This document shows positions 1-64,000 of a stretch of DNA of 64,000 nucleotides, one piece after another; position 1 is the first letter of the stretch, and each line of letters starts with the position of its first letter. The notes under the pieces are model-generated. The model was not told the DNA's origin. It did no database searches and worked only from the letters and a program-made list of their open reading frames with translations. The position numbers were made by a program, and so were the translations under genes. The stretch comes from Arenicola marina (Eukaryota > Annelida > Polychaeta > Arenicolidae): the NCBI GenBank assembly GCA_964019135.1, contig OZ025249.1, positions 2,542,001 to 2,606,000 on the forward strand, written 5' to 3'.

Positions 1-3000
1 TGTTCTGACGGTGGTATATGCTCTGTGTGTGTTCTGCCTGTGGTATATGCTCTGTGTGTGTTCTGCCTGTGGTATATGATCTGTGTGTGTTCTGACTGTG
101 GTATATGCTCTGTGTGTGTTCTGCCTGTGGTATATGCTCTGTGTGTGTTCTGTCTGTGGTATATGCTCTGTGTGTGTTCTGCCTGTGGTATATGCTCTGT
201 GTGTGTTCTGCCTGTGGTATATGCTCTGTGTGTGTTCTGACTGTGGTATATGCTCTGTGTGTGTTCTGCCTGTGGTATATGCTCTGTGCGTGTTCTGCCT
301 GTGGTATATGCTCTGTGTGTGTTCTGCCTGTGGTATATGCTCTGTGTGTGTTCTGCCTGTGGTATATGCTCTGTGTGTGTTCTGACTGTGGTATATGCTC
401 TGTGTGTGTTCTGTCTGTGGTATATGCTCTGTGTGTGTTCTGCCTGTGGTATATGCTCTGTGTGTGTTCTGCCTGTGGTATATGCTCTGTGTGTGTTCTG
501 ACTGTGGTATATGCTCTGTGTGTGTTCTGCCTGTGGTATATGCTCTGTGTGTGTTCTGCCTGTGGTATATGCTCTGTGTGTGTTCTGCCTGTGGTATATG
601 CTCTGTGTGTGTTCTGACTGTGGTATATGCTCTGTGTGTGTTCTGCCTGTGGTATATGCTCTGTGTGTGTTCTGCCTGTGGTATATGCTCTGTGTGTGTT
701 CTGCCTGTGGTATATGCTCTGTGTGTGTTCTGACTGTGGTATATGCTCTGTGTGTGTTCTGCCTGTGGTATATGCTCGATGTGTGTTCTGTCTGTGGTAT
801 ATGCTCTGTGTATGTTCTGACTGTGGTATATGCTCTGTGTGTGTTCTGTCTGTGATATATGCTCTGGGTGTGTTCTGACTGTGGTATATGCTCTGTGTGT
901 GTTCTGTCTGTGGTATATGCTCTGTGTGTGTTCTGACTGTGGTATATGCTCTGTGTGTGTTCTGCCTGTGGTATATGCTCTGTGTGTGTTCTGCCTGTGG
1001 TATATGCTCTGTGTGTGTTCTGACTGTGGTATATGCTCTGTGTGTGTTCTGCCTGTGGTATATGCTCTGTGTATGTTCTGACTGTTCTATATGCTCTGTG
1101 TGTGTTCTGACTGTGGTATATGCTCTGTGTGTGTTCTGCCTGTGGTATATGCTCTGTGTGTGTTCTGTCTGTGGTATATGCTCTGTGTGTGTTCTGACTG
1201 TGGTATATGCTCTGTGTGTGTTCTGCCTGTGGTATATGCTCTGTGTGTGTTCTGACTGTGGTATATGCTCTGTGTGTGTTCTGCCTGTGGTATATGCTCT
1301 GTGTATGTTCTGACTGTGGTATATGCTCTGTGTGTGTTCTGTCTGTGGTATATGCTCTGTGTGTGTTCTGACTGTGGTATATGCTCTGTGTGTGTTCTGC
1401 CTGTGGTATATGCTCTGTGTGTGTTCTGCCTGTGGTATATGCTCTGTGTGTGTTCTGACTGTGGTATATGCTCTGTGTGTGTTCAGCCTGTGGTATATGC
1501 TCTGTGTGTGTTCTGCCTGTGGTATATGCTCTGTGTGTGTTCTGCCTGTGGTATATGCTCTGTGTATGTTCTGACTGTGGTATATGCTCTGTGTGTGTTC
1601 TGTCTGTGGTATATGCTCTGTGTGTGTTCTGACTGTGGTATATGCTCTGGGTGTGTTCTGACTGTGGTATATGCTCTGTGTGTGTTCTGTCTGTGGTATA
1701 TGCTCTGTGTGTGTTCTGACTGTGGTATATGCTCTGTGTGTGTTCTGCCTGTGGTATATGCTCTGTGTGTGTTCTGCCTGTGGTATATGCTCTGTGTGTG
1801 TTCTGTCTGTGGTATATGCTCTGTGTGTGTTCTGCCTGTGGTATATGCTCTGTGTATGTTCTGACTGTGGTATATGCTCTGTGTGTGTTCTGTCTGTGGT
1901 ATATGCTCTGTGTGTGTTCTGCCTGTGGTATATGCTCTGTGTGTTTTCTGTCTGTGGTATATGCTCTGTGTGTGTTCTGACTGTGGTATATGCTCTGTGT
2001 GTGTTCTGCCTGTGGTATATGCTCTGTGTGTGTTCTGTCTGTGGTATATGCTCTGTGTGTGTTCTGACTGTGGTATATGTTCTGTGTGTGTTCTGTCTGT
2101 GGTATATGCTCTGTGTGTGTTCTGCCTGTGGTATATCCTCTGTGTATGTTCTGCCTGTTGTATATGCTCTGTGTGTTTTTGGTCTGTTGTTTTTGCACTG
2201 TGAGTGTTCCACCTGTGGTATATGTTCTGTGTGTGTTCCGTCTGTGGTATATGCTCTGTGTGTGTTCTGCCTGTGGTATATGCTCTGTGTGTGTTCTGCC
2301 TGTGGTATTTGTTCGATGTGTGTTCTGTCTGTGATATATGCTCTGTGTGTGTTCTGCCTGTGGTATATGTTCGATGTGTGTTCTGTCTGTGGTATATGCT
2401 CTGTGTGTGTTCTGCCTGTGGTATATGCTCTGTGTGTGTTCTGCCTGTGATATATGCTCTGTGTGTGTTCTGACTGTGGTATATGCTCTGTGTGTGTTCT
2501 GCCTGTGGTATATGCTCTGTGTGTGTTCTGACTGTGGTATATGCTCTGTGTGTGTTCTGCCTGTGGTATATGCTCTGTGTGTGTTCTGCCTGTGGTATAT
2601 GTTCTGTGTGTGTTCTGCCTGTGGTATATGCTCTGTGCGTGTTCTGCCTGTGGTATATGCTCTGTGCGTGTTCTGCCTGTGGTATTTGTTCGATGTGTGT
2701 TCTGACTGTGATATATGCTCTGTGTGTGTTCTGCCTGTGGTATATGCTCGATGTGTGTTCTGACTGTGGTATATGCTCTGTGTGTGTTCTGCCTGTGGTA
2801 TATGCTCTGTGTGTGTTCTGCCTGTGGTATATGCTCGATGTGTGTTCTGTCTGTGGTATATGCTCTGTGTGTGTTCTGCCTGTGGTATATGCTCTGTGTG
2901 TGTTCTGCCTGTGGTATATGCTCGATGTGTGTTCTGACTGTGGTATATGCTCTGTGTGTGTTCTGCCTGTGGTATATGCTCGATGTGTGTTCTGTCTCTG

Positions 3001-6000
3001 GTATATGCTCTGTGTGTGTTCTGCCTGTGGTATTTGTTCGATGTGTGTTCTGACTGTGATACATGCTCTGTGTGTATTCTGCCTGTGGTATATGCTCGAT
3101 GTGTGTTCTGTCTGTGGTATATGCTCTGTGTGTGTTCTGTCTGTGGTATATGCTCGATGTGTGTTCTGTCTGTGGTATATGCTCTGTGTGTGTTCTGCCT
3201 GTGGTATATGCTCTGTGTATGTTCTGACTGTGGTATATGCTCTGTGTGTGTTCTGTCTGTGGTATATGCTCGATGTGTGTTCTGTCTGTGGTATATGCTC
3301 TGTGTGTGTTCTGTCTGTGGTATACGCTCGATGTGTGTTGTGTCTGTGGTATATGCTCTGTGTGTGTTTTGCCTGTGGTATATGCTTTGCGTGTGTTCTG
3401 CCTGTGGTATATGTTCGATGTGTGTTCTGTCTGTGGTATATGCTCTGTGTGTGTTCTGCCTGTGGTATATGCTCTGTGTATGTTCTGACTGTGGTATATG
3501 CTCTGTGTGTGTTCTGCCTGTGGTATATGCTCTGTGTGTGTTCTGCCTGTGGTATATGCTCTGTGTGTGTTCTGTCTGTGATATATGCTCTGGGTGTGTT
3601 CTGACTGTGGTATATGCTCTGTGTGTGTTTTGCCTGGGGTATATGCTCTGTGTGTGTTCTGCCTGTGGTATATGCTCTGTGTGTGTTCTGCCTGTGGTAT
3701 ATGCTCTGTGTGTGTTCTGACTGTGGTATATGCTCTGTGTGTGTTCTGCCTGTGGTATATGCTCTGTGTGCATTCTGCCTGTGGTATATGCTCTGTGTGT
3801 GTTCTGCCTGTGGTATATGATCTGTGTGTGTTCTGCCTGTGGTATAAGCTCTGTGTGTGTTCTGACTGTGGTATATGCTCTGTGTGTGTTCTGCCTGTGG
3901 TATATGCTCTGTGTGTGTTCTGCCTGTGGTATATGCTCTGTGTGTGTTCTGACTGTGGTATATGCTCTGTGTGTGTTCTGCCTGTGGTATATGCTCTGTG
4001 TGTGTTCTGTCTGTGGTATATGCTCTGTGTGTGTTCTGCCTGTGGTATATGCTCTGTGTGTGTTCTGCCTGTGGTATATGCTCTGTGTGTGTTCTGCCTG
4101 TGGTATATGCTCTGTGTGTGTTCTGCCTGTGGTATATGCTCTGTGTGTGTTCTGCCTGTGGTATATGCTCTGTGTGTGTTCTGCCTGTGGTATATGCTCT
4201 GTGTGTGTTCTGCCTGTGGTATATGCTCTGTGTGTGTTCTGCCTATGGTATATGCTCTGTGTGTGTTCTGCCTGTGGTATATGCTCTGTGTGTGTTCTGA
4301 CTGTGGTATATGCTCTGTGTGTTCTGCCTGTGGTATGTGCTCTGTGTGTGTTCTGTCTGTGGTATATGCTCTGTGTGTGTTCTGCCTGTGGTATATGCTC
4401 TGTGTATGTTCTGACTGTGGTATATGCTCTGTGTGTGTTCTGCCTGTGGTATATGCTCTGTGTGTGTTCTGCCTGTGGTATATGCTCTGTGTGTGTTCTG
4501 TCTGTGATATATGCTCTGGGTGTGTTCTGACTGTGGTATATGCTCTGTGTGTGTTTTGCCTGGGGTATATGCTCTGTGTGTGTTCTGCCTGTGGTATATG
4601 CTCTGTGTGTGTTCTGCCTGTGGTATATGCTCTGTGTGTGTTCTGACTGTGGTATATGCTCTGTGTGTGTTCTGCCTGTGGTATTTGCTCTGTGTGCATT
4701 CTGCCTGTGGTATATGCTCTGTGTGTGTTCTGCCTGTGGTATATGCTGTGTGTGTGTTCTGCCTGTGGTATATGCTCTGTGTGTGTTCTGACTGTGGTAT
4801 ATGCTCTGTGTGTGTTCTGCCTGTGGTATATGCTCTGTGTGTGTTCTGCCTGTGGTATATGCTCTGTGTGTGTTCTGACTGTGGTATATGCTCTGTGTGT
4901 GTTCTGCCTGTGGTATATGCTCTGTGTGTGTTCTGTCTGTGGTATATGCTCTGTGTGTGTTCTGCCTGTGGTATATGCTCTGTGTGTGTTCTGCCTGTGG
5001 TATATGCTCTGTGTGTGTTTTGACTGTGGTATATGCTCTGTGTGTGTTCTGCCTGTGGTATATGCTCTGTGTGTGTTCTGCCTGTGGTATATGCTCTGTG
5101 TGTGTTCTGCCTGTGGTATATGCTCTGTGTGTGTTCTGCCTGTGGTATATGCTCTGTGTGTGTTCTGTCTGTGGTATATGCTCTGTGTGTGTTCTGCCTG
5201 TGGTATATGCTCTGTGTGTGTTCTGCCTGTGGTATATGCTCTGTGTGTGTTCTGACTGTGGTATATGCTCTGTGTGTGTTCTGCCTGTGGTATATGCTCT
5301 GTGTGTGTTCTGTCTGTGGTATATGCTCTGTGTGTGTTCTGCCTGTGGTATATGCTCTGTGTGTGTTCTGCCTGTGGTATATGCTCTGTGTGTGTTCTGA
5401 CTGTGGTATATGCTCTGTGTGTGTTCTGCCTGTGGTATATGCTCTGTGTGTGTTCTGCCTGTGGTATATGCTCTGTGTGTGTTCTGACTGTGGTATATGC
5501 TCTGTGTATGTTCTGCCTGTTGTATATGCTCTGTGTGTTTTTGGTCTGTTGTTTTTGCACTGTGAGTGTTCCACCTGTGGTATATGTTCTGTGTGTGTTC
5601 CGTCTGTGGTATATGCTCTGTGTGTGTTCTGCCTGTGGTATATGCTCTGTGTGTGTTCTGCCTGTGGTATTTGTTCGATGTGTGTTCTGTCTGTGATATA
5701 TGCTCTGTGTGTGTTCTGCCTGTGGTATATGCTCGATGTGTGTTCTGTCTGTGGTATATGCTCTGTGTGTGTTCTGCCTGTGGTATATGCTCTGTGTGTG
5801 TTCTGCCTGTGATATATGCTCTGTGTGTGTTCTGACTGTGGTATATGCTCTGTGTGTGTTCTGCCTGTGGTATAAGCTCTGTGTGTGTTCTGACTGTGGT
5901 ATATGCTCTGTGTGTGTTCTGGCTGTGGTATATGCTCTGTGTGTGTTCTGCCTGTGGTATATGCTCTGTGTGTGTTCTGCCTGTGGTATATGCTCTGTGC

Positions 6001-9000
6001 GTGTTCTGCCTGTGGTATATGCTCTGTGCGTGTTCTGCCTGTGGTATTTGTTCGATGTGTGTTCTGACTGTGATATATGCTCTGTGTGTGTTCTGCCTGT
6101 GGTATATGCTCGATGTGTGTTCTGACTGTGGTATATGCTCTGTGTGTGTTCTGCCTGTGGTATATGCTCTGTGTGTGTTCTGCCTGTGGTATATGCTCGA
6201 TGTGTGTTCTGTCTGTGGTATATGCTCTGTGTGTGTTCTGCCTGTGGTATATGCACTGTGTGTGTTCTGCCTGTGGTATATGCTCGATGTGTGTTCTGAC
6301 TGTGGTATATGCTCTGTGTGTGTTCTGCCTGTGGTATATGCTCGATGTGTGTTCTGTCTGTGGTATATGCTCTGTGTGTGTTCTGCCTGTGGTATATGCT
6401 CTGTGTGTGTTCTGACTGTGATATATGCTCTGTGTGTGTTCTGCCTGTGGTATATACTCGATGTGTGTTCTGTCTGTGGTATATGCTCTGTGTGTGTTCT
6501 GCCTGTGGTATATGCTCTGTGTATGTTCTGACTGTGGTATATGCTCTGTGTGTGTTCTGTCTGTGGTATATGCTCGATGTGTGTTCTGTCTGTGGTATAT
6601 GCTCTGTGTGTGTTCTGCCTGTGGTATATGCTTTGTGTGTGTTCTGACTGTGGTATATGCTCTGTGTGTGTTCTGCCTGTGGTATATGCTCTGTGTGTGT
6701 TCTGCCTGTGGTATATGCTCTGTGTGTGTTCTGTCTGTGGTATATGCTCTGTGCGTGTTCTGCCTGTGGTATATGCTCTGTGTATGTTCTGACTGTGGTA
6801 TATGCTCTGTGTGTGTTCTGCCTGTGGTATATGCTCTGTGTGTGTTCTGTCTGTGGTATATGCTCTGTGTGTGTTCTGACTGTGGTATATGCTCGATGTG
6901 TGTTCTGTCTGTGGTATATGCTCGATGTGTGTTCTGTCTGTGGTATATGCTCTGTGTATGTTCTGACTGTGGTATATGCTCTGTGTGTGTTCTGCCTGTG
7001 GTATATGCTCTATGTGTGTTCTGTCTGTGGTATATGCTCTGTGTGTGTTCTGCCTGTGGTATATGCTCTGTGTGTGTTCTGACTGTGGTATATGATCTGT
7101 GTATGTTCTGACTGTGGTATATGCTCTGTGTGTGTTCTGCCTGTGGTATATGCTCTGTGTGTGTTCTGTCTGTGGTATATGCTCTGTGTGTGTTCTGACT
7201 GTGGTATATGCTCTGTGTGTGTTCTGCCTGTGGTATATGCTCTGTGTGTGTTCTACCAGTGGTATATTCTCTGTGTGTGTTCTGTCTGTGGTATATGCTC
7301 TGTGTGTGTTCTGCCTGTGGTATATGCTCTGTGTGTGTTCTGTCTGTGATATATGCTCTGTGTGTGTTCTGTCTGTGGTATATGCTCTGTGTGTGTTCTG
7401 ACTGTGGTATATGCTCTGTGTGTGTTCTGTCTGTGGTATATGCTCTGTGCGTGTTCTGCCTGTGGTATATGCTCTGTGTGTGTTCTGCCTGTGGTATATG
7501 CTATGTGTGTGTTCTGCCTGTGGTATATGCTCTGTGTGGGTTCTGTCTGTGGTATATGCTCTGTGTGTGTTCTGACTGTGGTATATGCTCTGTGTGTGTT
7601 CTGCCTGTGGTATATGCTCTGTGTGTGTTCTGCCTGTGGTATATGCTCTGTGTGTGTTCTGACTGTGGTATATGCTCTGTGTGTGTTCTGACTGTGGTAT
7701 ATGCTCTGTGTGTGTTCTGTCTGTGGTATATGCTCTGTGTGTGTTCTGTCTGTGGTATATGCTCTGTGCGTGTTCTGCCTGTGGTATATGCTCTGTGTGT
7801 GTTCTGCCTGTGGTATATGCTCTGTGTGTGTTCTGTCTGTGGTATATGCTCTGTGTGTGTTCTGTCTGTGGTATATGCTCTGTGTGTGTTCTGACTGTGG
7901 TATATGCTCTGTGTGTGTTCTGCCTGTGGTATATGCTCTGTGTGTGTTCTGCCTGTGGTATATGCTCTGTGTATGTTCTGACTGTGATATATGCTCTGTG
8001 TGTGTTCTGTCTGTGGTATATGCTCTGTGTGTGTTCTGTCTGTGGTATATGCTCTGTGTGTGTTCTGACTGTGGTATATGCTCTGTGTGTGTTCTGTCTG
8101 TGGTATATGCTCTGTGTGTGTTCTGACTGTGGTATATGCTATGTGTGTGTTCTGTCTGTGGTATATGCTCTGTGTGTGTTCTGTCTGTGGTATATGCTCT
8201 GTGTGTGTTCTGTCTGTGGTATATGCTCTGTGTGTGTTCTGACTGTGGTATATGCTCTGTGTGTGTTCTGTCTGTGGTATATGCTCTGTGTGTGTTCTGA
8301 CTGTGGTATATGCTATGTGTGTGTTCTGTCTGTGGTATATGCTCTGTGTGTGTTCTGACTGTGTTATATGCTCTGTGTGTGTTCTGCCTGTGGTATATGC
8401 TCTGTGTGTGTTCTGTCTGTGGTATATGCTCGATGTGTGTTCTGTCTGTGGTATATGCTCTGTGTGTGTTCTGTCTGTGGTATACGCTCGATGTGTGTTC
8501 TGTCTGTGGTATATGCTCTGTGTGTGTTCTGCCTGTGGTATATGCTCTGTGTGTGTTCTGCCTGTGGTATATGCTCTGTGTGTGTTCTGCCTGTGGTATA
8601 TGCTCTGTGCGTGTTCTGCCTGTGGTATATGCTCTGTGTGTGTTCTGCCTGTGGTATATGCTCTGTGCGTGTTCTGCCTGTGGTATATGCTCTGTGCGTG
8701 TTCTGCCTGTGGTATATGCTCTGTGCGTGTTCTGCCTGTGGTATATGCTCTGTGTGTGTTCTGCCTGTGGTATATGCTTTGTGTGCGTTCTGCCTGTGGT
8801 ATATGCTTTGTGTGTGTTCTGTCTGTGGTATATGCTCTGTGTGTGTTCTGCCTGTGGTATATGCTCTGTGTGTGTTCTGCCTGTGGTATATGCTCTGTGT
8901 GTGTTCTGCCTGTGGTATATGCTTTGTGTGTGTTCTGACTGTGGTATATGCTCTGTGTGTGTTCTGACTGTGGTATATGCTCTGTGTGTGTTCTGACTGT

Positions 9001-9787
9001 GGTATATGTTCTGTGTGTGTTCTGACTGTGGTATATGCTCTGTGGGTGTTCTGCCTGTGGTATATACTCTGTGTGTGTTCTGCTTGTGGTATATGCTCTT
9101 TGGGTGTTCTGCCTGTGGTATATGCTCTGTGTGTGTTCTGACTGTGGTATATGCTTTGTGTGTGTTCTGACTGTTGTATATGCTCTGTGCGTGTTCTGCC
9201 TGTGGTATATGCTCTGTGGGTGTTCTGCCTGTGGTATATGCTCTGTGGGTGTTCTGCCTGTGGGATATTCTCTGTGCGTGTTCTGCCTGTGATATATGCT
9301 CTGTGTGTGTTCTGCCTGTGGTATATGCTCTGTGTGTGTTCTGCCTGTGGTATATGCTCTGTGTGTGTTCTGCCTGTGGTATATGCTCTGTGTGTGTTCT
9401 GCTTGTGGTATATGCTCTGTGTGTGTTCTGCCTGTGGTATATGCTCTGTGTGTGTTCTGCCTGTGGTATATGCTCTGTGTGTGTTCTGCCTGTGGTATAT
9501 GCTCTGTGTGTGTTCTGACTGTGGTATATGTTCTGTGTGTGTTCTGTCTGTGGTATATGCTCTGTGTGTGTTCTGACTGTGGTATATGTTCTGTGTGTGT
9601 TCTGCCTGTGGTATATGCTCTGTGTGTGTTCTGCCTGTGGTATATGCTCTGTGTGTGTTCTGACTGTGGTATATGTTCTGTGTGTGTTCTGCCTGTGGTA
9701 TATGCTCTGTGTGTGTTCTGCCTGTGGTATATGCTCTGTGTGTGTTCTGACTGTGGTATATGATATGTGTGTGTTCTGACTGTCGTT
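1..9787. repeat. 29-bp minisatellite (about 337 copies), intronic
   Basis: The unit is 29 bp, with core TGGTATATGCTCTGTGTG followed by TGTTCTG and a variable C/A/T. Variants include CTCGATGTG in place of CTCTGTGTG, mostly between 2,300 and 6,950. The unit is not a multiple of three and lacks stops, so every frame looks open. The array ends about 35 bp before the acceptor of the first exon, so it lies in that intron. Its left edge is outside the window, so whether it begins at a splice donor cannot be seen. Confidence 0.97.
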
Positions 9788-9820
9788 ACTAACTGCCTGT
9801 ATTTCTCTTCTCTGTTGCAG

Positions 9821-9948
9821 TGACCATCGCGGGGCGCGAGTTTGAGGGGTTCATGGTGCAGGCTCGGCGGGCTGACCCCAGCCTGAACACCCTGGAGGCC
9901 CTGGGCTCCTTCACCCCCGTGCCCAACACCCACCAGCTTTGTAACGGG
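9821..9948 (+). CDS. FRRS1: Reeler domain exon 1 (first exon in window)
   Basis: The acceptor is a pyrimidine tract ending TCTGTTGCAG and the donor is GGG|GTCAGT. The exon opens with the last two bases of a split codon, then 42 codons: TIAGREFEGFMVQAR, then an acidic/polar stretch, GSFTPVPNTHQLCNG. This matches the central Reeler domain (substrate unknown; found in reelin and FRRS1). The frame leaves in phase 0. The shift from low-complexity repeat to balanced codon use is abrupt at the acceptor. Confidence 0.88.
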
Positions 9949-12900
9949 GTCAGTCCACACACATACAATATTCATATAGCTATTCGGTTTGAAAAATGAA
10001 CCGAAATAATACATTGTGAACATATTTTGTAATATAACGGCTGCAGCGTGTTGACGGCGTTATCGGAAATGTAATAAATGGCCGACCTTTACGGATAATT
10101 GTGTTCATATCAAACTATTTATTCGAGATTTGTGGTGGTCTCAGCGGCACAGTGTAACCAGTAGTACCGTGTTCCGCCGCAGGGGGCGCTCAGTCACACC
10201 GATCACTTCGAGCGTGAGTCCATCTCATTCGAATGGATCGCGCCCGCAGCCGCTGAAGGTCACATTCAATTCAGGTAGGTCACGTGGGTGTTTTGAAGCA
10301 ATCATTCTGGAACTGCAGTTGTGGATTGATAATATTGAGCTTAGCTTCGGAGAGGGAAATTGGTTACATGACAGTGTTGCATGACAGTGTTATGTATATA
10401 GTCGAACACGTTTACCACTGGAGCCAACGGCGACAACATAACTTTCTTCAATATCACCGACTGACGGTGAGCCAGTTTCAGTTTCCTTAACCTCTATGAG
10501 AGATAAAATTGAATAGAAGCATCATGGCGACAACGGGCAAATTTGGAAACGTGTCAACAATCAGGCAAACAAGTGTAACTGTTCGAGGGTTGTGAGGGAA
10601 TAATAAAATGGACCAGGCAGGGATTGTCACTTTTTGGAGTTTATTCTTAAAGTAAGCATTACAGGATTACAACCGTATATGACCAGTTGATACAAACTAT
10701 AATACCGTTAGTAAACACATAGCCATCAGCTTTCTGGTATTATAAATTAAGCCATTGCTCGACACATATTACCAGCTCCTATATCAGCAGGCAAGCACTT
10801 TATGTGACACTATAACTTGACATTTACTACAACCTTATAGTTATAGGGATAAACAAACTATTCATAATTCATGGCACCACGTACGTGAGACTACTGTCTA
10901 GACATTTGACAACCACGGGTGTCCACTATTGATGAATCTGCTTTCGCACCAGAACTGGCTTTAAAAGTAGAGCACATTAAACGCCTTTAAACCAATTGCT
11001 ACTGAAAGACATACAGACGGGAAAATAAGCGTACCTAAAAGAAAGCAGGGCCTCCGCAACAGTTCTTCCATAGCTGGGTCACAGTGGGACACAGGGGATG
11101 CGATCCACCTTCCATAGCTGGGTCACAGTGGGACGCAGGGGATGTGATCTACCTTCCATAGCTGGGTCACAGTGGGACACAGGGGATGCGATCCACCTTC
11201 CATAGCTTGGTCACAGTGGGACGCAGTGGATGCGATCTACCTTCCATAGCTGGGTCACAGTGGCACGCAGGGAATGCGATCTACCTTCCATAGCTGGGTC
11301 ACAGTGGGACGCAGGGGATGCGATCCACCTTCCATAGCTGGGTCACAGTGGCACGCAGTGGATGCGATCCACCTTCCATAGCTGGGTCACAGTTGCACGC
11401 AGAAGATGCGATCCACCTTCCATAGCTGGGTCACAGTGGGACGCAGGAGATGTGATCTACCTTCCATTGCTGGGTCACAGTGGGACACAGGAGATGCGAT
11501 CCACCTTCCATAGCTGGGTCACAGTGGGACGCAGGGGATGTGATCTACCTTCCATAGCTGGGTCACAGTGGGACACAGGGAATGCGATCCACCTTCCATA
11601 GCTGGGTCACAGTGGGACGCAGGGGATGTGATCTACCTTCCATAGCTGGGTCACAGTGGGACACAGGGGATGCGATCCACCTTCCATAGCTGGGTCACAG
11701 TGGGACGCAGGGGATGTCATCTACCTTCCATAGCTGGGTCACAGTGGGACACAGGGGATTCGATCCACCTTCCATAGCTGGGTCACAGTGAGACGCAGGG
11801 GATGTGATCTACCTTCCATAGCTGGGTCACAGTGGGACACAGGGGATGCGATCCACCTTCCATAGCTGGGTCACAGTGGGACGCAGGGGATGTGATCTAC
11901 CTTCCATAGCTGGGTCACAGTGGGACACAGGGGATGCGATCCACCTTCCATAGCTGGGTCACAGTGGGACGCAAGGAATGCGATCCACCTTCCATAGCTG
12001 GGTCACAGTGGGACGCAGGGAATGCGATCCACCTTCCATAGCTGGGTCACAGTGGCACGCAGGGGATGCGATCCACCTTCCATAGCTGGGTCACAGTGGG
12101 ACGCAGGGAATGCGATCCACCTTCCATAGCTGGGTCACAGTGGGACGCAGGGGATGCGATCCACCTTCCATAGCTGGGTCACAGTGGGACGCAAGGAATG
12201 CGATCCACCTTCCATAGCTGGGTCACAGTGGGACGCAGGGAATGCGATCCACCTTCCATAGCTGGGTCACAGTGGCACGCAGGGGATGCGATCCACCTTC
12301 CATAGCTGGGTCACAGTGGGACGCAGGGAATGCGATCCACCTTCCATAGCTGGGTCACAGTGGGACGCAGGGGATTCGATCCACCTTCCATAGCTGGGTC
12401 ACAGTGGGACGCAGGGAATGCGATCCACCTTACATAGCTGGGTCACAGTGGGACGCAGGGAATGCGATCCACCTTCCATAGCTGGGTCACAGTGGGACAC
12501 AGGGGATGCGATCCACCTTCCATAGCTGGGTCACAGTGGGACGCAGGGGATGCGATCCACCTTCCATAGCTGGGTCACAGTGGGACGCAGTGGATGCGAT
12601 CCACCTTCCATTGCTGGGTCACAGTGGGACACAGGAAATGCGATCCACCTTCCATAGCTGGGTCACAGTGGGGCGCAGGGGATGCAATCCACCTTCCATA
12701 GCTGGGTCACAGTGGCACGCAGGGGATGCTATCTAGCTTCCATAGCTGGGTCACAGTGGGACGCAGTGGATGCGATCCACCTTCTATAGCTGGGTCACAG
12801 TGGGACGCAGTGGATGCGATCTACCTTCCATAGCTGGGTCACAGTGGGACGCAGGGGATGCGATCCACCTTCCATAGCTGGGTCACAGTGGGACGCAGTG

Positions 12901-15900
12901 GATGCGATCCACCTTCCATAGCTGGGTCACAGTGGGACGCAGGGGATGCGATCCACCTTCCATAGCTGGGTCACAGTGGGACGCAGGTGATGCGATCCAC
13001 CTTCCATAGCTGGGTCACAGTGGCACGCAGGGGATGCGATCCACCTTCCATAGCTGGTTCACAGTGGGACGCAGGGGATGCGATTCACCTTCCATAGCTG
13101 GATCACAGGACGCAGGAGAAGAGATCCACCTTCCATAGCTGAGTCACAGGACGCAGGGGATGCGATCCACCTTCCATAGCTGGGTCATAGTGGGACGCAG
13201 GGGATGCAATCCACCTTCCATAGCTGGGTCACAGTGGGACGCAGGGCATGCGATCCACCTTCCTTAGCTGGGTCACGGTGGCACGCAGTGGATGCGATCC
13301 ACCTTCCATAGCTGGGTCACAGTGGGACGCAGGGGATGCGATCCACCTTCTATAGCTGGGTCACAGTGGGACGCAGGGAATGCGATCCACCTTCCATAGC
13401 TGGGTCACAGTGGCACGCAGTGGATGCGATCCACCTTCCATAGCTGGGTCACAGTGGCACGCAGTGGATGCGATCCACCTTCCATAGCTGGGTCACAGTT
13501 GCACGCAGAAGATGCGATCCACCTTCTATAGCTGGGTCACAGTGGCACGCAGTGGATGCGATCCACCTTCCATAGCTGGGTCACAGTTGCACGCAGGGGA
13601 TGCGATCCACCTTCCATAGCTGGGTCACAGTGGGACGCAGGGGATGCGATCCACCTTCCATAGCTGGGTCACAGTGGGACGCAGGGGATTCGATCCACCT
13701 TCCATAGCTGGGTCACAGTGGGACACAGTGGATGCGATCCACCTTCCATAGCTGGGTCACAGTGGGACGCAGGGGATGCGATCCACCTTCCATAGCTGGG
13801 TCACAGTGGGACGCAGAGGATGCGATCCACCTTCCATAGCTGGGTCACAGTGGGACGCAGTGGATGCGATCCACCTTCCTTAGCTGGGTCACAGTGGGAC
13901 GCAGAGGATGCGATCTACCTTCCATAGCTGGGTCACAGTGGGACGCAGTGGATGCGATCCACCTTCCATAGCTGGGTCACAGTGGGACGCAGGGGATGCG
14001 ATCCACCTTCCATAGCTGGGTCACAGTGGGACGCAGGGGATGCGATCCACCTTCCACAGCTGGGTCACAGTGGGACGCAGGGAATGCGATCCACCTTCCA
14101 TAGCTGGGTCACAGTGGGACGCAGGGAATGCGATCCACCTTCCATAGCTGGTTCACAGTGGGACGCGGGAGAAGAGATCCACCTTCCATAGCTGGGTCAC
14201 AGTGGGACGCAGGGGATGCGATCTACCTTCCATAGCTGGGTCACAGTGGGACGCAGTGGATGCCATCCACCTTCCATAGCTGGGTCAGGGGGACGCACTG
14301 GATGCGATCTACCTTCCATAGCTGGGTCACAGTGGGACGCAGTGGATGCCATCCACCTTCCATAGCTGGGCCACAGTGGGACACAGTGGATGCGATCCAC
14401 CTTCCATAGCTGGGTCACAGTGGGACGCAGGGGATGCGATCCACCTTCCATAGCTGGGTCTCAGTGGGACACAGTGGATGCGAACCACCTTCCATAGCTG
14501 GGGCACAGTGGCACGCAGTGGATGCGATCCACCTTCCATAGCTGGGTCACAGTGGGACGCAGGGGATGCGATCCACCTTCCACAGCTGGGTCAGGGGGAC
14601 GCACTGGATGCGATCCACCTTCCATAGCTGGGTCACAGTGGCACGCAGGGGATGCAATCCACCTTCCATAGCTGGGTCACAGTGGGACGCAGGGAATGCG
14701 ATCCACCTTCCATAGCTGGTTCACAGTGGGACGCGGGAGAAGAGATCCACCTTCCATAGCTGGGTCACAGTGGGACGCAGGGGATGCGATCTACCTTCCA
14801 TAGCTGGGTCACAGTGGGACGCAGTGGATGCCATCCACCTTCCATAGCTGGGTCACAGTGGGACACAGTGGATGCGATCCACCTTCCATAGCTGGGTCAC
14901 AGTGGGACGCAGGGGATGCGATCCACCTTCCATAGCTGGGTCACAGTGGGACACAGTGGATGCGATCCACCTTCCATAGCTGGGGCACAGTGGCACGCAG
15001 TGGATGCGATGCACCTTCCATAGCTGGGTCACAGTGGGACGCAGGGGATGCGATCCACCTTCCATAGCTGGGTCACAGTGGCACGCACTGGATGCGATCC
15101 ACCTTCCATAGCTGGGTCACAGTGGGACGCAGTGGATGCGATCCACCTTCCATAGCTGGGTCACAGTGGGACGCAGGGGATGCGATCCACCTTCCATAGC
15201 TGGGTCACAGTGGGACACAGTGGATGCGATCCACCTTCCATAGCTGGGGCACAGTGGCACGCAGTGGATGCGATGCACCTTCCATAGCTGGGTCACAGTG
15301 GGACGCAGGGGATGCGATCCACCTTCCATAGCTGGGTCACAGTGGCACGCACTGGATGCGATCCACCTTCCATAGCTGGGTCACAGTGGGACGCAGTGGA
15401 TGCGATCCACCTTCCATAGCTGGGTCACAGTGGGACGCAGTGGATGCGATCCACCTTCCATAGCTGGGTGACAGTGGGACGCAGGGGATGCGATCCACCT
15501 TCCATAGCTGGGTGACAGTGGGACGCAGGGGATGCGATCCACACCCCGAAAGACGACAGCGCGAAAAGGACCCAAATCTCGCGACAGGAACTTAAACAGT
15601 TGGCGCCACGCCAAAACAAGTTTAGCTCATAATAATGTTTCCACGCTTATATTATCGAGCTGTGACGCGCCAAATAGTAGAAGGGAAGTGACGTCAAAGG
15701 GGAATACAAAGGCATTTGCTTTTACATTCAGACTCAGATTCTCTCTCCTCGTGGGCATGAACTCACGAAAAATACACGCCCTCGACAACAGATGCCTACG
15801 CACTGTATAAAAGTTCACCTGTAAACCTTGTGACATCATTGGGGAATTTCTAAATAACGCTCAGATGCAATGCCCCCAGAAATCAACCCACCGGGCCTCA

Positions 15901-18900
15901 CTTTTGCAACTTTTAAAGTGATATCGTGGAATAAAAACTGTAAACTCCCATTAAAAAAAATTCTTGTTTGTCTTTCCTAAACAATGTTAACTTTGAACTG
16001 AACAAAATTCGTGGCACGAACCCTTTACATACTAGAGTCTACGGGTCTACGGGACAATGCACGACAAAGCAAGGTCAATGACGCTCAACCTTACGGGCAG
16101 ACGACACATGCGTGGTTCAAAACAAAACACAGCATAACTGTCAGATAATACAATTTAAACTGCAAGTTCGAAAGAAACTATGTGCGGAAATTTAACAGAT
16201 AGCAAGGTTGGAAAACGTATAAAATGGACCTGGAACATACACATAGTCCTGATTTTTTATATTTAACATCACTAACATGAAAGGTGGGCCGCCAATGACG
16301 GGTATAGCGGGCAAGAGGGCCGCTCCTAGCTAGCTGGGCGGCCAATGACTGGCATAGCGGGGAAGAGGGCTGCCCCTAGCTAGCTGGGCCGCCAATGACG
16401 GGTATAGCCAATGACGGGCATAGCGGGGAAGAGGGCCGCCAATGACGTGTATAGCGGGGAAGAGGGCCGCAGCTAGCTCGTTGGGTAGACAATGATGGGT
16501 ATAGCGGGGCAGAGGGCCGCCCCTAGCTCGCTGGGCCGCCAATGACGGGTATAGCGGGGAAGAGGGCCGCCCCTAGCTAGCTGGGCCGCCAATGACGGGC
16601 ATAGCGGGGAAGAGGGCCGCCCCTAGCTAGCTGGGCCGCCAATGACGGGCATAGCGGGGAAGAGGGCCGCCCCTAGCTAGCTGGGCCGCCAATGACGAAT
16701 ATAGCGGGGAAGAGGGCCGCCCCTAGCTAGCTGGGTAGCCAATGACGGGTATAGCGGGGAAGAGGGCCGCCCCCAGCTAGCTGGGCCGCCAATGACGAGT
16801 ATAGCGGGGAGGAGGGCCGCCCCTAGCTAGCTGGGTAGCCAATGACGGGTATAGCGGGAAAGAAGGCCGCCACTAGCTATCTGGGCCGCCAATGACGGGT
16901 ATAGCGGGAAAGAGGGAAGCCCCTAGCTCGCTGGGTAGACAATGACAGGTATAGCGGGAAAGAGGGCCGCCCCCAGCTAGCTGGGCCGCCAATGACGAGT
17001 ATAGCGGGGAGGAGGGCCGCCCCTAGCTAGCTGGGTAGCCAATGACGGGTATAGCGGGGAAGAGGGCCGCCCCCAGCTAGCTGGGCCGCCAATGACGAGT
17101 ATAGCGGGGAGGAGGGCCGCCCCTAGCTAGCTGGGTAGCCAATGACGGGTATAGCGGGGAGCAGGGCCGCCCCTAGCTAGCTGGGCCGCCAATGACGGGT
17201 ATAGCGGGAAAGAGGGCCGCCCCTAGCTCGCTGGGTAGCCAATGACGGGTATAGCGGGGAAGAGGGCCGCCACTAGCTAGCTGGGCCGCCAATGACGGGT
17301 ACAGCGGGAAAGAGGGCCGCCCCTAGCTCGCTGGGTAGACAATGACGGGTATAGCGGGAAAGAGGGCCGCCCCCAGCTAGCTGGGCCGCCAATGACGAGC
17401 ATAGCGGGGAGGAGGGCCGCCCCTAGCTAGCTGGGTAGCCAATGACGGGTATAGCGGGGAAGAGGGCCGCCCCCAGCTAGCTGGGTAGCCAATGACGGGT
17501 ATAGCGGGGAGGAGGGCCGCCCCTAGCTAGCTGGGCCACCAATGACGGGTATAGCGGGAAAGAGGGCCGCCCCTAGCTCGCTGGGTAGACAATGACGGGT
17601 ATAGCGGGAAGAGGGCCGCCCCCAGCTAGCTGGGCCGCCAATGACGAGTATAGCGGGGAGGAGGGCCGCCCCTAGCTAGCTGGGTAGCCAATGACGGGTA
17701 TAGCGGGGAAGAGGGCCGCCCCCAGCTAGCTGGGCCACCAATGACGAGTATAGCGCCGAGGAGGGCCGCCCCTAGCTAGCTGGGTAGCCAATGACGGGCA
17801 TAGCGGGGAAGAGGGCCGCCCCTAGCTAGCTGGGTAGCCAATGACGGGTATAGCGGGGAAGAGGGCCGCCAATGACGGGTATAGCGGGGAAGAGGGCCGC
17901 CCCCAGCTAGCTGGGCCGCCAATGACGGGTATAGCGGGGAAGAGGGCCGCCCTTAGCTAGCTGGGCCGCCAATGACCGGTATAGCGGGGAAGAGGGCCGC
18001 CCCTAGCTAGCCGGGTAGCCAATGACGGGCATAGCGGGAAAGAGGGCCGCCCCCAGCTAGCTGGGCCGCCAATGACGGGTATAGCGGGGAAGAGGGCCGC
18101 CCTTAGCTAGCTGGGCCGCCAATGACATGTATAGCGGGAAAGAGGGGCGCCCCTAGCTAGCTGGGCCGCCAATGACGAGTATAGCGGGGAAAGAGGCCGC
18201 CCCCAGCTAGCTGGGCCGCCAATGACGGGTATAGCGGGGAAGAGGGCCGCCCCTAGCTAGCTGGGCCGCCAATGACAGGTATAGCGGGGAAGAGGGCCGC
18301 CCCTAGCTAGCTGGGCCGCCAATGACAGGTATAGCGGGGAGGAGGGCCGCCCCTAGCTAGCTGGGCCGCCAATGACAGGTATAGCGGGGAGGAGGGCCGC
18401 CCCTAGCTAGCTGGGTAGCCAATGACGGGTATAGCGGGGAAGAGGGCCGCCCCTAGCTAGCTGGGCCGCCAATGACAGGTATAGCGGGGAAGAGGGCCGC
18501 CCCTAGCTAGCTGGGCCGCCAATGACAGGTATAGCGGGGAGGAGGGCCGCCCCTAGCTAGCTGGGCCGCCAATGACGGGTATAGCGGGGAGGAGGGCCGC
18601 CCCTAGCTAGCTGGGTAGCCAATGACGAGTATAGCGGGGAAAGAGGCCGCCCCCAGCTAGCTGGGCCGCCAATGACGGGTATAGCGGGGAAGAGGGCCGC
18701 CCCTAGCTAGCTGGGCCGCCAATGACAGGTATAGCGGGGAAGAGGGCCGCCCCTAGCTAGCTGGGCCGCCAATGACGGGTATAGCGGGGAAGAGGGCCGC
18801 CCCTAGCTAGCTGGGCCGCCAATGACAGGTATAGCGGGGAGGAGGGCCGCCCCTAGCTAGCTGGGTAGCCAATGACGGGTATAGCGGGGAAGAGGGCCGC

Positions 18901-21900
18901 CCATAGCTAGCTGGGCCGCCAATAACGAGAATAGCGGGGAGGAGAGCCGCCCTTAGCTAGCAGGGCCGCCAATGACGGGTATAGCGGGAAAGAGGGCCGC
19001 CAATGACGAGTATAGCGGGGAAAGAGGGCCGCCCCTAGCTAGCTGGGTAGCCAATGACGGGTATAGCGGGGAAGAGGGCCGCCCCTAGCTAGCTGGGCCG
19101 CCAATGACAGGTATAGCGGGGAAGAGGGCCGCCCCTAGCTAGCTGGGCCGCCAATGACGGGTATAGCGGGGAAGAGGGCCGCCCCTAGCTAGCTGGGCCG
19201 CCAATGACAGGTATAGCGGGGAGGAGGGCCGCCCCTAGCTAGCTGGGTAGCCAATGACGGGTATAGCGGGGAAGAGGGCCGCCCATAGCTAGCTGGGCCG
19301 CCAATAACGAGAATAGCGGGGAGGAGAGCCGCCCTTAGCTAGCAGGGCCGCCAATGACGGGTATAGCGGGAAAGAGGGCCGCCAATGACGGGTATAGCGG
19401 GAAAGGGGGCCGCCCCTAGCTAGCTGGGTAGCCAATGACGGGTATAGCGGGGAAGAGGGCCGCCCCTAGCTAGCTGGGTAGCCAATGACGGGTATAGCGG
19501 GGAAGAGGGCCGCCCATAGCTAGCTGGGCCGCCAATGACGGGTATAGCGGGGAAGAGGGCCGCCCCTAGCTAGTTGGGTAGCCAATGACGGGTATAGCGG
19601 GGAAGAGGGCCGCCCATAGCTAGCTGGGCCGCCAATGACGGGTAAAGCGGGGAAGAGGGCCGCCCCTAGCTAGCTGGGTAGCCAATGACGGTTATAGCGG
19701 GGAAGAGGGCCGCCCCTAGCTAGCTGGGCCGCCAATGACGGGTATAGCGGGGAAAAGGGCCGCCCCTAGCCAGCTGGGCCGCCAATGACGGGTATAACGG
19801 GGAAGAGGGCCGCCCCTAGCTAGCTGGGCCGCCAATGACGGGCATAGCGGGGAAGAGGGCCGCCCCTAGCCAGCTGGGCCGCCAATGACGGGTATATCGG
19901 GAAAGAGGTTCGCCCCTAGCTAGCTGGGTAGCCAATGACGGGTATAGCGGGGAAGAGGGCCGCCCTAGCTAGCTAGATAGCCAATGACGGGTATAAGGGG
20001 GAAGAGGGCCGCCCCTAGCTAGCTGGACCGCCGATGACGAGTATAGCGGGGAGGAGGGCCGCCCCTAGCTAGCTGGGCTGCCAATGACGGGTAGAGTGGG
20101 GAAGAGGGCAGCCCCTAGCTAGCGGAGTAGCCAATGACGAGTATAGCGGGGAAGAGGGCCGCCCCTAGCTAGCTGGGCCGCCAATGACGGGTATGGCGGG
20201 GAAGAGGGCCGCCCCTAGCTAGCTGGGTAGCCAATGACGGGTATAGCGGGGAAGAGGGCCGCCCCTAGCTAGCTAGATAGCCAATGACGGGTATAACGGG
20301 GAAGAGGGCCGCCCCTAGCTAGCTGGGCCGCCAATGACGACTATAGCGGGGAGGAGGGCCGCCCTTAGCTAGCTGGGCCGCCAATGACGGGTATAGCGGG
20401 CAAGAGGGCCGCCCCTAGCTAGCTGGGTAGCCAATGACGGGTATAGCGGGGAAGAGGGCCGCCCCTAGATAGCTGGGTGGCCATTGACGGGTATAGCGGG
20501 GAAGAGGGCCGCCCCTAGCTAGCTGGGTAGCCAATGACGGGTATAGCGGGGAAGAGGGCCGCCCCTAGCTCGCTGGGTAGCCAATGACGGGTATAGTGGG
20601 GAAGAGGGCCGCCCATAGCTAGCTGGGTAGCCAATGACGTGTATAGCGGGGAAGAGGGAAGCCACTAGCTAGCTGGGTAGCCAATGACGGGTATAGCGGG
20701 GAAGAGGGCCGCCACTAGCTAGCTGGGTAGCCAATGACGGGTATAGCGGGGAAGAGGGCCGCCACTAGCTAGCTGGGTAGCCATTGAGGGGCATAGCGTG
20801 GAAGAGGGCCGCCACTAGCTAGATGGGTAGCCAATGACGGGTATAGCGGGGAAGAGGGCCGCCCCTAGCTAGCTGGGTAGCCAATGACGTGTATAGCGGG
20901 GAAGGGAGCCGCCCCTAGCTAGCTGGGCCGCCAATGACGGGTATAGCGGGGAAGAGGGCCGCCACTAGCTAGCTGGGTAGCCAATGACGGGTATAGCGGG
21001 GAGGAGAGCCGCCCTTAGCTAGCAGGGCCGCCAATGACGGGTATAGCGGGAAAGAGGGCCGCCAATGACGGGTATAGCGGGAAAGAGGGCCGCCCCTAGC
21101 TAGCTGGGTAGCCAATGACGGGTATAGCGGGAAAGAGGGCCACCCCTAGCTAGCTGGGTAGCCAATGACGGGTATAGCGGGGAAGAGGGCCGCCCATAGC
21201 TAGCTGGGCCGCCAATGACGGGTATAGCGGGGAAGAGGGCCGCCCCTAGCTAGCTGGGTAGCCAATGACGGGTATAGCGGGGAAGAGGGCCGCCCATAGC
21301 TAGCTGGGCCGCCAATGACGGGTAAAGCGGGGAAGAGGGCCGCCCCTAGCTAGCTGGGTAGCCAATGACGGTTATAGCGGGGAAGAGGGCCGCCCCTAGC
21401 TAGCTGGGTAGCCAATGACGGGTATAGCGGGGAAGAGGGCCGCCCCTAGCTAGCTGGGTAGCCAATGACGGGTATAGCGGGGAAGAGGGCCGCCCACAGC
21501 TAGCTGGGCCGCCAATAACGAGAATAGCGGGGAGGAGAGCCGCCCTTAGCTAGCAGGGCCGCCAATGACGGGTATAGCGGGAAAGAGGGCCGCCAATGAC
21601 GGATATAGCGGGGAAGAGGGCCGCCCCTAGCCAGCTGGGCCGCCAATGACGGGTATAACGGGGAAGAGGGCCGCCCCTAGCTAGCTGGGCCGCCAATGAC
21701 GGGTATAGCGGGAAAGAGGTTCGCCCCTAGCTAGCTGGGTAGCCAATGACGGGTATAGCGGGGAAGAGGGCCGCCCCTAGCTAGCTAGATAGCCAATGAC
21801 GGGTATAACGGGGAAGAGGGCCGCCCCTAGCTACCTGGACCGCCGATGACGAGTATAGCGGGGAGGAGGGCCGCCCCTAGCTAGCTGGGCCGCCAATGAC

Positions 21901-24900
21901 GGGTATAGCGGGGAAGAGGGCAGCCCCTATCTAGCTGAGCAGCCAATGACGAGTATAGCGGGGAAGAGGGCCGCCCCTAGCTAGCTGGGCCGCCAATGAC
22001 GGGTATGGCGGGGAAGAGGGCCGCCCCTAGCTAGCTGGGCCGCCAATGACGAGAATAGCGGGGAGGAGAGCCGCCCCTAGCTAGCAGGGCCGCCAATGAC
22101 GGGCATAGCGGGAAAGAGGGCCGCCGATGACGGGTATAGCGGGGAAGAGGGCCGCCCCTAGCCAGCTGGTCCGCCAATGACGGGTATAGCGGGGAAGAGG
22201 GCCGCCCCTAGCTAGCTGGGTAGCCAATGACGGGTATAGCGGGGAAGAGGGCCGCCCCTAGCTAGCTAGATAGCCAATGACGGGTATAACGGGGAAGAGG
22301 GCCGCCCCTAGCTAGCTGGGCCGCCAATGACGACTATAGCGGGGAGGAGGGCCGCCCCTAGCTAGCTGGGCCGCCAATGACGGGTATAGCGGGGAAGAAG
22401 GCCGCCCCTAGCTAGCTGGGTAGCCAATGACGGGTATAGCGGGGAAGAGGGCCGCCCCTAGCTAGCTGGGTGGCCAATGACGGGTATAGCGGGGAAGAGG
22501 GCCGCCCCTAGCTAGCTGGGTAGCCAATGACGGGTATAGCGGGGAAGAGGGCCGCCCCTAGCTCGCTGGGTAGCCAATGATGGGTATAGCGGGGAAGAGG
22601 GCCGCCCATAGCTAGCTGGGTAGCCAATGACGGGTATAGCGGGGAAGAGGGCCGCCACTAGCTAGCTGGGTAGCCAATGACGGGTATAGCGGGGAAGAGA
22701 GCCGCCACTAGCTAGCTGGGTAGCCAATGACGGGTATAGCGGGGAAGAGGGCCGCCACTAGCTAGCTGGGTAGCCATTGACGGGCATAGCGGGGAAGAGG
22801 GCCGCCACTAGCTAGCTGGGTAGCCAATGACGGGTATAGCGGGGAAGAGGGCCGCCCCTAGTTAGCTGGGTAGCCAATGACGGGTATAGCGGGGAAGAGA
22901 GCCGCCCATAGCTAGCTGGGCCGCCAATGACGGGTATAGCGGGGAAGAGGGCCGCCACTAGCTAGCTGGGTAGCCAATGACGGGTATAGCGGGGAAGAGG
23001 GCCGCCCCCAGCTAGCTGGGCCGCTAATGACGGGTATAGCGGGGAAGAGGGCCGCCCCTAGCTAGCTGGGTAGCCAATGACAGGTATAGCGGGGAAGAGG
23101 GCCGCCCCTAGCTAGCTGGGTAGCCAATGACGGGTATAGCGGGGAAGAGGGCCGCCCCTGGCTAGCTGGGCCGCCAATGACGTGTATAGCGGGGAAGAGG
23201 GCCGCCACTAGCTAGCTGGGCCCCCAGTGACGGGTATAGCGGGGAAGAGGGCCGCCCCTAGCCAGCTGGGCCGCCAATGACGGGCATAGCGGGGAAGAGG
23301 GCCGCCCCTAGCTAGCTGGGTAGCCAATGACGGGTATAGCGGGGAAGAGGGCCGCCCCTAGCTAGCTGGGTAGCCAATGACGAGCATAGCGGGGAAGAGG
23401 GCCGCCCCCAGCTAGCTGGGCCGCCAATGACGGGTATAGCGGGGAAGAGGGCTGCCCCTAGCTAGCTGGGCCACCAATGACGGGTATAGCGGGGAAGAGG
23501 GCCGCCCCTAGCTAGCTAGGCCGCCAATGACGGGTATAGCGGGGAAGAGGGCCGCCCCTAGCTAGCTGGGCCGCCAATGACGAGTATGGCGGGGAGGAGG
23601 GCCGCCCCTAGCTAGCTGGGCCGCTAATGACGGGTATAGCGGGGAAGAGGGCCGCCCCTAGCTAGCTGGGTAGCCAATGACGGGTATAGCGGGGAAGAGG
23701 GCCGCTCCCAGTCAGCTGGGCCGCCAATGACGGGTATAGCGGGGAAAAGGGCCGCCCCTAGCTAGCTGGGTAGCCAATGACGGGTATAGCGGGGAAGAGG
23801 GCCGCCACTAGCTAGCTAGGCCGCCAATGACGGGTATAGCGGGGAAGAGGGCCGCCACTAGCTAGCTGGGCCGCCAATGACGAGTATGGCGGGAAAGAGG
23901 GCCGCCCCTAGCTCGCTGGGTAGACAATGACGGGTATAGCGGGAAAGAGGGCCGCCATCAACTAGCTGGGCCGCCAATGACGAGTATAGCGGGGAGGAGG
24001 GCCGCCCCTAGCTAGCTGGGTAGCCAATGACGGGTATAGCGGGGAAGAGGGCCGCCCCCAGCTAGCTGGGCCGCCAATGACGAGTATAGCGCCGAGGAGG
24101 GCCGCCCCTAGCTAGCTGGGTAGCCAATGACGGGCATAGCGGGGAAGAGGGCCGCCCCTAGCTAGCTGGGTAGCCAATGACGGGTATAGCGGGGAAGAGG
24201 GCCGCCAATGACGGGTATAGCGGGGAAGAGGGCCGCCCCCAGCTAGCTGGGCCGCCAATGACGGGTATAGCGGGGAAGAGGGCCGCCCCTAGCTAGCTGG
24301 GTAGCCAATGACGGGCATAGCGGGAAAGAGGGCCGCCCCCAGCTAGCTGGGCCGCCAATGACGGGTATAGCGGGGAAGAGGGCCGCCCTTAGCTAGCTGG
24401 GCCGCCAAGGACATGTATAGCGGGGAAGAGGGCCGCCCCTAGCTAGCTGGGCCGCCAATGACGAGTATAGCGGGGAAAGAGGCCGCCCCCAGCTAGCTGG
24501 GCCGCCAATGACGGGTATAGCGGGGAAGAGGGCCGCCCCTAGCTAGCTGGGTCGCCAATGACAGGTATAGCGGGGAAGAGGGCCGCCTCTAGCTAGCTGG
24601 GCCGCCAATGACGGGTATAGCGGGGAAGAGGGCCGCCCCTAGCTAGCTGGGCCGCCAATGACAGGTATAGCGGGGAGGAGGGCCGCCCCTAGCTAGCTGG
24701 GTAGCCAATGACGGGTATAGCGGGGAAGAGGGCCGCCCATAGCTAGCTGGGCCGCCAATAACGAGAATAGCGGGGAGGAGAGCCGCCCTTATCTAACAGG
24801 GCCGCCAATGACGGGTATAGCGGGAAAGAGGGCCGCCAATGACGGGTATAGCGGGAAAGAGGGCCGCCAATGACGGGTATAGCGGGGAAGAGGGCCGCCC

Positions 24901-27900
24901 CTAGCTAGCTGGGCCGCCAATAACGAGAATAGCGGGGAGGAGAGCCGCCCTTAGCTAGCAGGGCCGCCAATGACGGGTATAGCGGGAAAAAGGGCCGCCC
25001 CTAGCTAGCTGGGTAGCCAATGACGGGTATAGCGGGGAAGAGGGCCACCCCTAGCTAGCTGGGTAGCCAATGACGGGTATAGCGGGGAAGAGGGCCGCCC
25101 ATAGCTAGCTGGGCCGCCAATGACAGGTATAGCGGGGAAGAGGGCCGCCCCTAGCTAGCTGGGCCGCCAATGACGGGTATAGCGGGGAAGAGGGCCGCCC
25201 CTAGCTAGCTGGGCCGCCAATGACAGGTATAGCGGGGAGGAAGGCCGCCCCTAGCTAGCTGGGTAGCCAATGACGGGTATAGCGGGGAAGAGGGCCGCCC
25301 ATAGCTAGCTGGGCCGCCAATAACGAGAATAGCGGGGAGGAGAGCCGCCCTTATCTAGCAGGGCCGCCAATGACGGGTATAGCGGGAAAGAGGGCCGCCA
25401 ATGACGGGTATAGCGGGGAAGAGGGCCGCCCCTAGCTAGCTGGGTAGCCAATGACGGGTATAGCGGGGAAGAGGGCCGCCCCTAGCTAGCTGGGTAGCCA
25501 ATGACGGGTATAGCGGGGAAGAGGGCCGCCCATAGCTAGCTGGGCCGCCAATGACGGGTATAGCGGGGAAGAGGGCCGCCCCTAGCTAGCTGGGCCGCCA
25601 ATGACGGGTATAGCGTGGAAGAGGGCCGCCCCTAGCTAGCTGGGTAGCCAATTACGGGTATAGCGGGGAAGAGGGCCGCCCATAGCTAGCTGGGCCGCCA
25701 ATAACGAGAATAGCGGGGAGGAGAGCCGCCCTTAGCTAGCAGGGCCGCCAATTACGGGTATAGCGGGAAAGAGGGCCGCCCCTAGCTAGCTGGGTAGCCA
25801 ATGACGGGTATAGCGGGGAAGAGGGCCACCCCTAGCTAGCTGGGTAGCCAATGACGGGTATAGCGGGGAAGAGGGCCGCCCATAGCTAGCTGGGCCGCCA
25901 ATGACGGGTATAGCGGGGAAGAGGGCCGCCCCTAGCTAGCTGGGTAGCCAATGACGGGTATAGCGGGGAAGAGGGCCGCCCATAGCTAGCTGGGCCGCCA
26001 ATGACGGGTAAAGCGGGGAAGAGGGCCGCCCCTAGCTAGCTGGGTAGCCAATGACGGTTATAGCGGGGAAGAGGGCCGCCCCTAGCTAGCTGGGTAGCCA
26101 ATGACGGGTATAGCGGGGAAGAGGGCCGCCCCTAGCTAGCTGGGTAGCCAATGACGGGTATAGCGGGGAAGAGGGCCGCCCACAGCTAGCTGGGCCGCCA
26201 ATAACGAGAATAGCGGGGAGGAGAGCCGCCCTTAGCTAGCAGGGCCGCCAATGACGGGTATAGCGGGGAAGAGGGCCGCCACTAGCTAGCTGGGCCGCCA
26301 ATGACGAGTATGGCGGGGAGGAGGGCCGCCCCTAGCTAGCTGGGCCGCTAATGACGGGTATAGCGGGGAAGAGGGCCGCCCCTAGCTGGCTGGGTAGCCA
26401 ATGACGGGTATAGCGGGGAAGAGGGCCGCTCCCAGTCAGCTGGGCCGCCAATGACGGGTATAGCGGGGAAAAGGGCCGCCCCTAGCTAGCTGGGTTGCCA
26501 ATGACGGGTATAGCGGGGAAGAGGGCCGCCCCTAGCTAGCTGGGTAGCCAATGACGGGTATAGCGGGGAAGAGGGGCGCCCCTAGCTAGCTGGGCCGCCA
26601 ATGACGAGTATAGCGGGGTGGAGGGCCGCCCCTAGCTAGCTGGGCCGCTAATGACGGGTATAGCGGGGAAGAGGGCCGCCCCTAGCTAGCTGGGTAGCCA
26701 ATGACGGGTATAGCGGGGAAGAGGGCCGCTCCCACTCAGCTGGGCCGCCAATGACGGGTATAGCGGGGAAGAGGGCCGCTCCTAGCTAGCTGGGTAGCCA
26801 ATGACGGGTATAGCGGGGAAGAGGGCCGCCCCTAGCTAGCTGGGTAGCCAATGACGGGTATAGCGGGGAGGAGGGCCGTCCCTAGCTAGCTGGGCCGCCA
26901 ATGACGGGTATAGCGGGGAAGAGGGCCGCCCCTAGCTAGCTGGGCCGCCAATGACGGGTATAGCGGGGAAAGGGCCGCCCCTAGCTAGCTGGGTAGCCAA
27001 TGACGGGTATAGCGGGGAAGAGGGCCGCCCCTAGCTAGCTGGGTAGCCAATGACGGGTATAGCGGGGAGGAGGGCCGTCCTTAGCTAGCTGGGCCGCCAA
27101 TGACGGGTATAGCGGGGAAGAGGGCCGCCCCTAGCTAGCTGGGTAGCCAATGACGGGTATAGCGGGGAAGAGGGCCGCCCCTAGCTAGCTGGGTAGCCAA
27201 TGACGGGTATAGCGGGGAAGAGGGCCACCCCTAGCTAGCTGGGCCGCCAATGACGAGTATAGCGGGGAAGAAGGCCGTCTCTAGCTAGCTGGGCCGCCAA
27301 TGACGGGTATAGCGGGCAAGAGGGCCGCCCCTAGCTAGCTGGGTAGCCAATGACGGGTATAGCGGGGAAGAGGGGCGCCCCTAGCTAGCTGGGCCGCCAA
27401 TGACGTGTATAGCGGGGAGGAGGGCCGCCCCTAGCTAACTGGGTAGCCAATGACGTGTATAGCGGGGAAGAGGGCTGCCCCCAGCTAGCTGGGCCGCCAA
27501 TGACGGGTATAGCGGGGAAGAGGGCCGCCCCTAGCTAGCTGGGCCGCCAATGACGGGTATAGCGGGGTAGAGGGCCGCCCCCAGCTAGCTGGGCCGCCAA
27601 TGACGGGTATAGCGGGGAAGAAGGCCGCCCCCAGCTAGCTGGGCCGCCAATGACGGGTATAGCGGGGAAGAGGGCCGCTTCTAGCTAGCTGGGCCGCCAA
27701 TGACGGGTATAGCGGGGAAGAGGGCCGCCCCTAGCTAGCTGGGTAGCCAATGACGGGTATAGCGGGGAAGAGGGCCGCCCCTAGCTAGCTGGGTAGCCAA
27801 TGACGGGTATAGCGGGGAAAAGGGGGCCGCCCCTAGCTAGCTGGGTAGCCAATGACGGGTATAGCGGGGAAGAGGGCCGCCCCTAGCTAGCTGGGTAGCC

Positions 27901-30900
27901 AATGACGGGTATAGCGGGGAAGAGGGCCGCCCCTAGCTAGCTGGGTAGCCAATGACGGGTATAGCGGGGAAGAGGGCCGCCCCTAACTAGCTGGGCCGCC
28001 AATGACGGGTATAGCGGTGAAGAGGGCCGCCCCTAGCTAGCTGGGTAGCCAATGACGGGTATAGCGGGGAAGAGGGCCGCCCCTAGCTAGCTGGGTAGCC
28101 AATGACGGGTATAGCGGGGAAAAGGGGGCCGCCCCTAGCTAGCTGGGCCGCCAATGACGGGTATAGCGGGGAAGAGGGCCGCCCTCAGCCAGCTGGGCCG
28201 CCAATGACGGGTATAGCGGGGAATCGACTCCAGCACTTCCGAGCCCGAATGACATCTAGCGACAGTAATGCCGTTCGGACCTCAGTTTGGGCAATAACTA
28301 CTTCTGTCGCTACTGTTCAACCTGTGGCTGATAATCATCTTGTTAACTGATTGGGTTTAGATCTGGTCTTGTGAATTATGCTCCCATAACGATCGGCTTT
28401 GTAGGGCGACTGTCGTGGAGGTGGAAGCGGACTTCTGGGTTGATGTCAAGTCACCCATCGTAAGCGACCCCACGGCCCCAGACATCTCAGAGAACTCGCC
28501 ATCACAGGTCAGTGGTCAGGCTCTGAGGGTCGGAGGAGGGGGGGGGGGGGGCATGGGGGAGGGATAGGGGGAGGGGAGACGGGATATGACTTCTGGGTTG
28601 ATGTCAATTCACCTATCGTACCCGACCCCATGGCCCCGGACATCTCAGAGAACCCGCCATCACAGGTCAGTGGTCAGGCTCGGAGAGTGGAAGGGGCAGG
28701 GCGGAGGCATGGGGAGGGAGAGGCGGAGAGGGGGGAGGGGCATGACTTCTGGGTGGATGTCAAGTCACCCACCGAACGCGACCCATAGAGATTGAGATAG
28801 AGCTAGAGACAGAGACAGAGTCAGAGACAGAGATCGAGATACAGACAGAGATAGAGACTTAGACAGAGCTAGAGATACAGACAGATACAGAGACAGAGAC
28901 ATAGACATAGACAGCGGCTGAGATACAGGCAGAGACAAAGGCAGTCAAATACAGAGATCGAGATAGAGACAGAGATAGAGACATAGGCAGAGCTAGAGAT
29001 ACAGACAGATACAGAGACAGAGAGAGGCAGAGACATAGTCAAAGACAGAGATCGAGATACAGACAAAGATAGTCTTAGACAGAGATATAGGCTTACACAG
29101 AGCTAGAGATACAGACAGATACAGAGACAGAGACAGAGAGAGAGACTTAGACAGAGATATAGATAGAGGTATAGATGGAGGTAGAGGTAGACGTAGAAGT
29201 AGAGACAGAGACAGAGACTTAGAGATATAGATAGATGTATAGATGGAGGTAGAGGTAGAGGCAGAGACAGAGACAGAGACTTAGACAGATATATAGATAG
29301 AGATAGAAGCAGAGGTGAAGACAGAGACAATGACAGAGATATAGATATAGATAGAGGTAGAGATACAGACAGATACACAAACAGAGCTAGAGGTAGAGGT
29401 AGAGACCGAGACCGAGACCGAGACAGAGATATAGATAGAGATAGAGGTAGAGATACAGACAGATACAGAGACAGACCTAGAGACAGAGGTAGAGGCAGAG
29501 GTAGAGGCAGAGGTAGAGGTGGGGATAGAGGTAGAGGTAGAGGTACAGCTGGAGACCGAGACCGAGACAGAGATAAAGATAAAGTTAAAGACAAAGATAA
29601 AGGCAGAGATAGAGATAGAGTTGAAGAAGAGATGGAGAGACCAGGTCAGCCACATTATAGAAGCATTGTAGCTGATATGTCTGATACAGAATATGGGGAT
29701 TTTATTCAGTGAACAATTGCTCAACTTGTCACAAATGATGCTCTTAGTTTGGCTTACATATATGCAGGTTTGTATTTTAAAATCCATTGGTTTCTGTTTG
29801 GCATGCTATTTTTCGACACGTTCTATATGATTTACATATTCTATTGTTCTAAATGTTGTAAATGCTCTAAATGTGGTAAATGTCTAAATAAAAGTTCTAA
29901 ACGTTTCATTGTTCAAAACGTTTCGTAGCTAAATGTTCTACTGTTCTATCGCTCAAAATATTCTATTGTTCTAAATATTCAATTGTTCTATTAATCTAGG
30001 CGTTCTATTGTTCTATATGTCGAAACATTCTCCTATATTGTTGTCTCTTCATGTTGCTCAGAATTGTGCAAGCGCCGCGGGTTGCTTCAGCTACCCTACC
30101 GGTTGCCAAGGCGACGGATTGATATTATTCTTACGGTGTACGAAGTCTAACCTGTGACGTCATATAGCTAATGTAGTCCTATTTTCCTGCTAGGACTGCG
30201 GAGGCGCCGGTGGCTGCTTTATGCACCCGACCGGTTGCCAAGGCGGCGCCTGCGTGGCTTCTATTACATGGACACCGGAAGGATCGGCGACGACACCGGC
30301 CTACGTCGACATCACGCTGACAGGCGCCTCAGACGGATACGTGGCCGTCGGCTTGTCGACCGACCAGAGCATGGTATGTAGGTCTACGGTAAACGTCCGT
30401 GGTAAACGGTCCTTCAGCTGTAGTCGTCTCACCTTATCGCTTGCACAGTAGCGGTCTCTTCGCGTCCGTCTCACAGTGCCTGTCTCATTCTGTTTGTTTT
30501 CAGGGAACTGACAGTGTCATGGAGTGCGTGAACGATGGCGGGACCGTGAGAGCCCGTATGTCCTACAACGAGGGACACACTAACCAAGAGAACAAGGTAT
30601 GAACCGAGGCGAGCTGCCAACTGCTGAACAATGTTTAGATCAACAATCCAAGTAAATGGCACCCATTATGATGTCATTGTCGGTATTCTTGCTATCTTAA
30701 TCAACGATATCTCGATCGCAATATACAATCATTCTGGTGAATAATTGTCCGAAAAAAAAAAGTTTACACATAAGGATTATGGTTTTATTCGTTACTGCAG
30801 GGGTTATACACAGTCAAAACCAAAGTCCCACATGATGACGCGTCTTGCCGGCAACATGGCGCCTGACTCCATGTTTGTGTTTCCCGTTCCAGTTTACCGA

Positions 30901-33900
30901 GGGTATAAGTGACGTCACCGGAAGTGTCGTCAACGGGACCATCACGTGCAGCTTCAGGCGAATGACGTCAGTCGCTGGAAACAGCAAGATTTTCCCCCTT
31001 GACACTGCCTATTATCTGCTCGTAGCTCTGGGGGACTATTCTGAGGGCAAGTAACTGTACCATCACTGCCAGGCAAAAGAATTATGGCAAGTCTTTTCTT
31101 TCAACTCATTGGTCAGTGTTCTAGTCCCAATACTCTCGATCCAGTGGCAAACCTTTTCACGAACACTGTAAAGTCACTATAACGCCTCTCACGTATTTCA
31201 TTGTGTAACATTGTAACAAATCTCGATGGTTCTCCGAAGATGTGTTTTGGTTTCGGTTTGAGTATGGCTACCGCCAAGGTGACCAGGAACACACACAAAA
31301 ATTCGTCTATGCTATAACTTTTCTGCTTTAAGACGAGTATTACGGTTTCATCATGGGTAACCACTTGTAATTAATAATATAAATCCTGGAAACGCGGTAA
31401 ATGGCATGGGAAACATTTATTAAGTAACAAACAACAAATAACGCTTCGAGAAATAGCATCAACTGGTCGAAGTTTCATTATTTCAATATTAATATGCATT
31501 CAATAGGAATGATATCTTGCTACCTTTCTAAGTCGCCTACGTCCCTTGTGATTAGGTGGTTCGTCTTTCATGTTGATTTAAACCATTGTGTCACTATAGC
31601 CCACGTATAACTCACGCCCAGAATTTAAAAATTTCGATTGATTTCGTGGAAAGCTGGAGCGGGCCAACTGAATGTAGGGCGAGACTGTGGTCAATCTGTG
31701 CGCCGCCCTCAGTGGCCATCGTTAGTCTGAGGCTTGAACATGGGGGCCACACTGAATGACATCAGTCCATGAGCACTCACTGGATAGCCCGAAACTATGG
31801 ACACTTGGCTATAGCAAAACAAGCATAGCCATGTAGCATTTTGCAGTAAAAAATCAACTATACGTGACAATTTGAATGTCTTAAATATAGCTTTCATAAT
31901 TAGTTTCAATAACTTAAAAGTACTTTCTTATTACTGATGTAGGAACCATTCCAAAGTTGCTAAGTCTTCACAAGGAGCCATACTTGATTACTGGCACAAA
32001 GATTGATAATAATATACCACCATCTGTGATGACAGCGAATTGATCATTGCACATGTGCAAAGTCATCACATGATCACATAAGGCATTCTAATTTGCTTTT
32101 AGATTTCTTCCTGTTCAGAGATCTAGAGATTGGCCCAGTGAAAGCAAATGTTGTCTTATGGAGTTTTGGTGACAGACAGTATTGGTGCTTTTCAAGAAGG
32201 TTTACTTATGTGATTAGTCCTAACGTCTCAGGAAGTAATAGAAAAAGAATTAAGGTATGTTTCTGTTATAAAGCTTTGCCCCTAAAATGCGGAGAATGAG
32301 AGTTACACTTGGTCAAAGTCTAACATTCCTGGAATGGGGTTGTTCCAGACCTACGTTTACTATACAATGCGACTAGGCTTTGTGTCAGCTCACCCACAGC
32401 CTAGGGCTCTGAGCTAGGTAGCCAGTACGTAAGAGACAGACCCTTCTTTGTCACTGAGTAACTGTAACTGTAACTGTAACCTACACAGCCGGCATCTTTC
32501 CTTCCTAGGTTCGTGAATCCAATCCCTGAATGGCTTTGCCCTCGTTTTACTGTGACATATGACCTTGAACTTGACCTTGACGGTTGAACATATATCTTTC
32601 ATAGTTGGGCAATCTATGGTAAACAGTATAACTTAGTTTTATTAGTGGCTGCCTCAACTACAGGCGAAATGTAAGGAACAGTCAAAGCAAACCTTACCTT
32701 ATGCGTTGATCTCAAGAAGGCGTTCGACACTGTCGGTATATGAAGCAGAGGAAACCATGGTGCGGCATGGTTCACGGGTCAGCTGGCGGTATGTTACAGT
32801 CACGTTATCTTCCAGGGAGAAAGCAACGACACGTGACGCGCCTATCGTCCGCTCAACAGTTTCGCCTGACCGAGGTTTCGGCAGGAGCTGGAGGTGGCGG
32901 AGGGACGTCGGTAAGTCAACCATGTCCAGCGCCTGTGCGACATGTGACATCAGTTTGTTCGATAACCATGTATATGCTGTTATATTAAAACACTCATATG
33001 GCCGAACTTTGGCCCTTAAGTACGCTCCTAGAGCTGTCTAACGTTTAGGTCACATGTCGTGTACCGGTGGTTGATATGTTGATTTCTCACTAATTTCAGA
33101 ATCTCAAGTGTGGTAGCTAAGTACTTCTTGTCCTAACATAATAAATAAAACCGTCTTGCGTCCATGCGTTTGGCTGTGAGACAACAACACTGATGCATGG
33201 ACAAAAGATTGATATTAATCTTACGGTGTACGAGGTCAAACCTGTGACATCATACAGCTAATGTAGTCCTATTTCCCTGCTAGGACTGTGGAAGCGCCGC
33301 GGGTTGCGTCAGCTTCCCGACCGGTTGCCAAGGCGACGCCTGCGTGGCTTCTATTACATGGACACCGGAAGGATCGGCGACGACACCGGCCTACGTCGAC
33401 ATCACGCTGACAGGCGCCTCAGACGGATACGTGGCCGTCGGCTTGTCCACCGACCAGAGCATGGTATGTAGGTCTACGGTAAACGTCCGTGGTAAACGGT
33501 CCTTCAGCTGTGGTCGTCTCACCTTATCGCTCGCACAGTAGCGCTCTCTTCGCGTCAGTCTCACAGTGCCTGTCTCATTCGGTTTGTTTTCAGGGAACTG
33601 ACAGTGTCATGGAGTGCGTGAACGATGGCGGGACCGTGAGAGCCCGTATGTCCTACAACGAGGGACACACTAACCAAGAGAACAAGGTATGAACCGAGGC
33701 GAGCTGCCAACTGCTGAACAATGTTTAGATCAACAATCCAAGTAAATGGCACCCATTATGATGTCATTGTCGGTATTCTTGCTATCTTAATCAACGATAT
33801 CTCGATCGCAACATACAATCATTCTGGTGAATAATTGTCCGAAAAAAAAAAGTTTACACATAAGGATTATGGTTTTATTCGTTACTGCAGGGGTTATACA

Positions 33901-36900
33901 CAGTCAAAACCAAAGTCCCACATGATGACGCGTCTTGCCGGCAACATGGCGCCTGACTCCATGTTTGTGTTTCCCGTTCCAGTTTACCGAGGGTATAAGT
34001 GACGTCACCGGAAGTGTCGTCAACGGGACCATCACGTGCAGCTTCAGGCGAATGACGTCAGTCGCTGGAAACAGCAAGATTTTCCCCCTTGACACTGCCT
34101 ATTATCTGCTCGTAGCTCTGGGGGACTATTCTGAGGGCAAGTAACTGTACCATCACTGCCAGGCAAAAGAATTATGGCAAGTCTTTTCTTTCAACTCATT
34201 GGTCAGTGTTCTAGTCCCAATACTCTCGATCCAGTGGCAAACCTTTTCACGAACACTGTAAAGTCACTATAACGCCTCTCACGTATTTCATTGTGTAACA
34301 TTGTAACAAATCTCGATGGTTCTCCGAAGATGTGTTTTGGTTTCGGTTTGAGTATGGCTACCGCCAAGGTGACCAGGAACACACACAAAAATTCGTCTAT
34401 GCTATAACTTTTCTGCTTTAAGACGAGTATTACGGTTTCATCATGGGTAACCACTTGTAATTAATAATATAAATCCTGGAAACGCGGTAAATGGCATGGG
34501 AAACATTTATTAAGTAACAAACAACAAATAACGCTTCGAGAAATAGCATCAACTGGTCGAAGTTTCATTATTTCAATATTAATATGCATTCAATAGGAAT
34601 GATATCTTGCTACCTTTCTAAGTCGCCTACGTCCCTTGTGATTAGGTGGTTCGTCTTTCATGTTGATTTAAACCATTGTGTCACTATAGCCCACGTATAA
34701 CTCACGCCCAGAATTTAAAAATTTCGATTGATTCCGTGGAAAGCTGGAGCGGGCCAACTGAATGTAGGGCGAGACTGTGGTCAATCTGTGCGCCGCCCTC
34801 AGTGGCCATCGTTAGTCTGAGGCTTGAACATGGGGGCCACACTGAATGACATCAGTCCATGAGCACTCACTGGATAGCCCGAAACTATGGACACTTGGCT
34901 ATAGCAAAACAAGCATAGCCATGTAGCATTTTGCAGTAAAAAATCAACTATACGTGACAATTTGAATGTCTTAAATATAGCTTTCATAATTAGTTTCAAT
35001 AACTTAAAAGTACTTTCTTATTACTGATGTAGGAACCATTCCAAAGTTGCTAAGTCTTCACAAGGAGCCATACTTGATTACTGGCACAAAGATTGATAAT
35101 AATATACCACCATCTGTGATGACAGCGAATTGATCATTGCACATGTGCAAAGTCATCACATGATCACATAAGGCATTCTAATTTGCTTTTAGATTTCTTC
35201 CTGTTCAGAGATCTAGAGATTGGCCCAGTGAAAGCAAATGTTGTCTTATGGAGTTTTGGTGACAGACAGTATTGGTGCTTTTCAAGAAGGTTTACTTATG
35301 TGATTAGTCCTAACGTCTCAGGAAGTAATAGAAAAAGAATTAAGGTATGTTTCTGTTATAAAGCTTTGCCCCTAAAATGCGGAGAATGAGAGTTACACTT
35401 GGTCAAAGTCTAACATTCCTGGAATGGGGTTGTTCCAGACCTACGTTTACTATACAATGCGACTAGGCTTTGTGTCAGCTCACCCACAGCCTAGGGTTCT
35501 GAGCTAGGTAGCCAGTACGTAAGAGACAGACCCTTCTTTGTCACTGAGTAACTGTAACTGTAACTGTAACCTACACAGCCGGCATCTTTCCTTCCTAGGT
35601 TCGTGAATCCAATCCCTGAATGGCTTTGCCCTCGTTTTACTGTGACATATGACCTTGAACTTGACCTTGACGGTTGAACATATATCTTTCATAGTTGGGC
35701 AATCTATGGTAAACAGAATAACTTAGTTTTATTAGTGGCTGCCTCAACTACAGGCGAAATGTAAGGAACAGTCAAAGCAAACCTTACCTTATGCGTTGAT
35801 CTCAAGAAGGCGTTCGACACTGTCGGTATATGAAGCAGAGGAAACCATGGTGCGGCATGGTTCACGGGTCAGCTGGCGGTATGTTACAGTCACGTTATCT
35901 TCCAGGGAGAAAGCAACGACACGTGACGCGCCTATCGTCCGCTCAACAGTTTCGCCTGACCGAGGTTTCGGCAGGAGCTGGAGGTGGCGGAGGGACGTCG
36001 GTAAGTCAACCATGTCCAGCGCCTGTGCGACATGTGACATCAGTTTGTTCGATAACCATGTATATGCTGTTATATTAAAACACTCATATGGCCGAACTTT
36101 GGCCCTTAAGTACGCTCCTAGAGCTGTCTAACGTTTAGGTCACATGTCGTGTACCGGTGGTTGATATGTTGATTTCTCACTAATTTCAGAATCTCAAGTG
36201 TGGTAGCTAAGTACTTCTTGTCCTAACATAATAAATAAAACCGTCTTGCGTCCATGCGTTTGGCTGTGAGACAACAACACTGATGCATGGACAAAAGATT
36301 GATATTAATCTTACGGTGTACGAGGTCAAACCTGTGACATCATACAGCTAATGTAGTCCTATTTCCCTGCTAGGACTGTGGAAGCGCCGCGGGTTGCGTC
36401 AGCTTCCCGACCGGTTGCCAAGGCGACGCCTGCGTGGCTTCTATTACATGGACACCGGAAGGATCGGCGACGACACCGGCCTACGTCGACATCACGCTGA
36501 CAGGCGCCTCAGACGGATACGTGGCCGTCGGCTTGTCCACCGACCAGAGCATGGTATGTAGGTCTACGGTAAACGTCCGTGGTAAACGGTCCTTCAGCTG
36601 TGGTCGTCTCACCTTATCGCTCGCACAGTAGCGCTCTCTTCGCGTCAGTCTCACAGTGCCTGTCTCATTCGGTTTGTTTTCAGGGAACTGACAGTGTCAT
36701 GGAGTGCGTGAACGATGGCGGGACCGTGAGAGCCCGTATGTCCTACAACGAGGGACACACTAACCAAGAGAACAAGGTATGAACCGAGGCGAGCTGCCAA
36801 CTGCTGAACAATGTTTAGATCAACAATCCAAGTAAATGGCACCCATTATGATGTCATTGTCGGTATTCTTGCTATCTTAATCAACGATATCTCGATCGCA

Positions 36901-39900
36901 ACATACAATCATTCTGGTGAATAATTGTCCGAAAAAAAAAAGTTTACACATAAGGATTATGGTTTTATTCGTTACTGCAGGGGTTATACACAGTCAAAAC
37001 CAAAGTCCCACATGATGACGCGTCTTGCCGGCAACATGGCGCCTGACTCCATGTTTGTGTTTCGCGTTCCAGTTTACCGAGGGTATAAGTGACGTCACCG
37101 GAAGTGTCGTCAACGGGACCATCACGTGCAGCTTCAGGCGAATGACGTCAGTCGCTGGAAACAGCAAGATTTTCCCCCTTGACACTGCCTATTATCTGCT
37201 CGTAGCTCTGGGGGACTATTCTGAAGGCAAGTAACTGTACCATCACTGCCAGGCAAAAGAATTATGGCAAGTCTTTTCTTTCAACTCATTGGTCAGTGTT
37301 CTAGTCCCAATACTCTCGATCCAGTGGCAAACCTTTTCACGAACACTGTGAAGTCACGATAACGCCTGTCACGTATTTCATTGTGTAACATTGTAACAAA
37401 TCTCGATGGTTCTCCGAAGATGTGTTTTGGTTTCGGTTTGAGTATGGCTACCGCCAAGGTGACCAGGAACACACACAAAAATTCGTCTATGCTATAATTG
37501 TTCTGCTTTAAGACGAGTACTACGGTTTCATCATGGGTAACCACTTGTAATTAATAATATAAATCCTGGAAACGCGGTAGATGGCAAGGGAAACATTTAT
37601 TAAGTAACAAACAACAAATTACACTTCGAGAAATAGCATCAACTGGTCGAAGTTTCATTATTTTAATATTAATATGCATTCAATAGGAATGATATCTTGC
37701 TACCTTTCTAAGTCGTCTACGTCCCCTGTGATTAGGTGGTTCGTCTTTCATGTTGATTTAAACCAATGTGTCAGTATAGCTCACGTATAACTCACGTCCA
37801 AAATTTAAAAAAAATCGATTGATTTCGTGGAAAGCTGGAGCGGGCCAACTGAATGTAGGGCGAGACTGTGGTCAATCTGTGCGCCGCCCTCAGTGGCCAT
37901 CATTAGTCTGAGGCTTGAACATGGCGGCCACACTGAATGACATCAGTGCATGAGCACTCACTGGATAGCCAGGAGCTATGGACACTTGGCTATAGCAAAA
38001 CAAGCATAGCCATGCAGCATTTTGCAGTAAAAAATCAACTTTACGTGACAATTCGAATGTCTTAAATATAGCTTTCATAATTAGTTCCAATAATTTGAAA
38101 GTACTTTCTTATTACTGGTGTAGGAACCATTCCAAAGTTGCTAAGTCTTCACAAGAAGCCATAATTGATTACTGGCACAAAGATTGATAATAATATACCA
38201 CCATCTGTGATGACAGCGAATTGATCATTGCACATGTGCAAAGTCATCACATGATCACATAAGGCATTCTAATTTGCTTTTAGATTTCTTCCTGTTCAGA
38301 GATCTAGAGATTGGCCCAGTGAAAGCAAATGTTGTCTTATGGAGTTTTGGTGACAGACAGTATTGGTGCTTTTCAAGAAGGTTTACTTATGTGATTAGTC
38401 CTAACGTCTCAGGAAGTAATAGAAAAAGAATTAAGGTATGTTTCTGTTATAAAGCTTTGCCCCTAAAATGCGGAGAATGAGAGTTACACTTGGTCAAAGT
38501 CTAACATTCCTGGAATGGGGTTGTTCCAGACCTACGTTTACTATACAATGCGACTAGGCTTTGTGTCAGCTCACCCACAGCCTAGGGTTCTGAGCTAGGT
38601 AGCCAGTACGTAAGAGACAGACCCTTCTTTGTCACTGAGTAACTGTAACTGTAACTGTAACCTACACAGCCGGCATCTTTCCTTCCTAGGTTCGTGAATC
38701 CAATCCCTGAATGGCTTTGCCCTCGTTTTACTGTGACATATGACCTTGAACTTGACCTTGACGGTTGAACATATATCTTTCATAGTTGGGCAATCTATGG
38801 TAAACAGAATAACTTAGTTTTATTAGTGGCTGCCTCAACTACAGGCGAAATGTAAGGAACAGTCAAAGCAAACCTTACCTTATGCGTTGATCTCAAGAAG
38901 GCGTTCGACACTGTCGGTATATGAAGCAGAGGAAACCATGGTGCGGCATGGTTCACGGGTCAGCTGGCGGTATGTTACAGTCACGTTATCTTCCAGGGAG
39001 AAAGCAACGACACGTGACGCGCCTATCGTCCGCTCAACAGTTTCGCCTGACCGAGGTTTCGGCAGGAGCTGGAGGTGGCGGAGGGACGTCGGTAAGTCAA
39101 CCATGTCCAGCGCCTGTGCGACATGTGACATCAGTTTGTTCGATAACCATGTATATGCTGTTATATTAAAACACTCATATGGCCGAACTTTGGCCCTTAA
39201 GTACGCTCCTAGAGCTGTCTAACGTTTAGGTCACATGTCGTGTACCGGTGGTTGATATGTTGATTTCTCACTAATTTCAGAATCTCAAGTGTGGTAGCTA
39301 AGTACTTCTTGTCCTAACATAATAAATAAAACCGTCTTGCGTCCATGCGTTTGGCTGTGAGACAACAACACTGATGCATGGACAAAAGATTGATATTAAT
39401 CTTACGGTGTACGAGGTCAAACCTGTGACATCATACAGCTAATGTAGTCCTATTTCCCTGCTAGGACTGTGGAAGCGCCGCGGGTTGCGTCAGCTTCCCG
39501 ACCGGTTGCCAAGGCGACGCCTGCGTGGCTTCTATTACATGGACACCGGAAGGATCGGCGACGACACCGGCCTACGTCGACATCACGCTGACAGGCGCCT
39601 CAGACGGATACGTGGCCGTCGGCTTGTCCACCGACCAGAGCATGGTATGTAGGTCTACGGTAAACGTCCGTGGTAAACGGTCCTTCAGCTGTGGTCGTCT
39701 CACCTTATCGCTCGCACAGTAGCGCTCTCTTCGCGTCAGTCTCACAGTGCCTGTCTCATTCGGTTTGTTTTCAGGGAACTGACAGTGTCATGGAGTGCGT
39801 GAACGATGGCGGGACCGTGAGAGCCCGTATGTCCTACAACGAGGGACACACTAACCAAGAGAACAAGGTATGAACCGAGGCGAGCTGCCAACTGCTGAAC

Positions 39901-42900
39901 AATGTTTAGATCAACAATCCAAGTAAATGGCACCCATTATGATGTCATTGTCGGTATTCTTGCTATCTTAATCAACGATATCTCGATCGCAACATACAAT
40001 CATTCTGGTGAATAATTGTCCGAAAAAAAAAAGTTTACACATAAGGATTATGGTTTTATTCGTTACTGCAGGGGTTATACACAGTCAAAACCAAAGTCCC
40101 ACATGATGACGCGTCTTGCCGGCAACATGGCGCCTGACTCCATGTTTGTGTTTCCCGTTCCAGTTTACCGAGGGTATAAGTGACGTCACCGGAAGTGTCG
40201 TCAACGGGACCATCACGTGCAGCTTCAGGCGAATGACGTCAGTCGCTGGAAACAGCAAGATTTTCCCCCTTGACACTGCCTATTATCTGCTCGTAGCTCT
40301 GGGGGACTATTCTGAAGGCAAGTAACTGTACCATCACTGCCAGGCAAAAGAATTATGGCAAGTCTTTTCTTTCAACTCATTGGTCAGTGTTCTAGTCCCA
40401 ATACTCTCGATCCAGTGGCAAACCTTTTCACGAACACTGTAAAGTCACTATAACGCCTCTCACGTATTTCATTGTGTAACATTGTAACAAATCTCGATGG
40501 TTCTCCGAAGATGTGTTTTGGTTTCGGTTTGAGTATGGCTACCGCCAAGGTGACCAGGAACACACACAAAAATTCGTCTATGCTATAACTTTTCTGCTTT
40601 AAGACGAGTATTACGGTTTCATCATGGGTAACCACTTGTAATTAATAATATAAATCCTGGAAACGCGGTAAATGGCATGGGAAACATTTATTAAGTAACA
40701 AACAACAAATAACGCTTCGAGAAATAGCATCAACTGGTCGAAGTTTCATTATTTCAATATTAATATGCATTCAATAGGAATGATATCTTGCTACCTTTCT
40801 AAGTCGCCTACGTCCCTTGTGATTAGGTGGTTCGTCTTTCATGTTGATTTAAACCATTGTGTCACTATAGCCCACGTATAACTCACGCCCAGAATTTAAA
40901 AATTTCGATTGATTTCGTGGAAAGCTGGAGCGGGCCAACTGAATGTAGGGCGAGACTGTGGTCAATCTGTGCGCCGCCCTCAGTGGCCATCGTTAGTCTG
41001 AGGCTTGAACATTGGGGCCACACTGAATGACATCAGTCCATGAGCACTCACTGGATAGCCCGAAACTATGGACACTTGGCTATAGCAAAACAAGCATAGC
41101 CATGTAGCATTTTGCAGTAAAAAATCAACTATACGTGACAATTTGAATGTCTTAAATATAGCTTTCATAATTAGTTTCAATAACTTAAAAGTACTTTCTT
41201 ATTACTGATGTAGGAACCATTCCAAAGTTGCTAAGTCTTCACAAGGAGCCATACTTGATTACTGGCACAAAGATTGATAATAATATACCACCATCTGTGA
41301 TGACAGCGAATTGATCATTGCACATGTGCAAAGTCATCACATGATCACATAAGGCATTCTAATTTGCTTTTAGATTTCTTCCTGTTCAGAGATCTAGAGA
41401 TTGGCCCAGTGAAAGCAAATGTTGTCTTATGGAGTTTTGGTGACAGACAGTATTGGTGCTTTTCAAGAAGGTTTACTTATGTGATTAGTCCTAACGTCTC
41501 AGGAAGTAATAGAAAAAGAATTAAGGTATGTTTCTGTTATAAAGCTTTGCCCCTAAAATGCGGAGAATGAGAGTTACACTTGGTCAAAGTCTAACATTCC
41601 TGGAATGGGGTTGTTCCAGACCTACGTTTACTATACAATGCGACTAGGCTTTGTGTCAGCTCACCCACAGCCTAGGGTTCTGAGCTAGGTAGCCAGTACG
41701 TAAGAGACAGACCCTTCTTTGTCACTGAGTAACTGTAACTGTAACTGTAACCTACACAGCCGGCATCTTTCCTTCCTAGGTTCGTGAATCCAATCCCTGA
41801 ATGGCTTTGCCCTCGTTTTACTGTGACATATGACCTTGAACTTGACCTTGACGGTTGAACATATATCTTTCATAGTTGGGCAATCTATGGTAAACAGAAT
41901 AACTTAGTTTTATTAGTGGCTGCCTCAACTACAGGCGAAATGTAAGGAACAGTCAAAGCAAACCTTACCTTATGCGTTGATCTCAAGAAGGCGTTCGACA
42001 CTGTCGGTATATGAAGCAGAGGAAACCATGGTGCGGCATGGTTCACGGGTCAGCTGGCGGTATGTTACAGTCACGTTATCTTCCAGGGAGAAAGCAACGA
42101 CACGTGACGCGCCTATCGTCCGCTCAACGGTTTCGCCTGACCGAGGTTTCGGCAGGAGCTGGAGGTGGCGGAGGGACGTCGGTAAGTCAACCATGTCCAG
42201 CGCCTGTGCGACATGTGACATCAGTTTGTTCGATAACCATGTATATGCTGTTATATTAAAACACTCATATGGCCGAACTTTGGCCCTTAAGTACGCTCCT
42301 AGAGCTGTCTAACGTTTAGGTCACATGTCGTGTACCGGTGGTTGATATGTTGATTTCTCACTAATTTCAGAATCTCAAGTGTGGTAGCTAAGTACTTCTT
42401 GTCCTAACATAATAAATAAAACCGTCTTGCGTCCATGCGTTTGGCTGTGAGACAACAACACTGATGCATGGACAAAAGATTGATATTAATCTTACGGTGT
42501 ACGAGGTCAAACCTGTGACATCATACAGCTAATGTAGTCCTATTTCCCTGCTAGGACTGTGGAAGCGCCGCGGGTTGCGTCAGCTTCCCGACCGGTTGCC
42601 AAGGCGACGCCTGCGTGGCTTCTATTACATGGACACCGGAAGGATCGGCGACGACACCGGCCTACGTCGACATCACGCTGACAGGCGCCTCAGACGGATA
42701 CGTGGCCGTCGGCTTGTCCACCGACCAGAGCATGGTATGTAGGTCTACGGTAAACGTCCGTGGTAAACGGTCCTTCAGCTGTGGTCGTCTCACCTTATCG
42801 CTCGCACAGTAGCGCTCTCTTCGCGTCAGTCTCACAGTGCCTGTCTCATTCGGTTTGTTTTCAGGGAACTGACAGTGTCATGGAGTGCGTGAACGATGGC

Positions 42901-45900
42901 GGGACCGTGAGAGCCCGTATGTCCTACAACGAGGGACACACTAACCAAGAGAACAAGGTATGAACCGAGGCGAGCTGCCAACTGCTGAACAATGTTTAGA
43001 TCAACAATCCAAGTAAATGGCACCCATTATGATGTCATTGTCGGTATTCTTGCTATCTTAATCAACGATATCTCGATCGCAACATACAATCATTCTGGTG
43101 AATAATTGTCCGAAAAAAAAAAGTTTACACATAAGGATTATGGTTTTATTCGTTACTGCAGGGGTTATACACAGTCAAAACCAAAGTCCCACATGATGAC
43201 GCGTCTTGCCGGCAACATGGCGCCTGACTCCATGTTTGTGTTTCCCGTTCCAGTTTACCGAGGGTATAAGTGACGTCACCGGAAGTGTCGTCAACGGGAC
43301 CATCACGTGCAGCTTCAGGCGAATGACGTCAGTCGCTGGAAACAGCAAGATTTTCCCCCTTGACACTGCCTATTATCTGCTCGTAGCTCTGGGGGACTAT
43401 TCTGAAGGCAAGTAACTGTACCATCACTGCCAGGCAAAAGAATTATGGCAAGTCTTTTCTTTCAACTCATTGGTCAGTGTTCTAGTCCCAATACTCTCGA
43501 TCCAGTGGCAAACCTTTTCACGAACACTGTGAAGTCACGATAACGCCTGTCACGTATTTCATTGTGTAACATTGTAACAAATCTCGATGGTTCTCCGAAG
43601 ATGTGTTTTGGTTTCGGTTTGAGTATGGCTACCGCCAAGGTGACCAGGAACACACACAAAAATTCGTCTATGCTATAATTGTTCTGCTTTAAGACGAGTA
43701 CTACGGTTTCATCATGGGTAACCACTTGTAATTAATAATATAAATCCTGGAAACGCGGTAGATGGCAAGGGAAACATTTATTAAGTAACAAACAACAAAT
43801 TACACTTCGAGAAATAGCATCAACTGGTCGAAGTTTCATTATTTTAATATTAATATGCATTCAATAGGAATGATATCTTGCTACCTTTCTAAGTCGTCTA
43901 CGTCCCCTGTGATTAGGTGGTTCGTCTTTCATGTTGATTTAAACCAATGTGTCAGTATAGCTCACGTATAACTCACGTCCAAAATTTAAAAAAAATCGAT
44001 TGATTTCGTGGAAAGCTGGAGCGGGCCAACTGAATGTAGGGCGAGACTGTGGTCAATCTGTGCGCCGCCCTCAGTGGCCATCGTTAGCCTGAGGCTTAAA
44101 CATGGCGGCCACACTGAATGACATCAGTGCATGAGCACTCACTGGATAGCCAGGAGCTATGGACACTTGGCTATAGCAAAACAAGCATAGCCATGCAGCA
44201 TTTTGCAGTAAAAAATCAACTTTACGTGACAATTCGAATGTCTTAAATATAGCTTTCATAATTAGTTCCAATAATTTGAAAGTACTTTCTTATTACTGGT
44301 GTAGGAACCATTCCGAAGTTGCTAAGTCTTCACAAGGAGCCATAATTGATTACTGGCACAAAGATTGATAATAATATGCCACCATCTGTGATGACAGCAA
44401 ATTGATCATTGCACATGTGCAAAGTCATCACATGATCACATAAGGCATTCCAATTGGCTTATAGATTTCTTTCTGTTCAGAGATCTATAGATTGGGCCAG
44501 TGAAAGCAAATGTTGTCTTATGGAGTTTTGGTGACAGACAGTATTGGTGCTTTTCAAGAAAGTTTACTTATGTGATTAGTCCTAACGTCTCAGGAAGTAA
44601 TAGAAAAAGAATTAAGGTTTGTTTCTGTTATAAAGCTTTGCCCATAACAATCGGAGAATGAGAGTTACACTTGGTCAAAGTCTAACATTCCTGGAATGGG
44701 GTTGTTCCAGACCTACGTTTACTATACAATGCGATTAGGCTTTGTGTCAGCTCACCCGCAGCCTAGGGTTCTGAGCTAGGTAGCCAGTACGTAAGACACA
44801 GACCCTTCTTGTCACTGAGTAACTCGTTTTACTGTGACATATGACTTTGAATTTGACCTTGACGCTTGAACATATAATCCTTCATAGTTGGGCAATCTAT
44901 GGTAAACAGAATAACTTAGTTTTATTAGTGGCTGCCTCAACTACAGGCAAAATGTAAGGAACAGTCAAAGCAAACCTTACCTTATGCGTTGATCTCAAGA
45001 AGACGTTCGACACTGTCGGTATATGAAGCAGAGGGAACCATGGTGCGGCATGGTTCACGGGTCAGCTGGCGGTATGTTACAGTCACGTTATCTTCCAGGG
45101 AGAAAGCAACGACACGTGACGCGCCTATCGTCCGCTCAACAGTTTCGCCTGACCGAGGTTTCGGCAGGAGCTGGAGGTGGCGGAGGGACGTCGGTAAGTC
45201 AACCATGTCCAGCGCCTGTGCGACATGTGACATCAGTTTGTTCGATAACCATGTATATGCTGTTATATTAAAACAACCATGTGGCCGAACTTTGGCCCTT
45301 AAGTACGCTCGTAGAGCTGTCTAACGTTTAGGTCACATGTCGTGTACCGGTGGTTGATATGTCGATTTCTCACTAATTTCAGAATCTCAAGTGTGGTAGC
45401 TAAGTACTTCTTGTCCTAACATAATAAATAAAACCGTCTTGCGTCCATGCGTTTGGCTGTGAGACAACAACACTGATGCATGAACAAAAGATTGATATTA
45501 ATCTTACGGTGTACGAGGTCTAACCTGTGACATCATACAGCTAATGTAGTCCTATTTCCCTGCTAGGACTGCGGGGGCGCCGCTGGCTGCTTTATGGACC
45601 CATCCGGTTGCCAAGGCGACGCCTGCGTGGCTTCTATTACATGGACGCCGGAAGGCTTCACGTCAGGACGCAAGAGGCGTCAGACGGCGACGACACCGGC
45701 CTACGTCGACATCACGCTGACAGGCGACACAGACGGATACGTGGCCGTCGGCTTGTCCACCGACCAGAGCATGGTATGTAGGTCTACGGTAAACGTCCGT
45801 GATGAACGGCCCTTCAGCTGTGGTCGTCTCACCTTATCGCTCTCACCGTATCGGTCTCTCCGTGTCAGTCTCACAGTGTCTGTCTCATTCTGTTTGTTTC

Positions 45901-48900
45901 CAGGGGGCTGACAGTGTCATGGAGTGCGTGAACGATGGCGTCACCGTGACAGCCCTTATGTCCTACAACGAGGGACGCAATAACCAAGAGAACAAGGTGA
46001 GGTGTAATCAATCGCTATAACTCAAACAATTGTTGCGAGTGGTATCTATTATGATTTCAGCTGTTGCCTCATGGACTGTGCTTTGTGACATACTTACCGT
46101 AAGAAATCCGATACAGCAGCGATATATAACAGCCGGCGAGTGTCTGACACATGTGTTTGTCATCGTTGTGATATAGTGTTAACAGCCGGCGAGTGTCTGA
46201 CACATGTGTTTGTCATCGTTGTGATATAGTGTTAACAGCCGGCGAGTGTCTGACACATGTGTTTGTCATCGTTGTGATATAGTGTTAACAGCCGGCGAGT
46301 GTCTGACACATGTGTTTGTCATCGTTGTGATATAGTGTTAACAGCCGGCGAGTGTCTGACACATGTGTTTGTCATCGTTGTGATATAGTGTTAACAGCCG
46401 GCGAGTGTCTGACACATGTGTTTGTCATCGTTGTGATATAGTGTTAACAGCCGGCGAGTGTCTGACACATGTGTTTGTCATCGTTGTGATATAGTGTTAA
46501 CAGCCGGCGAGTGTCTGACACATGTGTTTGTCATCGTTGTGATATAGTGTTAACAGCCGGCGAGTGTCTGACACATGTGTTTGTCATCGTTGTGATATAG
46601 TGTTAACAGCCGGCGAGTGTCTGACACATGTGTTTGTCATCGTTGTGATATAGTGTTAACAGCCGGCGAGTGTCTGACACATGTGTTTGTCGTCGTTTTG
46701 ATATAATTTTAGCAGCTAGCGAGTGTCTGACACATGTGTTTGTCGTCGTTGTGGTTGGTAGGTTTGTCTGATACGATGTGTGTACAGTTTTTATCCTGAT
46801 TTGGCGAGATCGTGTCTGATTTTCTAACTGTCAGAGTCGTTCCGGGAGGCTGCGTAAAACAACCTGTACTAATATATAATATAGATAGTGTTCATCCGAC
46901 TCAATTGCATTGTTCCGGGATGTATTTTGGCTTAACTTTAGCCTTCAATTGTACAACACGGTGTGTTGATTGTATATTTAAGACGCTTTAACCACTTTTG
47001 GTCATATCGCGTCAATGGAAGAAGGAAGTTAGAGTAGAGCCATGTCCCGGGTGTAACCCCCTACTCTTTGCGAAGAAAAACATGGGATCTTTATGCTGCT
47101 ACCACACAGACAGGGCCACAGCAGAGCTCGAACCATCGATCCACGTGCCGTTAGGCTTTCAGATGACCAGCGCACTCAATGCGAGCGCTCTTGCCCACTG
47201 ACCTATCGAGCCGGCACCTGTACAAAACGGACGCTTCGGTAAAAAATTGTCGCATCAAAAGACAAATGAAGACATATATATATCTATATCTCCCAAGTTG
47301 CTTTGAACTCACGTTAATCCATCGCACCTGGCAACCTACACACAATTCATTGCTGTTTCCGGTTCCAGTTTACCGACGGTATAAGTAACGTCACCGGAAG
47401 TGTCGTCAACGGGAGGATCACGTGCAGCTTCAGGCGAATGACGTCAGTCGCTGGAAACAGCAAGATTTTCTCCCTTGACACTGACTATTACCTGCTCGTA
47501 GCTCTGGGGGCGATCTCAGGTGGTAAGTGGTGTCACCATGGTTACGGATGGGCCTACCTGGCTGCTGAGTCTGTCTGGAAAGTATAATATAGGAGCTTGT
47601 CCTGGGCTTTATCCTGGGCTATAAAGCTGGAGACCTATCATGCAATATATGATAAGACAATATATTATTTTTGGTCCAGAATAAATTTTCAGTCATAAAA
47701 ATCAGTCATAAAATTTCGAATGTGTTAGTGAGCATGGAAGTTTTGTATTATTAAAATCAAGCGTGTTTGTATCTTAGAGTTCTTCTTCTAGTAACCAATA
47801 TGTATGAAATGTCTTCAGGAGGAGTCAAGAAACTACGCAGAAAAGAACTTTTCGCACTTGGCGACTAACGTGAAAACAGTGCTTGGCAATTATAGACTGT
47901 GTGTATGTGTATTATCCTCGCTAAGATTATCATGTAAGTTCCCAGTATACTGCAATCTAGAAGTAATACCGTCTTACTTACTTCTCGTTTAGAGAACAAA
48001 CAGCTGCACACGACCAGACTGTCGTCCGCCAGCAAATACCGCCTGACTAAGGCCTCGACCGGCGGGGGCGGCGCGGCGACAGGCTCCGGGTACGGACTGG
48101 TCCAGGCGCACGGTGAGTGGACTGCGGGATACAGACCCAGGGTACGGACTGGTCCAGGCGCACGGTGAGTGGACTGGGGGAGACAGACCCAGGGTACGGA
48201 CTGGTCCAGGCGCACGGTGAGTGGACTGGGAGAGACAGACTCAGGGTACGGACTGGTCCAGGCGCACGGTGAGTGGACTGGGAGAGACAGACTCAGGGTA
48301 CGGACTGGTCCAGGCGCACGGTGAGTGGACTGGGGGAGACAGACCCAGGGTACGCACTGGTCCAGGCGCACGGTGAGTGGACTGGGAGAGACAGACGCAG
48401 GGTACGGACTAGTCTAGGCGCACGGTGTGTACTGGGGGAGACAGACCCAGGTTACGGACTGGTCCAGGCGCACGGTGAGTGGACTGGGAGAGACAGACCC
48501 AGGGTACGCACTGGTCCAGGCGCACGGTGCGTGGACTGGGAGAGACAGACGCAGGGTACGGACTAGTCTAGGCGCACGGTGAGTGGACTGGGGGAGACAG
48601 ACCCAGGGTACGGACTGGTCCAGGCGCACGGTGAGTGGACTGGGAGAGACAGACGCAGGGTACGGACTGGTCCAGGCGCACGGTGCGTGGACTGGGGGAG
48701 ACAGACCCAGGGTACGGACTGGTCCAGGCGCACGGTGAGTGGACTGGGGGAGACAGACCCAGGGTACGGACTGGTCCAGGCGCACGGTGAGTGGACTGGG
48801 GGAGACAGACCCAGGGTACGGACTGGTCCAGGCGCACGGTGAGTGGACTGGGGGAGACAGACCCAAGTTACGGACTGGTCCAGGCGCACGGTGAGTGGAC

Positions 48901-51900
48901 TGTGGGAGACAGACCCAGGGTACGGACTGGTCCAGGCGCACGGTGAGTGGACTGGGAGAGACAGACTCTGGGTACGGACTGGTCCAGGCGCACGGTGAGT
49001 GGACTGGGAGAGACAGACCCAGGGTACGGACTGGCCCAGGCGCACGGTGAGTGGACTGGGGGAGACAGACTCAGGGTACGGACCGGTCCAGGCGCACGGT
49101 GAGTGGACTGGGAGAGACAGACGCAGGGTACGGACTAGTCTAGGCGCACGGTGAGTGTACTGGGGGAGACAGACCCAGGTTACGGACTGGTCCAGGCGCA
49201 CGGTGAGTGGACTGGGAGAGACAGGCTCAGGGTACGGACTGGGCCAGGCGCACGGTGAGTGGACTGGGAGAGACAGACCCAGGGTACGCACTGGTCCAGG
49301 CGCACGGTGAGTGGACTGGGAGAGACAGACGCAGGGTACGGACTAGTCTAGGCGCACGGTGAGTGGACTGGGGGAGACAGACCCCGGGTACGGGCTGGTC
49401 CAGGCGCACGGTGAGTGGACTTGGGGAGACAGACCCAGGTTACGGACTGGTCCAGGCGCACGGTGAGTGGACTGTGGGAGACAGACCCAGGGTACGGACT
49501 GGTCCAGGCGCACGGTGAGTGGACTGGGAGAGACAGACTCTGGGTACGGACTGGTCCAGGCGCACGGTGAGTGGACTGGGAGAGACAGACCCAGGGTACG
49601 GACTGGTCCAGGCGCACGGTGAGTGGACTGGGGGAGACAGACCCAGGGTACGGACTGGTCCAGGCGCACAGTGAGTGGACTGGGGGAGACAGACCCAGGG
49701 TACGGATTGGTCCAGGCGCACAGTGAGTGGACTGGGGGAGACAGACCCAGGGTACGGATTGGTCCAGGCGCACAGTGAGTGGACTGGGGGAGACAGACCC
49801 AGGGTACGGATTGGTCCAGGCGCACAGTGAGTGGACTGGGAGATACAGACTCTGGGTACGGACTGGTCCAGGCGCACGATGAGTGGACTGGGGGAGACAG
49901 ACCCAGGGTACGGACTGGTCCAGGCGCACAGTGAGTGGACTGGGGGAGACAGACCCAGGGTACGGACTGGTCCAGGCGCACAGTGAGTGGACTGGGGGAG
50001 ACAGACCCAGGGTACGGACTGGTCCAGGCGCACAGTGAGTAGACTTAGGGTCAATGTGTCTAGAACGTTTTGCCCTGTGAGCCGCTGTGAAGTGTATTTT
50101 GTGTTTAAACCAATGAGACCTACTTTCTTTATTCTATTGTCATGTGACATTGACCTTGTCATCAACATTGACCTTGACGTTGACCTTGCAGCCATCTTGA
50201 TGGTGGCCGCCTGGCTGCTGACTGGCTGTCTGGGGATGATGATGGCGCGCTACTACAAGCAGGGCTGGCCGGACAAGACCATGTGCGGCACCAAAGTCTG
50301 GTTCAATGTGAGTCCCCGAGTCCTGCAGTGTGTGCAATAAGTCTGGTTCAATGTGAGTCCCCGAGTCCTGCACTGTGTGCAATAAGTCTGGTTCAATGTG
50401 AGTCCCCGAGTCCCACAGCGTGTGCAATAAGTCTGGTTCAATGTGAGTCCCCGAGTCCTGCAGTGTGTGCAATAAGTCTGGTTCAATGTGAGTCCCCGAG
50501 TCCTGCAGTGTGTGCAATAAGTCTGGTTCAATGTGAGTCCCCGAGTCCTGCAGTGTGTGCAATAAGTCTGGTTCAATGTGAGTCCCCGAGTCCCGCAGTG
50601 TGTGCAATAAGTCTGGTTCAATGTGAGTCCCCGAGTCCTGCAGTGTGTGCAATAAGTCTGGTTCAATGTGAGTCCCCGAGTCCTGCAGTGTGTGCAATAA
50701 GTCTGGTTCAATGTGAGTCCCCGAGTCCCGCAGTGTGTGCAATAAGTCTGGTTCAATGTGAGTCCCCGAGTCCCGCAGTGTGTGCAATAAGTCTGGTTCA
50801 ATGTGAGTCCCCGAGTCCTGCAGTGTGTGCAATAAGTCTGGTTCAATGTGAGTTCCCGAGTCCTGCAGTGTGTGCAATAAGTCTGGTTCAATGTGAGTCC
50901 CCGGGTCCTGGAGTGTGAGCAATAAGTCGGGTTTAATGTGAATCCCCAAGTCCTGTAATGTGTGCAATAAGTCTGGTTCAATGTGAGTTCCCGAGTCCTG
51001 CAGTGTGTGCAATAAGTCTGGTTCAATGTGAGTCCCCAAGTCCTGTAATGTGTGCAATAAGTCTGGTTTAATGTGAGTTCCCAAGTGCTGTAATGTGTGC
51101 AATAAGTCTGGTTCGATGTGAGTCCCCGAGTCCTGCAGTGTGTGCAATAAATCTGGTTCATTGTGAGTCCCCGAGTCCTGCAGTGTATGCAATAAGTCTA
51201 GTTCAATGTGAACCTACAGTGTGGTCCTGCAGTGTGTGCAACTGTTTGTATACATAGTTTATTACCTTGTACTCTATGATGTCCCAGCCTACAGTGTATT
51301 AACTGTGCACTCTATGATGTCCCTACTTACAGTGTATTCACTGAGCACTCTATGATGTCCCAGCCTACAGTGTATGAACTGAGCACTCTATGATGTCCCA
51401 GCCTACAGTGTATGAACTGAGCACTCTATGATGTCCCAGCCTACAGTGTATGAACTGAGCACTCTATGATGTCCCAGCCTACAGTGTATGAACTGAGCAC
51501 TCTATGATGTCCCAGCCTACAGTGTATGAACTGAGCACTCTATGATGTCCCAGCCTACAGTGTATGAACTGAGCACTCTATGATGTCCCAGCCTACAGTG
51601 TATTAACTGTGCACTCTATGATGTTCCAGCCTACAGTGTATTAACTGAGCATTCTATGATGTCCTGTTGATGTTCCTGTTGCTTCCAGGTCCATCGAGTG
51701 CTGATGATTCTCACCCTCTTCCTGACTCTGGCTGGCTTCATCGTCATCTTTATCCATGTCAAGGGCTACAGTGGGGTAAGTGGTGGGCGGGACTGTAGGG
51801 TAAGTGGTGGGGTGGGACTGTGGGGTAAGTGGTGGGGGTGACTGTGGGGTAAGTGGTGGGGGTGACTGTGGGGTAAGTGGTGAGGGGTGACTGTGGGGTA

Positions 51901-54900
51901 AGCGGTGAAGGGTGACAGTGGGGTAAGTGGTGGGCCTGACTGTGGGGTAAGTGGTGGGCGGGACTGTGGGGTAAGTGGTGGGCGGGACTGTGGGGTAAGT
52001 GGTGGGGGTGACTGTGGGGTAAGTGGTGGGGGGTGAAGGTGGGGTAAGTGGTGGGCGGGACTGTGGGGTAAGTGGTGAGGGTGACTGTGGGGTAAGTGGT
52101 GGGGGGGACTGTGGGGTAAGTGGTGGGGGTGAAGGTGGGGTAAGTGGTGGGCGGGACTGTGGGGTAAGTGGTGGGGGTGACTGTGGGGCAAATGGTGGGG
52201 GGGACTGTGGGGTAAGTGGTAAGGGGGACAGTGGGGTAAGTGGTGGGGGTGACTGTGGGGTAAGTGGTGAGGGTGACTGTGGGGTAAGTGGTGGGGGGTG
52301 ACTGTGGGGTAAGTGGTGGGGGGTGACAGTGGGGTAAGTGGTGGGCGGGACTGTGGGGTAAGTGGTGGGGGGGACTGTGGGGTAAGTGGTGGGGGGGGAC
52401 TGTGGGGTAAGTGGTGGGGGTGACTGTGGGGTAAGTGGTGGGGGGTGACTGTGGGGTAAGTGGTGGGGGGGTGACTGTGGGGTAAGTGGTGGGGGTGACT
52501 GTGGGGTAAGTGGTGGGGGGGACTGTGGGGTAAGTGGTGGGGGTGACAGTGTGGTCAGTGGTGGGGGTGACTGTGGGGTAAGTGTTGGGCGGGACTGTGG
52601 GGTAAGTGGTGGGGGTGACAGTGTGGTTAGTGGTGGGCGGGACTGTGGGGTAAGTGGTGGGGGTGACAGTGTGGTCAGTGGTGGGAGTGACTGTGGGGTA
52701 AGTGGTGGGGGTGACAGTGTGGTCAGTGGTGGGGGTGACTGTGGGTTAAGTGGTAAGGGGTGACAGTGTGGTAAGTGGTGAGGGGTGAAGGTGGGGTAAG
52801 TGGTGGGGGATGACAGTGGGGTAAGTGGTGGGGGTGACAGTGTGGTCAGTGGTGGGGGTGACTGTGGGGTAAGTGGTAAGGGGTGACAGTGTGGTAAGTG
52901 GTGAGGGGTGACAGTGTGGTAAGTGGTGAGGGGTGACAGTGTGGTAAGTGGTGAGGGGTGACAGTGTGGTAAGTGGTGAGGGGTGACAGTGGGGTAAGTG
53001 GTGGCGGTGAAGGTGGGGTAAGTGGTGGGGGTGACAGTGGGGTAAGTGGTGGGCCTGACTGTGGGGTAAGTGGTGGGCGGGACTGTGGGGTAAGTGGTGG
53101 GGGGTGAAGGTGGGGTAAGTGGTGGGGGATGACAGTGGGGTAAGTGGTGGGCCTGACTGTGGGGTAAGTAGTGGGCGTGACTGTGGGGTAAGTGGTGAGG
53201 GTGATAGTGGGGTAAGTAGTGGGCGTGACTGTGGGGTAAGTGGTGGGGGTGACAGTGGGTAAGTGGTGGGGTGTGACTGTGGGGTAAGTGGCGAGAGTGA
53301 CAGTGGTGTAAGTGGTGGGCGTGACTGTTGGGTAAGTGGTGAGAGTGACAGTTGGGTAAGTGGTGGGGGTGATAGTGGGGTAAGTGGTGGGGTGTGACTG
53401 TGGGGTAAGTGGTGGGGATGGCTGTGGGGCAAGTGGTGGGGGTGACAATAGGGTAAGTGGTGGGGGGTGAAATAGGTGTAAGTGGTGGGGGGTGAGAGTG
53501 GGGCAGGTGGGGGTGACAATGGGGTAAGTGGTGAGGGTGACAGTGGGGTAAGTGGTAGGGTGTGACAGTGGGGTAAGTGGTGGCGGTGACAATGGGGTAA
53601 GTGGTGAGGGTGACAGTGGGCTAAGTGGTAGGGGTGACTGTGGGGTAAGCGGTGAGGGGTGACAGTGGGGTAAGTGGTGGGGGGTAAAAGTGGGGCAAGT
53701 GGTGAGGGTTGACAGTGAGGTAAGTGATAGGGGTGACAGTGGGGTAAGCGGTGGGAGGTGAAAGTGGGGTAAGTGGTGAGGGTTGAAAAGTAGGGTAAGC
53801 GGTGGGAGTGACAGTGGGGTAAGTGGTGGAGGTGATAGTGGGGCAAGTTGTGGAGCGTGACTGTGGTGTAAGTGATGGGGGGTGACAGTGAGGTAAGCGA
53901 TGGGGGGTGACTGTGGGGCAAGTATTAGAGGATGACAGTGAGGTAAGTGATTAGGGGTGTCAGTGGGGTAAGCGGTGGGGGTGACTGGGGTATGTGGTGG
54001 TGGGTGACTGTAGGGTAAGTGGTAGGGGGTGACAGTGGGGTAAGTATTGGAGGGTGACAGTGGGGTAAGTGATGGGGGTTGACAGTGGGGTAAGCGTTGG
54101 GGGTGACAGTGGGGTAAGTGATTGGGGGTGTCATTGGGGTAAGCGGTGGGGGTGACTGAGGTATGTGGTGGTGGGTGACTGTAGGGTAAGTGGTGGGGGG
54201 TGACAGTGGGGTAAGTGATTGGGGGTGTCATTGGGGTAAGCGGTGGGGGTGACTGAGGTATGTGGTGGTGGGTGACTGTAGGGTAAGTGGTGGGGGGTGA
54301 CAGTGGGGTAAGTGATTGGGGGTGTCATTGGGGTAAGCGGTGGGGGTGACTGAGGTATGTGGTGGTGGGTGACTGTAGGGTAAGTGGTAGGGGGTGACAG
54401 TGGGGCAAGTATTGGAGGGTGACAGTGGGGTAAGTGATGGGGGTTGACAGTGGGGTAAGCGTTGGGGGTGACAGTGGGGTAAGCGTTGGGGGTGACAGTG
54501 GGGTATGTGGTGGTGGGTGACTGTGGGGTAAGTGGTGAGGGGTGACAGAGGGGTAAGTGTTGGGGGGTGACAGTTGGGTAACTCATATAGGGTGACTCTG
54601 GGGTAAGTGATGGGGGGTGAAAGTGTTGTAAGTGGTCGGGGGTGCCTGTGGGGCAAGTTTTAGAGCGAGACTGTCGGAAAAATGAGGGGGGGTGACAGTG
54701 GGGTATGCGGTGGGGTGTTAAGAGGTGATAGTGGGTTTCACCACGACATGGACTACAGGCAGGTGGAGAGGGATCAAGGGGTAGTTGGGGTCTCAGGCGG
54801 GGAGAGGGGGCAGTAGGTGATGGGGCGTCAAGGGGTAGTTGGGGTCTCAGGCGGGGAGAGGGGGCAGTAGGTGATGGGGCGTCAAGGGGTAGTTGGGGTC

Positions 54901-57900
54901 TCAGGCGGGGAGAGGGGGCAGTAGGTGATGGGGCGTCAAGGGGTAGTTGGGGTCTCAGGCGGAGAGTGGGGGCAGTAGGTGATGGGGCGTCAAGGGGTAG
55001 TTGGAGTCTCAGGTGGGGAGAGGGGCAGTAGCTGATGGGGCGTCAAGGGGTAGTTGGAGTCTCAGGTGGGGAGAGGGGGCAGTAGCTGATGGGGCGTCAA
55101 GTGGTGGTTGGGGTCTCAGGCGGCGAGAGGGGGCAGTAGGTGATGGGCCGTCAAGGGGTAGTTGGAGTCTCAGGCGGGGAGAGGGGGCAGTAGGTGATGG
55201 GGCGTCAAGGGGTAGTTGGAGTCTCAGGTGGGGAGAGGGGGCAGTAGCTGATGGGGCGTCAAGTGGTAGTTGGGGTCTCAGGCGGGGAGAGGGGGCAGTA
55301 GGTGATGGGGCGTCAAGGGGTAGTTGAAGTCTCAGGCGGGGAGAGGGGGCAGTAGGTGATGGGGCGTCAAGGGGTAGTTGGGGTCTCAGGCGGAGAGTGG
55401 GGGCAGTAGGTGATAGGGCGTCAAGAGGTAGTTGGGGTCTCAGGCGGGTAGAGGGGGCAGTAGGTGATGGGGCGTCAAGGGGTAGTTGGGGTCTCAGGCG
55501 GGGAGAGGGGGCAGTAGGTGATGGGGCGTCAAGGGGTAGTTGGGGTCTCAGGCGGGGAGAGGGGCCAGTAGGTGATGGGGCGTCAAGAGGTAGTTGGGGT
55601 CTCAGGCGGGGAGAGGGGGCAGTAGGTGATGGGGCGTCAAGGGGTAGTTGGGGTCTCAGGCGGGGAGAGGGGCCAGTAGGTGATGGGGCGTCAAGAGGTA
55701 GTTGGGGTCTCAGGCGGGTAGAGGGGGCAGAAGGTGATGGGGCGTCAAGGGGTAGTTGGGGTCTCAGGCGGGGAGAGGGGGCAGTAGGTGATGGGGCGTC
55801 AAGGGGTAGTTGCGGTCTCAGGCGGGGAGTGGGGGCAGTAGGTGATGGGGCGTCAAGGGGTAGTTGGGGTCTCAGGCGGGGAGAGGGGGCAGTAGGTGAT
55901 GGGGCGTCAAGGTGTAGTTGGAGTCTCAGGCGGGGAGAGGGGGCAGTAGGTGATGGGGCGTCAAGGTGTAGTTGGGGTCTCAGGCGGGGAGAGGGGGCAG
56001 TAGGTGATGGGGTGTCAAGATGTAGTTGGGTTCTCAGGCGGGGAGAGGGGGCAGTAGGTGATGGGGCGTCAAGGTGTAGTTGAGGTCTCAGGCGGGGAGA
56101 GGGGGCAGTAGGTGATGGGGTGTCAAGCTGTGGTTGGGGTCTCAGGCGGGGAGTGGGGGCAGTAGGTGATGGGGCGTCAAGGGGTAGTTGGGGTCTCAGG
56201 CGGGCAGAGGGGGCAGTAGATGATGGGGCGTCAAGGGGTAGTTGGGGTCTCAGGTGGGGAGAGGGGGCAGTAGGTGATGGGGCGTCAAGAGGTAGTTGGG
56301 GTCTCAGGCGGGGAGAGGGGGCAGTAGGGGATGAGGCGTCAAGGGGTAGTTGGGGTCTCAGGCGGGGAGAGGGGGCAGTAGGTGATGGGGCGTCAAGGGG
56401 TAGTTGGGGTCTCAGGCGGGGAGAGGGGGCAGTAGGTGATGGGGCGTCAAGGGGTAGTTGGGGTCTCAGGCGGGGAGAGGGGGCAGTAGGTGATGGGGCC
56501 TCAAGAGGTAGTTGGGGTCTCAGGCGGGGAGAGGGGGCAGTAGGTGATGGGGCGTCAAGGGGTAGTTGGGGTCTCAGGCGGGGAGAGGGGGCAGTAGGTG
56601 ATGGGGCGTCAAGAGGTAGTTGGGGTCTCAGGCGGGGAGAGGGGGCAGTAGGTGATGGGGCGTCAAGGTGTAGTTGGGGTCTCAGGCGGGGAGAGGGGGC
56701 AGTAGGTGATGGGGCGTCAAGGGGCAGTTGGGGTCTCAGGCGGGGAGTGGGGGCAGTAGGTGATGGGGCGTCAAGGTGTAGTTGGGCTCTCAGGCGGGGA
56801 GAGGGGGCAGTAGATGATGGGGCGTCAAGGGGTAGTTGGGGTCTCAGGCGGGGAGAGGGGGCAGTAGATGATGGGGCGTCAAGGTGTAGTTGGGCTCTCA
56901 GGCGGGGAGAGGGGGCAGTAGATGATGGGGCGTCAAGGTGTAGTTGGGCTCTCAGGCGGGGAGAGGGGGCAGTAGATGATGGGGCGTCAAGAGGTAGTTG
57001 GGGTCTCAGGCGGGGAGAGGGGGCAGTAGGTGATGGGGCGTCAAGGGGTAGTTTGGGTCTCAGGCGGGGACAGGGGGCAGTAGGTGATGGGGCGTCTAGG
57101 TGTAGTTGGGCTCTCAGGCGGGGACAGGGGGCAGTAGGTGATGGGGCGTCAAGGTGTAGTTGGGCTCTCAGGCGGGGAGAGGGGGCAGTAGATGATGGGG
57201 CGTCAAGGGGTAGTTGGGGTCTCAGGTGGGGAGAGGGGGCAGTAGGTGATGGGGCGTCAAGAGGTAGTTGGGGTCTCAGGCGGGGAGAGGGGGCAGTAGG
57301 TGATGGGGCGTCAAGGGGTAGTTGGGGTCTCAGGCGGGGAGAGGGGCAGTATGTGATGGGGCGTCAAGGGGTAGTTGGGGCCTCAGGCGGGGAGAGAGGG
57401 CAGTAGGTGATGGGGCGTCAAGGTGTAGTTGGGGTCTCAGGCGGGGAGAGGGGGCAGTAGGTGATGGGGCGTCAAGGGGTAGTTGAAGTCTCAGGCGGGG
57501 AGAGGGGGCAGTAGGTGATGGGGCGTCAAGGGGTAGTTGGGGTCTCAGGCGGGGAGAGGGGGCAGTAGGTGATGGGGCGTCAAGGTGTAGTTGGGGTCTC
57601 AGGCGGGGAGAAGGGGCAGTAGGTGATGGGGTGTTAAGGTGTAGTTGGGGTCTCAGGCGGGGAGTGGGGGCAGTAGGTGATGGGGCGTCAAGGTGTAGTT
57701 GGGGTCTCAGGCGATGAGAGGGGGCAGTAGGTGATGGGGTGTCAAGCTGTAGTTGGGGTCTCGGGCGGGAAGTGGGGGCAGTAGGTGATGGAGCGTCAAG
57801 GTGTAGTTGGGGTCTCAGGCGGGGAGAGAGGGCAGTAGGTGATGGGGCGTCAAGAGGTAGTTGGGGTCTCAGGCGGGGAGAGGGGGCAGTAGGTGTGGGG

Positions 57901-60900
57901 CGTCAAGGGGTAGTTGGGGTCTCAGGCGGGGAGTGGGGGCAGTAGGTGATGGGGCGTCATGGGGTAGTTGGGGTCTCAGGCGGGGAGAGGGGGCAGTAGG
58001 TGATGGGGCGTCAACGGGTAGTTGGGGTCTCAGGCGGGGAGAGGGGGCAGTAGGTGATGGGGCGTCAAGGGGTAGTTGGGGTCTCAGGCGGGGAGTGGGA
58101 GCAGTAGGTGATGGGGCGTCAAGGGGTAGTTGGGGTCTCTGGTGGGCAGAGGGTCCAGTAGGTGATGGGGCGTCAACGGGTAATGGGTTAGGCATCACAT
58201 CATACGTGATCACGTCACGTGACCATGCCAGGTCTCAATGGGGTAACCTATACCTGACTCTATTTGTTCCCCCCCCCCCCAGCACTTGGAAGGGTTCCTA
58301 GCCGCCCACCCTCCGCTTGGCATCGTGGTCACAGCCTTGGTCATCATCAATGTAAGTCCCTTCATGGTTAACATTGACACAGCCTTGGTCATCATCAATG
58401 TAAGTCCCTTCACGTTTAACATTGACACAGCCTTGGTCATCATCAATGTAAGTCCCTCCATGTTTAACATTGACACAGCCTTGGTCATCATCAATGTAAG
58501 TCCCTTCATGGTTAACATTGACACAGCCTTGGTCATCATCAATGTAAGTTCTTTCATGTTTAACATTAACACAGCCTTGGTCTTCATCAATGTAAGTCTC
58601 TTCATGTCTAACATTCACACAGCCTTGGTCATCATCAATGTAAGTCCCTCCATGTTTAACATGTAAGTCCCTTCATGTTTAACATTGACACAGCCTTGGT
58701 CATCATCAATGTAAGTCCCATCATGTTTAACATTGACACAGCTTTGGTCATCATCAATGTAAGTCCCCTCATGTGTAACATTGACACAGCCTTGGTCATC
58801 ATCAATGTAAGTCTCTTCATGTTTAACATTGACACAGCCTTGGTCATCATCAATGTAAGTCCCTTCATGTTTAACATTGACACAGCCTTGGTCATCATCA
58901 ATGTAAGTCCCTTCACGTTTAACATTGACACAGCCTTTGTCATCATCAATGTAAGTCCCTTCATGTTTAACATTGACACCGCCTTGGTCATCATCAATGT
59001 AAGCCTCTTCATGTTTAACATTGACACAGCCTTGGTCATCATCAATGTAAGTCCCTTCATGGTTAACATTGACACAGCCTTGGTCATCATCAATGTAAGT
59101 CCCTTCATGTTTAACATCGACACAACCTTGGTCATCATCATTGTAAGTCTCTTCATGTTTAACATTGACACAGCCTTGGTCATCATCAATGTAAGTCCCT
59201 CCATGTTTAACACGTAAGTCCCTTCATGTTTAACATTGACACAGCCTTGGTCATCATCAATGTAAGTCCCTTCATGTTTAACATTGACACAGCCTTGGTC
59301 ATCATCAGTGTAAGTCCCTTCATGTTTAACATTGACACAGCCTTGGTCACCATCAATGTAAGTCCCTTCATGTTTAACATTGACACAGCCTTTGTCATCA
59401 TCAATGTAAGTCCCTTCATGTTTAACATTGACACAGCCTTGGTCACCATCAATGTAAGTCCCTTCATGTTTAACATTGACACAGCCTTGGTCATCATTAA
59501 TGTAAGTCCCTTCATGTTTAACATTGACACAGCCTTGGTCATCATCAATGTAAGTCCCTTCATGTTTAACATTGACACAGCCTTGGTCATCATCAATGTA
59601 AGTCTCTTCATGTGTAACATTGACACAGTCTTGGTCATCATCAATGTAAGTCCCTTCACGTTTAACATTGACACAGCCTTGGTCACCATCAATGTAAGTC
59701 CCTTCATGTTTAACATTGACACAGCCTTGGTCATCATCAATGTAAGTCCCTTCATGTTTAACATTGACACAGCCTTGGTCATCATCAGTGTAAGTCCCTT
59801 CATGTTTAACATTGACACAGCCTTGGTCATCATCAATGTAAGTCCCTTCATGTTTAACATTGACACAGCCTTGGTCATCATCAGTGTAAGTCCCTTCATG
59901 TTTAACATTGACACAGCCTTGGTCATCATCAATGTAAGTCCCTTCATGTTTAACATTGACACAGCCTTGGTCATCATCAATGTAAGTCCCTTCACGTTTA
60001 ACATTGACACAGCCTTGGTCACCATCAATGTAAGTCCCTTCATGTTTAACATTGACACAGCCTTGGTCACCATCAATGTAAGTCCCTTCATGTTTAACAT
60101 TGACACAGCCTTGGTCATCATCAATGTAAGTCCCTTCATGTTTAACATTGACACAGCCTTGGTCATCATCAATGTAAGTCCCTTCATGTTTAACATTGAC
60201 ACAGCCTTGGTCATCATCAATGTAAGTCCCTTCATGTTTAACATTGACACAGCCTTGGTCATCATCAGTGTAAGTCCCTTCATGTTTAACATTGACACAG
60301 CCTTGGTCATCATCAATGTAAGTCCCCTCATGTTTAACATTGACACAGCCTTGGTCATCATCAATGTAAGTCCCTTGATGTTTAACTTTGACACAGCCTT
60401 GGTCATCATCAATGTCAGTCCCTTCATGTTTAACATTGACACAGCCTTAGTCATCATCAATGTAAGTACCTTCATGTTTAACATTGACACAGCTTTGGTC
60501 ATCATCAATGTAAGTCCCTCCATGTTTAACATGTAAGTCCCTTCATGTTTAACATTGACACAGCCTTGGTCATCATCAATGTAAGTCTCTTCATGTTTAA
60601 CATTGACACAGCCTTGGTCATTATCAATGTAAGTCCCTTCATGTTTAACATTGACACAGCCTTGGTCATCATCAATGTAAGTCCCTTCATGTTTAACATT
60701 GACACAGCCTTGGTCATCATCAATGTAAGTCCCTTCATGTTTAACATTGACACAGCCTTGGTAATCATCAATGTAAGTCCGTTCCTGTTTAACATTGACA
60801 CAGCCTTGGTCATCATCAATGTAAGTCTCTTCATGTTTAACATTGACACAGCCTTGGTCATCATCAATGTAAGTGTCTTCATGTTTAACATTGACACAGC

Positions 60901-61698
60901 ATTGGTCATCATCAATGTAAGTCCGTTCCTGTTTAACATTGACACAGCCTTGGTCACCATCAATGTAAGTCTTTTTCATGTTTAACATTGACACAGCCTT
61001 GGTTATTATCAATGCAAGTCCCTTCGTGGTTAACATTGACACAGCTTTGGTCATCATCAATGTAAGTCCCTGCATGTTTAACATTGACACAGCCTTGGTC
61101 ATCATCAATGTAAGTCCCTCCATGTTTAACACGTAAGTCCCTTCATGTTTAACATTGACACAGCCTTGGTCATCATCAATGTAAGTCCCTTCATGTTTAA
61201 CATTGACACAGCCTTGGTCATCATCAATGTAAGTCCCTCCATGTTTAACATTGACACAGCCTTGGTCATCATCAATGTAAGCCCCTTCATGTTTAACATT
61301 GACACAGCCTTGGTCATCATCAATGTAAGTCCCTTCATGCTTAACATTGACACAGCCTTGGTCATCATCAATGTAAGTCCCTTCATGTTTAACATTGACA
61401 CAGCCTTGGTCATCATCAATGCAAGTTAACCTTTCAGTGACGTACATAACTGTTGCAAACAACTGTCATAAACAATCCCTGAATCACTTTAGTGTGAATA
61501 AGTCTCGATTTATTAATGAATACTGAACCAAATCTAGTACTGACGAAAATAGACTATTGCTGGCAATGAATATTGAATTATGAGTGATAATCCTTCAGCC
61601 CATCATGGCGGCTTTCCGGCCACATCCGGGCACTTCAAAGAGGACCATGTTTAACTGGGCGCATTGGGCAGTGGCGAACCTCGCTCTCATACTGGCCG
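9821..61698 (+). CDS. FRRS1: Multi-DOMON ferric-chelate reductase 1-like gene (Reeler - 6x DOMON - cytochrome b561), partial at both ends, 31 exons
   Basis: The spliced reading frame runs from a Reeler domain through six DOMON domains into a cytochrome b561/ferric-reductase transmembrane domain. This order is known for FRRS1 (SDR2), a membrane protein thought to pass electrons through b-type hemes to reduce ferric iron; DOMON domains of this family sit outside the membrane core. Visible hallmarks are the Reeler block GREFEGFMVQAR, the DOMON signature GYVAVGLSTDQSM followed by GTDSVMEC in every repeat, and four histidines in b561 positions (QAHG, VHRVL, AAHPPLG, NWAHW). Intron phases fit at every junction: 0, 2, 0, then 0-0-1-0 for each A-D cassette, then 1, 0, 0, 0, 1. 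Signal peptide, Reeler start, last helices and stop codon are outside the window. Vertebrate FRRS1 has one DOMON, so orthology is inferred from architecture; the symbol names the family. Exon coordinates are listed separately. Confidence 0.85.
10183..10274 (+). CDS. FRRS1: Reeler domain exon 2
   Basis: The acceptor is CCGCCGCAG|GGGGCG and the donor CAG|GTAGGT. In phase 0 it encodes GALSHTDHFERESISFEW then IAPAAEGHIQF, the typical second half of a Reeler domain (ALTHT...FEW.AP...G...F). It ends two bases into an Arg codon that the next exon completes (phase 2). A longer frame overlapping it (10130-10384) is a shadow. Confidence 0.88.
10275..11064 (+). other. Unique intron sequence
   Basis: AT-richer, non-repetitive intron between the donor at 10275 and the 44-bp array. 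I see no exon, RNA gene or element with recognisable ends. Confidence 0.7.
11065..15542. repeat. 44-bp minisatellite (about 102 copies), intronic
   Basis: The 44-bp unit has cores CTTCCATAGCTGGGTCACAG and GGGATGCGATCCAC. Variation is mostly single substitutions (GGGAC/GGCAC, GGGGA/GTGGA/GGGAA). Higher-order structure is visible: the blocks at 14853-15065 and 15117-15329 are the same over six units (offset 264 bp), and a block near 14140-14540 recurs from about 14700. Nothing in the unit resembles the neighbouring exon end or donor. Confidence 0.97.
15543..16279 (+). other. Unique spacer between two intronic minisatellites
   Basis: About 740 bp of non-repetitive DNA. Short ORFs occur on both strands (for example 15627-15839 minus) but have no splice context or recognisable domain. 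I cannot assign a function. Confidence 0.6.
16280..28223. repeat. 50-bp minisatellite (about 240 copies), intronic
   Basis: The 50-bp unit is built from AATGACGGGTATAGCGGGGA, AGAGGGCCGCCCC and TAGCTAGCTGGG. Two main subtypes alternate irregularly, one beginning CCGCC and one TAGCC. Some units are shortened by dropping the TAGCTAGCTGGG part, joining GGGCCGCC straight to AATGACG (for example near 17868, 19007, 21062, 24836). The TAGCTAGCT core and its CCCAGCTAGCTGGG variant are palindromic. Multi-unit blocks recur, marked by the rare form AATAACGAGAATAGCGGGG near 18930, 19310, 21512, 24757, 24919, 25319, 25701 and 26201. Confidence 0.97.
28405..28507 (+). CDS. FRRS1: Reeler domain exon 3 and linker to the DOMON repeats
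   Basis: The acceptor is GGCTTTGTAG|GGCGAC and the donor CACAG|GTCAGT. The first base completes the Arg codon split by the 18-kb intron, giving RATVVEVEADFWVDVKSP, the last Reeler strands, then a Pro/Ser-rich linker ending SENSPSQ. It ends in phase 0, as DOMON exon A requires. The fit of phase and family motif across such a long repeat-filled intron makes this assignment firm. Confidence 0.87.
28425..28785 (+). repeat. Threefold repeat of Reeler exon 3' end plus donor (about 157-bp unit)
   Basis: The 3' part of exon 28405-28507 with its GTCAGT donor and following G-rich intron is repeated. Copy 1 is the real exon end; copy 2 starts near 28583 and has a donor at 28666; copy 3 starts near 28738 and breaks off around 28785. 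Copies 2 and 3 have no acceptor and carry substitutions. The donor spacing is 158 bp, out of frame, and read-through meets TAG within about 20 codons. A poly-G run lies at about 28538-28550. Confidence 0.85.
28786..29635. repeat. AGAGAC/AGAGAT/AGAGGT-type simple repeat
   Basis: Degenerate purine-rich hexanucleotide repeat, with almost all purines on the plus strand and pyrimidines on the minus strand. The minus-strand ORFs rich in Ser/Leu (29103-29594, 29281-29787) are artefacts of this composition. Confidence 0.93.
29636..30064 (+). other. Unique AT-rich intron sequence
   Basis: No exon is seen. From about 29815 to 30020 a loose, degenerate motif of the TGTTCTA / AATGTTCTA kind recurs. Nothing else is recognisable. 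Confidence 0.6.
30065..30116 (+). pseudogene. Relic fragment of DOMON exon A
   Basis: About 50 bp matching the start of DOMON exon A (core AGCGCCGCGGGTTGC, then ACCGGTTGCCAAGGCGACG). It is fused directly to the GATTGATATT intron sequence that normally precedes exon A. It has no acceptor or donor of its own. It resembles exon A of cassettes 2-5 more than that of cassette 1, and looks like a duplication breakpoint or the stub of a lost cassette. Confidence 0.8.
30194..30373 (+). CDS. FRRS1: DOMON 1, exon A
   Basis: The acceptor is TTTCCTGCTAG|GAC and the donor ATG|GTATGT; 60 codons, phase 0 at both ends. It starts DCGGAGGCFMHPTGCQGGAC, the four-cysteine entry of FRRS1-type DOMON domains, and runs to GYVAVGLSTDQSM. 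The final Met, next to Gly in exon B, sits where DOMON proteins commonly place a heme ligand. The 5' end resembles repeat 6 (CFM.P) rather than repeats 2-5 (CVSFP). Confidence 0.92.
30504..30596 (+). CDS. FRRS1: DOMON 1, exon B
   Basis: The acceptor is TTTGTTTTCAG|GGA and the donor AAG|GTATGA; 31 codons in phase 0. It starts GTDSVMECVNDGGTV and ends HTNQENK. Joined to exon A it rebuilds the family signature S.D..MG.D.V..C. Confidence 0.92.
30893..31046 (+). CDS. FRRS1: DOMON 1, exon C (GC donor)
   Basis: The acceptor is CGTTCCAG|TTTACC. It encodes FTEGISDVTGSVVNGTITC, then SFRRM and LDTAYYLLVALGDYSE, with one base left over (phase 1). The donor is GAGG|GCAAGT, a GC-AG intron, at exactly the position where repeat 6 has GTAAGT. 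Without splicing the frame reads Gly-Lys-stop. Confidence 0.87.
31047..32815 (+). other. C-D intron of cassette 1 (and homologues)
   Basis: About 1.77 kb, with no exon I can support. The same intron recurs at 34137-35905, 37227-38996, 40318-42086 and 43408-45098. It contains a short TAACTG repeat and TGACCTTGA repeats (32460-32585 in this copy; partly deleted in cassette 5) and an open frame with splice-like borders at 32103-32254, discussed under findings. Confidence 0.75.
32816..32910 (+). CDS. FRRS1: DOMON 1, exon D
   Basis: The acceptor is ATCTTCCAG|GGAGAAAGC and the donor TCG|GTAAGT. Two bases complete the Gly split after exon C, then come 31 codons: RKQRHVTRLSSAQQFRLTEV and a Gly-rich tail ending GGTS. 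It aligns with exon D of repeat 6 (NKQLHTTRLSSASKYRLTKA), which shows it is a real exon. The shared His is a candidate second heme ligand. Phase 0 out leads to the next exon A. Confidence 0.87.
32911..33283 (+). other. D-A intron between cassettes
   Basis: 373-bp intron linking one DOMON cassette to the next; it recurs after each exon D up to 45566. It ends in the conserved segment GATTGATATTAATCTTACGG and the acceptor CCTGCTAG. No other feature is seen. Confidence 0.8.
33284..33463 (+). CDS. FRRS1: DOMON 2, exon A
   Basis: Same borders as in repeat 1 (CCCTGCTAG|GAC, ATG|GTATGT). It starts DCGSAAGCVSFPTGCQGDAC, the form shared by repeats 2-5, and keeps the terminal QSM. Confidence 0.92.
33594..33686 (+). 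CDS. FRRS1: DOMON 2, exon B
   Basis: Protein is identical to exon B of repeat 1; acceptor TTTTCAG|GGA, donor AAG|GTATGA, 31 codons, phase 0. Confidence 0.92.
33983..34136 (+). CDS. FRRS1: DOMON 2, exon C (GC donor)
   Basis: Identical to exon C of repeat 1, including the GAGG|GCAAGT donor; phase 0 in, phase 1 out. Confidence 0.87.
35906..36000 (+). CDS. FRRS1: DOMON 2, exon D
   Basis: Identical to exon D of repeat 1; acceptor TTCCAG, donor TCG|GTAAGT; keeps the QRH histidine. Confidence 0.87.
36374..36553 (+). CDS. FRRS1: DOMON 3, exon A
   Basis: Same sequence and borders as exon A of repeat 2; 60 codons, phase 0. Confidence 0.92.
36684..36776 (+). CDS. FRRS1: DOMON 3, exon B
   Basis: Same as exon B of repeat 2; 31 codons, phase 0. 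Confidence 0.92.
37073..37226 (+). CDS. FRRS1: DOMON 3, exon C (GC donor)
   Basis: Encodes the same protein as repeats 1-2. The donor context is GAAG|GCAAGT, closer to the usual GC-AG consensus than the GAGG form. The acceptor tract has a C-to-G change (TTTCGCGTTCCAG). Confidence 0.87.
38997..39091 (+). CDS. FRRS1: DOMON 3, exon D
   Basis: Identical to exon D of repeats 1-2. One inserted A in the preceding intron (near 37810) shifts the spacing by 1 bp relative to the first two units. Confidence 0.87.
39465..39644 (+). CDS. FRRS1: DOMON 4, exon A
   Basis: Same sequence and borders as exon A of repeat 2; phase 0 at both ends. Confidence 0.92.
39775..39867 (+). CDS. FRRS1: DOMON 4, exon B
   Basis: Same as exon B of repeat 2. 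Confidence 0.92.
40164..40317 (+). CDS. FRRS1: DOMON 4, exon C (GC donor)
   Basis: Same protein as the other repeats, with the GAAG|GCAAGT donor as in repeats 3 and 5, although the following intron is of the type found in repeats 1 and 2. This is a mosaic. Confidence 0.87.
42087..42181 (+). CDS. FRRS1: DOMON 4, exon D
   Basis: As in repeat 1 except for one A-to-G change that turns SAQQFRL into SAQRFRL. It is the only coding difference I see among exons D of repeats 1-5. Confidence 0.87.
42555..42734 (+). CDS. FRRS1: DOMON 5, exon A
   Basis: Same sequence and borders as exon A of repeat 2. Confidence 0.92.
42865..42957 (+). CDS. FRRS1: DOMON 5, exon B
   Basis: Same as exon B of repeat 2. 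Confidence 0.92.
43254..43407 (+). CDS. FRRS1: DOMON 5, exon C (GC donor)
   Basis: Same protein as the other repeats, donor GAAG|GCAAGT. The following intron is the most diverged of the five. Confidence 0.87.
45099..45193 (+). CDS. FRRS1: DOMON 5, exon D
   Basis: Same protein as repeat 1. The spacing to exon C is shortened by a deletion of about 78 bp near 44825. Donor TCG|GTAAGT, phase 0, leading into the diverged repeat 6. Confidence 0.87.
45567..45773 (+). CDS. FRRS1: DOMON 6, exon A (longer, diverged)
   Basis: The acceptor is CCCTGCTAG and the donor ATG|GTATGT; 69 codons, nine more than the other copies because of a basic insert (FTSGRKRRQT) after TPEG. It starts DCGGAAGCFMDPSGCQGDAC and ends in the same GLSTDQSM. 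The divergence suggests this is the older, membrane-proximal DOMON from which the others derive. Confidence 0.92.
45904..45996 (+). CDS. FRRS1: DOMON 6, exon B
   Basis: The acceptor is GTTTCCAG|GGG and the donor AAG|GTGAGG. It encodes GADSVMECVNDGVTVTALMS and ends NNQENK, several residues different from repeats 1-5; 31 codons, phase 0. Confidence 0.91.
46129..46765. repeat. 53-bp minisatellite (about 11 near-perfect copies)
   Basis: The 53-bp unit contains ACAGCCGGCGAGTGTCTGAC and TGTTTGTCATCGTTGTG. Eleven copies are almost identical; the last (from about 46690) is degenerate (TCGTCGTTTTG, GCTAGCGAG). It lies in the B-C intron of DOMON 6 and is absent from the other cassettes. Confidence 0.95.
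46985..47218 (-). mobile_element. tRNA-derived SINE (minus strand)
   Basis: Read on the minus strand, the head from about 47218 resembles a tRNA: an A-box-like TAGGTCAGTGGGCAAGAGC (47187-47205) and a B-box-like GGTTCGAGC (47126-47134), about 60 bases apart. A non-tRNA body follows to about 46985. The cloverleaf is not clean, so I call it a SINE, not a functional tRNA. The far end is uncertain. It is found only in this intron. Confidence 0.6.
47369..47522 (+). CDS. FRRS1: DOMON 6, exon C (GT donor)
   Basis: The acceptor is CGGTTCCAG|TTTACC. It encodes FTDGISNVTGSVVNGRITC and ends LLVALGAISG, phase 1 out. The donor GGTG|GTAAGT aligns base for base with the GCAAGT of the other five copies, so those are substitutions at the same splice site. 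Confidence 0.91.
47523..47992 (+). other. C-D intron of DOMON 6
   Basis: 470 bp, much shorter than the 1.7-kb counterparts in cassettes 1-5 and largely unrelated to them. No repeat or exon is seen. Confidence 0.75.
47993..48112 (+). CDS. FRRS1: DOMON 6 exon D, joined to the start of cytochrome b561
   Basis: The acceptor is TTCTCGTTTAG|AG and the donor CACG|GTGAGT. After completing a split Glu it reads NKQLHTTRLSSASKYRLTKA, a Gly/Ala-rich linker, then GYGLVQAHG. The last His-Gly is the first conserved heme-ligand position of the b561 domain. It leaves in phase 1, unlike exons D of repeats 1-5 (phase 0), because it continues into the membrane domain. Confidence 0.92.
48088..50040 (+). repeat. 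52-bp donor-site minisatellite (about 38 copies)
   Basis: Each 52-bp unit carries the last 25 bases of the preceding exon unchanged (from GGGTACGGACTGG to GGCGCACG), the donor GTGAGT, and 21 bases of intron. Donors recur from 48113 to about 50035. From about 49669 on, many copies have A instead of G just before the donor (GCACAGTGAGT). The unit is not a multiple of three, and read-through hits TGA in the second unit. Confidence 0.96.
50192..50307 (+). CDS. FRRS1: Cytochrome b561 exon, helix 1-2 region
   Basis: The acceptor is GACCTTGCAG and the donor AAT|GTGAGT. It encodes ILMVAAWLLTGCLGMMMAR, a membrane helix, followed by YYKQGWPDKTMCGTKVWFN. The ARYYK...W...WF pattern is typical of the b561 domain of FRRS1-like proteins. 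Phase 1 in, phase 0 out. Confidence 0.94.
50294..51212 (+). repeat. 45-bp donor-site minisatellite (about 20 copies)
   Basis: The unit repeats the exon's final 14 bases (AAGTCTGGTTCAAT), the donor GTGAGT, and 25 further intron bases including CCCCGAGTCCTGCAG. The first donor is 50308, the second 50353. The unit is 15 codons long, but in the exon frame every unit contains TAA (CAATAAG). Confidence 0.96.
51270..51662. repeat. 38-bp minisatellite (about 10 copies)
   Basis: The 38-bp unit contains CCTACAGTGTATGAACTGAG and CACTCTATGATGTCCCAG. It lies in the same intron downstream of the 45-bp array and just before the acceptor of the next exon. It has no donor-like core. Confidence 0.95.
51689..51775 (+). 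CDS. FRRS1: Cytochrome b561 exon, second conserved histidine
   Basis: The acceptor is GTTGCTTCCAG and the donor GGG|GTAAGT; 29 codons, phase 0. VHRVLMILTLFLTLAGFIVI is a membrane helix, with VHR carrying the second conserved heme-ligand His, followed by FIHVKGYSG. Confidence 0.94.
51768..54712 (+). repeat. 24-bp donor-site minisatellite (about 120 copies)
   Basis: The basic unit is 24 bp (23-27): ACAGTGGG of the exon end plus GTAAGTGGTGGGGGTG. The first donors are at 51776 and 51800 (in frame), then length changes break the frame. From about 53,940 a higher-order block of roughly 95-170 bp with GGTATGTGGTGGTGGGTGAC recurs. Strongly G-rich on the plus strand. Confidence 0.95.
54774..58181. 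repeat. 54-bp minisatellite (about 63 copies)
   Basis: The 54-bp unit contains TAGTTGGGGTCTCAGGCGGG, GAGAGGGGGCAGTAG and GTGATGGGGCGTCAA. It shares the G-rich character of the preceding array and lies in the same intron. The unit is 18 codons, which produces a long Gly/Arg-rich false ORF. It has no obvious copy of the exon end; CAGTAGGTGATGG is only loosely donor-like. Confidence 0.95.
58283..58351 (+). CDS. FRRS1: Cytochrome b561 exon, third conserved histidine
   Basis: The acceptor is a 12-base C run followed by AG, and the donor is AAT|GTAAGT; 23 codons, phase 0. HLEGFLAAHPPLGIVV then TALVIIN: the AAHPPLG histidine is the third conserved b561 ligand position and the rest starts the next helix. 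The frame remains open into the following array up to 58666. Confidence 0.93.
58330..61432 (+). repeat. 48-bp donor-site minisatellite (about 64 copies), in frame with its exon
   Basis: Each unit holds the last 22 bases of the exon (ending GGTCATCATCAAT), the donor GTAAGT and 20 bases of intron (CCCTTCATGTTTAACATTGA). Donors at 58352, 58400, 58448, 58496, 58544, 58592 and 58640 are all in the exon's frame, with no stop before 58666. A shortened unit of about 23 bp recurs near 58640, 59195, 60513 and 61113 and ends the open frame each time. The last units have GCAAGT. Confidence 0.96.
61599..61698 (+). CDS. FRRS1: Cytochrome b561 exon, fourth conserved histidine (last exon in window)
   Basis: The acceptor is TGATAATCCTTCAG and the donor GCCG|GTAAGT; 33 codons plus one base (phase 1). 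PIMAAFRPHPGTSKR then TMFNWAHWAVANLALILAG: NWAHW carries the fourth conserved His, and the tail begins a helix whose end should be in the next exon, to the right of the window. Confidence 0.93.
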
Positions 61699-64000
61699 GT
61701 AAGTGTGTCTACCACCTGGCCCTCATACTGGCCGGTAAGTGTGTCTACCACCTGGCCCTCATACTGGCCGGTAAGTGTGTCTACCATCTGGCCCTCATAC
61801 TGGCCGGTAAGTGTTTCTACCATCTGGCCCTCATACTGGCCGATCAGTGTATCTACCACCTGGCCCTCATACTGGCCGGTAAGTGTTTCTACCACCTGGC
61901 CCCCATACTGGCCGGTAAGTTTATCTACCACCGGCCCTCATACTGGCCGGTAAGTGTGTCTACCACCTGGCCCTCATACTGGCCGGTAAGTGTATCTACC
62001 ACCTGGCCCTCATACTGGCCGGTAAGTGTGTCTACCACCTGGCCCCCATACTGGCCGGTAAGTGCGTCTACCACCTAGCCCTCGTACTGGCCGGTAAGTG
62101 TGTCTACCACCTGGCCCTCATACTGGCCGGTAAGTGTGTCTACCACCTGGCCCCCATACTTGGCGGTAAGTGTGTTTACCACCTGGCCCTCATACTGGCC
62201 AGTAAGTGTATCTACCACCTGGCCCTCACACTGGCCGGTAAGTGTATCTACCACCTGGCCCTCATACTGGCCGGTAATTGTGTCTACCACCTGGCCCTCA
62301 TACTGGCCGGTAAGTGTGTCTACCATCTGGCCCTCATACTGGCCGGTAAGTGTTTCTACCATCTGGCCCTCATACTGGCCGATCAGTGTATCTACCACCT
62401 GGCCCTCATACTGGCCGGTAAGTGTTTCTACCATCTGGCCCTCATACTGGCCGATAAGTGTATCTACCATGGCCCTCATACTGGCCGGTAAGTGTGTCTG
62501 CCACCTGGCCCCCATACTGGCCGGTAAGTGTATCTACCACCGGCCCTCATACTGGCCGGTAAGTGTGTCTACCACCTGGCCCTCATACTGGCCGGTAAGT
62601 GTATCTATCACCTGGCCCTCATACTGGCCGGTAAGTCTGTGTACCATCTGGCCCCCATACTGGCCGGTAAGTGTGTCTACCACCGGCCCTCATACTGGCC
62701 GGTAAGTGTATCTACCACCCGGCCCCCATACTGGCCGGTAAGTGTGTCTGCCACCTGGCCCTCATGCTGGCCGGTAAGTGTGTCTACCACCGCCATCATA
62801 CTGGCCGATAAGTGTATCTACCAGCTGGCAGTCATACTGGCCGGTAAGTGTGTCTACCACCTGGCCCCCATACTGGGCGGTAAGTGTGTTTACCACCTGG
62901 CCCTCATACTGGCCGGTAAGTGTGTCTACCACCTGGCCCCCATACTGGCCGGTAAGTGTGTCTGCCACCTGGCCCCCATACTGGCCGGTAAGTTTATCTA
63001 CCACCGGCCCTCATACTGGCCGGTAAGTGTGTCTACCACCTGGCCCTCATACTGGCCGGTAAGTGTATCTACCACCTGGCCCTCATACTGGCCGGTAGGT
63101 GTGTCTACCACCTGGCCCCCATACTGGCCGGTAAGTGCGTCTACCACCTAGGCCTCGTACTGGCCGGTAAATGTGTCTACCACCTGGCCCTCATACTGGC
63201 CGGTAAGTGTGTCTACCACCTGGCCCCCATACTTAGCGGTAAGTGTGTCTACCACCTGGCCCTCATACTGGCCAGTAAGTGTATCTACCACCTGGCCCTC
63301 ACACTGGCCGGTAAGTGTATCTACCACCTGGCCCTCATACTGGCCGGTAATTGTGTCTACCACCTGGCCCCCATACTGGCCGGTAAGTGTGTCTACCACC
63401 GACCCTCATACTGGCCGGTAAGTGTATCTACCACCCGGCCCCCATACTGGCCGGTAAGTGTGTCTGCCACCTGGCCCTCATACTGGCCGGTAAGTGTGTC
63501 TAACACCTGGCCCTCACACTGGCCGGTAAGTGAATCTACCACCTGGCCCCCATACTGGGCGGTAAGTGTGTCTACCACCTGGCCCTCATACTGGCCGATA
63601 AGTGTGTCTACCACCTGGCCCTCATACAGGCCGGTAAGTGTGTCTACCACCTGGCCCTCATACTGGTCGATAAGTGTGTCTACCACCGGCCGTCACACTG
63701 GCCGGTAAGTGTGTCTACCACCTGGCCCCCATACTGGGCGGGAAGTGTGTCTACCACCTGGCCCTCATACTGGCCGGTAAGTGTGTCTACCACCGGCCCT
63801 CACACTGGCCGGTAAGTGTATCTACCACCTGGCCCCCATACTGGCCGGTAAGTGCGTCTACCACCTAGCCCTCATACTGGCCGGTAAGTGTGTCTACCAC
63901 TGGCCCTCATACTGGCCGGTAAGTGTATCTGCCACCTGGCCCTCATACTGGCCGGTAAGTGTGTCTACCACCTGGCCCTCACACTGGCCGGTAAGTGTAT
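61686..64000 (+). repeat. 36-bp donor-site minisatellite (over 60 copies), runs off the window
   Basis: The unit has CTCATACTGGCCG of the exon end, the donor GTAAGTGTGTCTACCAC and CTGGCC. It differs consistently from the exon at three bases just upstream (CTGGCC against CTCGCT). The unit is 12 codons, and the exon frame is open to 62078. Donors in frame are 61699, 61735, 61771, 61807, 61879 and 61915; at 61843 GT is changed to AT. A 1-bp loss near 61930 ends the frame match. Confidence 0.96.

Follow-up and report, generated by a model that had tools for sequence, protein, structure and literature searches.

How do five consecutive introns of one annelid gene come to begin with tandem repeats of their own splice donor? 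In the window (the whole stretch of 64,000 nucleotides of Arenicola marina DNA that was analysed), TRF detected a minisatellite at the start of each of these introns, as the earlier note had described, with a unit composed of the 3' end of the preceding exon, its GTGAGT or GTAAGT and further intron bases (Table 1). The exon portions that had been given for the first four arrays were reproduced, whereas for the fifth TRF assigns 21 bp and the 13 bp given before are the stretch of exon end that is identical between the first two copies. This fifth array passes the end of the window and stops at L001:3433 (C2:2609433), with ~160 copies in total.

Table 1. Exons and arrays of the gene (positions in the window; array limits and exon portions of units according to TRF).
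Feature	Position	Strand	Description
Sixth donor-bearing array	28430..28784	+	158-bp unit, 2.3 copies; contains CCATCACAG/GTCAGT; upstream of the DOMON blocks
Stretch holding five ~3.09-kb DOMON blocks in tandem	29640..47992	+	same gene; internal control
Exon B	47993..48112	+	lead-in to cytochrome b561 part
Donor array 1	48088..50045	+	52-bp unit, 37.7 copies; 25 bp exon end + GTGAGT + intron
Exon C	50192..50307	+	cytochrome b561 part
Donor array 2	50294..51211	+	45-bp unit, 20.4 copies; 14 bp exon end + GTGAGT
Interior (non-donor) array	51271..51664	+	38-bp unit, 10.4 copies; in the intron of donor array 2
Exon D	51689..51775	+	
Donor array 3	51768..54715	+	24-bp unit, ~121 copies; 8 bp exon end + GTAAGT
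Interior (non-donor) array	54774..58182	+	54-bp unit, 63 copies
Exon E	58283..58351	+	
Donor array 4	58330..61426	+	48-bp unit, ~65 copies; 22 bp exon end + GTAAGT
Exon F	61599..61698	+	start from homology; end from donor and array only
Donor array 5	61678..64000 and on	+	36-bp unit; 21 bp exon end + GTAAGT

Donor arrays in five introns of an FRRS1-like gene

In two of the five introns TRF also detected purely intronic arrays, and the non-array sequence left in each intron amounts to 84-377 bp. When the five junction regions were compared with the window by BLAST, each matched its own array alone, except for one exon that is common to the DOMON blocks. The unit sequences are thus unrelated, as had been claimed, and an independent origin of the arrays by one rule is supported. 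Donor arrays of this kind cannot be produced by chance. Counted to the ends of the introns (the fifth ends beyond the window), 342 GTRAGT hexamers were obtained in sense and one in antisense orientation, in line with the earlier estimate of roughly 300 donors.

The gene is of the Reeler-DOMON-cytochrome b561 (FRRS1-like) type. The cytochrome b561 assignment is based on homologues; when the joined exons that encode the membrane part (268 aa) were scanned with Pfam, a sub-threshold DOMON match alone was returned and no cytochrome b561 model. Homologous proteins continue without gaps over the junctions B/C, C/D, D/E and E/F (covered by 3, 5, 6 and 6 of 6 homologues), which places the exon end at the first donor of each row. 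Homology thereby shows the first donor to be the one predicted to be used after exons B, C, D and E, four of the five exons concerned. As splicing would then pick one of 20-160 near-identical donors in intron after intron, the gene represents a natural test of first-5'-splice-site choice, and this test probably extends beyond the single gene to the whole genome.

Other stretches of the gene were inspected as well. In the DOMON stretch array coverage is 4%, and of the 21 splice-donor-like sites listed for its blocks (30370-45770) none lies within a TRF array. The sixth donor-bearing array lies where a putative exon, proposed from an open frame and the donor only, comes to its end, and has one downstream copy of the junction. 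For the next two donors 3' of array 5 (near L001:3971 and L001:7076) no downstream copies were found. Downstream of the window, the stop codon of the gene is straddled by a 4-copy array (L002:147-488).

Arrays at donors, acceptors and intron interiors

Arrays cover 68% of the window, 63-100% of eight flanking 10-kb stretches and 1-70% of eight 10-kb myosin stretches. Most array units (116 of 135) lack a donor match of at least 8/9. Among the 19 rows with such a match, the 48-bp array appears in four pieces and the 36-bp and 100-bp arrays appear twice each; the rows thus correspond to ~14 distinct arrays, several belonging to the gene under study, and the comparison of 19 v 6 v 3.1 is overstated to that extent. 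Genome-wide, a triple GGTAAGT was found at 27,787 places, compared with 12,174 for the reversed motif; grouped by hand, the first 100 places listed fall into ~6 arrays in the first 1.1 Mb of contig C1, and those of the reversed motif into ~8 arrays in the first 11.4 Mb. The acceptor-like word TTTCAGG gave 2,167 places against 1,753 reversed.

To sample junctions irrespective of repeats, 77 myosin-head exon matches were chosen, which belong to one gene family and are not independent of each other. Arrays straddled 12 donors and 4 acceptors (p=0.077), or 9 and 3 if at least three copies were demanded (p=0.146), a contrast that is weak on its own, and in all 16 straddling arrays the junction word itself was repeated. 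The four straddled acceptors rule out that acceptors are spared by arrays. At C12:10169582 a GC donor is followed by an array that begins ~22 bp later, which is not a donor straddle. Counts in subsets were 8 donor and 1 acceptor straddles for 30 matches under a looser rule, 8 and 2 for 60 matches (this GC donor being counted as a donor straddle in both) and 8 and 3 for 67 matches (the GC donor being excluded).

The earlier note had suggested a check of whether array starts are enriched at donors, and in this small version of the check they were: between -60 and +30 of the 77 donors 19 starts were found, while 4.95 were expected from the region 60-900 bp downstream of donors (p=1.2e-6). The expectation rises to 6.6 or 9.9 if arrays can be accommodated in only 75% or 50% of this region, and in the latter case a 1.9-fold excess is retained (p=0.0065); start density is therefore 1.9-3.8 times higher near donors than further downstream. 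The comparison with acceptors gave 19 donor starts against 8 array ends in the acceptor mirror zone (p=0.052), and 14 against 8 with at least three copies (p=0.29). Under a stricter null that takes intron lengths into account, 4 donor straddles were found in 24 introns, compared with 1.63 expected (p=0.08).

A symmetric search for self-copies, with equal offsets on both sides, showed that copying reaches into the exon at donors and declines ahead of the exon at acceptors. The donor profile begins with 0.194 over the initial 20 bases of the intron and then reads, into the exon, 0.164, 0.081, 0.044 and 0.013, while the acceptor profile starts from 0.160 at 40-80 bp upstream and continues with 0.138 and 0.095, and 0.044 and 0.013 inside the exon. 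A slightly larger minimum offset at acceptors gave nearly the same numbers. The donors C4:2728577 and C11:42555024 were adjusted by hand in this profile only and are straddled either way. Arrays in the genes of this annelid seem to prefer intron starts, and comparing donors with acceptors provides a simple means of telling apart what mutation and selection contribute to intron growth.

Origin of the donor arrays

We favour, at a probability of roughly 60%, the reading that the arrays are minisatellites of the 'mirage' type, in which random short tandem duplications are tolerated across donors and mostly removed at acceptors. Tandem duplications of ~20-160 bp would arise anywhere in introns via slippage, template switching or end joining. 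A duplication that crosses the donor may be nearly neutral, because the original exon end and donor remain upstream and the extra copies are intronic, while duplications across the acceptor or within the exon would usually be harmful and lost. Duplication of the stop codon, with one case in this gene, could be tolerated on the same grounds as that of a donor. Growth and homogenisation by unequal exchange or conversion might then lead to 20-160 copies and an intron that is almost all array; this step is suggested by the long arrays, in which neighbouring copies are scarcely more similar than distant ones. If donor-crossing duplications are harmless, much of the array pattern would follow. However, a pure filter predicts at most as many starts at donors as in the interior, and the start density in the myosin sample indicates that a filter alone is insufficient. 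Beyond it, arrays are probably 2-4-fold in excess at donors, as observed in one gene family and not significant under the strictest null.

The earlier note had instead pointed to a process with its starting point at exon/donor junctions. Such a process, tied for example to transcription, RNA-DNA hybrids or splice-factor binding, would generate tandem duplications preferentially there, which we regard as rather unlikely. Equally doubtful is its extension to this annelid lineage, in which a genome-wide mutational process would start tandem duplication preferentially at active 5' splice sites and generate thousands of donor minisatellites. The excess of donor starts, which persists with half of the control zone usable, and the bias of triple GGTAAGT, compared with the counts for TTTCAGG, argue for junction initiation. 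On the other hand, arrays are widespread in introns and also occur at acceptors and the stop codon, and the result for the 24 introns is not significant; a process starting at the junction is therefore not supported or not needed. The five units also differ in base composition, so that a common G-rich trigger is not evident by eye, and inspection of the units revealed no trigger common to all of them. Polar growth from the exon was considered and gave mixed results: among eight donor arrays, three diverge significantly away from the exon, one shows a weak opposite trend and four show no significant one, and a trend is present too in one of six non-junction arrays. If the junction process were true, introns would have been turned into rows of functional-looking donors, and a mutational basis of the donor excess would indicate that DNA duplication is connected with splice sites in a novel way.

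That selection maintains the donor rows, which would serve as redundant or decoy 5' splice sites and reinforce exon recognition or retain U1 snRNP over the length of the intron, is improbable. The strong sense bias of GTRAGT would fit, but the repeat itself produces such a bias. In 11 of 12 arrays the donor hexamer shows less divergence than the other non-CpG positions of the unit (Wilcoxon p=0.0015), so that mean divergence is suggestive of selection on array donors; ranked against the other CpG-free hexamers of its own unit, however, it does not stand out (combined p=0.18). In-frame units, which would allow downstream donors to be translated, were unsupported, with multiples of three in 8 of 16 donor arrays and 36 of 112 others (p=0.13-0.17), a count that predates four straddling arrays (28, 85, 122 and 42 bp) and becomes 9 of 20 with them. 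In the four exons tested the reading frame closes 30, 63, 312 and 377 bp beyond the donor, and the large majority of array units lack a donor match at the 8/9 level. An assembly or annotation artefact, with collapsed or expanded repeats or wrong exon ends, is hardly credible. The copy number of long arrays is hard to assemble, but copies differ on average by up to ~10%, some arrays have 2-7 copies only and can be spanned by single reads, the exon ends are consistent with homologous proteins, and arrays of the same design are found at myosin genes, the straddling arrays lying on eight contigs of 33-77 Mb (C1, C2, C4, C7, C9, C11, C12 and C20).

Boundary minisatellites in other animals

The reports from amphioxus that the earlier note had mentioned do exist, the present genome being that of an annelid. 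Amphioxus as the source is rejected by COX1, which matches Pilargis wolfi best (92%) and next mainly other annelids among the best 120 of 7999 scored records, and by the mitochondrial gene order, which was read by eye from ORFs and agrees with the annelid ground plan. According to the available portions of these reports, 'mirages' are minisatellite-like tandem duplications over exon-intron boundaries that affect both 5' and 3' boundaries and occur in Adh3, troponin C, the globin genes BflGb6 and BflGb9, and PGBD5 (PMC3087553, PMC3902484). The portions describe units of 10-72 bp in Adh3 and 150-160 bp in globins, many copies with AG/GT signals, splicing that is said to be undisturbed, and length polymorphism together with somatic instability (PMC3087553, PMC3902484). 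The annelid arrays work like a mirage. As far as the mirages are described there, both have a unit of similar size that spans the exon-intron boundary including the splice signal, and in both the outermost junction is used and the array is intronic, as indicated here by protein homology for the ends of exons B, C, D and E. Mirages are known from cephalochordates, but the taxon is no mechanistic criterion. With 20-160 copies the annelid arrays are longer than two globin examples in these portions, the BflGb6 haplotypes with 6 and 3 copies. A further difference is that five arrays follow each other in one gene here, their frequency (12/77 donors, 4/77 acceptors) being derived from one family.

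In the avian 'exon stuttering', as outlined in the accessible part of the report, a lateral part of an exon is tandemly expanded with the splice donor or acceptor into the adjoining intron, in blocks that range from tens to hundreds of bases with 1-44 copies, affecting 236 introns of 115 chicken genes (PMC12954441). Purely intronic expansions are included, dot chromosomes carry 190 of the 236 introns, GC-rich genes are a topic of discussion, and this part gives no breakdown by donor and acceptor (PMC12954441). As in the annelid, an exon-border source is copied repeatedly into the neighbouring intron; the straddling arrays of the annelid lie on contigs of 33-77 Mb. In kind, the annelid arrays match the mirages of amphioxus and the exon stuttering of birds, and boundary minisatellites are thus not peculiar to lancelets or birds and are present in another animal phylum. 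In a literature search, none of the titles and abstract openings listed named donor-bearing minisatellites in annelids. Minisatellite arrays have been described in intron 1 of an earthworm metallothionein gene, likewise annelid and intronic; the part of the report at hand does not state whether their unit contains an exon end or donor (PMC12783039). In the Rogers model, as cited in part of PMC3087553, introns are gained via tandem duplication of AG/GT proto-splice sites; here too a segment with a splice signal is tandemly duplicated, but existing introns are enlarged.

Donor arrays and their surroundings in one gene

TRF and direct reading confirmed five consecutive introns that begin with a donor array, in which each unit consists of the 3' end of the preceding exon, that exon's GTGAGT or GTAAGT and a piece of intron (arrays B52, C45, D24, E48 and F36 after exons B to F, with units of 52, 45, 24, 48 and 36 bp). 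Their independent origin, which the earlier note had also claimed, was borne out, since BLAST with each of the five junction regions retrieved only its own array. Arrays make up 93-98% of introns B-C to F-G, leaving 145, 84, 158, 172 and 377 bp, respectively, and the fifth array extends 3.4 kb past the window end. In the five introns, GTRAGT occurs 342 times in sense and once in antisense; two of them also hold a donor-less interior array (units of 38 and 54 bp). Because homologous proteins span the B/C, C/D, D/E and E/F junctions gap-free, the first donor of the arrays after exons B, C, D and E is predicted to be the exon end.

Pfam scans found a Reeler domain in the upstream exons (E=1.8e-12) and DOMON in one upstream block (E=6e-18). 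The array-bearing exons have matches in six proteins derived from metagenomes; PF03188 (cytochrome b561) is a precomputed annotation in two of them, while a Pfam scan of the joined exons did not find it. The gene is therefore named FRRS1-like, provisionally, by its domain architecture.

The run of five donor arrays reflects local clustering within an array-rich stretch and is not a gene-wide property, since array coverage of the DOMON-block stretch is 4%, with none of its 21 listed donor-like sites within an array, and for the two internal donors that follow exon F a downstream search for copies found none. Other features are collected in the table. The stop-codon array shares the geometry of the donor arrays in that the upstream copy is left intact. 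The array in a later intron bears a 9/9 donor (AAG/GTAAGT) on the minus strand, preceded by a short open stretch; a nested antisense gene may have an exon here. Tandem repeats fill three of the eight flanking 10-kb stretches completely (100%).

Features other than the five donor arrays. Plain positions refer to the window; L001 lies directly past its end, other L numbers are further fetched stretches, and C4 is a contig.
Position	Unit	Copies	Feature
28430-28784	158 bp	2.3	Donor-bearing array, same gene, contains CCATCACAG/GTCAGT (TRF)
L002:147-488	83 bp	4	Stop-codon array, from last coding exon across stop codon into 3' UTR
L045:4464-6805	81 bp	29	Acceptor-straddling array, myosin exon, mirror image of donor arrays; greatest copy likeness beside exon
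L001:8089-9361	51 bp	25	Array in later intron of same gene, ~8 kb past window end
1-9783, 11065-15542, 16285-28223	29, 44, 50 bp		Very large minisatellites, most of first 28 kb
29640-47992	3.09 kb	5	Near-identical tandem blocks, one DOMON unit each; recent internal gene amplification
C4:367501-387500 (L042-L043)			Array-poor muscle-type myosin gene; repeated exons, probably alternative

Array positions at donors and acceptors

Outside this gene, 77 myosin-head exon matches, chosen genome-wide and blind to repeats (168 first-look candidates, 65 scored), were all read, with a flank of only 450 bp for 10 and less than 1.5 kb for some others. Donors and acceptors were set automatically close to the ends of the matches, except for one donor, which was placed manually. 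Arrays with a period of at least 14 and at least two copies straddled the junction at 12 of 77 donors and 4 of 77 acceptors (TRF); with at least three copies, the numbers were 9 and 3. The junction 12-mer recurred in all 16 straddling cases and, without a straddling TRF array, at 8 further donors and 4 further acceptors (1-2 copies each), some perhaps through chance or duplicated exons.

Between -60 and +30 of the donor, 19 arrays had their 5' start, where 4.95 would be expected from the stretch 60-900 bp downstream, a control zone that includes some exons; corrected for 25% or 50% unusable sequence, the excess was 2.9-fold (p=6e-5) or 1.9-fold (p=0.0065). The acceptor mirror zone held 8 array ends (p=0.052 against the 19 starts; at least three copies, 14 v 8, p=0.29), and all of these tests assume independent exons, which does not hold: 13 matches come from one muscle-type myosin gene with arrays nearly absent (1% coverage). 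Several other myosin genes in the genome differ from it. In a strict null, arrays of 24 introns, whose flanking matches were judged adjacent by model coordinates, were reduced to one copy and randomly placed. Four donor straddles were observed, where 1.63 would be expected (p=0.08), along with a single acceptor straddle; an additional array whose start lies 3 bp into the exon narrowly missed the straddle rule. Short ancestral introns therefore account for part of the donor pattern.

The share of recurring 16-mers (400-bp search, equal offsets) stood at 0.260 in the zone 40-80 bp beyond the donor, then 0.232 and 0.194 approaching it, and 0.164, 0.081, 0.044 and 0.013 moving into the exon. At acceptors it was 0.160 at 40-80 bp upstream, then 0.138 and 0.095, and 0.044, 0.013, 0.013 and 0.009 inside the exon; another run gave nearly identical values. 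Arrays pass donors freely and become sparser ahead of acceptors. An earlier profile (60 exons, 1.2-kb search) ranged over 0.13-0.22 across the whole intron and reached 0.187 for the final 20 bases of the exon, with no peak at the donor itself.

Genome-wide, three GGTAAGT at 24-54 bp spacing occurred at 27,787 places, against 12,174 for the reversed motif, and a second count reproduced both totals. The acceptor-like TTTCAGG occurred at 2,167 (reversed 1,753). All these totals count copies, not loci, and weight large arrays heavily. Composition differs between the two words, which precludes a direct comparison of the donor figures with those for acceptors; each was judged against its own reversed control. 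By position, the first 100 places listed in each case represent ~6 arrays within the first 1.1 Mb of contig C1 for GGTAAGT, ~8 in 11.4 Mb for its reverse and ~18 in 77 Mb for TTTCAGG. Searching earlier for GTGAGT spaced at 16 bp revealed little (2,571 v 1,774), GTGA-type microsatellites dominating the places listed. Of the 135 arrays present in fetched sequence, 19 had a consensus unit with a donor of at least 8/9 (~14 distinct arrays), compared with 6 reversed and 3.1 shuffled.

Origin of the arrays and known systems

Neutral duplication with a positional filter is the simplest account; it would tolerate the crossing of donors and stop codons and mostly not that of acceptors and exon interiors, and all of this is seen. 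The filter alone does not predict that donor starts exceed those in the interior, an excess with p=1e-6 in the simple test but p=0.08 under the strict null. For these reasons a donor-directed process that makes the duplications, which the earlier note had favored in letting it start at exon/donor junctions, is retained as an unlikely alternative, drawing on the simple test and weakened by the strict one. Selection to keep the donors in rows has weak support. Evidence on the direction of growth is mixed: with distance from the exon, copies become more diverged in C45, D24 and a myosin array of 62 bp, and the acceptor array shows the mirror image of this; an interior array of 53 bp has the same trend as the former three. 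F36 shows a weak trend opposite to C45 and D24, and in B52, E48 and two short arrays the trend was not significant.

In the relevant parts of their descriptions, amphioxus mirages (PMC3087553, PMC3902484) and avian exon stuttering (PMC12954441) are of the same structural kind as the annelid arrays, which are longer than the amphioxus globin mirages and stand in series. The parts concerned of PMC3087553 show both boundary types and suggest undisturbed splicing; those of PMC12954441 count 115 chicken genes with 236 such introns, of which 190 lie on dot chromosomes. A donor-versus-acceptor count was not found in the relevant parts of the three papers; it is added here, together with another phylum and longer arrays in series.

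The window lies on contig C2 of an 867-Mb assembly, whose COX1 has its best match in Pilargis wolfi (92%), followed for the most part by other annelids, with Phyllodocida prominent, among the best 120 of 7999 scored. The invertebrate code fits the mitochondrial contig (15,942 bp). Compared with the annelid ground plan, the recognisable protein genes among its listed ORFs lie on a single strand in annelid order, nad2 not being seen whole.
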